Below, piece after piece: positions 1 to 64,000 of a stretch of DNA of 64,000 nucleotides. The translations under genes were made by a program, and so were the position numbers. Source of the DNA: Zingiber officinale. Lineage: Eukaryota; Streptophyta; Magnoliopsida; Zingiberales; Zingiberaceae. Below the pieces are notes generated by a model that saw only the letters and a program-made list of their open reading frames with translations, did not search any database and was not told the origin of the DNA. Every line of letters begins with the position of its first letter. Within the stretch, counting starts at the first letter, position 1. The DNA lies in NCBI RefSeq assembly GCF_018446385.1, contig NC_055992.1, positions 19,066,877-19,130,876 on the forward strand, read 5' to 3'.

Positions 1-1
1 C

Positions 2-1069
2 TACTCAACATCCAAGGAAGAAGAGGAGGAGAGTTCCTCTTGTTCAAGTTCGGAGCAAGAAGAAGAAGTTCCCACCTCCGGAAGGGTTGAAGAAGAAAGC
101 TCATCTCCATCCACAACCCTAGGTAACTCAAACACTGTGATTTCAAGCAAATTACACATAATGTGTTTTGAGTGTAGGAAACATGGACATTACAAGAGCA
201 AATGCCCAAAGAAGGTTAGGAAGACTCCACCGGCACCAAAGGTCAAGGAAGCCGGAGTCCCAACATGCAAAGGCAAGAAGCATGTGGTGTGCTTTCAATG
301 CAAGCAACGGGGACACTATAGGAGCCAATGTCCGAAGGGGAGGAAACCTCACAAGGACAAGGGATGCACATCGATAGGGGGAGCTAAGGCAAACCCTAAG
401 GTATCTTTTAAGGCTCATTCGTGCAATTCTAGTAGGATACATGCTAGTAATTTTATTGCATTAGTCAATAATGATAAGCATGTTAACACTAGAAATCAAT
501 ACATGTGCTTAGGTGCTAAACATGTCAACCTAGATAGGGATACTACTAGGAATGCTAACCCTAGGATTAACACTTCTAAGGTTAAGGAAAACCTAGGTAG
601 AAACCCCAAATCAACTAGACACATGCCTAGGAATGCCTCAAAGAACAATGACAAATTAAAACTTGAGGTATTAGAGAAGGAGAATCAAGTCTTGAGGTCA
701 AGACTTGATACTTTGGAAAAGGCTCTTAAGAACTTGGAGAAGTCATCTCTAGGGTTTAAGGGTCAAAAACCAATGTCCAAGGACAAGAAAGGTTTGGGTC
801 ACAAACCTAAGTCCCAAGTGGTCAAGCCCACTTATCATAATGTTCCATTCGATTATGGAACAAAATCTAGGGCTAGGAAGACCATCACCAAGGTCACAAG
901 GGGAGTCACCCCTAGAGTTGATCTTGATGAGTCTCAAATGACCAAGGCTTTAAAGCCTAAGAGGGTCATTAGGAGGGTTGCTAGGGAAGTTATCCCTAGT
1001 GAATATTTAGTAAACCCAATGAGCTCTAATAGGTATTGGGTTCCTAGGAGCATCTTCTCTACCTCATAA
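2..1069 (+). CDS. Gag-like nucleocapsid protein of element A (5' partial)
   Basis: The reading frame is open from the window edge to a stop at 1069, so the protein start lies upstream. Near its beginning is an acidic Glu/Ser-rich stretch, followed by two CCHC zinc knuckles of the form C-X2-C-X4-H-X4-C (CFECRKHGHYKSKC and CFQCKQRGHYRSQC), which bind retroelement RNA in nucleocapsid proteins. A basic, coiled-coil-prone segment follows (around 660-750, rich in Leu/Glu/Lys), then a basic tail ending in WVPRS and a stop. In autonomous Copia elements protease would follow here. It is absent, so this element probably supplies Gag only or is dead. It could also be a C-terminal gag domain of an element trans-mobilised by a relative. 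Confidence 0.75.
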   Translation, partial: YSTSKEEEEESSSCSSSEQEEEVPTSGRVEEESSSPSTTLGNSNTVISSKLHIMCFECRKHGHYKSKCPKKVRKTPPAPKVKEAGVPTCKGKKHVVCFQCKQRGHYRSQCPKGRKPHKDKGCTSIGGAKANPKVSFKAHSCNSSRIHASNFIALVNNDKHVNTRNQYMCLGAKHVNLDRDTTRNANPRINTSKVKENLGRNPKSTRHMPRNASKNNDKLKLEVLEKENQVLRSRLDTLEKALKNLEKSSLGFKGQKPMSKDKKGLGHKPKSQVVKPTYHNVPFDYGTKSRARKTITKVTRGVTPRVDLDESQMTKALKPKRVIRRVAREVIPSEYLVNPMSSNRYWVPRSIFSTS

Positions 1070-2266
1070 ATGGGTTAGAGAGTGTCAACTCCGATTAGAA
1101 GGGTAGTTAACCCAACTTTGAGGAAATTGACACTCAAGGAGCATTTTCAAGGTTTTGAGAACTTTTGAAAATGAAATGGAATTATCATTTACTCCTTTGA
1201 TTTCATCTTTAAATGTGCCTAAAGATTGGAAATTTCATTTTTAATATCAATTGGCACAATTTGGGAAAATCTAGAGAACTCTCGAAGAAAAATGAAACAT
1301 GCCAAGTTTTGAGGATAAATTTGATCTTTAAGTGGCATGAATTAATCTAGAGTTCAAGAAGTGTCAAAATTAGGATTTTGACATTTTGGGGCAATCTAGG
1401 ATTAAATTTGAAGTTAGCCAAGTGGTTAAGGATACTTAGATAGGTAATCTAGGTATATTTATTTATGCTAAATCTTGCCATGATTGTTTGCCCCCACATG
1501 TCATGACATCATGTTTCGTTTCATTATCATTTGAAATGTCATGATAATGCTTAGGCTAGTTTTTATGTCATGTTTATTTAAGTTTCAAACTTTATGGCAT
1601 GACATCATGACATTGGCACATGTTTTCATTTATGATACCATTTTATGCCATGTCATCATCTCTTGCATTAATAATCAATTGAATTGATTTAAGGATGAAA
1701 AACACATCTTGATATTGAGATCAAATTTGTGTTTTGAAAATGCATGAGACCTTAGTCTAAGATACCTAAACTCATATCTCACATCAAAATTGCCATGGAT
1801 GTGTTTGATACACTTTAGATGTGTGTGAGATATTAGGATCATGAATTAGGATCAAGGTGCATAGTTCTTGTACCTAGATGAGCCTAATTCAAGAAATGGA
1901 GGATCATAGGGAAAGCTTGTGTACAAGTCATGTACATTTAGCCCTAAGATTATGGTCCTAAATTAAAAGGATTAAAATCATTTTGAAATTGATTTGGAAA
2001 ACCTTGATGAAGCCATCTTAGTGATTGCATTCATCATTGAACATTGTGATACAAAGTTGAGTTAAACTTGAACTATTTTAAAGTTTTTGAACTTTGTATC
2101 AAGATTGAAAAATAGAAGTTATTTTCATAGAAAATTATTTTTCCATGATAGTATATGTTATGAGGAATGTATTCTCAAAATTTTATAATTTTTGAAATTT
2201 TCTGGAATTTTTAAAGGGTTTCTGAATTTCGGAAGAGGAAAATCAGAAATCTGTGTTTAGAGCCTT

Positions 2267-2401
2267 GATCGGTCTGCGGACCGATCCAGGGAAGCATGGA
2301 TCGGTCTGCAGACCGATCCAGTGAGATCCAGTGCGATCAGTGAGGTGTGGATCGGTCACTGGACCGGTCCAGATGGACTCTGATCGGTCTGGGGACCGAT
2401 C
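2267..2401. promoter_or_regulatory. Cluster of four palindromes inside element A
   Basis: Four copies of the dyad GATCGGTCNNNNGACCGATC occur at 2267-2286, 2299-2318, 2350-2369 and 2382-2401. The arms are nearly perfect and only the four central bases vary (TGCG, TGCA, ACTG, TGGG). The same dyad, with shorter centres, recurs in the LTR of this element just upstream of its TATA box. Function is unknown. A protein-binding site or a hairpin-forming segment is an inference. Confidence 0.65.
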
Positions 2402-2744
2402 AGGGCATGTCAACTTGCCTGATATTTCAGTTATGGAAGTGGTGTTTTTGGGATTTCTAAAGGTTTGGAACTCACAAAGACATTGTTGGTGCAATGGTCA
2501 AGGGGGAGTTGACCTTTAGGGGGAGTTTTACCTAATTGTCAAGGGGGAGTTGACTTTTAGGGGGAGTTTTTACTCCTTAAGACTTTTGAGGATTAGTGAT
2601 ATGGGATTATCACTAAGTTGATTGTTGAGTTTAGTATCAAGGGGGAAATTAAGAGTTTCAATGAAAGGTATGGGACTTTCATTAGGAAGAAACTTTTGAC
2701 CTTGATACTCTCCTTTTCTTTTGATGTGTGTCAAAAAGGGAGAG

Positions 2745-3040
2745 TGTTCATTGGAGAATTATTGGAGAACCCAAGTTAGGTTATCGGGTTAACCTAAGCT
2801 AGGGAAGAATGTCAAGGAATGTTCGAGGAAGAACATTGGAATTCTTTTTGATGTGTGTCAAAAAGGGGGAGAATTATTGGAGAACCCAAGTTAGGTTATC
2901 GGGTTAACCTAAGAGGAGAATGTCCAGAGAATGTTCAAGGAAAGAACATTGGACATTGGAAGATGGTTGAAAACCTAAGTTAGGTTATCGGGTTAACCTA
3001 ACTTGATTATGGGTTTTGTCAAACATCAAAAAGGGGAGAT
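2745..3040 (+). repeat. Triplicated block with polypurine-tract-like motif
   Basis: Three copies of a block containing 'ttaggttatcgggttaacct' (near 2773, 2889 and 2981), together with repeated 'tgtgtgtcaaaaaggg' motifs, lead up to the real polypurine tract. The last copy runs into 'aaaaaggggagat' immediately before the LTR at 3041. Repeated polypurine-like sequence near the 3' LTR is known in some SIRE-like elements. Confidence 0.65.
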
Positions 3041-3269
3041 TGTTGGTGCAACCTTAGGTCAAGGTTGACTGGTTGACCCGACTCGAGGTGACTTGACTCG
3101 AGTTGTATTTTGATGTTTGACTTGGGAAGATTGTCGGTGCAACCTTAGGTCAAGGTTGACCTAGTTGAGTTGCATGTCGATGTTTGACGAGAAGAGTTGT
3201 ATTCTTGATGTTTGACAAGAATAGGTGTTTGGGAGATTGTAGGTGCCCCAGGTCAAGGTTGACCTGGTT

Positions 3270-3860
3270 GACCTGATTCGAAAAGTCCAAGTATGGAGAC
3301 TTGGCATCGAAAAGTCCAAGCACGGAGACTTGGCACGGGAAAAGTCCAAGCGGGTAGCTGGCACGCGGAAAGTCTAAGTATGGAGACTTGGCACGAGAAA
3401 GTCCTAACTGGGAGCAGGTGGAAAGTCCCAGTGAGTGAAGCTGGGAAAGTCCTAACTGGATGTTAGGCGGTTGGAAAGTCCCGTGAGTGAAGCCGGGAAG
3501 TCCTAATCGATGTTAGGCAGTGGAAAGTCCCGTGAGTGAAGCAGCAATGGGAAAGTCTTAACTGGATGTTAGGCATTGGAAAGTCCCGTGAGTGAAGTCG
3601 GGCGAAAGTCCTAACTGAGGTTAGGCGGTGAAAACCCTAGTGAGTGAAGCTAGGTGAAAGTCCCGTGAGTGAAGCCGGCAGGAAAATCCAGATGGATCAA
3701 GGATGATCGGACATCCGGTGTTGAGAAGGTCAAGTAGGTCAAGGGAGGACCGGATACTTGACACGAAGAGAAAAGTCCAAGTGGGTCAAAGGATTGACCG
3801 ACACTGGTGAGGAGTCTTAGCAGGTCAAGGGAGGGACCGGACGCAGCATGATGTACCAAC
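3270..3860. repeat. Tandem minisatellite in U3 of LTR A
   Basis: About ten units of 30-50 bp carry the shared words 'aaagtcc', 'gagtgaagc' and 'taactggatgttaggc'. Units drift in length and sequence, so this is an old expansion. It lies in the upstream part of U3, before the palindromes. Confidence 0.8.
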
Positions 3861-3917
3861 AGTCAAGGTTGACCGGATGTTGGTTTGGGAGACTTGGGAC
3901 TTGGTTTGGGCAAAATA

Positions 3918-4216
3918 GCTGGATCGGCCCGCATCGATCGATTGTGTATCCGATCGGTCCGTGACCAATCGATAACAAAAAGGTTTACCTGATCGGTGGG
4001 GACCGATCTGATCGGCCCCGGACCGATCGTGAGTGGGATCGGTCCGGACCGATCAGATTCCACGCAGAGTTGGGCAACTCTGTGAAGCCTTCGATCGGTC
4101 CGGGGACCCAGGGCCTGATCGGTCCCCACGACCGATCAGTTCAGCCCCAGACCGACACGTCCTAGCCGTTGCGTAGCAACGGCTAGTTTCTTCGCTGTCT
4201 TCTTCGCAGTATAAAG
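3918..4216 (+). promoter_or_regulatory. LTR A promoter: palindrome run plus TATA box
   Basis: Imperfect palindromes with GATCGGTCC...GGACCGATC arms occur at about 3918, 3953, 3990, 4011, 4038, 4091 and 4118. About 70 bp further on lies TATAAAG (4210-4216), followed by 'ggggtcgagg'. The layout marks the U3 promoter of the retrotransposon. The palindromes are candidate regulatory sites, inferred from position only. Confidence 0.7.
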
Positions 4217-4743
4217 GGGTCGAGGGCCTGTGACTTCTTCTTTTCTTCTAGAACTTCGTCCTCGGCAAGCTTACGTCAAGAGCTGATGAGCTCGCCCAGA
4301 GCTTCGCGTGAGCTTCGATCGCCGACCACCGCGTTTGGGTTGTGAAGTTGCTGCTTCACCTCCAGTCGACAAGAAAGCAAGCAATTGGTAGAGTGCTATT
4401 GTATTCATATTGTATTGCTTTTCTTACTGTTCTTGTACTCTTTGTTTGCTGTTGCAAACGTTTGTGGCGAGGTTTCTCCACCCACAAGGAGTATATTGTA
4501 TTAGCCGGTTCTCCGGGGGCTCATCCACCGACGGATTGACTGGACTCGTCCACCTTACGGACACGCCGAGGAGTAGGAGCCCTAATCTCCGAACCTCGTT
4601 ACATCCTTGTGTTAAGGTTTGGTTTTCTTCTCTTTCGTTTCTTTGTATTTTCCGCTGCGCTAACACGTTTTGTAGAAAGAAACGACGATTTGGGGTCGGC
4701 TATTCACACCCCCTCTCTAGCCTCCGTACGAAGGATCCTAACA

Positions 4744-5455
4744 AGGGAAGCTTAGTCTATGCATGTATAGGATGATATGGCTTCGACCTGGTGCATTTGG
4801 CTAAGTGGAACTAACCGAAGCTACCCTTTATAAATCCTAACCAGTTAGACCAGGGTTTTGTACTAAGTCCAGTGGATAGGACTATTTGGAAAACCTCGAA
4901 GGCATGGTTACTTTAATGATGTCCAAGTGACTCACCATAGCCCAGAAGTTTATCCAGAGAATGCTTATTTGTTGAACCCAAAGCTAAACTTGAATCTAAC
5001 ACAAGTTAAAAAGAAACTCTAAAATTGAATCTAATTCATCTCACAAAATTATAGGATTTCCTGATTGAAAACATAGATCGGGTGAGATGACTAAGAAAAT
5101 GAAATTAAAATTAAAATTAAAATTAAAATTAAATTAAATTAAATTAAAAATTAAATTTAATTAAAATCAAATTAAATTAAAATTAAAATTAAATTAAATT
5201 AAAATAAACTTAAAATTTTTTTAATCTTAAGAATTTATTTTAAAGCTTAATTTTTTTAACTTAAAAATTTATTTTAATCTAAATTTTTTTTAAACTTATT
5301 TTAAAATTAAAACTTAAATTTTCTTTAAACTTAAAAAATTTATGTTAAATTTGAAACGTAAATATTTTAACTTAACAATTTATTAAAACTTAAAACATCT
5401 TTAAGTTCAATAGTTAGACTAACCCCAATTCCTACCTATTATAGGAAACTAAGTG
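4744..5455 (+). other. Conserved gag-pol linker region of element B
   Basis: There is no open frame. The first 300 bases match, in reverse complement, parts of element C (28080-28264 and 29857-29930), and more distantly element D near 13750-13870. This is followed by an AT-rich run of 'attaaaatta' units (5099-5210) and more AT-rich text up to the protease. The conservation between copies shows that it is a real part of this element family. Confidence 0.7.
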
Positions 5456-5456
5456 G

Positions 5457-8420
5457 ATTTTGGATAGTGGTTGCTCCAAACACATGATTGGAGATCACAC
5501 AAAATTCACTCAACTCACCTACAAAAGCCTAGGAACAGTTGCCTTTGGGAACAATGACAAACTCAAGGTAATTGGTATAAGTAACATAGAACTAAAAATT
5601 GATTTTATTATTACAAATGTTTTACTTGTTGAAAATTTCAAATATAATCTCTTGAGTATCAGTCAACTGTGTGATACTAAATATAGGTTAGGTTTTTATC
5701 TACAGAATGCTTAATCAAACACCTAGACAATCCTAACATAAGCCTAAAAGGGTTTAGAAAAGACAACATCTATGCAATCAACTTAACCATTTCTTCAATT
5801 GAGTGTCACTTAACACAAAAAGAAGAAACCTGGTTATGACATAGAAGGATGTCACACACAAATTTTATAAATATAAGTAAACTAAATGGATTAGTTAGAG
5901 GTCTACCAAAATTACCTAACTTAGACTCAACCATATGTAATGCTTGTCAACAAGGTAAATAGACAAAACTCACCCACAAACCAACTAATCAATCACAAAC
6001 CAACTCAATACTAGAACTATTACACTTAGATCTATTTGACTCCCATGGAATCAAATCAACTAGTGATAATAGATGACTACTCTAGGTTCACCTGGGTAAA
6101 ATTCTTAAAAAATAATGATGAAACTTTTAAAAAATTTTCAAACTTTTGCAAACAAGTTGAAAATGAAAAGGAGCTTAAAATTAAAAGGATTAGAAGTGAT
6201 AATGGGGGAGAATTCAAAAATCATAATTTCAACAAATTTTGTCTTGAAAATGGCTACCATCACAAATTTTCGTGTTCTAAAACCCCCCAACAAAATGGGA
6301 TTGTAGAAAGAAAAAATAGAACCTTACTTGAAGCCTCTAGAACGATGTTAAATGAATACAACCTACCTAAATACTTTTGAGCAGAAGCTGTCAGTACAGC
6401 TTGCTACGTACAAAACAGAACAACTTTAAATAAAATCCATAACAAAACATCTTTTGAAGTTTATCATAATGAACAACCCAATATAAAATACTTTAGAGTA
6501 TTCAGGTGTCCCGTTTTTATCCTAAACACAATATAACACTTAGGAAAATTCACCTCTAAAGTTGAAAATGGAATCTTTCTAGGCTACTCCCTAAATAGTA
6601 GAGGCTACAGGGTTTACAATAAGGTTAACTTAAGAATTGAAGAAACCACTAACATGAAATTTGAAGAGTCCAAACAAAATCCAGAACAAACACAACTTCA
6701 ACCAATTGAATTTGTTCAACAAAATAATAATTCTTAAGGAACTAACCAAACTCTAAGTCCTGAAGAAGAAGAACAACCTCAGGAAAGTCAACCCCCTAGA
6801 ACTATAAGAGTCAACCCAAATCACCCAACTGATTAAATAATTGGTGACCCAAATCTTAGAGTTCAAACTAGATCATCCTTCAGAAATCTAAGTCAAATAT
6901 CTTTAATTTCAAAAATTGAACCCAAAAACATAGCTGAATCACTACTTGACCCAGACTAGGTCATAGCTATGCAAGAAGAATTAGCTCAATTTGAGTGAAA
7001 TGAAATTTGGGACTTAGTACCACCACCCAAAAATAAGAAAATAATAGAAACAAAATGGGTATTTAGAAATAAATTAAGTGAAACTGGAGAAATTACACGA
7101 AATAAAGCCAGGCTAGTTGCTAAGGGGTTCAGTCAAGTAGAAGGACTTGACTATGATGAAACTTATGCCCCAGTAGCTAGACTGGAATCCATTAGAATGC
7201 TACTAAGTTATGCAGCACACAAAGGGTTTAGACTATACCAAATGGATGTTAAGTCGGCATTCCTAAACGGACTAATAAAGGAAGAAGTCTACGTAGGACA
7301 ACCACCTAAGTTTGAGAGTCTAGAACACCCTAATTATGTCTATAAATTGAAGAAAGCCTTATATGGACTTAAACAAACACCTAGGGCATGGTATGAAAGA
7401 TTAACATCTTATCTAATTTCTAAAGGATTTAACCAAGGACAAATTGACCCAACCTTATTTGTCAAATTAATAAAGGAAGATATCTTTATAGCACAAGTTT
7501 ACGTAGATGACATAATTTTTTGTTCAACAAATTCAGATTTCCTAGATGAATTTACAAGTTTAATGGAGCACGAATTTAAAATGAGTCTGGTAGGCACATT
7601 ATCCTATTTTTTAGGATTACAAATCAAACAAACAAATGAAGATAACTATATTTATCAACAAAAATATACTAAGGAATTACTTAAGAAATTTGAAATGGAA
7701 AACACCAAAGAGATGAAGACACCTATGGCAGTAAACACAATCCTAGACGATGATCCCAATGGAAAACCAGTTGATCTAAAGTATTATAGGAGTGTCATAG
7801 GTAGCCTACTATACTTAACTGCAAGTCGACCAGATATCTTATTTGCAATTAGTATGTGTGCAAGATACCAAACCTGTGCTAAAGAATCCCATCTGACTCA
7901 AGTCAAAAGAATCTTTAGATACCTTAAAGGAACAACAAATGTAGGCATTTGGTATCCTAGGACTAATAACTTTGAATTAATAAGGTACTCTGACTCAGAT
8001 TATGCTGGATGCAAGTTAGATCGCAAAAGCACAAGTGGCGGATGTCAATTATTAGGTCCATCACTTGTCAGCTGGTTTAGTAGAAAGCAACATTGTGTTG
8101 CCCTTTCTACAACTGAGTCAGAACATATAGCAATAGGAGAGTGTATTGCACAATTATTATGGATGATGCACACCCTAAAAGATTTCAACTTGAACCTCAC
8201 AAATGTCAAAGTCTTAATTGACAACATTAGCTCAATTAACCTAACAAAAAATCTAGTGCATCATTCCAGAACTAAACATATTGAAATTAGGCATCACTTC
8301 ATCAGGGATCATGTTACTAAAGGGGACATTGAACTCAAATACATTGAGTCAAAATCTAATTTAGCTGACATATTCACAAAACCACTCCCTGAAAGTGAAA
8401 TTAACAATCTGTGTAGATAG
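5457..8420 (+). pseudogene. Copia pol polyprotein of element B, broken by stops and two frameshifts
   Basis: Pol of Copia elements cuts the polyprotein, integrates the cDNA and copies the RNA. The protease active site is seen as LDSGCSKHM at 5460. Integrase shows DYSRFTWVKFL, RSDNGGEF and TPQQNGIVERKNRT (6070-6330). Reverse transcriptase shows [10 protein letters not shown] and the catalytic YVDDIIF (around 7240 and 7501). RNase H shows [18 protein letters not shown] (7990-8040). The frame shifts near 5712 and back near 6035. In-frame stops occur at about 5838, 5959, 6378, 6535, 6736, 6835, 6957 and 7000, several replacing a Trp or Gln codon. Only 7197-8420 is uninterrupted. The element is therefore dead by itself. 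Confidence 0.9.
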
Positions 8421-9665
8421 TTAGGAATGTGTTTAATAGACTAGGATTTTTAAAATTCAAAATTGCTTTCAAATTGACTATTTTAAATTCTAAGGTAAAT
8501 TTGTTTTCATTTGTTTTAAAACCTTCCAACTTTTAGAATTTCAAAACAACTTTAGCCTTAGACTAGAAAAATCCCCTTAGAAATCATGTTCCCCCAGGAC
8601 TAGTATTTGAGCATCTCACCAACACCTTAGGATTACCTTGCCTGTGATTGACAAACTTAGAAAGGGGTGAGATGTATAGGCCAATTGTCTGGACTTAAGA
8701 TGCTTATGTCAGTGCATCAATATAAGTCTGGACGTTAAATACAAAACCTACATTAATCAAGTTAAGTTATTCAGCTTAGTCAACCACTAACTGATCACAA
8801 TGAACTTAACTTGACTAACCAAGTGAAAACTAACATCTTCTGATAATCAGTAAGTAACTAATTGGTTAGACAACTATTTTAAATGTCAGGTTTAGGGGGA
8901 GGATTAATTTTTCCTTTACTAAAATTGGTTTCTGAAAAATACTTTCTTAAAAATATTTTAACAAATCTGACTTATCTTTGTAAAATCTAATAAACTTGGT
9001 TTTGAAAATCTTACTTTTGCAAAATTATCTTTATAAAACTTATGTTCTAACTTTACAAGCTTATTCTAAAAATTTCAATAATTGGATCTAGCTTTAAAGT
9101 TTGATTTAAAAATTAAATTTCACTTCATTTTGAAAATATGGATTTTGCAAACTTAGACTTAAAAAATAAATTTTTTAAGTAGATCTTCAAACTTAATTTT
9201 GAAATTTTGATTTTGAAAACTCATGTTTGTAAAGAATTCCAAGTTAAAACTTATTTTGAAAATTCAATTTCTTGAAACTTGGATACTTATGTTTGAAAAT
9301 TAGACTTATACTTTCTCCCTGAGTTTGCAAATTCATTTAATGTTGCAAAAATTACTTTTACTCAAAATATACTAAGTTATTTTTTAAAACTTAGTTATGT
9401 TACAAAAATTACTATGTGGTGAAATTTAAAACTCCCCCAAGTTAACTTGACATCTACATCTTTTTATGTATTCTGTATGTTTGAATGTTTGAATTATATC
9501 CTTGTTTGATGAATGCCAAAGGGGGAGGGATAGGTGGTTAAGTTAGAAAAACAAAATAAAATTAAAAACCAACTTAAACCTCATGCTAGAATAAAATTCT
9601 TAATTTTTTACTCGCATATTTTTACTAACTTAACCAGGTTGTCATTCCATCAAAAAGGGGGAGAT
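8421..9665 (+). other. Post-pol non-coding region and polypurine tract of element B
   Basis: AT-rich sequence with no coding potential. A segment around 8590-8700 ('gagatg', 'gatgcttatgtcagtgcatc') recurs in element D near 10860-10980, which shows the two families are related. The region ends with 'tcaaaaagggggagat' (polypurine tract), which primes plus-strand DNA synthesis. Confidence 0.7.
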
Positions 9666-9769
9666 TGTTGGTACGGTTAGCACTAATGGTCTAACTCAGG
9701 TTTTGATGAATGACAAATCGGGTTAAGTTAGGTTTGTTGTGATCTAACACTCTGACCGAGTGTGCAGAC

Positions 9770-9975
9770 GAAGTCCAGACAGGTCAACGGCCTGACCAGA
9801 TGTCTGGCACGAAATCCAAGCGGGTCGACGGGCTGACCGGACGCTTGGTGAGAAGTCCAGCTAGGTCGACAGGCTGACCGGATAGCTGACGAGAAGTCCA
9901 AGCGGGTCGACGGGCTGACCGGACGCTTGGTAAAAAGTCCAGACGGGTCAAAAGGCTGACCGGATGTCTGGCAGG
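9770..9975. repeat. Tandem units in U3 of LTR B
   Basis: Four to five units of about 55-60 bp, each with 'aagtcca', 'gggtcgac' or 'aggtcgac' and 'ggctgaccgga'. The same block is present in reverse in the element C LTRs at about 24005-24215 and 32535-32730. Confidence 0.75.
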
Positions 9976-10237
9976 TAAGTGAAGGTAAGTCACTGGAAGG
10001 GAGTGACTGCGAGGACGCATTCCCGGGAAGGGAACGTTAGGCGTCGATCCAGCGTCGATCCATTTCGGATATCTAAGTCGAGATCGTGACTAGATTCCGG
10101 TCTCGGAAAGACAAAATCTAAGTCATACTTTTCATGTTAAACTTATGAACTGTGCTAACACTTTGTTTTTGCAGGAAATTTATTATACTTGCCTCAGACT
10201 AACCTTGTCTTGCAGGAGAATGACCTGTTCTGGAGAA

Positions 10238-10407
10238 AGTGGTCCAGGCGCCCGGAGGGGATTCGGGCGCCCGGAAGGGATCCGGGCGCCCGGGAGGCAA
10301 GTTTTATCCCGATTGCGCGTCACCACATGGAGCTCGCTGGTTGGACCTGCCATGTCTCACCAGGGCGTCTGGAAGGGATCCGGGGCGCCCCGAGCTTCAT
10401 ATAAAAG
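10238..10407 (+). promoter_or_regulatory. LTR B promoter: GGGCGCCC palindromes plus TATA box
   Basis: Repeated palindromic cores (GGGCGCCCGG three times at 10245-10295, and GGGGCGCCCC at 10382) lie immediately before TATAAAAG at 10400-10407. GC-rich perfect dyads at this density are unlike the rest of the LTR. Position suggests a promoter-proximal element. Confidence 0.65.
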
Positions 10408-10773
10408 AAGGGGCAGGGGTGGAGCTTCAACAACAACTTAGAATCCAAGATCTGCTGTTCTGTGCTATTGCGACGCCACGAAAAGCTTTCCGACTCAGTG
10501 CTGGTTTTGTTTTAATTCTATTGTCGGTATTTTCTTTACCTATCAATTCTTGTACTTAACTCTGTAATATTCGAATTGATAGTGATTGTCCACCAAAAGC
10601 GGTCAACGATCGCGGGCCTTGGAGTAGGAGTCGACACAGGCTCCGAACCAAGTAAAACCGAACTGTGTTAGCCTTGCCTTCTTACTTTGTCATTTCTTTT
10701 CCGCTGTGCTTACTCGAGAAAAGTTTAATCGATATTCACCCCCCCCCCTCTATCGAACTCTCACGATCCAACA

Positions 10774-11265
10774 GCAGGTTGGTCAATTTGAGTATTTAGT
10801 ACTAACTAGGTTGTTACTAGCTCGTTAACTCAAATTGATCCATGTATGTTGTTTAAAGCCCATATTTATAGCGATTCATTGACATAAGCATCTGAAATCT
10901 TAGGCTAGGTCCTAAGCATCTCACCCATTCTAAGTTATCAAACAAGGGATCCTACTGTGCTTGTGAGATGCTGGCTCCTAGAACTATAGAATCATGCAAT
11001 TCTACGGTAGGTCCTAGGCTACTCCCGAAAAATGAAAATATTTGGAAAGAGTTTTGAAAACCAAAATTTGAAAAGGGAATTTTTACAAAAATATTCTTGA
11101 AAAATAAACTAAGTAATAATGGTTCAAAAAATAAGAAAACCTATTCTATAAAACACAACCAACAGTTATGCAAAAATAAGTGACCAGAAATACAAATTAC
11201 TAGTACGAGGTCCAAATATATATAAGTCTGATAGCCCACACTAGTCCAGAAGTAAATATAAAGAG
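10774..11265 (-). other. Post-ORF non-coding region of element D
   Basis: No coding potential. Around 10860-10980 it matches the post-pol region of element B (8590-8720) in reverse complement, including the 'gggtgagatg' and 'gatgcttatgtca' words. This places the end of D's coding part at about 11260. Confidence 0.55.
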
Positions 11266-12540
11266 TTAGGTGTCAGGAGGTGGAGGATCATGGGCAGCAC
11301 GAAAATAGCCAAACATCCTAGTCTGTTGTGCCTCTAGCGTCTCTACTCGTCTAGTAATATCCTGACGAAAATCTACCTGCTGGTCCTGAAACATCATCTG
11401 AAGAGAGTCGAAATGACCAAAAATATAGTCTCGGAGCTGATTGAATGGATCACGAAATTGAGGAGGAGGAGCTGTAGATGAACTCGCCTGAGCGGCATCA
11501 AAGACAAGAGTCTGGGAATACTCAATAGCTAACGGTGGTATATAGGGCTCCTCTACAGCAATGGGAATGCCCTCAGCATCCACTGCTTCCTCGACTGGTG
11601 CAACATAGTATGGATGAGTACGCTTGTAAATCAGACCCTGAGGACTAGTCTTAATCCCAACCAAGGATATTTAACAATACCAATTAACTCAAAATTAGAT
11701 AACTCGATCAACTCACCATGCCCAAGACCTACTCCTAAGGAAGCTATGAAAGCTGTAAGGATATGACAATGAATCATGTGTACCTTAAACGAGGTACTGT
11801 AGCCAGAGTAGTAGATTATGGACTTAAAAACTCAATAAGCAAAATCTATATCTGGTTTATGCTTAAGGACATATATTAGAAAAAGATGAACAGGATGGAG
11901 AACTGCCTGATCTCTGGATGAAAGAGGATGAATGCATGAGACGACCATTTTGTATAATGCATTTTCATTTGGGCTTAGTGGGATTGAAGACATCTTCCTT
12001 GGTCGAGGACCTTGGAAGAAATCGGCATACATGAGGTCTAGTGTGAGATGAGAAAACGAATCGGGCAAAATGTCAGGATATGATGGATAAGGAAAGATCC
12101 GGGTAGTTGATGGACGCATGCGTAAGAAGCGAGAAAATATATTAAAATCAAACAACATATCCCTCGAAGCAACTCTAGTTTTAAAATGATATGCATCAAT
12201 CTCACATAAATTATGATAAAATTCAGTGCAAAGTGTGGGGTTATATGCATGCCTACAGAGAACCAGACTGTCTAACGAGTAATGGTGTATAATATCGACT
12301 ATTTCAGGACAGTAGGTTTGATAAAATGGTAGATCAAGGCATCTAGTACCCACAACTAAAAAAGTGTTGTTGGAAAAAGATTGATGCAAGTTCTTTGTGG
12401 ATAATCTAGGGTCTTGGCTAGGATTGGAGGAGCTAGCCTCCTTTTGGGTAAGTTTACACAGTTTTTCACTAAAAAAGAGAATAAAAAAATAAGTAAATGT
12501 GCGAAAAGAAAGAACTAAACTTCAATTCATACCGAGGCAT
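11266..12540 (-). pseudogene. Transposase_32-like gene with a possible 63-bp intron, degenerate
   Basis: The protein resembles the plant-wide 'putative plant transposon protein' domain (Transposase_32): EFYHNL, then a VASRDMLFDF segment and FSRFLRMR fit its EFY...VRG...FSPE..INRFL pattern. Its biochemical role is not known. A start ATG at 12540 followed by 8 coding bases, an intron with GT (12532) and AG (12470) ends, then exon 2 would keep the frame. The frame is closed by a TGA at about 11832 but reads on in the same frame for about 55 residues. It then needs one frameshift near 11665 to reach the C-terminal part (11664-11266), which has a coiled-coil-like end and Pro-rich tail. Two breaks suggest an old copy. 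The short intron is inferred from splice signals only. Confidence 0.6.
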
Positions 12541-12632
12541 GGCTTATGAAAGCAGAAACTCGAAAAATCGTTGGATAGATGTGAAGAAATAGGAAAGGAG
12601 AGTTGTATGAAAGATTTAGGTTCTGTGGGTGT

Positions 12633-12966
12633 TATATAGACCTCGATCGATCGACCGATAAGCGGTTCGATCGACCGATAAGCAATTCGGTCGACCGATC
12701 CAATAAATTTGTTGTCATCCGAAGCCGAATGTTAGATGTTTGGTCGACCGATCCAAGAGGTTCGGTCGACCGATAACTTAAAGATGCATGGTTTTCCGTG
12801 CACCAACACAAAATGAATGGTGGATCATAAAGTATTCGGTCGACCAAAAATGGTGATCGGTCGACCGATGAATTTATTGTTCATCCGTTTAAAAAATATA
12901 TATAATTGACTGGTTCAAAACAACGTCTGTTCGGTCAACCGGTAAGTATGATCGGTCGACCGATCA
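12633..12966 (-). promoter_or_regulatory. Palindrome run and TATA box in front of the transposase-like gene
   Basis: About nine copies of CGGTCGACCGA-type palindromes (TCGATCGACCGATAAGC, TTCGGTCGACCGATCC and variants) occur between 12643 and 12966. On the minus strand they are followed by TATATAAC (about 12633-12640), then about 90 bases to the proposed start ATG at 12540. The layout matches that of the Copia LTR promoters in this window, but it stands inside the element. Confidence 0.65.
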
Positions 12967-13565
12967 TTTTTTTTTAAATGATTTTTCATTAAATAATTTT
13001 TTAGTTTAAGTTTAAAGTAATTTTTTAAGTTTTTTAAGTTTAAAATGATTAAGTTTTAAGTTATGTTTAAAATAATAACTTTAGTTTTTAAAATAATTTT
13101 AATTAAGATGTTAAAATAATTTTAATTAATTTTTAAAATACTTTTAATAATTTTAATTAAGTTGTTAAAATAATTTTAATTTAGTTTTTAAAATAATTTT
13201 AATTAATTTTTTAAATAATTTTAATTACATTTTAAAATAATTTTAATTTAGTTTTTAAAATAATTTTAATTAAGTTTTTAGAATAATTTTAATTAAGTTT
13301 TTAAAATAATTTTAATTAATTTTTTAAAAATAATTTTAATTACATTTTTAAAATAATTTTAATTAAGTTTTTAAAATAATTTTAATTAAGTTTTTAGAAT
13401 AATTTTAATTAAGTTTTTAAAATAATTTTAATTAAGTTTTTAAAATAATTTTAATAATTTTAATTAAGTTTTTAAAATAATTTTAATAATTTAAATTAAT
13501 TTTTAAAATAATTTTAATTACATTTTAAAATAATTTTAATTAAGTTTTTTAAATATTGAAAAAGG
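12967..13565. repeat. AT-rich tandem array in element D
   Basis: About 25 units of roughly 22-24 bp with consensus 'ttttaaaataattttaatta'. Unit borders are blurred by small length changes in T runs. Related AT arrays occupy the matching place in elements B (5099-5210) and C (25250-27970). Confidence 0.85.
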
Positions 13566-14199
13566 TTATTGCACCCACGTTAAATTCAAACTTAGCTTTT
13601 GGTTAATCAAGCAGGCTTCCTAAGGATAAGTTTTCAGTTCAGTGGTGAGGCATATGACCTTCTTATGTATCAACGGTGGACCACTAGCTGAAGACTTTCC
13701 AAACTGTTCCCGCTCAAAAAATTTAATACTAAATTTTGATCTAACTAGCCCATGTTTGACTGGGGTAGCTTCGATCAGATCTACTAAGTCTAGTGCACCA
13801 GGTAGAAAACACAAGATACAACCTAGACATGTCTTCGACAAAGTTTCCTTGACATACTATCATCTCAATCCATCCCGATGCTATGTTGTAGGGTTTGTTA
13901 AACCTTTTTTATCTAACCATTCTAAGCAAAAAGTAAACCTAATCATAAGTGTATGAGTTTGGTTAATCATGTTGGTTGAATTGTCTTTCTAGTTGCTTCC
14001 CCTGAGTCATAGCTTAGATAAGGTCTATCTAAGTAATGAATTTGACTCTTAGGGATTAAGTATAGGTTCGATTTAATTGGTTTGGTTAAATATTTTGTTT
14101 GGACTCATGCTTGGACTTGACTTCTAACATTTTGACTAATAAATGAAAAGTATGATTTGTTTGTTTGTTTAGGGTTGTAACCAAGTCCTGATTTGTTGT
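13566..14199 (-). other. Inter-ORF region of element D (left of the inserted Gypsy LTR)
   Basis: On the minus strand this matches the conserved gag-pol linker of B and C in short blocks ('gacatgtctagg', 'tacctggtgca'). No convincing frame is present: the 73-residue frame at 13620-13841 has no recognisable domain. Confidence 0.5.
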
Positions 14200-16513
14200 T
14201 GTAACGACCCGCCTCCTACTGTCTAGGCTGCGAGGCCTGGGGTTACATTATGCTAAACTATTTTGTGCGGAAAGCTGAACTAATTAAGAATTCTACTATT
14301 TGCTATAAAATATGGAGTTCAAAGTTCACCATACTTTTTTTTCTTTCATTGCTATACACATACTAAAGAAAGGAACTTAAACTTTCTATTTGATCAAAAG
14401 CTGAAATTAGACACTTCTAGCTGAAATCAGACATTCCAATTGATCGGCTGATCGATTGGAGTTATCTGATCGATCCACTGATCGATTCAACCTGCTACTG
14501 TGCACGGTGTCAATTCTGGATCGATCGGCTGATCGATCCAGCCTAGCCAATCGATCCGATAATCGATTCAAAGGCTCTCTGTTCGAGGAAATTAATTCCA
14601 GATCGATCGGCTGATCGATCCATGGCCGATCGATCAGTTGATCGACTCATCAGCTCTCTGTACGCGGAAGTCATGTTTCAATCGATCGGCTGATCGATCG
14701 AGGACTTCTCAATCGATCAGCTAATCGACTCAGCTGCTCACTGTTCGCGGGGAATCACCTCCCAATCGATCTCAATCGATCAGCCGATCGATTGGGTTTC
14801 TGATTTCACTGAAATCCCCCACGAACTCATACAGAACTTTCAGAACTCAACTAAAACATCAAACAATACCACTAGACAGGTTATTATTTATACTTTGCTA
14901 ACTAATATCAAGATAATTAGTAGTCTAAGCATGGCATAATACATACTTTCACAATTCATGATACCTAGCATCCTAAAAGTGCAGGGAAGTAACAACATAA
15001 GGAAATACTAAGTTTTTAAGTTGGCTAATTCCCAAAAATCTTTATTTCAGGTTCCTTCTCACACACATCTGATCGCATTGCCCTCCAGCCTCCGCTAGTC
15101 CATCTTCCCTTTACCTTTATCTGCAGTATAAGGAAAAAGGAAACTATAAGCTTGGGAGCTTAGTAAGAACCATCTACCTCACAAATACATGCATTCGAAG
15201 AAATCATGTTTTCAAGGATGTTTTTTTGAAATACATGCTGATGATCATGCTGAAAAATGCTAAAATATGGCATATGGACATACAAGTCGTGCTAATCAAT
15301 TACTGAACATAAAGCTATTCATTGTATCAACAAGCAAACTAAACCGATACATAAGCTAAGCTATTTGTTATAACAATAAGAAAACTAAATTGAAGCTAAG
15401 CTGTATTCACATATCTGGTTTGTGAAGTTTGAAAAAACTATTTTCATAAATAGATAAAAATAATAATCATGCTGCTGATGGGCCCGACAACTGTACTTGC
15501 TATGCGCGCGTCCCTAACTAGACCCGAGGTAACTAGTCCCGAATCTAGTAGGGTTTACTAGGTTATTTAAACCTAGGGACGACTATGGGAGCCCAACCCA
15601 AGGACATCTGAGAGTCCAGTATAGTGCCACTGATAAAAGTAAAATACTGTTCATAACTGATTTATCTCATCTTGCTTTTACTAGGTTATCTAAACCTAGA
15701 GCTAGTTTATCTGAACCTAGAGGCGATTATGGGAGCCCACCCATTGGACCGTAGTCCCATATAAACTGAAACAAGACTATGTACGTTATTTAAAAATGCA
15801 TCTATAGCATTTATCTGGGTTATTAAAATGCCTACTGTGGCATATAACTGTGCTAGTCATTCTATCGAGCACCTGGTGTACTCTAATTCTACACATGGCT
15901 GAACTAAGAATGTAGAAACACACGGTTAGCTACGCATACTGCAGGTGAGGGGTTATTTACATCCTGCACCAAGTTTTCTTACAATCCGATCGCTAGGTTT
16001 CCGGAGAAGAAGATCTCTTCGGCGATCCTCTTATGTCTACGTGTTCTTCTCACGGAGGGGAGCGTCCTCGTGCCGGAGTTGTCGCCGGAGGGTGCTCCTA
16101 TGACCCTAGGGATTGAACCCTAGGTCTTCTTGAGGTTGTGCACCGAGAGGGTGAAGAAGAGAGAGAGGTTCGGCGGTGAGGTTTGAGGGTGAGGAAAGTT
16201 GTCGATCCAAGAATAATAAATTCCCTCTTAATTCCCCTATTTATATTAAGTGATTAATACATCCCAATTAAATCTTAAATATAATTGCTCTCCTCTCCTT
16301 TCAGCACACCCCTGCTGGGGCCCCTTAATTACTAAGTCACCCTATAAGTCATAGAGTTCATAGGTCGCGGGTTCAATTCCCGCTTAGGCTGTTTTATGTT
16401 TTTATTTAATTTTGCTACTTCTGCTACTCCAAAAATTCTATAAAAATATTCTAAAATTTCAGAAAAATCATAGAATATTTCTAAAATTGATCTGAGAATT
16501 TTCGGGCGTTATA
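14200..16513 (+). mobile_element. Gypsy-type solo LTR (2.3 kb) inside element D
   Basis: Starts TGTAACGACCCG and ends GGGCGTTATA, the typical ends of Tekay/Del-like Gypsy LTRs (last bases mutated from ACA). Flanking pentamers GTTGT (14195-14199) and ATTGT (16514-16518) differ at one base and fit a 5-bp target duplication. There is no internal region, so it is a solo LTR left by recombination between two LTRs. Near its 3' end, 16361-16388 holds a tRNA T-arm-like hairpin (GCGGG-TTCAATT-CCCGC). Gene content: none. Confidence 0.75.
14438..14796. promoter_or_regulatory. Palindrome run in the Gypsy-type LTR
   Basis: At least nine palindromes of the type CGATCGGCTGATCGATCC or AATCGATCAGCTAATCGACT, in close pairs spaced by 10-20 bases, with 'ctgttcgcgg' words recurring between them. 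A possible TATA-like sequence ('ttatttatac') lies further on at 14884. The motif differs in sequence from the Copia ones but has the same organisation. Confidence 0.6.
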
Positions 16514-16712
16514 ATTGTACACAGCTCGTTGCGATCCAAGTACCATATTTAGATACTTGGACCCCAGTTCGAACTTTTCCAACGTTTTCTTGAGTCGCTC
16601 GACTTAACCTTTCAAATCGGAATTTCTTCCTCAAGTTTTTGAACTTGAGCTGAAGTTTCGTCATGAACTTGGTTAGTCGAGTCACTCAAGTTAACTTGTT
16701 GCTTAAGGTGGT

Positions 16713-17923
16713 CTATTTCCTTAAGTAACAAGTTATTTTGTTTTTTAGATTTTGACATTTTTTAAACAAACATTTAACTACTTTAAGCAAATTAGACTTA
16801 GAATAAATCATTACTATATTTGGATCTTCCGATCTGTAGCTTCTCTCGGAATCAATGTCGATCTCGGACTCATACACTTCATCGGACTCGGAGTTGGAAT
16901 CTTCGTTTCTTGCCATAAATGCAAGATGGCTCGAATGCTTTGTTTGCTCCGTGTCGAATTCATCGGAAGAAGTCTTGTCCCATGTCGCTTGAAGAGTCTT
17001 CTTTCGTCTTGTTGATTTAGGTCTTTCTTCCTTCTGATTTGGGCATTCATTTTTGAAATGCCCCTTCTTGTTGCATCTGTAACAAATCATTTCTGATTTG
17101 TTTTTGGTCTGGTTGAGAGGTGTCTTTTTAGCAGTTCTTCTGAATTTCTTCTTCGTCCGAAGTCTCCGGACCATGTTGACCAGTTCTTCTTCATTTGTCG
17201 AGTCAGAGTCTGACTCACTTTCTGACTCGATCTTTGTTTTTGATTTTATTTCCTACCTGCATACAAAACTACTCCTTTCTCGACATGGCTTACGTTAGAT
17301 TGTTTGTGTAATTCCAACTCACAAAATAATTCATCTAACTTTAGAATTGAAAGATCCTTATAAACTTTGTAAGCATCTAAAATTGATGCCCACAAAGTAT
17401 TCCTCGGAAAGACGTTCAACGTGTACCTTATTGTGTCACGGTTTTCCAAGTTGTGTCCGATCAGATGTAGGCCATTTAGGATGTCCTTCAGTCGGGTGTG
17501 TAGTTGCGAGGTCGTCTTTCCGGGAAACATTTTAATGTTAAACAAGTTATTTAAAAGTAAATCTCTTTTATTTACCTTAAATTCGTTAGTCCTTTCGTGT
17601 AGTTTGACTAGAGAGTCCCACAGTTCTTTAGCGTTGTCATAGGGGCCAACTTGGTTCAACTCCTTCATTGTGAGCTCGCACTGAATGGTATTGATCGCCT
17701 TATAGTTCAGTTGCACTTTCTTGATCATTGGGGGAGCCCACTCTTCTGGTTCTAATAGTGTTTCGGCTTTCGTCGGAGGAGTGTAGCCTTTCAAGATCGT
17801 GAGGCAAAGCTCGATATCGGACTTCAAGGAACACTCCATTCTATTCTTCCAATAACTAAAATTTTCTCCTTTAAATAGTGAAGGTCGGACAATACTGTAA
17901 CCTTGTTGATATGAGATCGACAT
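16713..17923 (-). pseudogene. Gag of element D (UBN2-type, one frameshift)
   Basis: Start ATG at 17923. The N-terminal part has FKGENFSYWKNRMECSLKSD, the hallmark of Copia Gag (DUF4219/UBN2 domain), then AKELWDSLVKLHE. After residue 225 the frame is closed, and the protein continues in another frame from about 17250, with an acidic Ser-rich stretch and a CCHC zinc knuckle CYRCNKKGHFKNEC, to a stop at 16713. Gag packages the element RNA into virus-like particles in the cytoplasm. The single frameshift near 17250 makes this copy defective. Confidence 0.8.
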
Positions 17924-18080
17924 CCTTGCAAGAAAAGAATTAAAGAAAAAATATTTCCAAGACTTTTGTCTTGGGATTAGTAGTGCTTGAAAAATAGAAA
18001 TGAGAAAAAAAATATTCTAAAAGAAAAGAAAAAGTTTTTTTAAAAAAATGCTTTGAAAAATGGTTAAGTTATTTCAGAGC

Positions 18081-18099
18081 TTACGAGACTCTGATACTA
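18081..18099 (-). other. Primer binding site of element D (decayed)
   Basis: On the minus strand 'TAGTATCAGAGTCTCG' follows the LTR end. It matches the initiator-Met tRNA 3' end complement (TGGTATCAGAGC) apart from a few changes. It primes minus-strand DNA synthesis. Confidence 0.7.
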
Positions 18100-18101
18100 A
18101 T

Positions 18102-19530
18102 TATTAGATCGAATGGGTGCGATAGAGGAGGGGGTGAATATCGCGCCTTTTTAAAACTTCTCTTTTTCTTTGAAAGCAGAGTCGTGCACAGCGAAAAGTA
18201 AAAAGAAAGACAAGCTTATTTACTTCGTTCGAAGTCTAGGTCGACTCCTACTCGAAGGCCCGCGATCCTTGATCGCACTGATGACCAATCCACTATAACC
18301 CTCCTTTTCAAAATCCCCAGAGAGAAGCAGAACATACAAAATGAGCAAGATAGTAACAACCTACTATCTTGCTTAAGTTAATTACAATGCAAGCTAATAA
18401 AATATACCGACAAGTAATACAGTTAAAGCTTTGGTCGGCACTATTGGATGGAGTGACTTGCAGAGCTGATGAAGACTTGTAGCACGAGTATCTTGCAGAA
18501 GAGAACTTCAGTAGATCAGAAAGTGTTACGCAACCTCAAACCTCAAGAATCTTTTTATAGGTGTAATGGATGTTCAGTCGACCGATCCCTCTGTTCGGTC
18601 GACCGAACCAGCTCCCTTCCTTCCTAGCTGGAGTCTGATGCTGACTCGATCTCTGGCATTAATTGTTCATTAAGGGTTCAGTCGACCTATCCCTCTTTTC
18701 GGTCGACCGAATAGGCTCCTTCCCTATTCGTCGAGATTGGTCGAGATCCTCATTTAATGCTGGTTTAATGTTGATTGGTTCGGTCGACCGATCCATGGGT
18801 TCGGTCGACCGATCAACCCTTCTTTCCTTTTACTTCTGATCAATGTTGTTGAACTGACATTGCTGAGTCATCATGGTTCGGTCGACCGATCAAACTTTGA
18901 TCGGGCTCTGATATGTTCTGGTCTGATTTGAACACTGCCTTGATTTCTTCTTGTTCGGTCGACCGATCCTCCGGTTCGGTCGACCGATCCAGCCGGACCT
19001 ACAACACAGTGTTAGACAAAAAAGAATCCTGCAAAATAGATGTTAGTACAGTAATAATATTATAATGCATGAGTAATATAAAAGACAACAGAACTGTCAT
19101 GATCTCAACTTTAAAACCTTCCCGGTTTCTTCAGTTGGATCAGCGACGTAAGGTTGTTCCATTCTGGAACCCGACCTCATTGTCGCTCTTCCAGTTGCTT
19201 ACCTTAACCTATCTGCCAAACTTAGATCCTCCAAATCTAATTTAGACTTTTCACTTAGCTTTGATCGGCTCGCCAGGACTTGTCTCTTGATCTTCGGTCC
19301 TCCAGACCTCTCGATCACACCGCCAAGCATCGGGTCCCCTCGACCAGCTTGGACTTGCACCTGGGTTCTACGATCTGCTAAGATTTCTCCTGCCTAGCCT
19401 CCAACTAGGTCTTTTCGATTGAGTAAACAGTCTGCACACTCGGTCAACTTGTTAGATCATAACAAGACTTAACTTAAACCTTTGACAACATTAAAACATA
19501 GGTTTGATTCTGGAGCAACTTGCACCAACA
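18102..19530 (-). repeat. 5' LTR of element D (1429 bp)
   Basis: On the minus strand it begins TGTTGGTGCAAG at 19530 and ends GATCTAATA at 18102 (terminal CA mutated to TA). It is the same family as the solo LTR at 28270-29851: both share the 'gcgacaatgaggtcgggttcc' type segment, the palindrome run, the TATA box and the 'cgcgggcctt' segment. Confidence 0.82.
18551..18990 (-). promoter_or_regulatory. LTR D promoter: GGTCGACC palindromes plus TATA box
   Basis: About nine copies of TTCGGTCGACCGA(T/A)CC, mostly in pairs about 10-14 bases apart, lie between 18574 and 18990. On the minus strand they lead to CTATAAAAAG (18560-18551). The pairs sit on both sides of unrelated spacers, so the palindromes are conserved while the spacers drift. 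Confidence 0.7.
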
Positions 19531-19642
19531 TAAACAACATGCACCACGGTACTGTCTTGAATATGTGCAGTGAGTTCGTTTATAATTAGTATAAAAAGAG
19601 ACTTAGAGTTGATCATTGATGTAACTCTATCTTTATTGGAAA
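19531..19642 (-). pseudogene. RTE LINE reverse transcriptase, fragment 3
   Basis: On the minus strand this continues the LINE reverse transcriptase that starts at 34.7 kb: FPIKIELHQ and a PWCMLF segment fit the FPI..GLHQGSALSPYLF...VPWCMLFADD part of plant RTE elements. It is cut on the left by element D, exactly before the catalytic Asp-Asp, and on the right by a Gypsy-type LTR. Confidence 0.7.
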
Positions 19643-22600
19643 TGTCACGCCCCCAGAGGAGTCCCTACCGACAAAATTTCGATAGCATCTCCCCTGTATC
19701 GGTGACAATATGAAGCAATATACATACACACAACATATAACATATTCAACAACCCATATGGCTAGATATAAACATAACCACACAATATAATAAGTCCACA
19801 CGGCTGAAAGTAAACACACAACCACGCAGTATGATAAGCACACATGGCTGAAAGTGAACACACAACCCCACAGTATAATAACAGCCCACACGACTGGAAG
19901 TAAACACGGCGAAAAAATCACAAAGAAATACGAATATAAGACCAACCAAGTCACTAACTAAAATACCTACAACCACCAGACTAGACTCCAAAATCCACAT
20001 CGAGTTATTCAAAAGAAAAATATGCAAAATTAACATACCACCCAAACAGTAACAAAACCAAAAAGAAAATCATCCTCGAATGTGACGTGAGACTGGCAGC
20101 CGGGACTCTCCAAGCATCCATGACTCATCTACCTGCTACCTGATGAAAGAAAAATCATTTTATGGGGTGGTGAGTATTGGAACTCAGCGGGTAAAGGAAA
20201 GTTGGTGCATGAACATAATATCCAAGTAGATAGTGTCAACAGTATACAGTCTCATAAAGGAAATAGCATATACTAAATAAAATCACAATAAATGTTCGTA
20301 CTTGTAACTATATCCTAGGCTAGTAAAATTAGGAATAAGACAACTCTGCTACAGAGCTACTCATAACTACAAGGGAAACATGTAAGGTATATACAAATTT
20401 CCAATAAATAAACCAAGGTCTGAACACCTACAATAAGTGTACATCTTAACATAAGTAAGCATAACAGCAAAAGTGAATAATAGTAGTAAGCGATGACAGC
20501 ATAAATATACCACAGCAGCATAAGTAAGCAATAACAGCATATGAAAACATTGCAGCCAAAGCAAGTATAATAACAGCGTATGCACGGATGGTCACCCCGC
20601 CCACCTCTCTGCACCACGACTCCTATATGGTCGAGAGGTCGGATCAATGACAACTGTACCACTCAAAGGCCGCCACGACTCATAAGTGACCTAGTGGATA
20701 GGTGCTGAGTAGCTAACTAGCTACACAGCAAAGGGGGTCCCCGCTACTCGCAACTCCAGCAACCACTACCCATGAATGGTCGAGTGCGGCACGACAGGAC
20801 AAGCGACATCTGCTCCAACTACCACTCTCTCGAGTGGTCGAGCGTGCGACCCTAATTAACGTCTCTCTCGACCGCAAGGGAGAATTTGTCGTTAACACGT
20901 CTGCAATGATATGATGCGCAACATACAACAATCATCATACAAATATAAGCAGAAATTAGATATGCTACATGAAGCCAGCATGCTCAATACGGAACATAAA
21001 TAAACAACAATAAAAAAATGCAAACATGGTATCTAGTATCTGCTACGTATCATGGATAACAACAAGAGACTGTATAGATATTGAAACGAATATCTCAAAG
21101 ATCGAGTGGAAGTATCAAACGTAGGAAAATAAGAGTGGAGTCAAGCTAAAAGTAGTTTCTATCCAAAGATAGCTCATGCACTAAGTTCAAAGAACTAAAG
21201 AGTCAAAGTAAGAAGTACCTGCCTTTATACATAGACCATGCTAATTAATCCCACATCGAGATGCTTGTCTCGAATCAAAATCATGAAAATCACATGATGT
21301 ACAGTTTATCTAATCATGTTATACATCAACTAGCTAAACCTAGTTCCCAAAACTGATAAGGTAACTCTCCATCGCAATGATTATTAATCAACACTAATCG
21401 CCGATTTACCTCGATTAATCCAATCAATAAATCCTTAATTAAAATCCACACCATCTAAATATATCCCAAGAGAAACCAGAATCACTAAAGGCAAAGACAC
21501 CAACCAAGAATCAAATCCAAAACTTCATCGTCTCAAATCTAACCGATCATCGACAAGCCAAGAGAAACGGGAGCAGCATAAAGAGCATAAACCTATCTCC
21601 CATGTTCATAGCTATCATGAAAGAACACCAAAATTCACGTTGAAACAACCTCCAATTCAACCCACTCTATTCTAAATTCAATCACACGGCAATAGTACAT
21701 GAAACCACCAGGAAATCATGATAGAGTCTACTAAAATTCATGCTCAAAATCCCATAGTTAATCGAAGAGGCAAACAATATCGAACAGTATCCACACAAGA
21801 TCTACAACCAATCGATGAAGCACAACAGAGCATCCTCGATCCAAAATTAAAAACTCCAATAATTTGACCAAAACCTAAAGAGGAATAAGAAACAAACACC
21901 AGCCAATTGACCAAAACTTTCAAAGGAAACAGGAGGGAGCAAATCATCCTTAAGATTATCCCAAAATGCCCCCTATAATTCAATCCAGATCACAAGCCAT
22001 CAAGAAGCAACCGATCAAAACTAGCTCCACCCACCAATACTCATATCCCTTACGAAAATCCATAGAAATTCATAGGATGGAAGAAGAACTCGCTGAAAAG
22101 ATCAATTCACAACCCAAAAGCAACAGAGCAACATCAATTACAACCAAAATTCCTAAATTTGATACGGAAATCAAATCAGCAACATTCGATGGAGCACGAA
22201 CAAACAAGAACCGTAATAACATCATGGAACCCCAAATCACAGCTCATTCCACCAGAAAGCCAATCATACTCGACAATCACCATAAATCTAAGCATCTACC
22301 CCTTATTCATGGAGTTCATACCAATATACAGGATGTACTTGTTGGCTAGCTTTCGTCATGGCCGGAGGTGGCAGTGGATCGGGCGGTCGACGCTAGGGAA
22401 GAGGGAAGAGGTGGCGTCTGGGGTGCTCGTGCAAGGAGAGGATCGACGACGCTGGGGTGCTTGCGTGAGGAGGAGAGCCGGTGGCGTCTTGGTGTTTGCG
22501 TGAGGGAAAGATCGCCGGCTATTGCTCGAGAGAGAAGAGATCACCGGCGACTGTGGCTCGGCGGCTATGGTGCCCGTGTGAGGAGAGGTCGACGGTTGCG

Positions 22601-23074
22601 ATCTATGGGGCTCGTGCGAGGGAGAAGAGTCGCGACTGTGGTGCTCGCGTGAGGAGAAGAGGCAGTGAGGGTAATGGCTCGGGGACGAGGGAGAGGGAAA
22701 GGATGTAGTCGGCGGGTTTTGGGGAGAAAGGTTCGCGAGAGGGAGAGGGCTCGGGGACGAAGGAGAGGAGGCGCATTGCGAGGTGAGGCTCGGGGAAGAG
22801 GGAGCTCGGCACCGTGTGGGGAGCTAGGGCATGGGCAATGTATTAGATTTATAAAATTCGAACTTAGGTTTAGGAAAAATCAAAACCTAAATTTATTCAT
22901 CAATCAACTTCCACTTTTGGATATTCAAATAGACTTTCCTAAAACTCAATAATTAATCCCCTTAAAATACATCTTACGAGCTCCGAAAAATTCTCAAAAA
23001 ATTCCTAAAATTCTATTAAGGCTATTAGCCTATTAATCTTATTATTTAATTATTATCTGATTCAGTATTTTACA
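19643..23074 (+). mobile_element. Gypsy-type solo LTR (3.4 kb) inside the LINE
   Basis: Starts TGTCACGCCCCC and ends ATTTTACA. Flanks GGAAA (19638-19642) and AGAAA (23075-23079) fit a 5-bp target duplication with one change. The LINE reverse transcriptase frame joins across it. It contains the words 'tggaactcagcgggtaaagg' common in Tekay/Del-type LTRs, and a GC-rich region (22350-22830) of 'gtgaggagag' units. Long frames there (up to 127 residues) have no recognisable domain and I do not call them as genes. Confidence 0.75.
22360..22830. repeat. GC-rich degenerate repeats in the Gypsy-type LTR
   Basis: Repeated words 'gctcgtgcgaggagag', 'cgtgtgaggagaggtcgacg' and 'ctcggggacgaggag' in units of about 50-60 bp. 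The composition gives spurious open frames on both strands. Confidence 0.55.
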
Positions 23075-23079
23075 AGAAA

Positions 23080-23247
23080 TGTTTCAGTTACTCCACCTAA
23101 AGTCTTTTCTCTAGTCGTTACATGCTCGTACATATCCTTAATTAGTTCAATATATATTATATTAACATTTCTTTTTTCTATAATTCTCTATATAATTTCT
23201 CTTATAACTCTATCATAAGCTTTTTCTAAGTCAATGAATGTCATATG
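23080..23247 (-). pseudogene. RTE LINE reverse transcriptase, fragment 2
   Basis: On the minus strand MTFIDLEKAYDRVIREII followed by YIELIKDMYE and a TLGGVTET segment: the finger/palm part of RTE-clade reverse transcriptase. It joins fragment 1 (from 32833) on the right side of element C and fragment 3 (19642) across the Gypsy-type LTR. Confidence 0.8.
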
Positions 23248-24322
23248 TGTTGGATCATGATCGTTCGATAGAGGGGGGATGAATATTGAATTAAAATTTC
23301 GTCGAGTAAACACAGCAGAAAAGAAAAGAAACAATGCTAACAGAATCAATTTACTTGGTTCGGAGCCTTTGACGACTCTAACTCCAAGTCCCGCACACAA
23401 GGGTGCTTTCGATGGGTAATTCACTAGCAATTCGGAAATTATTACAAACTAAGTACAGGAATGCCAATGAAAAAAATAAAACAATACCGACAAAGGAAGA
23501 AACTAAAAGAGCAGCGCGTTGTCGGAGCTTCGCAGCGTCGCAAGAGCACAAGAGAGCGGATTCTGAGTTCTTCTGACTCCAGCCTTAGCCCTCCTTATAA
23601 AGGAGGTTCGGGGTACCTGGAACCTTCAAGGCGCCCTGGAGTGACATAGTCGAGCCAACCAGCGAACTCCACGTGGCATAGTGACGTTAGGGATAATTTT
23701 TTGTGTCCGGGCGCCCGGGTACCTCCGGGGGCCCGGGTACCTCTCGGGCGCTCGAACTTTGATTTCCAACAGCTTCCTTCCTGTAAGAAAACGTTAGCCC
23801 GAGGCAAATATATATCCTACAAAATAGATTATTAGCACAATTTATAGTTTAACAAAAAGAGTATTAATTAAATTCCGTCTCTCCGAGACCGAAATCTAGT
23901 CAAGATCTTGACTTAGAGTTTCGAAATGGTTCTAAGTCGGATCGGCGCCGAAGTTCCCTTCCCAGGAATGCGTCCTCACAGTCACTGTCCTCCAGTGACT
24001 TACCTTTACTTACTTACCAGACGTCAGGTCAGCCCTTCGACCCGTCTGGACTTCATGTCAGCTATCCGATCAGCCTGTCGACGTAACTGGACTTCGTGGC
24101 AAACGTCCGGTCAACCCGTCGACCCGTTTGGACTTCGTGTCAGCTATCCGGTCAGTCCGTCGACCTAGCTGGGCTTCGTGCCAGACATCAGGTCAGCCCG
24201 TCGACCTGTCTGGACTTCTCCTACACACTCAATCAGAGTGTTAGATAATAACGAAACTAACTTAACCTATTTTATCATTCATCAAAACCTGGATTAGACC
24301 GTTAGTGCTAACCGCACCAACA
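23248..24322 (-). repeat. 3' LTR of element C (1075 bp)
   Basis: On the minus strand it starts TGTTGGTGCGG right after the polypurine tract (24323-24340) and ends GATCATGATCCAACA. Contains tandem units (24005-24215), GGGCGCCC-type palindromes (23707-23755) and a TATA box (23596-23601). Confidence 0.88.
23596..23756 (-). promoter_or_regulatory. Promoter of the 3' LTR of element C
   Basis: GGGCGCCCGGG, GGGGGCCCGGG and CGGGCGCTCG motifs (23707-23755), then, about 100 bases on along the minus strand, TTTATAAGG. The matching segment of the other LTR is at 32123-32270. Same layout as in LTR B. Confidence 0.6.
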
Positions 24323-25249
24323 ATCTCCCCCTTTTTGATGGAATGACAACTTGGTTAAGTTAGTGTAAAATGCAAGTAAAACAAGCATTAACAGGTTTTT
24401 AAATTAGTTTTTATTTTCAATTTGTTTTAGCTAACTTAACCACCTAACCCTCCCCCTTTGGCATTCATCAAACATAAATATGGATCAAATAAGCATAAAT
24501 ACAAAAATATTGCAAAAAGAATGCAAACACAAATCAGATTGACTCAGGGGAGTTAAATAATTAGAAATTTTGCTTTAAAAAGTATCTCTTATCCTTTTCA
24601 AAATGGCTAAGTTATAAGAAAGATAACTTAGAAAGAGTAATTTTTAATAACTTTTCCAAAATAGCTAAGTTTTGAAAAATGACTAAGTTAGAAAGATAAC
24701 TAATTTAGCAACATATCTTAGTAGTAAGTTTGCAGATTAATTTTCAAAAGATAATTATTGCAAACATAAATTTATAAATGCTAATTTTTCAACTATAAGT
24801 TTAAAGTTAACCAAAAAAAATCCAAACTTCCAAACATAAGTTTATATGTTCCAAAATTTTTAAAATTAAACTTGAACTTGAAACATTTTTCAAACATAAA
24901 TTCTATAAAGATAATTTTACAACAGTAAAATTTTTAAAAACTAGGTAAAATTCAATGTTCAAAATCTAATTTTTCAAAGTTAAGTTTGTGAAATTTAATT
25001 TGCAAAACTAAGTTTGTAACATTACATTTTCAAAACCAATTTTCAAACCAAGTTTATAACATATAATTTTCAAAACCAAGTTTAAAAAAATTAACATAAA
25101 ACTTAGTTTTACAAAGGTTAGGTTTCATAAGAACATTTCTAAAACATTTTTAGATCAAGAATATTTTCCAAAACCTAATTTCAAAAATATTTTTAATAAA
25201 AATTAGATGTGAAAATAATTATTGTTCCCCCTGAACCTGACATTATTAA
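24323..25249 (-). other. Polypurine tract and post-pol region of element C
   Basis: The polypurine tract 'aaaaagggggagat' reads on the minus strand next to the LTR. The rest is AT-rich, non-coding, and similar to the element B post-pol region (for example the 'gtcaggtt...ggggga' word near 25230 and at 8885). Confidence 0.65.
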
Positions 25250-27970
25250 AATAAAACTTTTAAAAATATATGCTAAGAATATTTAATATAAGATTTTCAA
25301 AATAATTTTAAAAAAAAAATAAATTGAGGTAGAATTTTCTAAAGAGATTTTAAAGAGAAAATTAAAAAAATAACACTTAAGGAGATAATTAAAAAAAATA
25401 AACCTCCCCTGAATTTAATACTCCTTTAATTTATTACTCTCCCTTAATTTATTAATCCTCCTTATTTTATTACTCCCCCTTAACATAATGCTAAGGTTTG
25501 GGTGTGTTAAATTTCAAAGCCCTAACACATTTTTCTATCTAAGTGTTATAGGGGATTTTGTAACACTTATATTATTTACATAATTATCTCTGTATCCTTG
25601 GTATAATTATTTATTTGAGTTTTATTAATCAATAATTAATTTTATTAATTTTAAATTCAGATGCTTAACTTCAGTTTAAGGTTAAATAAGATAAAATTTT
25701 ATTAATTAATAACAGTTAACCATTATCAATAATTTATTGATTATTTTTTACTTGATTTAATAATTTAATACTTAGTAAAATAATTTAAATTTCGTATTAA
25801 TTGATTGAGTTGGTCAATGAAAGTGTTAGTTATAATTATAATTTTTTATTTACTTCCTTTTAAATAGGATGAATTTAGTTTGAAGTTAGCATGAAGTTAA
25901 AGTTATTAAACACAGTTAAGTAAGGTTTAATTCAAGTTAATTTTAGTTCGCAAATAAAGTTAGACTTAAACAATTAAGTTCTACTTATTAATTACATAAT
26001 TAAGTTAAAAGTTTAAGTTAATGGAATTTAAATTTTTAAGTTAGGTGTCTAAGTTTTAAATGAATTTAAAAGATATTTTTTTATTATTTTTTTAAGGGAT
26101 TTCTAACGGGATTTCTAAAACCGTGTCCAAAAGGATTTAAAAATGATTTTTATAATATGTTTAATGACAATTAGCATACGTTTAATTCAGGTTTGATTTT
26201 AGATTTAAAATAATATTAGTGGTTAATTTAAGTTTAAGTTTAATTTAAAATTTAAGTTAAATTTTTTAATTTTAATTGTAATTTTAATATTAAGTTTTAA
26301 TTTTAAGTTAAGTTACATTAAGTCTAAAAATACTTTAAGGTTAAAATAATGTTTAAGGTTAAAAATAAGTTTAAAGTCTAAATAATAATTTTGAAAGTTA
26401 AAATAAATTTTTTTTAGGTTGATAGAATTTTATTAAAGTGAAAAATAATATTTAAAAGATTTTTTTTTAAATGATTTATAAAAGAGTTTTTTAAATAATT
26501 TTTAAAAGAATTTTAAAATGATTTTTTAAATAAATTTTAAAATAATTTTTAAAATGATTTTTTAAATGATTTTTTAAAAATAATTTTTAAAAGATTTTCA
26601 CAATAATTTTTAAAAGAATTTTTAATAGATTTTAAAATAAATTTTTAAATAATTTTTAAAAATATTTTTAAATGATTTTAAAAATAATTTTTAAAATGAT
26701 TTTTTAAATAATTTTTAAAAGATTATTAAAATGATTTTTAAATAACTTTTAAATGAATTTTTAAAATGATTTTTTAAATAAATTTTTTAAAATAATTTTA
26801 AAAGATTTTCACAATAATTTTTAAAAGAATTTTTAAAATGAATTTTTAAATATTTTTTAAAATGATTTTTAATATAATTTTAAAAAGATTTTAAAAATGA
26901 TTTTTTAAATAATTTTTAAAATGACTTTTAAAAAAAAATTTAAAATAATTTTTAAAATGATTTTAAAAATGATTTTTAAAATAATTTTTAAAAATTTTCA
27001 CGATAATTTTTAAAAGAATTTTTAAAAGATTTTTAAAATGAATTTTAAATAATTTTTTAAAATATTTTTAAAATGATTTTTTCAATAATTTTTAATAGAT
27101 TTTTTAAACAATTTTTAAAATGATTTTTTAAATAATTTTTAAAAGATTATTAAAATGATTTTTTAAATAATTTTTTAAATGATTTTTAAAATATTTTTAA
27201 AATGATTTTTTTAAAATAATTTTTAAAAGATTTTCACAATAATTTTGAAAAGAAATTTTAAAAGATTTTTAAATTAATTTTCAAATAATTTTTTAAAAGA
27301 TTTTTAAAATGATATTTTAAATAATTTTTAAAAGATTTTTAAAATAATTTTTAGAATTATATTTAAAATGATTTTTAAAATGATTTTTAAAATAATTTTT
27401 AAAAAATTTTCAAAATGATTTTTTAAACAATTTTTAAAATGATTTTTTAAATAATTTTTAAAAGATTTTCAAAATGATTTTTAAATAATTTTTTTTTAAA
27501 AATTAAAATATTTTTAAAATGATTTTTTAAATAATTTTTAAAAGAAATTTTTTAAAATGTTTTTAAGTAATTTTTAAAAGATTTTTAAAATAATTTTTAA
27601 ATGATTTTTAAATAATTTTGAAAAGATTTTTAATATAATTTTTTAAAAAATTAAAAGATTTTTAAAATATTTTCAAAATTATTTTTAAATAATTTTTGAA
27701 AGAATTTTTAAAAGATTTTTAAAATAATTTTCAAAATATTTTAAAAATGATTTTTAAATGTTTTTTTATATGATTTTTAAAATGGTATTTAAATAATTTT
27801 TAAAAGTTTTTAAAATAATTTTTAAAATTTTTTTTAAGTAAAAAGGATTTTTAAAATAATTTTTAGTTAATTTAATTTTAATTTTACTTTAATTTAATTT
27901 AATTTTAATTTTAATTTGCTCTAATTTTAATTTAATTTAATTTAATTTTAATTTTACTCTAATTTTAATT
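25250..27970. repeat. 2.7 kb AT-rich tandem array in place of pol
   Basis: From about 26400 to 27850 it is a nearly pure array of short words ('ttttaaaatgatttttt', 'aaataatttttaaaaga') in units of about 17-36 bp, with some higher-order echo ('ttttcacaataatttttaaaag' recurs near 26597, 26810, 26996 and 27231). Outside this it is AT-rich and less regular. The edges ('ttaattttaattttactctaa', 27870-27970) resemble the run at 5099-5210 of element B. No coding capacity. Confidence 0.85.
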
Positions 27971-28269
27971 TAATTTTAAATTCTTAGTCGTCTCACCTAA
28001 TCTAAATTATCAATTAGGGAATTGTATAGTTTTGTGAGGTGATTTAGATTTCATTTTCGGATTGGTTTAACTTTGTGTTAGATTTAGGTTTAGTTTTGGG
28101 CTCAACAAATAGGCATATTTTGGATAAACTTCTGGGTTATGGTGAGTCACCTGGATATCATTAGAATAACCATGCCTTCGAAGTTTTCCAAATAGTCCTA
28201 TGCACTAAGCTTAATACATAACCTTGGTCTAACTAGTTAGGATCTGTAAAGGGTAGCTTCGGTTAGTTC
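27971..28269 (-). other. Conserved inter-ORF region of element C (left part)
   Basis: Reverse complement of the element B segment at 4808-5090, including 'ggtttagttttgggctcaac' and 'cttcgaagttttcc'. It is split from its other half (29857 on) by the solo LTR. Confidence 0.75.
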
Positions 28270-29851
28270 TGTTGGTGCAATCAACCTCCTAGGTTTTAAT
28301 GTCAGACAAATATGTTTAAGTAAGAATGTTTTAGTATGGAGCTTGATCTAGGGAAGTCCTAGTTGTAGGCTAGGCAAGGGAAGTCCTAGTTGGAGGCTAG
28401 GTAAGGAGAGAAAATCTCGGTATATCGTGGAAGCCAGGTGGATAGGTCTGGAGGACTTGATCCCTGGCTAGCCGAATACTGAGTCCTAGTTGTAGGCTAG
28501 GTAAGGAAATCTCGGTATGTCGTGGAAGCCAGGTGGATAGGTTTGGAGGACTTGATCCCTGGGTAGCCGAATACTGAGTCTTGGTGAGTGAAGCCAAATG
28601 GAGAAAACCCTAAGGGGGGGTAACCTTAGGTAACGAGAAGTCTTGGAGGAGTGAACTCCAAGCAAGGTTGATCGGATGGTTTCCGGTCGACCGCGTAAGG
28701 TCGACCGGACCAGCGGATCTAGATAAATCTAAGTTTAGGTTTACTATTATTTTCTGTATTACTATTATTGTTGTTGGCTAATATGGTATTACAAGAAAAG
28801 TCTTAGTGGATCAGCGATCAGACACTAAGCAGACAAAAGACCAAACATGTCTGGAGGATCATGTTTGGCAGGTAAATTGAGGTAAGTAACTGGAAGAGCG
28901 ACAGTGAGGTCGGGTTCCTAAAGGGAACAACCTAAGGTCGCTGATCCAACTAAAGAAACTAGGAAGGTTTCCAAGTTGAGATCAAGATAGTCCTAACTGT
29001 CATACTCATGCATTATATATTACTGTGTTAACATTTGTGTTGCAGGGATACTTTGCTTAATACTGTGTTGCAGGTTTGGCCGGATCGGTCGACCGAACCA
29101 GAGGATCGGTCGACCGAACCAAGATGATTCAGCACAGATCAGTAACGATCAGATGTAGAAGGAAACTACACTGATCGGTCGACCGAACCATCAATATTAA
29201 AGGTGCAGTAAATGCAGATCACGACAAATCTCGACGAACAGGGAAGGAGCCTGTTCGGTCAACCGAATAGAGGGATCGGTCGACCGAACCATTGAAGGCA
29301 AATTAAAGCACAATTACGAGCCAGCGTCAGATTGCCAGCTGGAGGTGATCGGAACTGGTTCGTTCGACCGAACCTTCAGTACCCCTATAAAACCAGGCTC
29401 GAAGACAGAGGCTGTGAGATAACTCTTCTGATAATCTCAAAAGTTCTTCTTCACGTACGGATTGTGCTACACATCTTCAAAAGCTCAGCAAGTCACTCCG
29501 TCCGGAAGTACCGACCAAGCTACATTCTACGCATACTATTGTCGGTATACTTATTTTATATTGCACTTAATTGTAAATAAGATAGTAGGCTTGTTACTAT
29601 CTTATTCCATTGTACTTGTACGATCTGCTTCTCTCCGAGGACTTCAGAGAGAAGAGTTTTAGTGTTTTGCCCATCGGTGCGGTCAAGGACCGCGGGCCTT
29701 CGAGTAGGAGTCGAGCTAGGCTCCGAACGAAGTAAATAAACGTGTCTCTTTCTTTAAGTTCCGCTGCACATTTCTGATTTGAAAAGGAAAAGAAAAGTTT
29801 TTAAAACGAGCGATATTCACCCCCCCCTCTATCGCTTCAAACGATCTAACA
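28270..29851 (+). mobile_element. Solo LTR of the element D family, inserted in element C
   Basis: TGTTGGTGCAAT...CGATCTAACA, 1582 bp, flanked by a perfect AGTTC duplication (28265-28269 and 29852-29856). Joining the flanks restores the uninterrupted sequence seen in element B near 4808. Contains two copies of a repeat with 'aatctcggtatgtcgtggaagccaggtgg' type text (28410-28570), a palindrome run, a TATA box at 29386, and the R-U5 end 'atattcacccccccctctatcg'. Confidence 0.92.
29079..29392 (+). promoter_or_regulatory. Solo LTR promoter: GGTCGACC palindromes plus TATA box
   Basis: Seven palindromes of the type GATCGGTCGACCGAACC (about 29081, 29103, 29174, 29256, 29276 and 29363, some mutated to GGTCAACC or CGTTCGACC), then CTATAAAACC at 29385-29394. 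The same arrangement is seen in LTR D. Confidence 0.72.
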
Positions 29852-29856
29852 AGTTC

Positions 29857-30902
29857 CAATTAGCCAAATGCACCAGGTCGAAGCCATATCTTCCTAGACA
29901 TGCATAGACTAAGGTTCCCTAACGTACTATCATCCAAAACTTCACCAGTACCGTTGGTCAAGTTAAACCTTGCCCTTTTACTCTAGTCCTAATTACCCTG
30001 CCGGGTAGATTGGTTTCGGTTACCCTGTCGGGTAATTATTTTTGGAGGTGCCAGCTATTCTAGAGCCCCCCCTAAAGTATTGATTTTCCTTTTAAGTTTT
30101 TTTTTATATAATTTAGTTTTAGTTAAGATTTAATGTTTAATTTGTAATTTAAATTTAAGTTTTTAATTTTGAATTAATTAAATTGGTCAAATTATCTTTC
30201 TTTAAAAGAGTGTATTTAATATTTGAATTTTCTTTCAATTTTAATTTTATTAAGTTAATTGAATGGTCTTTATTTAATAGATGATCGTTAATGATTAAGT
30301 TTTTATTAATTTTTAAATTTAAATTAATCAAATTGTTTAAATTATATTTCTTTAAAGGTTTATCTTTTAACCTTTTATTAACGGTTAATTTTGAATTTTC
30401 TAGATTTACTTTGTTTAATATGTTATCTTTAACATTTAATTTTAAGTTTGTTAAATTTATTTTTGATTTTATAAGAGTGTTTAATTTTATCCTTATATTT
30501 TCTTTACCTTTTAAGTTGATATAATTAATGGAATTTATTAGATAAGTCTTATCTTTAAAATTTAATTTTTTTGTTCATTAAATTATCTTGTGTTTGGATA
30601 GGATTTTCCAGATTGATATTGTCTAAATTACTAAATAATTTATTAATTTTATCTAGATCAATATTGACCTTATCATTATTATTTGAATTTTCAGATTTGT
30701 TTAGGTTTAAATTTGAATTTTAAGGGTTATTAATTATTTTGAAATTTTCTGAATTTTCTAAATCAGTTAGATTTATTTTATCAGAAAATATCCTAGGGAT
30801 ATTTTTGCAAGTATTGTCAGCTACACTATTTTCATAGATATTTTGGTAAATATTACTAACCTTTAGCGCACTCCCTAATTCAGTAGGCTTTTCTGTTGGA
30901 TT
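29857..30902 (-). other. Inter-ORF region and distal gag remnant of element C
   Basis: The first 100 bases complete the conserved linker. The rest is AT-rich. On the minus strand, short coding-like pieces near 30790-30890 (EKPTELGSALK) continue the gag frame beyond the MITE. The 77-residue plus-strand frame at 30291-30524 is AT-rich and without a domain. Confidence 0.5.
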
Positions 30903-31437
30903 AGTTCAGATCCTCTGTCCCCATTTCTCTCTGTCCCCATGTCCCATTGCCGATCGAACGGATCAGATTAAATCTCACGGATGCTTTGCACATCATGAGG
31001 ATACTGCACATATTTTAAAGATGCCATGATGCCTTGAGATTTAATCTGATCCGTCTGATCGGCAATGAGACACGGGGACAGAGAGAAATAAGGACAGAGG
31101 ATCTGAACTGCTGTTGGATTTGACTCAAGTTTGGATTCGATTTCGACTTGATCGTCCAACTCCAACGACTCCTCGTGAAATTTGATCAATTGTGTCCAAA
31201 GCTCATATACATTCTTGTACTTTTCTAGTCTACATAAAACATTGTTAGATAAAATATTAAAAATAATTTTATTTACATTTTTGTTCAGTTCCAAGTCTTG
31301 AGAAGGTTTTCTCAATATAGCACATAATCGAAATCTAAGCTTCCTAAGAAGCATTCCATTAATCGCTTCCAGTAGTTGAAATCTTCTTGATCGTATGGTG
31401 GTGGTTCGTGGGAGTTCCGTCCTTCTTGAAGAGTCAT
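30780..31437 (-). pseudogene. Gag of element C, broken by a frameshift, stops and a MITE
   Basis: The start ATG is at 31437 (MTLQEGRNSHEPPPYD, then DFNYWKRLMECFL, the Copia Gag signature). The frame closes within 45 residues. The protein continues in another frame (NIIFNILSNNV-like UBN2 part, then KYKNVYELWTQLIKFHEE). The MITE at 30903-31110 splits it further, and pieces resume at about 30890. No zinc knuckle can be followed. Non-functional. Confidence 0.75.
30903..31110. mobile_element. MITE with about 75-bp terminal inverted repeats
   Basis: The left arm (30903-30977) and right arm (31036-31109) are inverted copies with only a handful of mismatches (ends AGTTCAGATCCTC and GAGGATCTGAACT). 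The loop is about 60 bases. It is flanked by CTGTTGGATT on both sides (30893-30902 and 31111-31120), a 9-10 bp duplication that fits Mutator-like elements. It sits in the gag of element C, interrupting it after the codons for SNPT. Confidence 0.85.
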
Positions 31438-31757
31438 TGAACGCTGAAGATGGAAAACGAAAAAGTGGTGCCAAGACTTGGTCTTGGATTAGTAATGTTG
31501 GAAAAAAAATATAGTATTGCACTAATTTCGAGAAAAATAATAAAATATTAATAAAAAATATTATTTCAAAATTTTGAAAATGTAATATTTTATCAATACT
31601 AAGCAATGGTGAAAATATGACGATGTATTTTTCAAAAATAGTTTTGGAGGAAAAAAACGAAAGGCGTAAGGTTTTATTTTAAAGATCAACGATATCTAAA
31701 TTTTTCTTTAAAAAACACCCCCTTTGCCTGATTGGTGGTTGCACAAAATCAGAGCGG

Positions 31758-31775
31758 AACTTGGCTCTGATACCA
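31758..31775 (-). other. Primer binding site of element C
   Basis: Minus-strand TGGTATCAGAGCCAAGTT, two bases after the LTR, complementary to the 3' end of initiator-Met tRNA. Confidence 0.88.
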
Positions 31776-31777
31776 CT

Positions 31778-32827
31778 TATTAGATCATGATCGTTCGATA
31801 GAGGGGGGTGAATATCGAATTAAAATTTCATCGAGTAAACACAGCGGAAAAGAAAAGAAACAATACTAACAGAGTCAATTTACTTGGTTCGGAACATTTG
31901 ACGACTCCTACTCCAAGGCCCACACACAAGGGTGCTTTCGATGAGCAATTCACTAGTAATTAAGAAATTATTACAAACTAAGTACAAAATGTCAATGAAA
32001 AAATAAAACAATACCGACAAAGGAAGAAACTAAAAGAGCAGTGCGTTGTTGGAGCTTCGCAGTGTCGCAGGAGCACAGGAGAGCAGATTTTGAGTTCTTC
32101 TGACTCCAGCCTTAACCCTCCTTATAAAGGAGGTTCGGGGTGCTTGAAACCTTCAAGGCGTCCTGGAGTGACGTAGCCGAGCCAACCAGCGAACTCCACG
32201 TGGCACAGCGACGTTGGAGATAACTTTTTGCCTCCGGGTGCCCGGGTACCTCCCGGGCGCCCGGACCTTGATTTCCAGCAGCTTCATTCCTGCAAGAAAA
32301 CGTTAGTCTGAGGCAAATATATATCCTGCAAAATTGATTATTAGCACAGTTTATAGTTTAACAGAAAGAGTATTAATTAGATTCCGTCTCTCCGAGACCG
32401 GAATCTAGTCAAGATCTCGACTTAGAGTTCTGAAATGGTTCTAAGTCGGATCGGCGCCTAAGTTCCCTTCCCAGAAATGCGTCCTCACAGTTACTCTCCT
32501 CTAGTGACTTACCTTTACTTACCTGCCAAACATCAGGTCAGCCCTTCGACCCGTCTGGACTTTATGCCAGCTATCCGGTCAACCCGTTGACCTAGCTGGA
32601 CTTCGTGCCAAATGTCCGGTTAGCTCGTCGACCTGTTTGGACTTCGTGCCAGCTATCCGGTCGACCCGTCGACCTAGCTGGGCTTCGTGCCAAACATGAG
32701 GTCAGCCCGTCGACCTGTCTGGACTTCTCCTGCACACTCGGTCAGAGTGTTAGATAACAACGAAACTTAACCTATTTTGTCATTCATCAAAATTTGAGTT
32801 AGACCGTTAGTGCTAACCGCACCAATA
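31778..32827 (-). repeat. 5' LTR of element C (1050 bp)
   Basis: On the minus strand it runs from TATTGGTGCGG (32827) to GATCATGATCTAATA (31778). Structure as in the other copy: tandem units (32535-32730), GGGCGCCC palindromes (32232-32270), TATA box (32122-32128). The two LTRs differ by scattered point changes and a few small indels, so the insertion is not recent. Confidence 0.88.
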
Positions 32828-32832
32828 ATATG

Positions 32833-34730
32833 TAGATCTTATTTTTGTTCCCGATATTTTTTAATTAATTGTCTAAGAAGATGTATAACTTCTATTGTCG
32901 ACTTTCCATGCATGAACCTAAATTAATTTTTTTGGCATCGTGGTCTCCTTCCTTAATCTTTTTTCTATTACTTTTTCCCCAAAGTTTTATGATATAACTC
33001 ATTAGTTTAATACCTCTATAGTTTGCATAATTTTGTATATTTTCTTTATTTTTATATAAGGGAACTAGAGTACTTATCCTCCATTGATCAGATATGTTTT
33101 TTTTTCATTTTCAATATCATATTAAATAATTTTGCAAGTCATTAAATACCTTATTTCTTTAGGCACTTCCATACCTCTATCGGAATATCATCTAGTCCAA
33201 CGACTATTCCATTGTGCATCCCATTTAAAGCTTGTTCTACTTTTAAAGTTTGAACACTACGATGCAAATTAAAATTTGTATACTCATTTGACCTATTTAA
33301 ATTACCTAAATTAAGTTGATCACCTAAATCTTCATTAAAAAGTTGATGAAAATACCTCTTTGACCACTTTTTTATTTCTCTCTCGTTTACTAGTATCCTA
33401 TTACATTTATCTTCAATGTATGTTATTTGGATAAGACTTTTTATCTTCCTTTCTCTCACTTTAGCTATTCTATAAATGTCTCTTTTCCCTTCTTTTGTAT
33501 CCAATTTTTGATATAATCATTTAAAAATTTCATTATTTGCTTCATTCATTACTTTTTTAGCTTATTTCTTGGCTATTGTATATTTTTTTTAGGTTTTCCT
33601 CGTTCTTACAAATATATAATTCTTTCTAAGATATTTTTTTTCCTTCACTTTCTCTTGTACTTTCTCATTCCACCATTAAGATTTCTTACTTAGTGGTGTA
33701 TAGTCCTTTGACTCATTGAGTACACTTTTAGCTATTATTTTCAACTTTGATATCATCTTATCCCATGTTGTATTAGAATCACCGTATATTTCACCTAATG
33801 CTTGTACTCCTATATTCTCCTTGAATATATTTTATTTCTCATCCTTTAACTTCCACCACTTAATTTTATGAGTCGTATCTATTTTCTTTGTATTGATATT
33901 ATGCTTAAGGCGTATATTCAACACTACTAACCTATGTTGGGTAGTTAAGTTTTCTCTAGGGATGACCTTGCAACCTTTACAAATCTTTCTATCTTTTTCC
34001 TTAACCATAAAAAGTCAATTTACGATTTATTATTCTCACTTTTGAACGTGACTAAGTATTTTTTTCTTTTCTTAAAAAACGTATTAGCTAATATAAGGTC
34101 ATATGCTATTGCAAAATCTAATATAGTTTTACATTCCTCATTTATCATTCCGAACCCATAACCCCCATGTACCCTCTCATGTTTCTCATTTTTTACTCCG
34201 ACATGCTATTTAGATCGCCTTCTATTAAAATCATTTTATTTGGTGGAATGTTTTATAATATTTCATTTAAATCGTTCCAAAACCTTGATTTAGTAGCTTC
34301 ATATAATCCTACTTGCGGTGCATATATACTAATTATGTTCATAGTTTCTTTTGTCACCCTTATTTTAAGGGTTATAATTCTATCCCCTTTTCTAACTACT
34401 CATACAACTTCATCATTTAACGAATTATCTACAACAATACTCACTTCATTTCTTATTTTACTCTTTCTTATGTATCATAACTTAAAACCTGAGTTCTCTA
34501 TCAGTTTTACCTTCTCGCCTACTTATTTTGTCTCTTGTACACACAAAATACTAATTATTCTCCTAATTATCGTATCTACTACTTCTATTGATTTATCAGT
34601 GAGAGTTCCTATATTGCATGCTCCAAATCTTAGATTATTAGTTTTTCTATCATATTTGTTCTTATCCAATTTATGGTGTGAGAATTCTTACTTATTTAAC
34701 AATATACCTAAGTTATGAGATGTAGCGGTC
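32833..34730 (-). pseudogene. RTE LINE: endonuclease and start of reverse transcriptase, fragment 1
   Basis: On the minus strand, from about 34650 down, the endonuclease of an RTE-clade LINE is visible (a VQET-type motif, a YAPQVG-like segment, ILIEGDLN), then the linker with KEGKRDIYRIAKVRERK and ALNGMHNGIVVGLDDIPIEVWK (33151-33504), which matches the start of the plant RTE reverse transcriptase. Many stops and frameshifts. The same element family is present on the plus strand at 52.2-58.4 kb. The frame continues left of element C at 23247. Confidence 0.8.
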
Positions 34731-35087
34731 TTTGCTAATACGTTATAGTCGTATCCTACAACGTGAACTCTTGTATATTTAACATTACACATGAGTTTTA
34801 GAAATGTAGTAGTTCTTACCGAGATGTTATAGTCGGATCCTACAATACGTTTTTTCCAGATAACAAGCTAGCAATAGTACAATAATTTATTTTTTTAAGC
34901 TAACCATTTTGGAAATTCTAAAATTTCTTTCTTTTTAAATTTCCCTTTAAATTTATAATTCTTATAATGTTTTAAATTTTATTATATCTATATGACATGA
35001 CGTTCTCGCATCCTTATTCTAAATTAGATGACGTGAATTTATTTATTTTTATAATATTTTAAAATCGAAGAGAATATATTTTGATAT
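34731..35087. other. AT-rich intergenic stretch with a short repeat
   Basis: No gene is seen. Two similar copies of 'gttatagtcgtatcctacaac' (about 34741 and 34836) form a short direct repeat, perhaps part of the LINE 5' region. Confidence 0.4.
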
Positions 35088-35201
35088 TAAGTATAGTACA
35101 TTAAACAAAAGAAGTAAAAATTTAGAGGTAAGTTTTTTTTTCCCTAATATTTGTCCTCCCTCTTTTGTTCCCCGATTACCACTAGACTAATATTTTGGAT
35201 A
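35088..35201. repeat. Direct repeat, left copy (114 bp)
   Basis: Nearly identical to 36866-36978, with only a one-base change in a T run. Both copies start 'taagtatagtac' and end 'tattttggata'. They flank the SHORT-ROOT-like pseudogene block. Too long for an ordinary transposon target duplication. Confidence 0.9.
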
Positions 35202-36865
35202 AATGAGGAATAGGAATAGCAATCAATGTTAATATTTGGATTACAACAATGGGAATATAAATGAGGGAATGATTCCTTATTAGTGGATAATAACTTATTC
35301 CGATGTCCCACCCCTTCAATCACCCATTCCTGTATTTGCAGCAATCACAATTTTTCATTAATACCAAAATTACCCTTAACCTAATTTCCCATCTCATTTC
35401 TCTTCTCCTCTCCTCTTTGCAACCTATTCTCGAACGACGCCAACGCCGCTCGACGCTGAGCGTCGCCACCTCGCCGAACGCCTCCACCTCGTTGAACGCC
35501 GTCACTTTGCCGAACGCCCCACCTCCGATCACGTCCGCTCGCCAACTCGACCTCGACCTTGATCCTTTATTATCCGTCGAGCCTGCCAAGCCGTGGGCCG
35601 CCGACCTCCTCCGCCACTGCGCCCGCGCCTTCGCAGACAAGGACTCGCTAACCTGCACCGCCTCCTCTGGATGCTCAACGAGCTCGCCTCCCCCTACGGC
35701 GACTGCGAGCAGCGCCTCGCCTATGCCTTCCTGCAGGCCCTCTTCTGCCGAGCCACAGCCTCCGGCGACCACTGCTACAGCACCTCCCTCGCCGTCGCCG
35801 AACGCACCATCTCCTTCGCCTCCACCCGCCGCCTCGCCCTCAAGTTCCAGGAGGCTGCCCTGTGGTCCACTTTCGGCCATGTCGCCGCCAACGACGCCCT
35901 CCTCCAGGCCCTCGACGGTGAGCCTGCTCTCCACATCATCGATGTCAGCAACACCTTCTGCACCCAGTGGCCCACGCTCCTCGAGGCCCTCGCCTCGTGC
36001 GCCGACGCAGATGCCCAGCGCCTCCGGCTCACCATCGTCTCCTCCACTGTCGCTGGCGTCGTGGCCAAGATCGGAGCATGCATCGAGAAGTTCATGCGTC
36101 TTATGGGCATGCCGCTCGAGTTTCGAGCTATCGCCGCGCCTCGCCGACGCGCTGCGCCCCGAGAAGCTCGAGCTCCACGAAGGGGAGGCTGTTGCGGTGA
36201 ACTGGGTCGGCGCTCTTCGGAGAGCCGGGTGCGGGGATTCGCGAGACTCGTTCCTACGGGCTGTGGCGGCGCTGCGGCCGAGGGTATTGACCGTAGTGGA
36301 GGACAAGGCGGACTTCGGCGCCGTGGGCGAGTTCATGGAGTCCTTCGAGGAGTGCCTGCGGTTCTACGACTCCTATTTCGAGATGCTGGAGGAGAGCTTC
36401 TCGGCGACGTGCAACGAGCGGCTTGCTCTGGAGAGGGAGTGCTTCCGGAGACTCGTCGGACTGCTGGCGTGCGAGGGCGGTGCAGACGCAGTGGTGGACA
36501 GTGAGCGAAGGGAGAGAGGGAGGCAGTGGTGCCGACGGTTGGAGCGGTGCGGCTTCGAGACGTTCGGCATCAGCGATGATGTCATCGATGACTTGAAGGC
36601 GTTGCTGAAGCAGTACCGGGCGGGATGGTTGCTGCTGGCGGCGGAGGGGGAGATGTCGGGCATGTACCTAACGTGGAAGGATAAAATTGGAAATTTATTT
36701 GATTCCCATTACTAATGTTGATTCGAAACAAACATCATCAATTATAATCATATTCATTCCAGATTTTGAACCAAATGCTGATAATGTAATCTTGATTTTC
36801 ATTCCCATTGACTCCATAATCAAACCCATTATCATTCCGATTGATAAATTTGAACCAAACGCTCC
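35202..36865 (+). mobile_element. Inserted block carrying a SHORT-ROOT fragment (possible Pack-type element)
   Basis: The GC-rich GRAS sequence is framed by AT-rich ends full of 'ggaatga' and 'gggaat' words: the left end has 'aatgaggaataggaat' and the right end, read in reverse, 'tttggttcaaatttatcaat' then 'ggaatgataatggg'. Such ends are typical of certain plant MITEs. The GRAS homology stops abruptly within the C-terminal codons. The block is therefore best read as a transposon or repair patch that picked up a gene piece. The classification is inference. Confidence 0.5.
35540..36690 (+). pseudogene. SHR-like: SHORT-ROOT-like GRAS pseudogene, two frameshifts and cut C-terminus
   Basis: SHORT-ROOT is a GRAS transcription regulator that moves between cells to pattern root and leaf tissues. 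Seen in order: [17 protein letters not shown], then in another frame [68 protein letters not shown] (the VHIID region), [15 protein letters not shown]. It then goes back to the first frame with [34 protein letters not shown]-like [14 protein letters not shown], and GMYLTWKD. The frame changes lie near 35645 and 36130. The last dozen residues of the family (the VWASAW end) are missing and replaced by AT-rich text. No convincing start codon. GC-rich codons remain, so the copy is fairly young, or the two frame changes are assembly errors. Confidence 0.8.
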
Positions 36866-36978
36866 TAAGTATAGTACATTAAACAAAAGAAGTAAAAATT
36901 TAGAGGTAAGTTTTTTTTCCCTAATATTTGTCCTCCCTCTTTTGTTCCCCGATTACCACTAGACTAATATTTTGGATA
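36866..36978. repeat. Direct repeat, right copy (113 bp), in the MSH1 upstream region
   Basis: Partner of 35088-35201. It ends 162 bp before the MSH1 start codon, so the duplicated segment is, or was, part of the MSH1 promoter. Confidence 0.9.
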
Positions 36979-37139
36979 ATTTTTAAAAAAAATCCACCGA
37001 AGAGTTTCTGCCTCTTTACCTTGGCGTTGGGGCGCCAAACGCTTATATGAAGGGCACAGGGCGAGCCCAAATCGATAAGCTCTTATTCCAAACTCTCGCC
37101 TTTCCGTCTCTTCCTTTCCCGAAGCTAAAGGCGGTCCTA
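36979..37139 (+). promoter_or_regulatory. MSH1 proximal promoter and 5' leader
   Basis: Between the right direct repeat and the start codon. Contains a GGGGCGCC word at 37028 and pyrimidine-rich text ('cttcctttcc') before the ATG. An in-frame upstream ATG at 37047 would extend the protein by 31 residues. I prefer 37140 because the family starts with a Met-Arg/His-Arg, Ser-rich presequence. Confidence 0.5.
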
Positions 37140-40100
37140 ATGCGGCGCTTCGTAGCGAGCTCCCTGATGGCTTCCTCGGCTCGCCTCTCGCTCATGGGTT
37201 TTCTACGCCCCTCTTTGATCCACAGGTTCGGTAAAGCTCCAACGGCAAGGTAAATATTCCTCCCATACGGTATCTTGCTATTTCTTGATTAATCTTTGTC
37301 TGAGCGAGAGATTCACGCAATCTTTTATTAATATAATGACAGAGCGCAAAAGGATCTTAAAACCTATGTTACATTCTGAAGACTTTTCTTAGGTTTTGGG
37401 GAGAACCGTCTTTTGATCATTTATCCAAATGAATGGCAGCAAGAAAGTTGTTTTTGGACGTCTTAGTTTTTTTTTTTGTTTTAAAATTTAGATGGAACCT
37501 ACTGCCTCCTTGTCAGTTGAAACGTTTCCTTTAAATCCAATCATTCTGCTTCTTCTTGTAAGGACACTGCACCTTTACACCATAGCGGTGAAATTATTAA
37601 TCATATAACTCACTTCGACTATCTTGTTTCCTTAATCTTCATTGCTTGATACCATAGCGGTGCTCTGAACTGTTCTTCCAACCTCTTTTATTGTAGGCTC
37701 AAGAAATTGCCACTCCCATGGTAAGACTCATTACACAGTTTCTTCCTTTCCTTTCCTGTTGTAATTTATTGCGTTTCATAGTCAGCAGTTGTTTAGGAGC
37801 AGGCCCAATAGGTTTAAGATAACACAGGCAGTTTCTTCTGATTGATCGAAACTGCAGAAAATCATAAGATGAATCATCTTCTCATCAAGTGCTGATTCTG
37901 TATTTGCTAATTTTCCATGGTATTTTTCAATCAACTCTATGTATTCATTTGCTCTCAAACACAAGGAGGTTCTTGCTCTCTCAAGAAAAAAGATAAAATG
38001 TATTTTGATTTCTCATGTTATTTTGGTAGACATGCCAATATTTTTCTTTATCTTGAAAGTTTTGTTATATAATCAACGAAAAAAACTACTTTTGCACAAA
38101 GAGATTAACAGTTTTATCATCGACTTCCTGACTAAACAAGTTTGCTTTTAGCTAAACATGATCAACATTATGCATAAATAGAATCTACATAAGACATTTG
38201 ACTAGTTAATGCCATGGTTATAATACTTGCTTAAAAGTTTCTGAATCCTTACACAGATGTTGGAGAACAACAATGTTTTCTATGGCATGTGAAGTAGACC
38301 TTTGTACATTCAAATAAACAATTTCTCACCAGGGAGATCATACAGTTATAAGTATTGTGAATCTAGCTTTTCTCTGTTGATGTTTTCCTTAACTACATAA
38401 ATCCCAACTTTATGAGATCCACTACATGGATACTGAACTTTATATATGATTAATATCACAATTCACTACCAATATCCTTAAATCCATTTTTTACATGTAT
38501 TAAGTAGAGCTTCCTTTGATCCCTTTCTCCCTTCATACAGCCAATCCCATATTAAGTCTTCTCGAATCACAGAATTTATTGGTTGTATTTAAATGTGTCT
38601 ACCATATTAATGTTTTTCACTCATCTTATATTCAATTGGAGTTAATCCTAGTTGCTTTCATATAATTAGTATTTTAATTTTTTTTTTTTTGTAACCTTAG
38701 ACATTCATTTTAACATTCTCTTTTTTTTTTTACACTAATTTTTAGTATATATTATTTCATAACTCCTCAACATCCCGACTCATAAAGAATGATTGCTCAA
38801 AATACCAACTTATAAAACTTTTTGTCTATGGGCACATGACATTATATAAAACTTTGAAACAATTCTCCTTTTTACCCGTAGTTTTTATCTTATCGATGGT
38901 ATTTTCATCTATATTATTTCATTGTTGATATATCAAATATATTTACGTCTCTTGTTGCAATTTCCTAACCATCCAACCTAACTATCCCTCTCATTTTTTT
39001 ACATTGAAATTATATTTGCATATTAAGTTTTAGTTCTAGATAGTTTAAAATGTTAAGTTTTTAAATTTTCACAAAATTTTAATTCTACTCTATTTAGATT
39101 TTCATCAATTAGCATAATTTCTCCAAGCAAAAAATATATTAAGAAGCTTTATCTTTAATATTACTGATAATTTTGTCTATTACTAATAAAAAATAGTTCT
39201 AAAAGTATTAATTTTCATTGCATCATTGTGCTATACCACATCAATAGAATTACTAGATTTTTTCATCCCTTTCTAAAATTTACCTTAATAATTGTGCAAT
39301 AAACTATCATAAACTTTTTTCTAAGGCAATAAAAATAATATGCAATTCCTTTATAAAATTTTATTTATAAGTGGTTTTTATTCATTTCTAAATAGTTGAT
39401 TTTTATTTAGATCGGTTAAACTCTTTGTTGCAAATTGCAATGTGTACTGGATTGACATTGCATAATTACAGTTCAATGCTTAACTATGAGAATGTGGTTA
39501 ATGCTCAACTTCTTTGACCATATATCATTTGTCTTTTAACTCTTTGTAATCATTCCATCTATTGGTCCTTAGTTTATCCTTAGTTATCCTTTGTCTTTAA
39601 ATAATTAATGGTGAACTTCTTGTCGAGATTTCAATATGTGTGTGTTTCATAAGCTTAGATCTGTATCTTTATAGAGGCTATTTAGGCATTGTATATTTCT
39701 AAATATGAAATCTTAGTTGGTGATTTTTTTTGTTATTTTCATGGCAAAAAATCATAAATATGTTTCTTTCTGCTTGTGTTTTTATGAATAATGCAGTAGG
39801 TTCTTACATGCTTGGCAGGTTGCTTGTAAGGAAATACCTTGTCAAGCCTAATAAAGCATTTAATGGAGCCCTATCAGCAAGTAAGAGGTTGAGCAAGCAA
39901 GATCGTTTTTATGAAGAAGTGGACCATTCTCATATAATGTGGTGGAAAGATGTACTTGATTAATATTTTTTACAAAGAATATTTTTTTTCTTTTACTTCT
40001 GTGATTCTCATTTTCTTTTAACTCAGTTTTAATGATTTTAATTCCTCAGAAGATGCAACTTTGCAAAAAGCCTTCTACTGTTCAGCTGATCAAGAGGCTT

Positions 40101-43100
40101 GATTATTCAAATTTACTAGGATTAGATGTCAACTTGAGAAATGGAAGGTAATCAAACATTATCTGTTATATGACAAGGTTTAATCTACTTCCATTTCCCC
40201 CTTAGTCATACTTTAAAAAAATATACAACAACAACAAACCTCAAGAATGAGTCAATTAATTGGGGCCCATCTACTTGAATTCATTCAAATTAATCAAATG
40301 TAAGCAGGAATACCTAGGTATTTTAAATGCATATTTGTATATTACATTTCTTGTAACCAATGTCTGTGAATGTGTTTGTCTCAGCATATAATTTGTTGCT
40401 TATATATCACCCCTTGTGCCTTCCCAATAGAAACATCATAGAAGGAGGTTGATTGTAACATTCATATTCCATAATTAACATCTATATGTTTATGCTGTAG
40501 CTGGTAGTGCTATACTGATATAACTACTTTGAGTTATCTATATGGAGTTTATTGTTGCACTAGTGTTTTTTTTCCTTATTTCACTGCATGCTCGCTGTTA
40601 AAAACTTTTAACACTAATATTCTATATTATCAATGATGATTGAGTTTCTAAACTTTTTTTTTTTAGTGTTTCATTGTTTTACCAAATCATTTATGGTTTT
40701 ATCTTGTTTTCTAGGCTTTTGTGTCCTTGAAATTGATATTTAGAATTAAATGGAAAATTTCTTTCTAAAACGGTGAAATTGTGAGGGCAAGCCATGTTTC
40801 CACTAGGAGAAATGAAAACTTTCAGTTTGTTTTTTCTTGATCAACTTTTCCAAAAGGTTTTTTTTTTTTTTTCATTTTCACAATCTAAACATGCTTTTCA
40901 ACATGTACCAACAGCATGCATATGTTACTATCAGTGATGACAACCAATAATTTTAAAAGAATGGAAAAAGAGAGTGAGAGAATGTATTCACAACTTATTA
41001 TAGACTCTTCGGTTGATTAAATTATTTTCTTTGAATCCTTTTATTTCAAGCAATTGTTTGGTCACACTCGCATATCACAATATATATACCATACATATAA
41101 CATAATAATTTCTTTGAACTTGGGTGTAACAATCTATATTCTTGATGCAACCTGCTTGTAAGAATGTTGATAGTGGTGAATTTGAGGGGGTTACAGAGTT
41201 AAACAAGTGGTGCTTGTGTTGTTTGTGGCCATTGGGTATAAAAAGGTGCAAGTAGTACATCTAGTAATCAATACACACTTAAGGCTACTCAAATGGATTC
41301 GATAGTAGCATTGCTTTTCTATCAGATTTGGAAATAATGATGGACCACTTGGTTTGATAAAGTATTCAAATCATGGATTAGAAATTAGAAGATAACACCT
41401 TGGGTAACCTTAGCCGATTTGGTAGTTCTGCTAAATGCTCGTTCAGTGTTTTATCTTGGATTTGCTACTTTTGCACTTTTATTAAGGAACTAAAATAATA
41501 TATTTCAGGTGTTCTTTTATTAATGATATTTTCTTTGATGATTATTTCCTGATTTTGCTTCATGCAGATTGAAAGAAGGAACACTCAACATGGAGTTATT
41601 ACAATTTAAGTTGCGATTTCCTCGAGAAGTATTGCTATGTCGAGTATGTTATTCTCAGCGACTCTTTGGTTACCTTGTTCTAGTTCTAGAGTTATATTCT
41701 TGGGTTGAGGTTCTGAATGACATTGGATTTATTTGGCATATGGATGCAATTGTGTGATTTTTCAATCCAAAGGTTGTCGCGATCAACCATTTGTTGGTCA
41801 TGACTTGAACCTTCTTGTGTTGTGCATGATAGAGCTTAGGAGAGGCGCGTTATCAAACTCAATCTAGTTCAACGTTGGGCGTTTAACTACTACTATGTAC
41901 TGATGCAAAGATGAATGACTTCTGGGCAGACCTTATGAGAGGGCCTGGATTAGATTACATATATAATTGTGTAATTATGGGCTAGCTAGATTATCTTCTG
42001 TCTTTTTTCTGTAGTTTTGTGAAGTAACTATACATCATGTCATCAACATTAAATTTAATATTCAACCTCATAGTTTTCTAGATTCAAGTTATTTATGCAA
42101 ATATTTTCTAGTCAGATGCTGCTAAGTCTTATTTAAGATATCGTTCAATGATTCAGTGAGATGTTTTACTAATATTTTCTATTTGGTTAGTTATTTTTTG
42201 ACATCTTGTCATACTTGAAGAGTGACTCTTCCCAAGCGAAATTCCTCCCTTGGTTATTTGTAACTAAAACTCCAGAGATTTCCAAAAAAATTAGGCAAAA
42301 ACCTTTTCTGGTTTTATATTAAAGCACTTTGGGTACATAAAAAAAATTATATTACGCATATATACAATATTATAATCAAATCTCATAACCATTAACATTA
42401 ACAATTCACTTAAAAACCACCTATGCCAATAAGCAGCAAAATCCAAACATATCATAATAACTTTTTCGAAAAACACAATGTACTCTCTACTATATTGTCT
42501 CTTTGCCATATACCCTACATCTGTGCACCCTTTTCCCACATCTTCAAGATGTTGGTATGATGATGAAAATTGAATCTGTTTTCTCTATTTATTTGTTACC
42601 TTTCTTTGAACTAATGCTATTTCTAAATTCTTTTATTCTTATTCAGGTTGGGGATTTTTATGAGGCTATTGGATTTGATGCTTGTGTTCTTGTTGAGTAT
42701 GCTGGTTTAAATCCTTTTGGGGGTTTGCGATCAGATAGCAACCCTAGGGCTGGGTGCCCTGTTATGGTTTGTATTTTCATTCTTCTTATAGAGAAAGGCG
42801 TATCCATTTCAGGATTTCATACCTTTGAACTTTATAATGTGATGTCATGTCATGTTTTTAATGGAAACTTGGGCAACCATTTCAACAAACTACAATAATC
42901 TGTGAGTATTCTATGTAAATGGTATTTAGTACATCTATTCCTCTGCAATAATCCCTGAGTATTCTGATTATCCTTTGACTGATGGAAGCAAACCAAATTA
43001 ACGAATCTTTCTTTTCTTTCACAATCATCATGGGTTCAAATATTCTTTTTCTACATGTTTAGAACTAGTGTTTTGTTATGAATTTTGATGTGTAATGTTG

Positions 43101-46100
43101 TGTATATTTTGTTTTTGCCTGATCTTGGTCAGTTATGTCACACCGTGCAGTGTCTAATTTGATTATTTTGATTATCTTTGAGCTGATGAAATGAAAGCCA
43201 AATCAATGACTCTTCCTTTTCTAACACAATCATTGTGAGTTCAGATATTCTTCTTCTACATCTTTGGAACTAGTGTTTGGTTGTGTAATGTTGCTTGTGT
43301 TGTTTATGCCTGATCTTGTGTAGCTGTGTCAGACAGAGGGATAATCTTTTAAATGCAAATTATTAGTGAAAAAATTATGATGTTTTAATTGCAGAACCTG
43401 CGCCAGACTTTGGATGACTTGACTCGTAGTGGATTCTCTATCGTAAGTGACTCTTGATTCCAAATTTATTTCCGTTTTCTTGGTCATACTACCACTTTTT
43501 GCTATCTGATGTCTCTGCCAGATCTTATGGATATTGTAATCAATATAATGCTCATAGTCTTAATGAAGCCGATTTTCAGCATAATCCTAGCATGGGGATT
43601 AGATAATTTACTCCATTTCAACATGCCCCCTCCTATGTGTCATCCTTTGTTTCAGGAAAAGAGAGCATATTGAACAAGGAAAATGAGACTAATAATCATT
43701 AAGATATCCATGTTAACTTAGGGCTATGAGGCATTCTATTTGCGGGCATATTTAACAAATGCTTATCATGACACGCATTGGCCGAGTCCTGCCGATCATG
43801 AAGAATCACACTTATATACACTAAACATCCAAACATGGTTTATTAGAACAGGGGTATCTAAGTCACATGAACATTTACTAAGGATAAAAGAATAATACTA
43901 TTATGTTGCCCTGATTACCTGATTTGGTAGGGATCTACTGATGTATCAATTAGTGACCAATATGTACCAGGGATATGCCGCATGGGATAGAAAGTCATTG
44001 TATCTAATGGTTCCAGTGAGATATTGGTGATGCATTTCTATTTTGATTGTTTGGTTTAAATTTCAGGAGTTCTCCGGTGGAATCTTTTTATGATTGGTAA
44101 AATGAGGCAGGTTGCTGGATATTTTGTGATGAAAATTGTATGAGTTCCTGATATTGACTCTTGGTACCAATTGAGTTTGCAACAACTTGATTTTGTTCTG
44201 CTTTCATTGTTTGGTGACAGTATGGTAGCCATGTATGTGTGGACAATTGCTTGAACCACAGGCATTGAATGCACTAGGTAATATAGTAAACTGCCCATGT
44301 TATATTGTATTGGGGCTACGGATCAAAATTAGAGTCTCAGGACAATGCTACTCGATCAACGATTTGCAATTTTGGACATGTGAGAGCAAAACTTGTATCA
44401 AGAATTAGGGACGAAAATTTTAGAGAAATTGCCAATTTAGGTATTAAATCTGAAAGATTCTCTAAATAATAAGAGGTTAAAAGTTTCATAGAGTTGGTGC
44501 TTGAATGAATGGAAAGTAATGAGAAGGAAGCCTTTTATGAGCCTAAACTATTTTTTTTTAAAAATGTTTGGTACAAACTCCAAGAACTAGTTATTTTATC
44601 TTAAGTTGTTTTGGTACTATGTGACATCATGTGCTAAAGGCAATTCAAGATCTATACCTCCTAGTACAAATGGTGCAGATCCTATACACTGTGGTAGAGG
44701 CAATATTTTAGTGAGGTAATATGCCATTCCATGTTTTTGATATTCAACTTTAAAATCTAGACTTGTTTCTTAGTAGAGCGTTTTTCTTTGTGCTGGGATA
44801 TTACACTTGAATGAGTATCTTTTCAAAAGGTTAAAAAGTGCTTAGGGTGGAATGCTGAATATTTGATTTGTAGTGCATAGTTGAGGAGCTTCAAGGACCA
44901 TCTCAAGCACGTTCACGCAAAAGTCGATTTGTGTCTGGGTAATCAATACAATACAAATGTTTGCGAATTTACTTGCTTTCCAAAACTCTTGTCATTATCT
45001 TATGCTCTTTGCTTAACAAGTTATACATTTATTAGGTACCTTATTGTCATCTGTATAAAGTTTGTGTTATGTTGAATTCCATGGAAGCATGTGGAACAAT
45101 GAGTTTATTTTTCATGCTTTATTAGTATAAAATACTCAATGATTGATTATGTATAATCTAGATGGAGATAGATATGCTTGATGTTCCTCTCCTAGGATGT
45201 GGATGCCAATAGGGTATACTTCATTGGCTGTTCATTAATCTTAATACCTTTAGTATCAATCTTATACTTGTGCATTTATTCTACAATGTTGTGTCTTGCT
45301 CCAAGTGAGCCCTTTTCAATGGTGCATAATCTAAGCACACTTTTCTGTTGCAACATGTCCCCACACGTCATCATCAACAAACAGAGAGATTATTACACAA
45401 GCACACTAATAGTAATAACACAATATGCATCTCCACAGATTATACAATCACAATTACAAAAAGCCTACAACAACACATCTCTCATAAATATGAAGTAACA
45501 TTAGTAAATATATAATAGATCAATTGAATGCGGGAAACATTGTGCAAAGCACCAATACCAATAGTAGTGTTGTCTTAGAGCAACAATAGTAATAGTAACA
45601 CCTAATTGGTCACCTCAGCTTGATTTGGGAAAGTGTAATGCATCATCTCTTAAGAGAGTTCTGGAAAACTAGCGGCAAGGCTAGACATGAATAAAAGAAG
45701 GTGAATGCAATGCATTGTCTCTTAAGTTTACCCATCTCTATATAAATACAAACTCCTACATAAATATCTTTGCAGGTTTATAGGTAATGACTCATGCGTA
45801 GCACATATAGTTAGGCATATCACTTAAATGGATCTAAAGGGCTACTTAGTCATAAAGTTGGTAGCATGGTCTATGGCTAAAGTCGACATACTTAATGGGC
45901 ATAACCCACAATATCTTGTAATGACTCTTATGACCTCTAGTTAGACATTGAGGCCCTAATTGTCACGGACCATGTTACCACACACACACACACATCATCT
46001 CTGATAGGTAGCACTTACCATGACAAACCTATAATATCTTTAATGTAGTCACAAGTTAGTTTTTAGTAAATACCACAACTCCAACATATAATATTCTTGA

Positions 46101-49100
46101 AGATACATGATCACCCATCTCATATTTCCATGACAAACCTAGACATTGAAGGCCCTAATTGTCATGGACCATGTGACCACACACATCATCTCTAATAGGT
46201 AGCACTTACCATGACAAACCTATAATATCTTTAATGTGTAGTCACAAATTAGTTTTTGGTAAATACCACGACTCCAACATATAATATTCTTGAAGATACA
46301 TGATCACCCATCTCATTTTACCAGTTTACTAATTCATCTCGTGGACTATGTATAATAGGTATATTATTTCTTATCCATGGTAAGGTAAATATTTGCAAAT
46401 GATATGTTAGAATCATGTAACAAAAATAGTGTCTGAAATCAACTAGTACTCTAAATATTTGTTATTTTTTGTAAAATTGGAGGCTAAGAAAAATATAGTC
46501 AATACAGAGTTGTAAAGTGGGTAAACCAAAATTGTTTGTATTATAATCTTATTTAAAAATTTAAGGGTCAACAAATGTTATGATTCACATTTTAGCACAT
46601 ATAATAACTTTTTTTATTGCTTGTAATTAGTCACACACATATATCTACTTTGATATATTTTATATTTATTTAAAGCTAATAAGCCTCTAATTAGTGAATC
46701 ACTTGAGTCAAATCTATAGAGAATGAATAATGTTGTTTGTTTGGTGGGTTGAAGCCCTCACCTATTATAGATAGCGATATAACATCACCCAAAATGATTA
46801 CCTCATGCGACATATGAGGTAAATATTGAATCCAGATAGTCCGTGCGTGGGCAAAAGCTCTAGTCATATAGATAGGCTCAGAGCACTCCCTTTTTTTTAG
46901 CATGATTCATCTTTAATAATAGCCACATGTTCATTTAAGAGTGACCCCTTCAAATAGTGCGCCATTATAGGAATAATTACATTTGCATGCTGATTTTGTT
47001 GCATGGGAATTTTGTTTATGTGGACATTAGTGGTTAGGTTGCATGGGAACAATGTTTGTTGGAACATTTGTGTACTTTTTTCATTCTCTAAGTTTGTCTT
47101 AATCCAAAAAGCCTCATTGTAGATCTTTTTGAATTATGATAGTTTTACTGAATGGATTAACTTATGGTTTCTTTAAAGATGTATTTCTTCTTGCCTCTGT
47201 GGTTTTAAGTAAGGTGGATTTCTTCTCACTCTTTTGTAGTCTCCTTCAAAGTTATCCTTTTTCTCTTTTTTGGTCTATTTTTTGTAAGGAGAAAGCTCTT
47301 TGATAGTGTCATGCTGATTACTACCTTATCAAGGACTCTTGTCTGTTTTTTTGGTTAAGCTGCATAGTTTTTTGCTGTCTATAATTATAATGACATGCCA
47401 AAATCCATGTGTCCTAATTGCGCCATAATGAAGATTCTTAAAAGTGATGATTGTAATCTTTTCATAATTATTTTCAATCACACCTTCTGCTTCATTTGTC
47501 TTTAATACTGTTATTCTGACTCGTTCTCTATTTTGCAGCCATGCACATCCAGGGAGCCCTTATGTTTTTGGACTCGCTGGAGTTGACCACGATGTGGAGT
47601 TCCCTGATCCAATGCCTGTAATTGGTATTCTAATACTTCCTTTGACATTTTAAACCTGTCTAATTGATTGTTGATTTTTGGATTCTCTGCTAGCCTCTTG
47701 ATTCTGGTTTTAATTACTTTATTTGATCAAAAGATGCTTTAATATCTGGTTCCTGGATCCATATAGTTCTGATAAGTCCCGGGAGGCAGAATTCATTGCC
47801 ATTGTTTTAAATGCCGGACTGCCTAGGTGTTTCATCAAGGAATTGCTTTGCCTAGTTGCTAGTTGGTATATTACTTTTGTGCGGATACAACTCTTGTCTT
47901 TCTATTCTTTTTGGGAACCAGACATTCCTACCACAGGGCCAAGCCTATCGCTACATTGAACGTAATTCACAAGTAAATGAATCAGAACTATGTCCTCTGT
48001 TCCTCTCTTTTAACCCGTTGGTGGAGATACAATGCACTTTAATTTGATATCTTCACCTATAGGGGCCCTATTAGACAATTCTTTAAGAACAACACATGCA
48101 AAAATAGAACATTTGGGTGGCCTAGGTGGCCCACGCAGACCATATAGGGGACTTACCTAGGTTGCTCAAGCAACTGATTCAAGTGGTGGCCTGCCTAGGT
48201 GATGCCCAAGTGACCCAGGAGAGTCAAAGAAAGTAATCATAATTTTCCCTATTATTCCACCCGACACCCCTTCTCTTGAGCGCCCAAGTGACCCAGGAGA
48301 GTCAGAAAGTAATCATAATTTTCTCTATTATTCCACCTGACACCCTTCTCTTGAGCCTTTCACCCTACGTGTTTTTCTCATCTCTTTTTTGACCATTGTT
48401 TTTCATCTTATGCGCTTTTCATCTCTTAAAAAATGCATTGTTATTGTTGTACTTAGTGCTTATAGATTATCACTTTTTTATTTGTAATTGTAAACTTATT
48501 TTGATTAAGGATACTAGGGTCACGATTCATTAACGAACCTAAATGTTACATGACAAATAAATATTTTTTAAGCTCTGAAATTTAGTGAATATCTTGCTCT
48601 GGAATTTATAAGCCATATATAATCTTGATTGTTTGTTGTATTGGCATGGACCAAGTTATTGTCACACATCGCTCTATGTGATCCAACACGGTGATGGGAG
48701 ATGCCTATTATTTTCCTTTAATTTAGTTCTAAACACCATTTTGCATTGTAAATTCTAGAAAACACTGTTACATGTTTGAAATTGTCTCCAAAAAAAATTG
48801 GAAAACTATCTTGCATTTAACTATTTTATTAACTTAATATCAAGGAGGGACTTTATTGTTTGAGCAAAATAACACAAACAGATCTAAATAGAATAACTGC
48901 TTCAAATTAAATAGGTTGATCATGAAGCATTGCATGCTTTATTTTTAATTTCCTATTTCATTTGACTTGACTAATTTAATCTAGTCCAAATGGGTTTATT
49001 GTGAACCCTTAAATAAGGCGTTTCAACCTTTAGTCTAAGATATATTATTTATAAATAATGCTTTTCTTATCCTCTCTTATATATTTTTTTATTTTCTTTT

Positions 49101-52100
49101 GGATAAGTAAAATTGTATAAGTTGTATCAAACGGTACAAAATGAGGCTTTACACGTTTGATAAAGTATCATATCAGAGTAGACACCTAAAGTCTTGTATA
49201 CATGGAGCTGTGCACCTTGTATATCCTCTCAACATCTAACTATCCCTTGCCAAAGAAACTACTATTTCGGGCCCTCCATACATAATGGATCATAGATGAC
49301 AAGGCTAGAGGACGTGCCTTTATCAAAGTCCTACTCCCACAGTAATGCTGCTCGAAGACTCGCATCGTCCATCGATAGGTTGACATCTCCTGGCGCATAT
49401 GAAGCCAATCTCTGATCCTTCGCCATAGCTACGTAATAGGGGGGCACCCGAAGAATAAGTGCTCCTGTGTCTTCACCAACTGACCACAAAAAGTGCACTA
49501 CAAGTAGTCCTGTCGATCTCTAGTGGGAAGTCAAGTCTACACCAACAACAAGAAAGTGATTGCATGTCTGGGCTGTATGTCTTCCATAGGTCCGAGCCCA
49601 CGACTTCTTAGGAGCAGGATGCTTGAAGAAGTCGTAAGCCCTAACCACCTCATCATCCTATGTAAGTCAATCTGCCAATCACTATCGAGTAGCCTCTAGT
49701 GATCATCAATGGGGAATCCGAACGGACTATATGCCACTCCCAAATGTTGATGTGAATCAAGTAGGTACGATGTACCCACTTGATCCAGAGTGCGTCCTTC
49801 TCTTGTCTACGCCACAATACCTTTGCTAGGATAGCTAAATTTCAGGCTCGCAAGTCCCCAACCTGCAATCGTCCTTCGGTTTACACATATCTCCCCAATT
49901 TGCCTTCGTCCTTTGGTTTACACACATCTGCCCATAATACAGGAGGATGTTTGGACGCCCAATGAAAGACCTACAAATACTATAGATGCGATCGACGATG
50001 CCTAGAGGTAAAGGTTGTACCTTGCCAGCGTAAGATAGCGTCTTCCGTGGCCCGACATTGATTCGACGGATCAAGGAATCCAGCAGGTGGGTGTAATATG
50101 ATATCCGAAGACGCACAACTATTGGAATCCCTAGATGTCGAAAAGGCATGGTGCCCTCTAGAAAGCCCATGATGGAGAGAAGCCTCAGCATCGTGTCGTC
50201 AACTCCCGGCAGTTAGATGCTCGATTTTAGGTGATTAACTTGAAGTCTAGCAGTCTCCCCAAAATCTTGCAAACATGTGGTCAAGGTCCCGACGGATGCA
50301 ACATTTCCTATGCTAAAAAGTAGCAAATCATCCTTATGTTTCCATCATAAGTTTGTTGTTTGTCGAACACAATTCATACTACATTGAGTGTTATCAAAGT
50401 CAACATTGACACTTGTTTTTCATGCTATGTTATATTTAACGGTGAAATTATTAAGTTGTGTTGAAGTTCCCTCTACCTTCATTTATTATCCATTGATTTA
50501 AAGTTATGTTTTACACCTTGTATTATATGATATTTATAAATAGTCCTTGTATTTACAATTAGGTCTTTGGTGTTTCTATTAATTCTAGCAGAAAGGTAGA
50601 ATGGGAACTCAATGTGTTACAAATAGGCTTAAATGATTAATGTGTAGGATCGAAAAACGCTAGAAGGGGGGGGGGATGAATAGCGCTCGTGACTAATTCG
50701 TTCGTTTTAAAAGAATTGAGTAAATGCAACGGAATAAGAACAATTAAAGAAAACAATGACACAAGTTGGTTTTATTTGGTTGGGAGCTTGTGACGACTCT
50801 TACTCCAAAACCCATACTTGTTGAGTGTTTACTTTGGGCAATTCACTATCAATCCGAAATATTACAAATTAAAGTACAATTAATTAAGTGTAGTAAAAGT
50901 ATACCAACAACTAAGAAATCTGGAATCGGAGCTTTAGGTTGTCAGAACAGTGTTATGACTTTGCCGGAATGTCTTTTGAGCAGCACACAACACACAGAAG
51001 AAGACTTGCAAAAATCTGATGTGTTTTTTTTGCCTCTACTCGAACCAGGCTTAAGTAAGCCATTGAGGGCGTCTCCAACCTCCATAGGAGGCGCCTTCAG
51101 CGGGGATACTTATCCCGATTTCGTAGTGTCGATAAGCTCCGTGGCGTCTGCTGCTTATCCACCCGAAGGCGCCTCTAAGCTCCATGAAGGGCACCCTCCA
51201 TCTAGCGTTCAAGGCGCCTTCCATCTCCTTGGAAGGCGCCTTCGCGTCTTGCTGCGCGAGGCTTTCGACCAAGGCACTCGAGGCACCTCCAAGCTCTATG
51301 GAGGGCGCATCGGGAACTGTTCATCCGAGGCTTTTAAGTCCTTTTCTCTCCCTGCAAGATGCGTTAGTCCAAAATACAAAACATATCTTGCAAAATAGAG
51401 TTAGCACAATAAAATATGAAATAATAAGTTATTTTAACAGTCTCCGGACTATCCTCACCTACTCCTCTCAAGAGAGTTTACCTGTTGCCAGACCGGTCCT
51501 CCAGACCGACTGAGCTTTTGCTCCGCGTCCGAGTCTTCAGGACTTTTCTGTTGGACGTCCGATTCCCGATCTGTCTAGTCTTCCACCTGGTTCGCGACCA
51601 CCTGGATTTTCACCTGGAGTCTCCAACTCTAGGATTTCGCCTAAATATTCTCGACACGCCAAGACTTTTTGCTTAGGGTTACCACCCCTTAGGTTTTTTA
51701 CCTGCTTAACCGCAACTAGGACTTTTGCCTAAACAACTTAGGACTTTTCCTGCAAGCTCAATCAACCTTGTTGATCACAAGACAATTTAACTTTGAACCT
51801 TTTGACATAATCAAAACACATGTTCGATCGTCTAGTGCTCCTTGCACCAACATAATGTACCACAACATTTACCATTTATTTTAAATTTAGTACATTTTTT
51901 TTTTAATTTTTTAAAATATAACACCATATTATTTTTGTTTCAAATATATCATAATTAATAATTCTTCCCATTGTTAAATTGGATGACATGTTGATGATGT
52001 GGTACAATGACATATTAAAAAATATTCATCATTGTCCTTGGATTCATTACATTATTGTACTAATAACAGGTTGTTCCCGAAAGAAACATGTTGTAGGGTC

Positions 52101-55100
52101 AGACCAGCAATGATCGCTACATCTCCATGAAAACTTGAGTATAGTGTTAAATATACAAGAGTTTTCACACCATACGTTGAATAAGAACAAATATTATAGG
52201 AAAATTAATTGTCTAATATTTGGAATATGGAGCCTAGGAACACTCATCGATAAAACAATAGAGGTAGTATACACGATGATGAGGAGAAGAATTTATTTGT
52301 TGTACATACAAGAGGTAAAATAGGTAGGAGAGAAGACAAAAATGCTAGGGAATTCTATTTTTAAGTTATGGTACACACGGGAAGGAGTAAAATAAAAAAA
52401 TGATTATTGTAGATAGTTCGCTAAAGGGTGAAGTATAAGAGTAGTTAGAAAGGAGGATAAGATTATAAGTCTAAAGATAGTGGTGACAAAAGAAACTATT
52501 AATGTAATTAGCTTATATGAGCTCAAGTAGTATTAGATGAATATACTAAATCTAGGCTTTGGGATGACCTAGATAAGATATTACAAAATATTTTATCAAA
52601 TGAAATGATTTTAATAGGAGGAGATCTAAATAGACATGTACGAGTGAAAAATGAGGAATATGATAAGGTGCATTAGGATTATAGGTTTGGAAAAAAGAAA
52701 TGAAGGAAAATTATTTTGGAATTTGCGATAACATATATGACTTTATACTAACTAATTCGTTTTTCTAAGAAAAGAGAACGTAACGTTTAAAAGTGAGAAT
52801 AATAAGTCATAAATTGACTTTCTTATGATTAGGAAGAATGATAGAAAATTTATAAAGATTGTAAGGTCATCTTTAGAGAAAACTTAGCTACCTAACATAG
52901 GTTAGTAATGTTCGATATACACCTCAAGCATAGTATCAATAGAAGGAAAATTTACACAACTCTTACAATTAAGTGGTAGAAGTTAAAGGATGAAAAATTA
53001 AACATATTTAGGGAGAGGATAAGAGTAAGGACGGATACAAGAATTAGAAGTGGACTAGGCTGATCCTAATTTGACCGAGTCTGTCAAAGACGTCGTAGAA
53101 GAGGTCCGAGTTCACTTAGCACGAGCATATTACCATCTTGCCTTTTCTTATATTTTATCAAATTTTATTTTTTTATCGAATGGATTTTTTTTTCATTATT
53201 TATGAAATTATTAAATTAATTTATCGGTAACGATATTTAATTTGTAGACGTTGAAAATTTGGGAGCCATGGCAGAAGGCCTGGCCATTGATGCCGGTGTT
53301 AGAGATCATGCCGCCAACAATGAGGTAGAGGTAGTTTATCCACGAGCACGACGCGAGGTCATGCTCGAGTGGATATATATATTTTTATTTTATTAGAACA
53401 AAAAAAAACAGAGTAATTGTTGGCTCTGCATTGTATTTAAGCTGATAAGAAGTTGCTGACACCAAATTGAAATGTACTTGTAGAAACATTTTGTCCTCAA
53501 CGATTGGTTGGATAGTAGATCTCCTCGATTCTGCTCCTGCCCATCCCAATTCCCTTTCTTTTCCATCGGATTGAATTGACTACTTCTCAATTCGTCGCTA
53601 TGTTGTTGGGTCTGAGGAAGAGAATAGCTGCTAGGCGCAAGAAGGAAATGGGGGAACAGATGAAGGCCCCTTCCCCTTCCAATCCTCCTCGAGGTATCTT
53701 CTTTTTCTTCCCTTTTGGTTTACTCTTTTGCCTTTGTCTTCGGTTCATGGCATTGGGCGATTTTGATAGATGCTGAGCAACGCGAGGATCAGGTGCCGCA
53801 CGAGAGGCGGATAGCAGTGCTGACATTTTCTTTTGCCCTAATTTTTTTTTGGTGCGGAGAACCAGAACCTTTATCCTCTAAAGAGTGGTTTGGATCTGAC
53901 ATTGCTGATAGTGCAGTGGAGAGCTCGAAGAACCTTAAAGATGAGTACTTGGTCGAGGAGGATGAGCTGGAGTTGGCTCCATCAGGAAAGGAAGTAGCTC
54001 TTTGGTCGAAAGATGAATCAACCGTTGAATTCGATGAAGTAGCTGAATCTGAGAAGGAAAACTCGAAACCTGCCGAGGAATCAACTATATCCGTCAACAA
54101 CTTGTAAATACGGAAGCAACACATGTTTTTTCTTTTCGTGTTGGACTTTCTTTTTTTCCCTTGGTACTTAAAAAAAAAAATGTGGAACCGCCACATCAAC
54201 AACCCCCTTAGAGCTGGTCCCACGGATATGGAGGGAGGTAAATATAGGTACACAACTGAAAGCGCATGGCCGGGACGCTAACCCCAGGTATTGACATCAT
54301 GAGGATCGAACATTGGACCTCTCGGCTATGAAACCATGCGTCCCCAGCTGTGCTACGCCCTTACTTGGTACTTAAGCATGGCTGGGCTATAGGACATCCC
54401 TTCTTAAGATCCGTCCTTGGGTAGGAGTATAAGTATTAGAAGAAATACACGACCACTCGAATATAATTTGGGATAAGATATGACGTTAAAGTTAAAAATA
54501 GTAGTCAAAAGTGCACTGTCAGTCAACGAGACGTGCACCACAAGTAAAGAATCTTGGTGTGGAATGAGAAAGAGTGAAGAAAAAATGAACAACCTATAAA
54601 ATATTATACACTTGTAATAAAGAGGAAAACTTAAAAAAATATAGCTAAGAAAGAGGCCAAGAAAGTAGTGAGTGAAGCTAAGAATAAAACTTTTGAACGC
54701 TTATATAAAAAATTGAATACAAAAGAAGGGGAAAGAGATATTTACAAAATAGCTAAAGCGAGAGAGATCTTATCCAAATAAAGATTGATGGAAGATGTAT
54801 TTTTATTAACTTTGTAATAAAGATTTAGGTGACCAACTTAACTTAGGTGGTTTAAGTATGTCAAATGAGTTTATCATAAAATTCAAACTTCAGAAGTAAA
54901 ATAAATTTTAAATGGGATGCAGAATGAAAATGTAGTTGGATTAGATGATATTTCGATAGAGGTATAAAAGTGTCTAGAGATAAGGTATTAAATAACTTAC
55001 AAGTTATTGAATTTGATATTGAAAATGAAAACAATACTTAAAGAATAAGAACTCTAGTTCCCTTATATAAGAACAAAAACGACGTATAAATTATGCAAAG

Positions 55101-58100
55101 TATAAGGGTATTAAACTAATACCATGAAACTTTGGGAAAAAGTAATAGAAAAAAACTAAGGAATGTAACCACGATAATCTAAAATCAATTTGAAATTATG
55201 CTTGGAAGGTCAATAATAGAAACTTACGCAACTAATTGAAAAGTATCGGGAATAAAAGTAAGACTTACACATGGTATTCGTTTACTTAGAAAAAAAAACT
55301 TATGATAGAGTTCTAAAAGAAATTATATGGAGAATTTTAGAAAAGAGAGGTGTTAGCATAATGTATATTGAACTAGTTAATAATATATATGAGGACGCTA
55401 TGACAAGAGTGAAGACTTCAAGCCGATTGATCGAAGCGTTTCCATCAAGGATCAGTTCTAAGTCTCTATCATTTTATTCTAATCTCAAGATATGGTACGG
55501 TGGTGTATTTTATTTGTAGATTGTTTTAGTAGATGAGATACATAAAAGATTAAATGCTAAACTCGAATTTTGACGGGAAATGCTAGAAGTGAACGATTTT
55601 ATACTTAGTAAAGACAAAATATATGAAATTTAAATTTAAAAATATTAGACGTAATGAGACAAATGTTAAGATATAAGATGACGAGTTATCTGTAAAACTT
55701 TAAGTATTTAAAATCATTTTTGTAAAAGGATGAAGAGATTGAGAGATGTCTTACATATATTTTTTGGATAAGTAAAAATTTAGTATAACCAAACCAAGAT
55801 CACAACAAATTATTGTAGGATCGATGACGTGCTAGAGGGGGGGGGGTGAATAACACTCGTGCCTAATTCGTTCGTTTCGGAAAACTCCGAATAACACAGT
55901 GGAATAAAGAAAAGAAACAAACACAATCGCTAATAGGTTTCTTTTACTTGGTTCGGAGTCTGTGACGACTCCTATTCTAAGGCCCGCGATCGTTGATCGC
56001 TTACGTTGGGAAATCACTAATAGCTCGGAAATTCTTTACAAGTAAACAATTACAAGTACAAAACTAAACAAAGCATACTGACAATATAAGGATGAGTAAA
56101 AGAGTCATCGATTGTCGGAGGAGCAGTTGAGCGTTGTTGAAGGGTTTCGGAGCAGCACATAGCGCAAGTAGCCTGATTTTTGGTGTCCCTGAAGTGCTGA
56201 TCGAGACCCCTTTTTATAGCCTCTTCAAACCTGATCCAGATCATTTGATCTTGGGATCAAGTTTTGACTCGACCCTGATCGGTTGACCGATCCCTAGGTT
56301 CGGTTGACCGAATTTACTGAATCCACTCGGCCTTCCGTCCAGATGTAGTCTCTCTAGATGAGCCTTGGTCCGATTGACCGATCCCTCCGTTCGGTCGACT
56401 GATCTGCTGATGGTCTTCGCCTTATCTGATCCGATCAACCTGGCTCGATCCGGTCACCGCTTATCCTCGGTTCGGTCGACCAATCCCGAGGTTCGGTCGA
56501 TCGATCCCTCGATCGAACCTGGTCTAATCTCTGGAAATCTGATTCTGTTGTACTCGGGTTCGATTGACCAATTCGGCCGTTTGGTCGACCGATCCGACCA
56601 TTCGGTCGACCGATAAGGCTAAGTCTGACCTTGCAAAACTTAATAGTTTCTTGTAAAACTGAGTTAGACAAATAGCAATTAATATGTAAATAAATAACTT
56701 GACAACTTTCGGGCTGTCCAATTCTGATTTCGGATTTCCTTCGGAAATCCTTAGTCGAACCAACACCTACTGTTCCCTCAGCGGGGAATGCGTCCTTACC
56801 TACTACTCTCAGAAGAAGTTAGCTGTTGCCAGATCAGTCCTCCAGACCGGCTGGACTTTTGCTCAGTGCCCGAGGCTTCAGGACTTTCTGCTGGACGTCC
56901 GCTCCACAACTCGTCCAGACTTCTACTTGGTCCGCGACTCACCAAGACTTTCCACCTAGGGTTACCACCCCTAGTACCTAGAGTTACCTCCCCCTAGGGT
57001 TTTCTATAACCTAGGGTTACCGCCCTCTAAGACCTAGGGTTATCTCTCTCTAGGGTTTTCCATAACCTAGGGTTACCATCCTCTAGGACCTAGGGTTACC
57101 TCCCCCTAGGGTTTTCCACTTGCCTAATCGCAGTTAGGACTTTCCATTACCTAGGGCTACCACCCCCTAGGACTTAGGGTTACCTCCCTCTAGGGTTTTC
57201 CACCTGTCTAGAATCGACTAAGACAACTTAGGACTTTCCTGCAATCTCAATCAGCCATGTTAGATCACAAGACAACTTAACTTTGGATCCTTTGACATAA
57301 TCAAAACTCAGATTCAATCGTCTGGTGCTTCCTGCATCAACAATTATTAGATGAGAGTAAACACCCAATGACCATTATACATAAAGTTGTACATTCTTGA
57401 AGATCCTCTCTATATCTAACTGACCCTCACCAAAGAAGCTACTGTTTCTATCCCTCTAAACAAAATGAATCATAGATGGTAAGGTAAGATGACGAGCTTT
57501 TGTCAACAATCGACTCCTACGATAGTCTCCCAAAGACTCTCATCATCTGTCGATAGGTGGACATCTTCTATCGCATATGAAGCATGTTTATGATACGTCA
57601 GCATAACTTCACAATAAGGGGGCATCTGAAGAAAATGTGCTCCTTTGTCTCTAGTATTCGTCTACAAACTGTCTCTAGTGGGCTAACCTCTAGAATGTGA
57701 CCACATGACTCAGTTGTAAGTAGTTCTTCCACACTATCTGGCCCATGACTTCTTAATAATATGCCTAAAAAAATAATATGCCTTAGCCACCTTGCCATCA
57801 TGCCGATCAAACCAATCTGCTAGCTTCTATCCAGCAGCCTCTGGTGACCTAGCAGTCGATAATATAAGATCCCTTATATGAAGCAGATGCTTGATCAGGA
57901 GAATCTTTGTGGGCCACCTCCTAAGTTCATAGAATACAAGAATGATGATTGAAATGGAGAAAAGTGTCAGGTGCTCTTTGTGATTGTAATGTAACTCTAA
58001 GATTTAAAGGAAAGTTTTATAAAATGACGGTTAGACCTGCTATGTCATATGAAGTAGAATGTTGGGCTATGACTCGAGCATGAGCAGAATATGAGAATTG

Positions 58101-61100
58101 TAGAGACGAAAATATTAAAGTGGATATGTGGACATATAAAAATGGATATATAAAAAATTGAAATATTAGAAAGTCGAGGTTGCACTTATTGAGGAAAACT
58201 TCGGTAAACATATTTAAGATGTTATGAACATGTACTGAGACGATCAATAAATGTTTGTTAGGCAATGTGAAATTATGACAAATGTGCACATCAAACGAGG
58301 AGGATATAGTAGGGGATAAAGTCCGATGTCGTAGAAGGATCCATAAAGTTGATCCCACCTAGTGGGATATGACTTAGTTGTTGTTGTTGCATTGTCCTTG
58401 AGGTTGTTCCCTTCACCATCTTTTTCCCAAGTCATAGTGTCTCCATCATCTTTTTCATTAGTGAGCAAAATCACTCATCTCCTATCAACACAATTCACAT
58501 CCTCACCCTTGTCCTTAGTGCCTCCGCATCTTTCCTTTATCCCCATTGATGGAGACACCTCCATGTAGATAGTGACTTAAGGAGGGCAATCGTCCTTGTG
58601 AATGTGGTGGCCAAATGCAATGCGGTTGAACTTCTAGAGCTTTTCTATGCTGCTGCTGAGGTTGTATTTGAGGATGTATTGTGCTGAGTTTGTATTTGAG
58701 GATGTATTTGACAAGGGAGAAGATGAGGTCATACTAGCGAGATGCAACTAGGATGTATGAGACAACAATGAGGATGCGTGAGAGAGCAAGGTTGATGCTT
58801 GTGGAATTGGTAGGGGAGAGTTAAGGTGGAGGTGTGAGGGAAAGAGGGAAGGGAGATTCAGGGAAGGGTGAAGGAGGGGAAGCAAGAGTGGACTGATAGG
58901 TTTGAGAAGAGGATATGGAGGGAGTGAAAGGAAGCATTGGAGGAAGTCATTTCCGTCGTAGGTGAGTGGAGGAAGGCAGGCGAACTATTAAAGAGGGATT
59001 GTAAGACAAGTGATTTGAGGGCATCAATGATGATTCCAAAACATTAACCTTGATCATCTCCACAATCCCACTTTGAGGGAGCTGAGGTTTCAAGGAGCTT
59101 TGGTTGGACTTGAATTGCCCTTGCTTCATCAAGCTCTCCAGCTTTCCAAGGAAGTTTGCGATGACTCAACACTTAGGCTTCTTGATCTTAATCTCGTTAA
59201 TCTGCTTCAATATGATCTCAAAGTTTGGCGATTCTAGCCGATGGAGGGTGGAGCTTTGTCAAGAGAGCATTCCTAAGTTCCATTAATTCTCAATCTCGAA
59301 AGACGTGGTGCTTGCATACAATGGGATCTTTGGGAACTCTTGTGGTAGGTGGGCTAGGGTTAGTGGTCGGCTTTGACTAGAGGGATTGCGAGCAAATAGG
59401 TTTAATTTGTATGCTAGTTTTTACAATATATATATATATATATACATGATAAAGTGCCACATCATTAATTTAATAGTGACATTGAACAAACTTTAAGCTG
59501 TGACGTATTTGAAGCAAAAATAACACAATATGCTATATTTGAAAAAAAAGTGTATGTGCTAAATTTAATTAAGTGGTAAATTCTGTGCTATATTAATTAA
59601 TTTACTCAAGAATCTTTTAACAACTTGGCTAGCTAACCCTCTAACTAATCATCTTCATTGGGTTACACATTGAAGTTTTGTCTTCACTTGGAGCATTAGA
59701 TTAGAGGCTATGTACATTGATGCTTGGTTGTTACTATGGATTGAAATACCCTTTCGTGTCGAGCGGTACAGATGGTTTTTACCATTCTGTCGGGGAGCGA
59801 AATTGACACAGTGCGCTCCCCAATTTCACGTTTGTCATCAGTGTGTCACATGCGCGGGTCGCGCGATAGAAGTTGGTTAGAGGTATCCTAGAGGTGTGGC
59901 GAAAAGCGTTGCGGGACGCTTTTGGTGGCGACGAAAGCGTCGCGGGATCGCTTCTGGTGGCATTGGAAGTGTCGCGGAATGTATCTGACATCGCCAGAAG
60001 CGTCGCAGGAGCCTCTGATGCCGCTAGAAGCGAATTAAAATTGCGATTTATTTAATTCAAACAATTCTCAATTTAAGTACGGTATTTTAAATAGACTTTT
60101 ATAAGCCCTAATTAAATTATCCCAATAAAATATAATAAAAATATATTTAAAATTTAAAAAGTTAATAAATTTTATTAATTGATATTTTGAAATTATTTTT
60201 ATTGTTTTAAATTTTATTTAAAAATTCTATTTTCTTAAAATTCAAATGAATCAAATTTATATTTTGATATTTTTTTATTATTTATTTTGTAATTTTTTTG
60301 TGTTTAATGTTTAATTGATATTTTAATATTTTTTTATTATTTTAAATATATATTATTTAAATTAATAATTAAATAAATAAATAGTTAATTTATATAATTA
60401 TTATATATAAAGGAACATCTTTTGAAGGGGAACTTTGACGCAACAGTAAAGTTGTTGCTTTGTGATCAAAAGGTCACGGTTCGAATCTTGGAAATAATAT
60501 CTTGGCAAAAGCAGGGTAAGACTGCGTACAGTGGATCTTTCCCCAGAACCCCGTATGGTGGGAGTTTCGTGCACCGGACTGTCTTTTTCTATAAACTAGT
60601 ATTTTTATATTAATTTATATAATTATGATTATTTAATTTGGTTGTTGGAGAGCTATATAGTTGACATAAGCAGAATGTTATGAGAACCAATACTTTCATC
60701 TGGTTCACGTCACTCCTTTTGGTATTGATAAGGTAACATATTATAATGCATCAATTTTAATTCGAGTTATTGCTAGATCAATTTTCTTTAAAAAAAATTA
60801 TATTTAATTGTTATTTCTAACGATATTAAGTTGTTTAATAATGGAGAACTTATATAAAATCAATATACAACTTATTTTCAAATTATACATAATATTTATC
60901 TAGTAATTACTATATATAAATAAAAAAAATACTAAAACCATATCGGCACGGCACAATATGATACCGAGACTATATCATTCGGGTTTGAGGCCGAAACCTC
61001 GGCATGGGTCGAAATTTTAAACCTTGGTTGTTACAATACAACTTCATTGGCCCTTTAAGAGCACTTGTTTGACAACTGTAGTCTCCATCTTCTTCTTCTA

Positions 61101-61764
61101 GAGAATTAGATTACTTCTTAAAAGAGCAAAGTAGTTTGATATAGAGATTCTATCTATGGGAAAACCTATACTATCAGCATTAGTGTATCATACAGTTAGA
61201 AGGTTACCTCAATGCAATCATTTGTGATTCACCTAAGGAACCTTCTAAAGTACTATTAATTCGAGATCTGAGTAGGCAAACAGGCTTACATAGTGTTAAA
61301 TTGAGTTCAAAATTAGGGAATGTAAATTCCACTTTATTATATGATAAACCATGTTTACTTTCTGAAAACATAAAGCTGTTTAATAGATTTTCTCCAACTA
61401 TCTGGAAAATACTGTGATGGTGACTCTTGTAATCTCAGGCTCTTGGGAGGTTGTTTGATTGTCATGCAGAGGAACATTACTCTTCATATCTCAGATGTTG
61501 AATTTCGAGTAGTTTGTTTGTTATTCATCATATTACTTTTTCTACTTGATCTTTAATTCATTTTCTTCTAAATTCTAACTGGAACATGCTTGAAATTAGG
61601 GATCTCTCATTCTGCAAAGGGTTATTGCATGATCTCAGTCCTTGAACCAATGAAGACATTTTCAGCTGAAGACGGTCTTACAGAAGAAGCAGTAGTTACA
61701 AAGCTTCGTACTTGTCGATATCATCATCTATATCTGCACACTTCGTTAAGACATAATTTGTCAG
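37140..61764 (+). CDS. MSH1: MSH1, organellar MutS homologue, exons 1-9 (3' partial)
   Basis: Plant MSH1 is a nuclear-encoded MutS protein sent to mitochondria and plastids, where it suppresses recombination between repeats in organelle DNA. Exons: 37140-37249, 39819-39951, 40050-40147, 41568-41643, 42647-42766, 43395-43442, 44874-44938, 47539-47624, 61600-61764. All introns have GT...AG ends and all phases agree, giving 300 codons without a stop. Residues 1-45 are Arg/Ser-rich with no acids until about residue 60, as in a targeting presequence. The mismatch-recognition domain includes GDFYEA (Phe143-Tyr144-Glu145, the Phe-X-Glu motif), [30 protein letters not shown] and FPDPMPVIG. The ATPase and the GIY-YIG endonuclease domain must lie beyond the window. 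Exon 8 to exon 9 is separated by a 14 kb intron. Nothing seen suggests the gene is broken. Confidence 0.93.
37250..39818 (+). other. MSH1 intron 1 (2.6 kb)
   Basis: GTAAAT...GGCAG. AT-rich, with T runs near 38677 and 38722. Small frames on both strands have no recognisable domain. I see no clear transposon ends in it. Confidence 0.75.
40148..41567 (+). other. MSH1 intron 3, with a possible LINE/SINE tail relic
   Basis: GTAATC...TGCAG. At 40213-40290 'tacaacaacaacaaacctc...ggggcccatctacttgaat' resembles, in reverse, the (TTG)n tail of the RTE LINEs found here (compare 58340-58393). The rest is AT-rich and featureless. Confidence 0.6.
41644..42646 (+). other. MSH1 intron 4
   Basis: GTATGT...TTCAG, 1003 bp, AT-rich, no feature seen. 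Confidence 0.75.
42767..43394 (+). repeat. MSH1 intron 5 with a diverged tandem duplication
   Basis: GTTTGT...TGCAG. Two diverged copies of about 180 bp start at about 42966 ('gattatcctttgactgatgg') and 43169 ('gattatctttgagctgatga') and share 'aactagtgtttt' and 'gcctgatcttg' words in the same order. Confidence 0.65.
43443..44873 (+). other. MSH1 intron 6
   Basis: GTAAGT...TGTAG, 1431 bp, AT-rich. No gene or repeat structure recognised. Confidence 0.75.
44939..47538 (+). repeat. MSH1 intron 7 with a tandem duplication of about 185 bp
   Basis: GTAATC...TGCAG, 2.6 kb. Copies at about 45944-46128 and 46141-46320 share 'attgtcacggaccatgt', 'ggtagcacttaccatgac' and 'atattcttgaagatacatg' in order, at high identity. 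The first copy contains a (CA)n run at 45973-45991. The rest is AT-rich and without genes. Confidence 0.7.
48207..48357. repeat. Short tandem duplication in intron 8
   Basis: Two adjacent copies of about 75 bp, each with 'gcccaagtgacccaggagag', 'aagtaatcataattttc' and 'cttctcttgag'. Confidence 0.75.
49086..50345 (-). pseudogene. 5'-truncated L1-type LINE fragment 1
   Basis: On the minus strand: a [10 protein letters not shown]-like reverse transcriptase motif, then [33 protein letters not shown], and further on the zinc-binding RT-associated domain, ending in an A-rich tail (minus-strand 'aaaagaaaataaaaaaat', 49079-49096). These are the C-terminal parts of plant L1 ORF2. Starting in the middle of reverse transcriptase is normal for L1 5' truncation. 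Stops and frameshifts are present. Confidence 0.75.
50643..51852 (-). mobile_element. Copia solo LTR 1 in intron 8 (1210 bp)
   Basis: Read on the minus strand from TGTTGGTGCAAGG (51852) to CGATCCTACA (50643), flanked by perfect TAATG duplications (50638-50642 and 51853-51857). Shares ends and the 'ttgccagaccggtcctccag' type segment with the solo LTR at 55814-57342, so they are one family. The 210-residue plus-strand frame (50766-51398) lies inside and is a composition artefact. Confidence 0.92.
51062..51312 (-). promoter_or_regulatory. GGCGCC palindrome run in solo LTR 1
   Basis: Repeated dyads GGAGGCGCCTTC (51087), GAAGGCGCCTCT (51165), CAAGGCGCCTTCC (51210), GGAAGGCGCCTTC (51230), with decayed ones at 51062, 51185, 51280 and 51299. 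It occupies the place where the sister LTR at 55814-57342 has GGTCGACC palindromes. Confidence 0.7.
52180..53060 (+). pseudogene. RTE LINE (plus-strand copy): endonuclease part
   Basis: Follows the apurinic-type endonuclease of plant RTE LINEs: [29 protein letters not shown], then IVDSSL, YAPQ-like, ILIGGDLN and a NKSQIDF-type end. Several stops and frame changes. It is interrupted at about 53060 by a 1.4 kb block, and resumes at about 54430. Confidence 0.75.
53061..53599 (+). other. Left part of a foreign block in the LINE
   Basis: Not LINE sequence. An exon-like stretch 53247-53322, framed by 'ttgtag' and 'gtagag', can be read as [19 protein letters not shown], which I do not recognise. 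The rest is AT-rich, then a CT-rich leader before the gene candidate. Confidence 0.35.
53600..54107 (+). CDS. Unidentified two-exon gene candidate, 143 residues
   Basis: Exon 1 53600-53693 and exon 2 53770-54107, separated by a 76-bp intron (GTATCT...GATAG). The frame is kept, giving 143 residues and a TAA stop. The start has a basic stretch ([15 protein letters not shown]), then a Pro/Ser linker, then [18 protein letters not shown], a likely single membrane segment at about residues 45-62, then an acidic Glu/Ser-rich C-terminal half. I do not recognise the family. A SINE sits 65 bp after the stop. The block is inserted in a LINE inside MSH1 intron 8, so this is probably a captured gene or gene piece. 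A transcribed gene nested in the intron is the alternative. Confidence 0.45.
54172..54363 (-). mobile_element. tRNA-derived SINE 1
   Basis: On the minus strand the element begins GGGCGTAGCACAGCTGGG (polymerase III box A TAGCACAGCTGG) and has a box B-like ATGTTCGATCC about 35 bases on. It ends in a T run (plus-strand A run 54170-54180). It is flanked by a perfect 12-bp duplication CTTGGTACTTAA (54160-54171 and 54364-54375). Confidence 0.8.
54430..55762 (+). pseudogene. RTE LINE (plus-strand copy): linker and reverse transcriptase
   Basis: Pieces in several frames: [44 protein letters not shown], then [19 protein letters not shown] and [19 protein letters not shown] (55271-55450). They match, in order, the minus-strand copy at 33-34 kb and 23.1 kb. 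Stops throughout. Confidence 0.8.
56211..56615 (-). promoter_or_regulatory. Solo LTR 2 promoter: GGTCGACC palindromes plus TATA box
   Basis: About nine palindromes of the type GTTCGGTCGACCGATCC (56278, 56299, 56370, 56389, 56470, 56491, 56560, 56580 and 56600, some with single changes such as GGTTGACC), then on the minus strand CTATAAAAAGGGG (56219-56207). Confidence 0.72.
56955..57195. repeat. CCTAGGGTTACC minisatellite in solo LTR 2
   Basis: About eight alternating units 'acctagggttacc' and 'ccccctagggttttcc', making a higher-order unit of about 58 bp. It resembles the plant telomere word TTTAGGG only by chance, since no TTTAGGG tandem is present. The shorter sister LTR has just one or two units (51663-51700). 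Confidence 0.8.
57946..58393 (+). pseudogene. RTE LINE (plus-strand copy): C-terminal part and tail
   Basis: [38 protein letters not shown] and a SCGxIxxV-type region follow the C-terminal part of plant RTE ORFs, ending with 'gatcccacctagtgggatatgactt' type text and a (GTT)n tail at 58378-58391. This marks the true 3' end of the LINE. Confidence 0.8.
58394..59723 (+). other. Intron 8 sequence without recognised features
   Basis: More balanced base composition than its neighbours. Short frames (58362-58568, 59104-59286 and one on the minus strand at 58947-59132) have no domain I recognise. It may be a decayed gene piece. A (TA)n run lies at 59427-59446. Confidence 0.4.
59735..61023. mobile_element. 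Possible MULE-like non-autonomous DNA transposon
   Basis: An 11-base word TTGGTTGTTAC occurs at 59724-59734 and 61024-61034, on each side of a 1.3 kb segment. The segment ends look like weak inverted repeats ('ggattgaaataccc' on the left and, in reverse, 'ggtttaaaatttcg' on the right). The left part has a 'gcgtcgcggga' repeat (59900-60020), the middle is AT-rich, and a SINE is inserted inside. No transposase. Confidence 0.5.
60402..60609 (+). mobile_element. tRNA-derived SINE 2 (Au-SINE type)
   Basis: Core at 60430-60590 with a box A-like 'gacgcaacagtaaagttg' and box B-like 'ggtcacggttcgaatcttgg', followed by 'gggtaagactgcgtaca', 'ttccccagaacccc' and 'gtgcaccggactg', the well-known body of the Au-SINE family. 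A 17-base direct repeat of AT-rich sequence (60385-60401 and 60610-60626) may be its target duplication. Confidence 0.75.
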
Positions 61765-62885
61765 GTGCTGTCTTAGTATCTTTTTGTTAAAATGTACTCT
61801 TTGTCCTTGAGAGAGGTTTATTTGAGAATGCATAATTTGTTTAACATATTTTTGATCTAATCATCTCTTTGATCTAACCAGAATTCTTCTATAGAAATTT
61901 ACTTTTTTACCAAAAAAGAATGATTCTTTCTCATTTGCCACTCTTCCCTATTTGGGCATCATATAGATTTGGGAGGAGAAATATTTTAGTGTCTTTATTT
62001 TTCCAGTTTTGGAGAGAAAATCTAAACTTTAGTGATGTCTTAAGTGTTCACTCAATTATAAACTAAGTTCGTCATGCTATATAACCATTTAATTTTACAT
62101 CTTTATCTATTTTATAGTGATAGATGAATTCTGAACTAATTTAGGATTTTTGGTATTCATGATAACATTAATGGGCATTCTTGCATTGCCAAATACAGAT
62201 TGAGATTCAAACCTCTTTTAACGTAGAGAACCACCCACAGATGGTCTTCTGATGGTAAAAAATGAACTATCATTTTTATACAGAAGGTCCTTCTCAGTCT
62301 TACTGTATATTTTCCTCATCCATCTGTTTCATTGTTCATGTTTTCCTCCTCTCTCAAGTCTCTCAGGATTTACCTTTTTTTTGTTATTTTATTTCCTCCT
62401 AACTTTCATATACTTCAGGGGAAAAATATTGATGTATTGAGAGAATATACTATGACTCAAACATCGTGACCAATAACTAAGTATATTGACGTATAACATT
62501 CATTACTATAACCTTAAACGATAGTATAAGAATCGGACCAGAAATTGAATTAAGAAAAGCTCTAGATGACTAGTTTGTTAGTCAAACCAATGGGTCAATT
62601 ACTCAATTTGTTGAATTTCACTTCAAATTGAAAAATCAATCCAGACAAGCTAACTGACAATTGAGAAATGAGAATTTGACTAAATATAAATATATCTGTT
62701 ATAAAACCAAACAAATGAATATTGAAGTGCGAAAAAGTTCAACAATTAGACAATGTTAATTTTTATAATGTAACATGACCATAATAATATGAATTGAAAA
62801 AAGACCTAACAGAGAATGGAAAGACCCCACTCTACTATGTGTCAGTTGGAATTTGAAAACTTGAACCTTGGAGGGGTGCATCCAA

Positions 62886-63073
62886 TTTCTACAAAAGGTC
62901 ATACGCTTACCCAAGCAGTCCACACGGCCGACCCATAGCTATCTATAGAAAATTAAATCAGGAACCAACAGGCGACCTCATGGGAGGGTATTTTCTCTCG
63001 GCTTCATCAGGAATCGACTCTTGCCAATTTCTACAAATCTACCATGACGACCAACTTGGCTATACCCGGTGGG
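62886..63073 (-). mobile_element. tRNA-derived SINE 3
   Basis: On the minus strand the element begins CCCACCGGGTATAGCC and has box A TAGCCAAGTTGG, then box B-like GAGTCGATTCC about 30 bases on. It is flanked by a perfect 19-bp duplication (cttggaggggtgcatccaa at 62867-62885 and 63074-63092), the kind made by LINE machinery. Confidence 0.8.
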
Positions 63074-63922
63074 CTTGGAGGGGTGCATCCAAATTGCTTA
63101 TGAAAGTGTGGCAATAAAACAACAATAGAAAACTACAAGTAGCATTTTGCCTAATGACACATAGAGCTTTTTATCAAGCTTGTTAATTTTTTTTTAGTTT
63201 GATAAAATGTAGTTTGTTATATTCCAGAATTTAATTGTGATTTAGATAAATGATAGCAATGAGTGAGTCTTAAAGGCATTATATTTGTATTTTATAGATG
63301 AACTAAATTGTTTAATAGTTGTTTTAGTGTTTTTGGTTCCCATTGGAGGCTAATCAAAGGTTAATTGGTTAATTAAGCGTAGGAATCAGGTGTGGTTGAT
63401 TTAATTTTTCTTTGCACTCACATGTAAATTGAAGTTTTGTGGCTGATCGGTTGTAGACCAAGTTGAACCAAAATAGATTGTTTCGGCAGACTTCTAGGTT
63501 TAGTTGGGGTTAGGGTTTTGGGTATTTCAAATGTCACAACCTGAATGACTCCCTCCCTATTTGTCAGCTAATTCAATCATTATTATCTGTATGTTATGTT
63601 TGCCCATGTGACATTGAGATAAAAATTGGATGCACATGGCTCAACTTGAAATACGAGTACAGATTATCAAAATAAAATTGTTTAAAATACACCTGGCTGT
63701 TAAAAAAAGATAGAATAGATAATTTTTCTACTGGAAAAATATATAAAAAGCAAAAAATAAAGAAAATGCTTGATTCCACGCGGATGAAAAACTCCAATTA
63801 ACTCGATAACAATTTGTCTTAGAGCAACTCTAGTGATTTGACACCTTCAACACTTACCTTTCTTAAATCTAGAGGCAAGACAACTGAGATGTTAGTCAGG
63901 GAAATAGCTGATAGGATAATAC

Positions 63923-64000
63923 TGTTGGACCCCGTGAGTGTTTTGATGTGATCAACCAAGTTAGGTTAGATCCTGCTAGTTATCTCATCCCCGTGTCTAA
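63923..64000 (+). repeat. Start of another LTR, cut by the window edge
   Basis: TGTTGGACCCCGTGAG, then 'ttttgatgtgatcaaccaag', resembles the first 80 bases of the Copia LTRs in this window. Only the first 78 bp are visible, so the call rests on the TG start and this similarity. Confidence 0.45.

Follow-up and report, generated by a model that had tools for sequence, protein, structure and literature searches.

Why do so many LTRs in one stretch of ginger DNA carry runs of short palindromes ahead of their TATA boxes, and do these runs define a new class of enhancer shared by unrelated retrotransposon families, as the initial annotation of the stretch had proposed? We addressed this question using a window of 64,000 nucleotides of Zingiber officinale (contig NC_055992.1, positions 19,066,877 to 19,130,876). 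Inspection of the sequence places palindrome runs where they had been annotated, and the explanation that best accounts for them overall – with a probability of about 0.85 – is that they are the RM boxes of Sirevirus retroelements, which would act as promoter-proximal sites for a dimeric factor.

Table 1. LTRs, box arrays and associated features, with positions numbered from the first letter of the window.
Feature	Position	Strand	Details
3' LTR of A	3041..4743	+	TATA 4209; boxes at about 3918-4139, arms GATCGGTC/GACCGATC; LTR interior with GGACCGATC x3 and GATCGGTCC x4
A linker, 4 palindromic boxes with the arms of the A LTR boxes	2267..2403	+	PPT copies then at 2501-2566
3' LTR of B	9666..10773	+	TATA 10399; exact GGGCGCCC x3 (10265, 10284, 10383)
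B distal 41-bp units x5, self-complementary outer stems	9771..9975	+	
C5, 5' LTR of C	31778..32827	-	TATA 32127; 1 exact GGGCGCCC and 1 imperfect box; PBS TATCAGAGC 31764-31772
C5 distal 41-bp units x5	32523..32727	-	
C3, 3' LTR of C	23248..24322	-	TATA 23600; 1 exact GGGCGCCC and imperfect boxes; terminal PPT AGGGGGAG 24325-24332
C3 distal 41-bp units x5	24014..24218	-	
D5, 5' LTR of D	18102..19530	-	TATA 18560; 7 exact GGTCGACC boxes 18597-18978
D linker box array	12643..12967	-	4 exact TCGGTCGACCGA, the 12-mer of the D LTR; GGTCGACC x6; CpG observed/expected 2.07
D linker putative TATA box (TATATAAC)	12631..12638	-	4 bp past last linker box; ATG 98 nt further, at 12540
D envelope-like ORF (by position)	11832..12521	-	Pfam PF20167 27.9 bits, cut-off 45; out of frame with ATG 12540
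D solo LTR	28270..29851	+	AGTTC on both sides; TATA 29385; 6 exact GGTCGACC (28685, 28699, 29087-29278)
I8 LTR	55814..57342	-	TATA 56219; 3 exact GGTCGACC at 56474-56604, several further boxes changed
I8b LTR	50643..51852	-	related to I8 outside boxes; 4 exact GGCGCC; TATA degenerate
Gypsy-type solo LTR	14200..16513	.	label from end sequences only; flanks GTTGT and ATTGT; palindromes 14438-14796; minus-strand consensus TATA 16245, 14892

Eight Copia LTRs (A, B, C5, C3, D5, D solo, I8 and I8b) were compared, each delimited by its ends and with its TATA box picked by eye, that of I8b being degenerate. Within the 450 bp upstream of TATA, seven of the eight have a higher dyad content than all 200 dinucleotide shuffles, and a chance origin of the palindromes is ruled out by this test; C5 is the exception and shows no enrichment, 14 of 200 shuffles reaching its dyad content in the same 450 bp. 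Between TATA and the LTR end, five LTRs have an ordinary dyad content, which 38 to 200 of the 200 shuffles attain; in D5, D solo and I8, 2 of 200 do. In a scan of the whole window that was blind to annotation, Copia LTRs or their linkers account for ten of the 12 strongest palindrome peaks; the remaining two fall in the Gypsy-type LTR and in the gag region of A (751-1150). No promoter-proximal box of B or C ranks among these 12. Four to ten palindromes had been counted per run, a number that does not apply to C, with only one exact and one or two imperfect boxes in each LTR. The last box, as chosen by eye, ends 7-71 bp before TATA in the eight LTRs, and 4 bp before it in the D linker. We note that the box runs in the linkers of A and D, and the second intron LTR, I8b, with its GGCGCC boxes, were not part of the initial annotation.

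The families had been regarded as unrelated; all eight Copia LTRs, however, carry Sirevirus markers. A C-rich integrase signal, sought with a pattern relaxed to admit variants, lies 18-23 bp from the LTR end in every one of them, compared with a published Sirevirus mean of 21 bp in the accessible part of PMC2829016, and the eye-chosen TATA (degenerate in I8b) falls at 0.66-0.73 of LTR length in all eight, in agreement with the mid-LTR TATA that characterizes Sireviruses. The window contains 16 copies of the PPT sequence AGGGGGAG, where 50 shuffles have 1.18 on average and 3 at most, and 11 of the 16 copies sit in linkers: five in A (2501-2864), three in B (8894, 9520, 9656) and three in C (25473, 24450, 24325), the 3' end of D lying outside the window and I8 and I8b having no linker here. 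In A, the final PPT copy lacks one G. At the attachment site, where AT/TG follows the terminal PPT, B and C3 have the exact AGGGGGAGATTG and A has GGGAGATTG. An inverted repeat at the terminal PPT has 14 exact bases in A, 2 bases from the PPT; in B and C3 the longest exact arms are of 11-12 bases, 20 from the PPT, and imperfect arms that border the PPT were seen by eye only. For A and B the window does not reach the 5' LTRs; of the 5' LTRs that it includes, C5 is followed by an exact PBS (spacer AGTGG) and D5 by one that is one base off (spacer ATTAG), and both LTRs end in TA rather than the CA expected of a Sirevirus PBS junction. Among the families here, a Copia reverse transcriptase domain (Pfam RVT_2) was found in B only, and D has a Copia gag domain. 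On these marker motifs – the integrase signal throughout, and the PPT, attachment site and PBS at the visible junctions – A, B, C, D, I8 and I8b are placed in the Sirevirus lineage of Ty1/copia.

It had also been stated that no class of LTR enhancer with this layout was known; the layout has been in print since 2010. Bousios et al. (BMC Genomics 11:89; PMC2829016) reported RM boxes in 13 Sirevirus elements, and the accessible part of that paper describes palindromes with a CGG-CCG core in all but one, the core differing from element to element; each element has between 8 and 32 copies, which cluster ahead of TATA and form CpG islands. Additional copies precede ENV, and the same part of the paper gives none for the linkers of elements without ENV and none for classic Copia elements. 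A new cross-family enhancer class is thus rejected in favor of a published Sirevirus feature. As in that description, the runs in the window are repeated palindromes, mostly CGG-CCG, with one core per element, upstream of the LTR TATA and again before ENV, and the RM box given for Vitis (grape), CGGTCGACCG, is the core of family D here. We consider it very likely that they are Sirevirus RM boxes, seen in a ginger-family genome. The roles first suggested for them – a dimeric factor, a hairpin, silencing – have likewise been discussed in the accessible literature and are not new.

The correspondence is not complete. The CGG-CCG core is present in boxes of A, B, C5, C3, D5, D solo, I8 and both linker arrays, although not in every box; as tested, the signature is missing from the A boxes at 4097 and 4115 and from the exact GGCGCC boxes of I8b, a core that departs from the accessible 2010 description, as does the host. 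Measured against the at least eight copies per element published, and with the elements incomplete in the window, D has seven exact boxes in one LTR and six in the linker, A has four in the linker and several in one LTR, and B and C have only three and one exact boxes per LTR. CpG observed/expected is 0.86-1.27 upstream of TATA, 0.85-1.20 in R-U5, 0.78 in the A linker and 0.73 in the window (the D linker is in Table 1); it is higher upstream of TATA than in distal U3 in A, D5, D solo and I8, hardly so in I8b, and not in B, C5 or C3. Because R-U5 is equally CpG-rich and the rise is seen in some LTRs only, CpG islands are not clearly defined by the boxes. Further departures from the accessible part of the 2010 paper are the linker boxes of A, after which no envelope ORF is seen, the TATA directly past the linker boxes of D, and the distal 41-bp units of B and C, which find no mention there. 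The palindromes of maize Sireviruses (2016, Genome Res 26:226), as later papers citing that work report them, are similar in lying within the regulatory region of the LTR, in hairpin-forming capacity and in fast sequence change, and differ in having a maize core, CACCGGAC...GTCCGGTG, and small-RNA data from maize. The activator boxes of Tnt1-type Copia LTRs, by the brief account in PMC2829016, are also short, repeated and partly symmetric and lie in U3 near the promoter; they belong to another lineage, form arrays of 2-3 motifs, and are likened here by description and not by sequence.

Pattern scans returned 14 stretches in viral contigs, then none in a further scan, and at least 118 in genome contigs, whose listed titles are prokaryotic. 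Of 132 loci from these scans counted for AGGGGGAG, six have at least three copies on one strand; some of these copies form close pairs, and they are otherwise dispersed over kilobases. Of ten protein queries, two outside element B gave nothing usable beyond a weak match below the cut-off. Elsewhere in the window, the best matches of a SHORT-ROOT-like ORF (35294-36712) are Curcuma and Zingiber proteins, among the 7988 candidates scored because they shared most words with it, which places the host in the ginger family.

In each family a palindromic core clusters upstream of the LTR TATA, where, as we propose, the boxes would be promoter-proximal sites for one or more dimeric host factors and would drive the LTR promoter; in D they would perhaps also drive a second promoter ahead of the envelope-like ORF. 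Since the RNA includes U3 at its 3' end as well, the boxes could also fold as hairpins there, which host small-RNA pathways may use. To dimer binding as the main function of the boxes we assign roughly even odds, judging from the sequence; this reading is favored because the core is uniform within a family, a TATA is nearby in the LTR and in the linker, and the arms are conserved in some pairs. Its main rival, possible although clearly short of even odds, is that the dyads persist because they form RNA hairpins in the 3'-end U3, which serve either the element itself (packaging, strand transfer) or as precursors of host small RNAs. Box regions have more stable folds than all 100 shuffles in six of the eight LTRs (the exceptions are B, 8/100, and C3, 5/100; the stretch folded for C5 also includes sequence upstream of its boxes) and in both linker arrays, and two later papers report that small RNAs map to the palindromes of maize Sireviruses. 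Folding also exceeds all 100 shuffles in both parts of the Gypsy-type LTR, in the distal U3 of three of the eight LTRs (A, C3, D solo), and from TATA to the LTR end in two (A, D solo), the last of which indicates that such folding is not box-specific. Moreover, the D core is an almost fixed 12-mer, whereas any complementary stem would serve a hairpin, and the boxes adjoin TATA both in the LTR and in the D linker.

For the distal 41-bp units, of which B, C5 and C3 have five each, RNA hairpins may be the better reading. Their inner stem (GGTC/GACC) is almost fixed, and the outer stem varies between units without losing complementarity. Pairing holds in 95.2% of 165 cells, and two-sided changes occur in 20 cells, against 7.5 +/- 1.8 in shuffles (none of 500 as high) and at most 3 when the partner is slid. 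The arms of the same unit match at 53 of 60 variable positions, which none of 100000 permutations over all units reaches; with permutations confined to one element, the fractions reaching the observed match are 4/120 in B, 12/120 in C5 and 2/120 in C3. The two measures of covariation that relatedness inflates least speak against the hairpin reading: there is no excess over shuffles either in pairs that change on both sides (4 vs 3.8) or in additional pair types (9 vs 9.1). Independent events in these units are few, because duplication links the units to one another and common descent links the LTRs. A similar test of arm matching across all families, with crude cutting of units, gave mixed results, the permutations of 20000 that reach the observed value numbering 25 in D5, 191 in I8, 199 in A, 499 in B, 994 in C5, 2100 in D solo, 3793 in I8b and 6394 in C3. 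We found no published description of the distal 41-bp units in the open-licence literature.

The conservation of the boxes bears on whether they have any selected role. Boxes were called in one copy and their identity compared with that of the other aligned proximal U3, giving p values that are too small insofar as positions were treated as independent and boxes are repeats. Identity is higher in boxes than in the rest for D5/D solo (58/60 vs 185/250, p 3.5e-05) and for B/C3 (19/20 vs 136/209, p 0.005), not significantly so for B/C5 (9/10 vs 127/192, p 0.17), and without excess for C5/C3, the two LTRs of one element (9/10 vs 189/212, p 1). The D5/I8 comparison, with 150/303 in the rest, depends on the calling copy: box identity is 54/67 if boxes are called in D5 (p 2.7e-06) and 4/10 if called in I8 (p 0.75). 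The proposal that arms are kept while spacers drift therefore stands for the first two pairs and not for B/C5 or C5/C3. Selection on the dyad, one of two causes that had been offered, is supported between elements by the family-specific cores, by the identity of LTR and linker cores in A and D, and by arms better kept than spacers in some pairs; the other, gene conversion keeping boxes in place, is not favored by C5/C3, in which only 10 box positions could be compared. These few data fit selection acting during transposition better than maintenance of the boxes in place.

Whole cores may also be replaced. The distal U3 of I8 and I8b aligns (310/419 ungapped), as does R-U5 (210 bp at 71%); upstream of TATA there is no meaningful alignment (146/333 outside boxes), and in this one pair of related LTRs the core is GGTCGACC in I8 and GGCGCC in I8b. 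Entire stretches that carry boxes have been gained or lost between D5 and D solo, whose copy numbers differ. Both observations, together with C5/C3 boxes that are no better kept than the rest, would fit boxes without a selected role, created and spread as palindromic repeats by slippage, unequal exchange and template switching. We regard this as unlikely: the position before TATA recurs in eight LTRs of several families, arms exceed flanks in conservation in D5/D solo and B/C3, and the same class of box is reported from distant plants in the accessible part of PMC2829016.

An enhancer class spanning superfamilies, Gypsy as well as Copia, which the initial annotation had suggested from an apparently similar organisation in the Gypsy-type LTR, is highly improbable. 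Its palindromes are strong (MFE z -9.1, the second-highest peak of the window), and a non-consensus TTTATAC at 14887 on the plus strand, 91 bp past them, may be what was taken for a TATA box. However, no TATAWA occurs in either orientation within 960 bp downstream of the palindromes: those on the plus strand are at 14304, 15760 and 16439, the nearest downstream being 964 bp off, and the two on the minus strand are 5' of the palindromes. A Gypsy LTR with the Copia layout is rejected on these positions. The sequence TATAAATAGGGG at 16245 suggests a minus orientation for this LTR, with the palindromes in its transcribed part. None of the six ORFs in or beside it has a Pfam match, and its Gypsy label comes from its ends. 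RM boxes are absent from classic Copia elements according to the accessible part of PMC2829016, and maize Ty3 elements are mostly without a structure peak in the accessible part of a later paper on maize.

The 2010 paper, in its accessible part, favored an internal promoter for the Sirevirus ENV and could not identify one. In D the linker boxes and the TATA beyond them perhaps form such a second promoter, before the envelope-like ORF; a single TATA in AT-rich DNA is suggestive only. The ORF is called envelope-like by its position, since its Pfam match is below the cut-off and no homologue was found among 70 candidates. We tentatively suggest, and hold as doubtful, a U3 of two layers, in which distal units selected as hairpins – as proposed because their stems change on both sides – would be combined with a swappable proximal promoter module of palindromes, exchanged as a whole between related LTRs and reused with its own TATA as the internal promoter of the envelope-like gene.

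The finding as first stated is a published feature met again in another host. Possible additions to it are the difference in core between I8 and I8b, the array and TATA before the envelope-like ORF of D, and the distal 41-bp units. If the second of these is true, the hypothesis of an internal ENV promoter, open since 2010, would become testable; and if the distal units do covary, part of U3 would be selected as structure, which would bear on the small RNAs that plants make from such LTRs.

Visual inspection of the Sirevirus element A (window positions 1-3040, plus strand) picked out two CCHC zinc knuckles in its gag region. After these, no ORF of at least 60 aa is listed between 942 and 2324 on the plus strand, no pol was seen ahead of the linker boxes (short palindromes) and polypurine motifs of the element, and A may be a pol-less element.

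The LTRs of two further Sirevirus elements, B and C, carry distal 41-bp units (see table) whose outer stems vary from unit to unit with their pairing kept. Both the 5' and 3' LTRs of C contain CCACGTGG, a G-box-like motif, about 70-100 bp before the TATA box; its counterpart in the B LTR is altered. Within C and a fourth element, D, are AT-rich minisatellite arrays (26442-27865 and 12966-13557, respectively) with periods of 12 and 23 bp, the two arrays being about 72% alike. Between 24500 and 30900, element C has no ORF of at least 150 aa.

Features of the elements and host gene, in window coordinates
Feature	Position	Strand	Remark
Distal 41-bp units, B LTR	9771-9975	+	Outer stems self-complementary
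Distal 41-bp units, C 5' LTR	32523-32727	-	Outer stems self-complementary
Distal 41-bp units, C 3' LTR	24014-24218	-	Outer stems self-complementary
Box array, then TATA box, element D	12631-12967	-	Upstream of envelope-like ORF
GRAS / SHORT-ROOT-like gene	35294-36712	+	Nearest proteins from Curcuma and Zingiber, among the 7988 candidates scored (those sharing most words)

Internal sequence is held in common by 4744-5309 and by 27794-28269 together with 29852-29890, and this sharing points to an insertion of A within B and of the D solo LTR within C. The window as a whole is a stack of nested elements.
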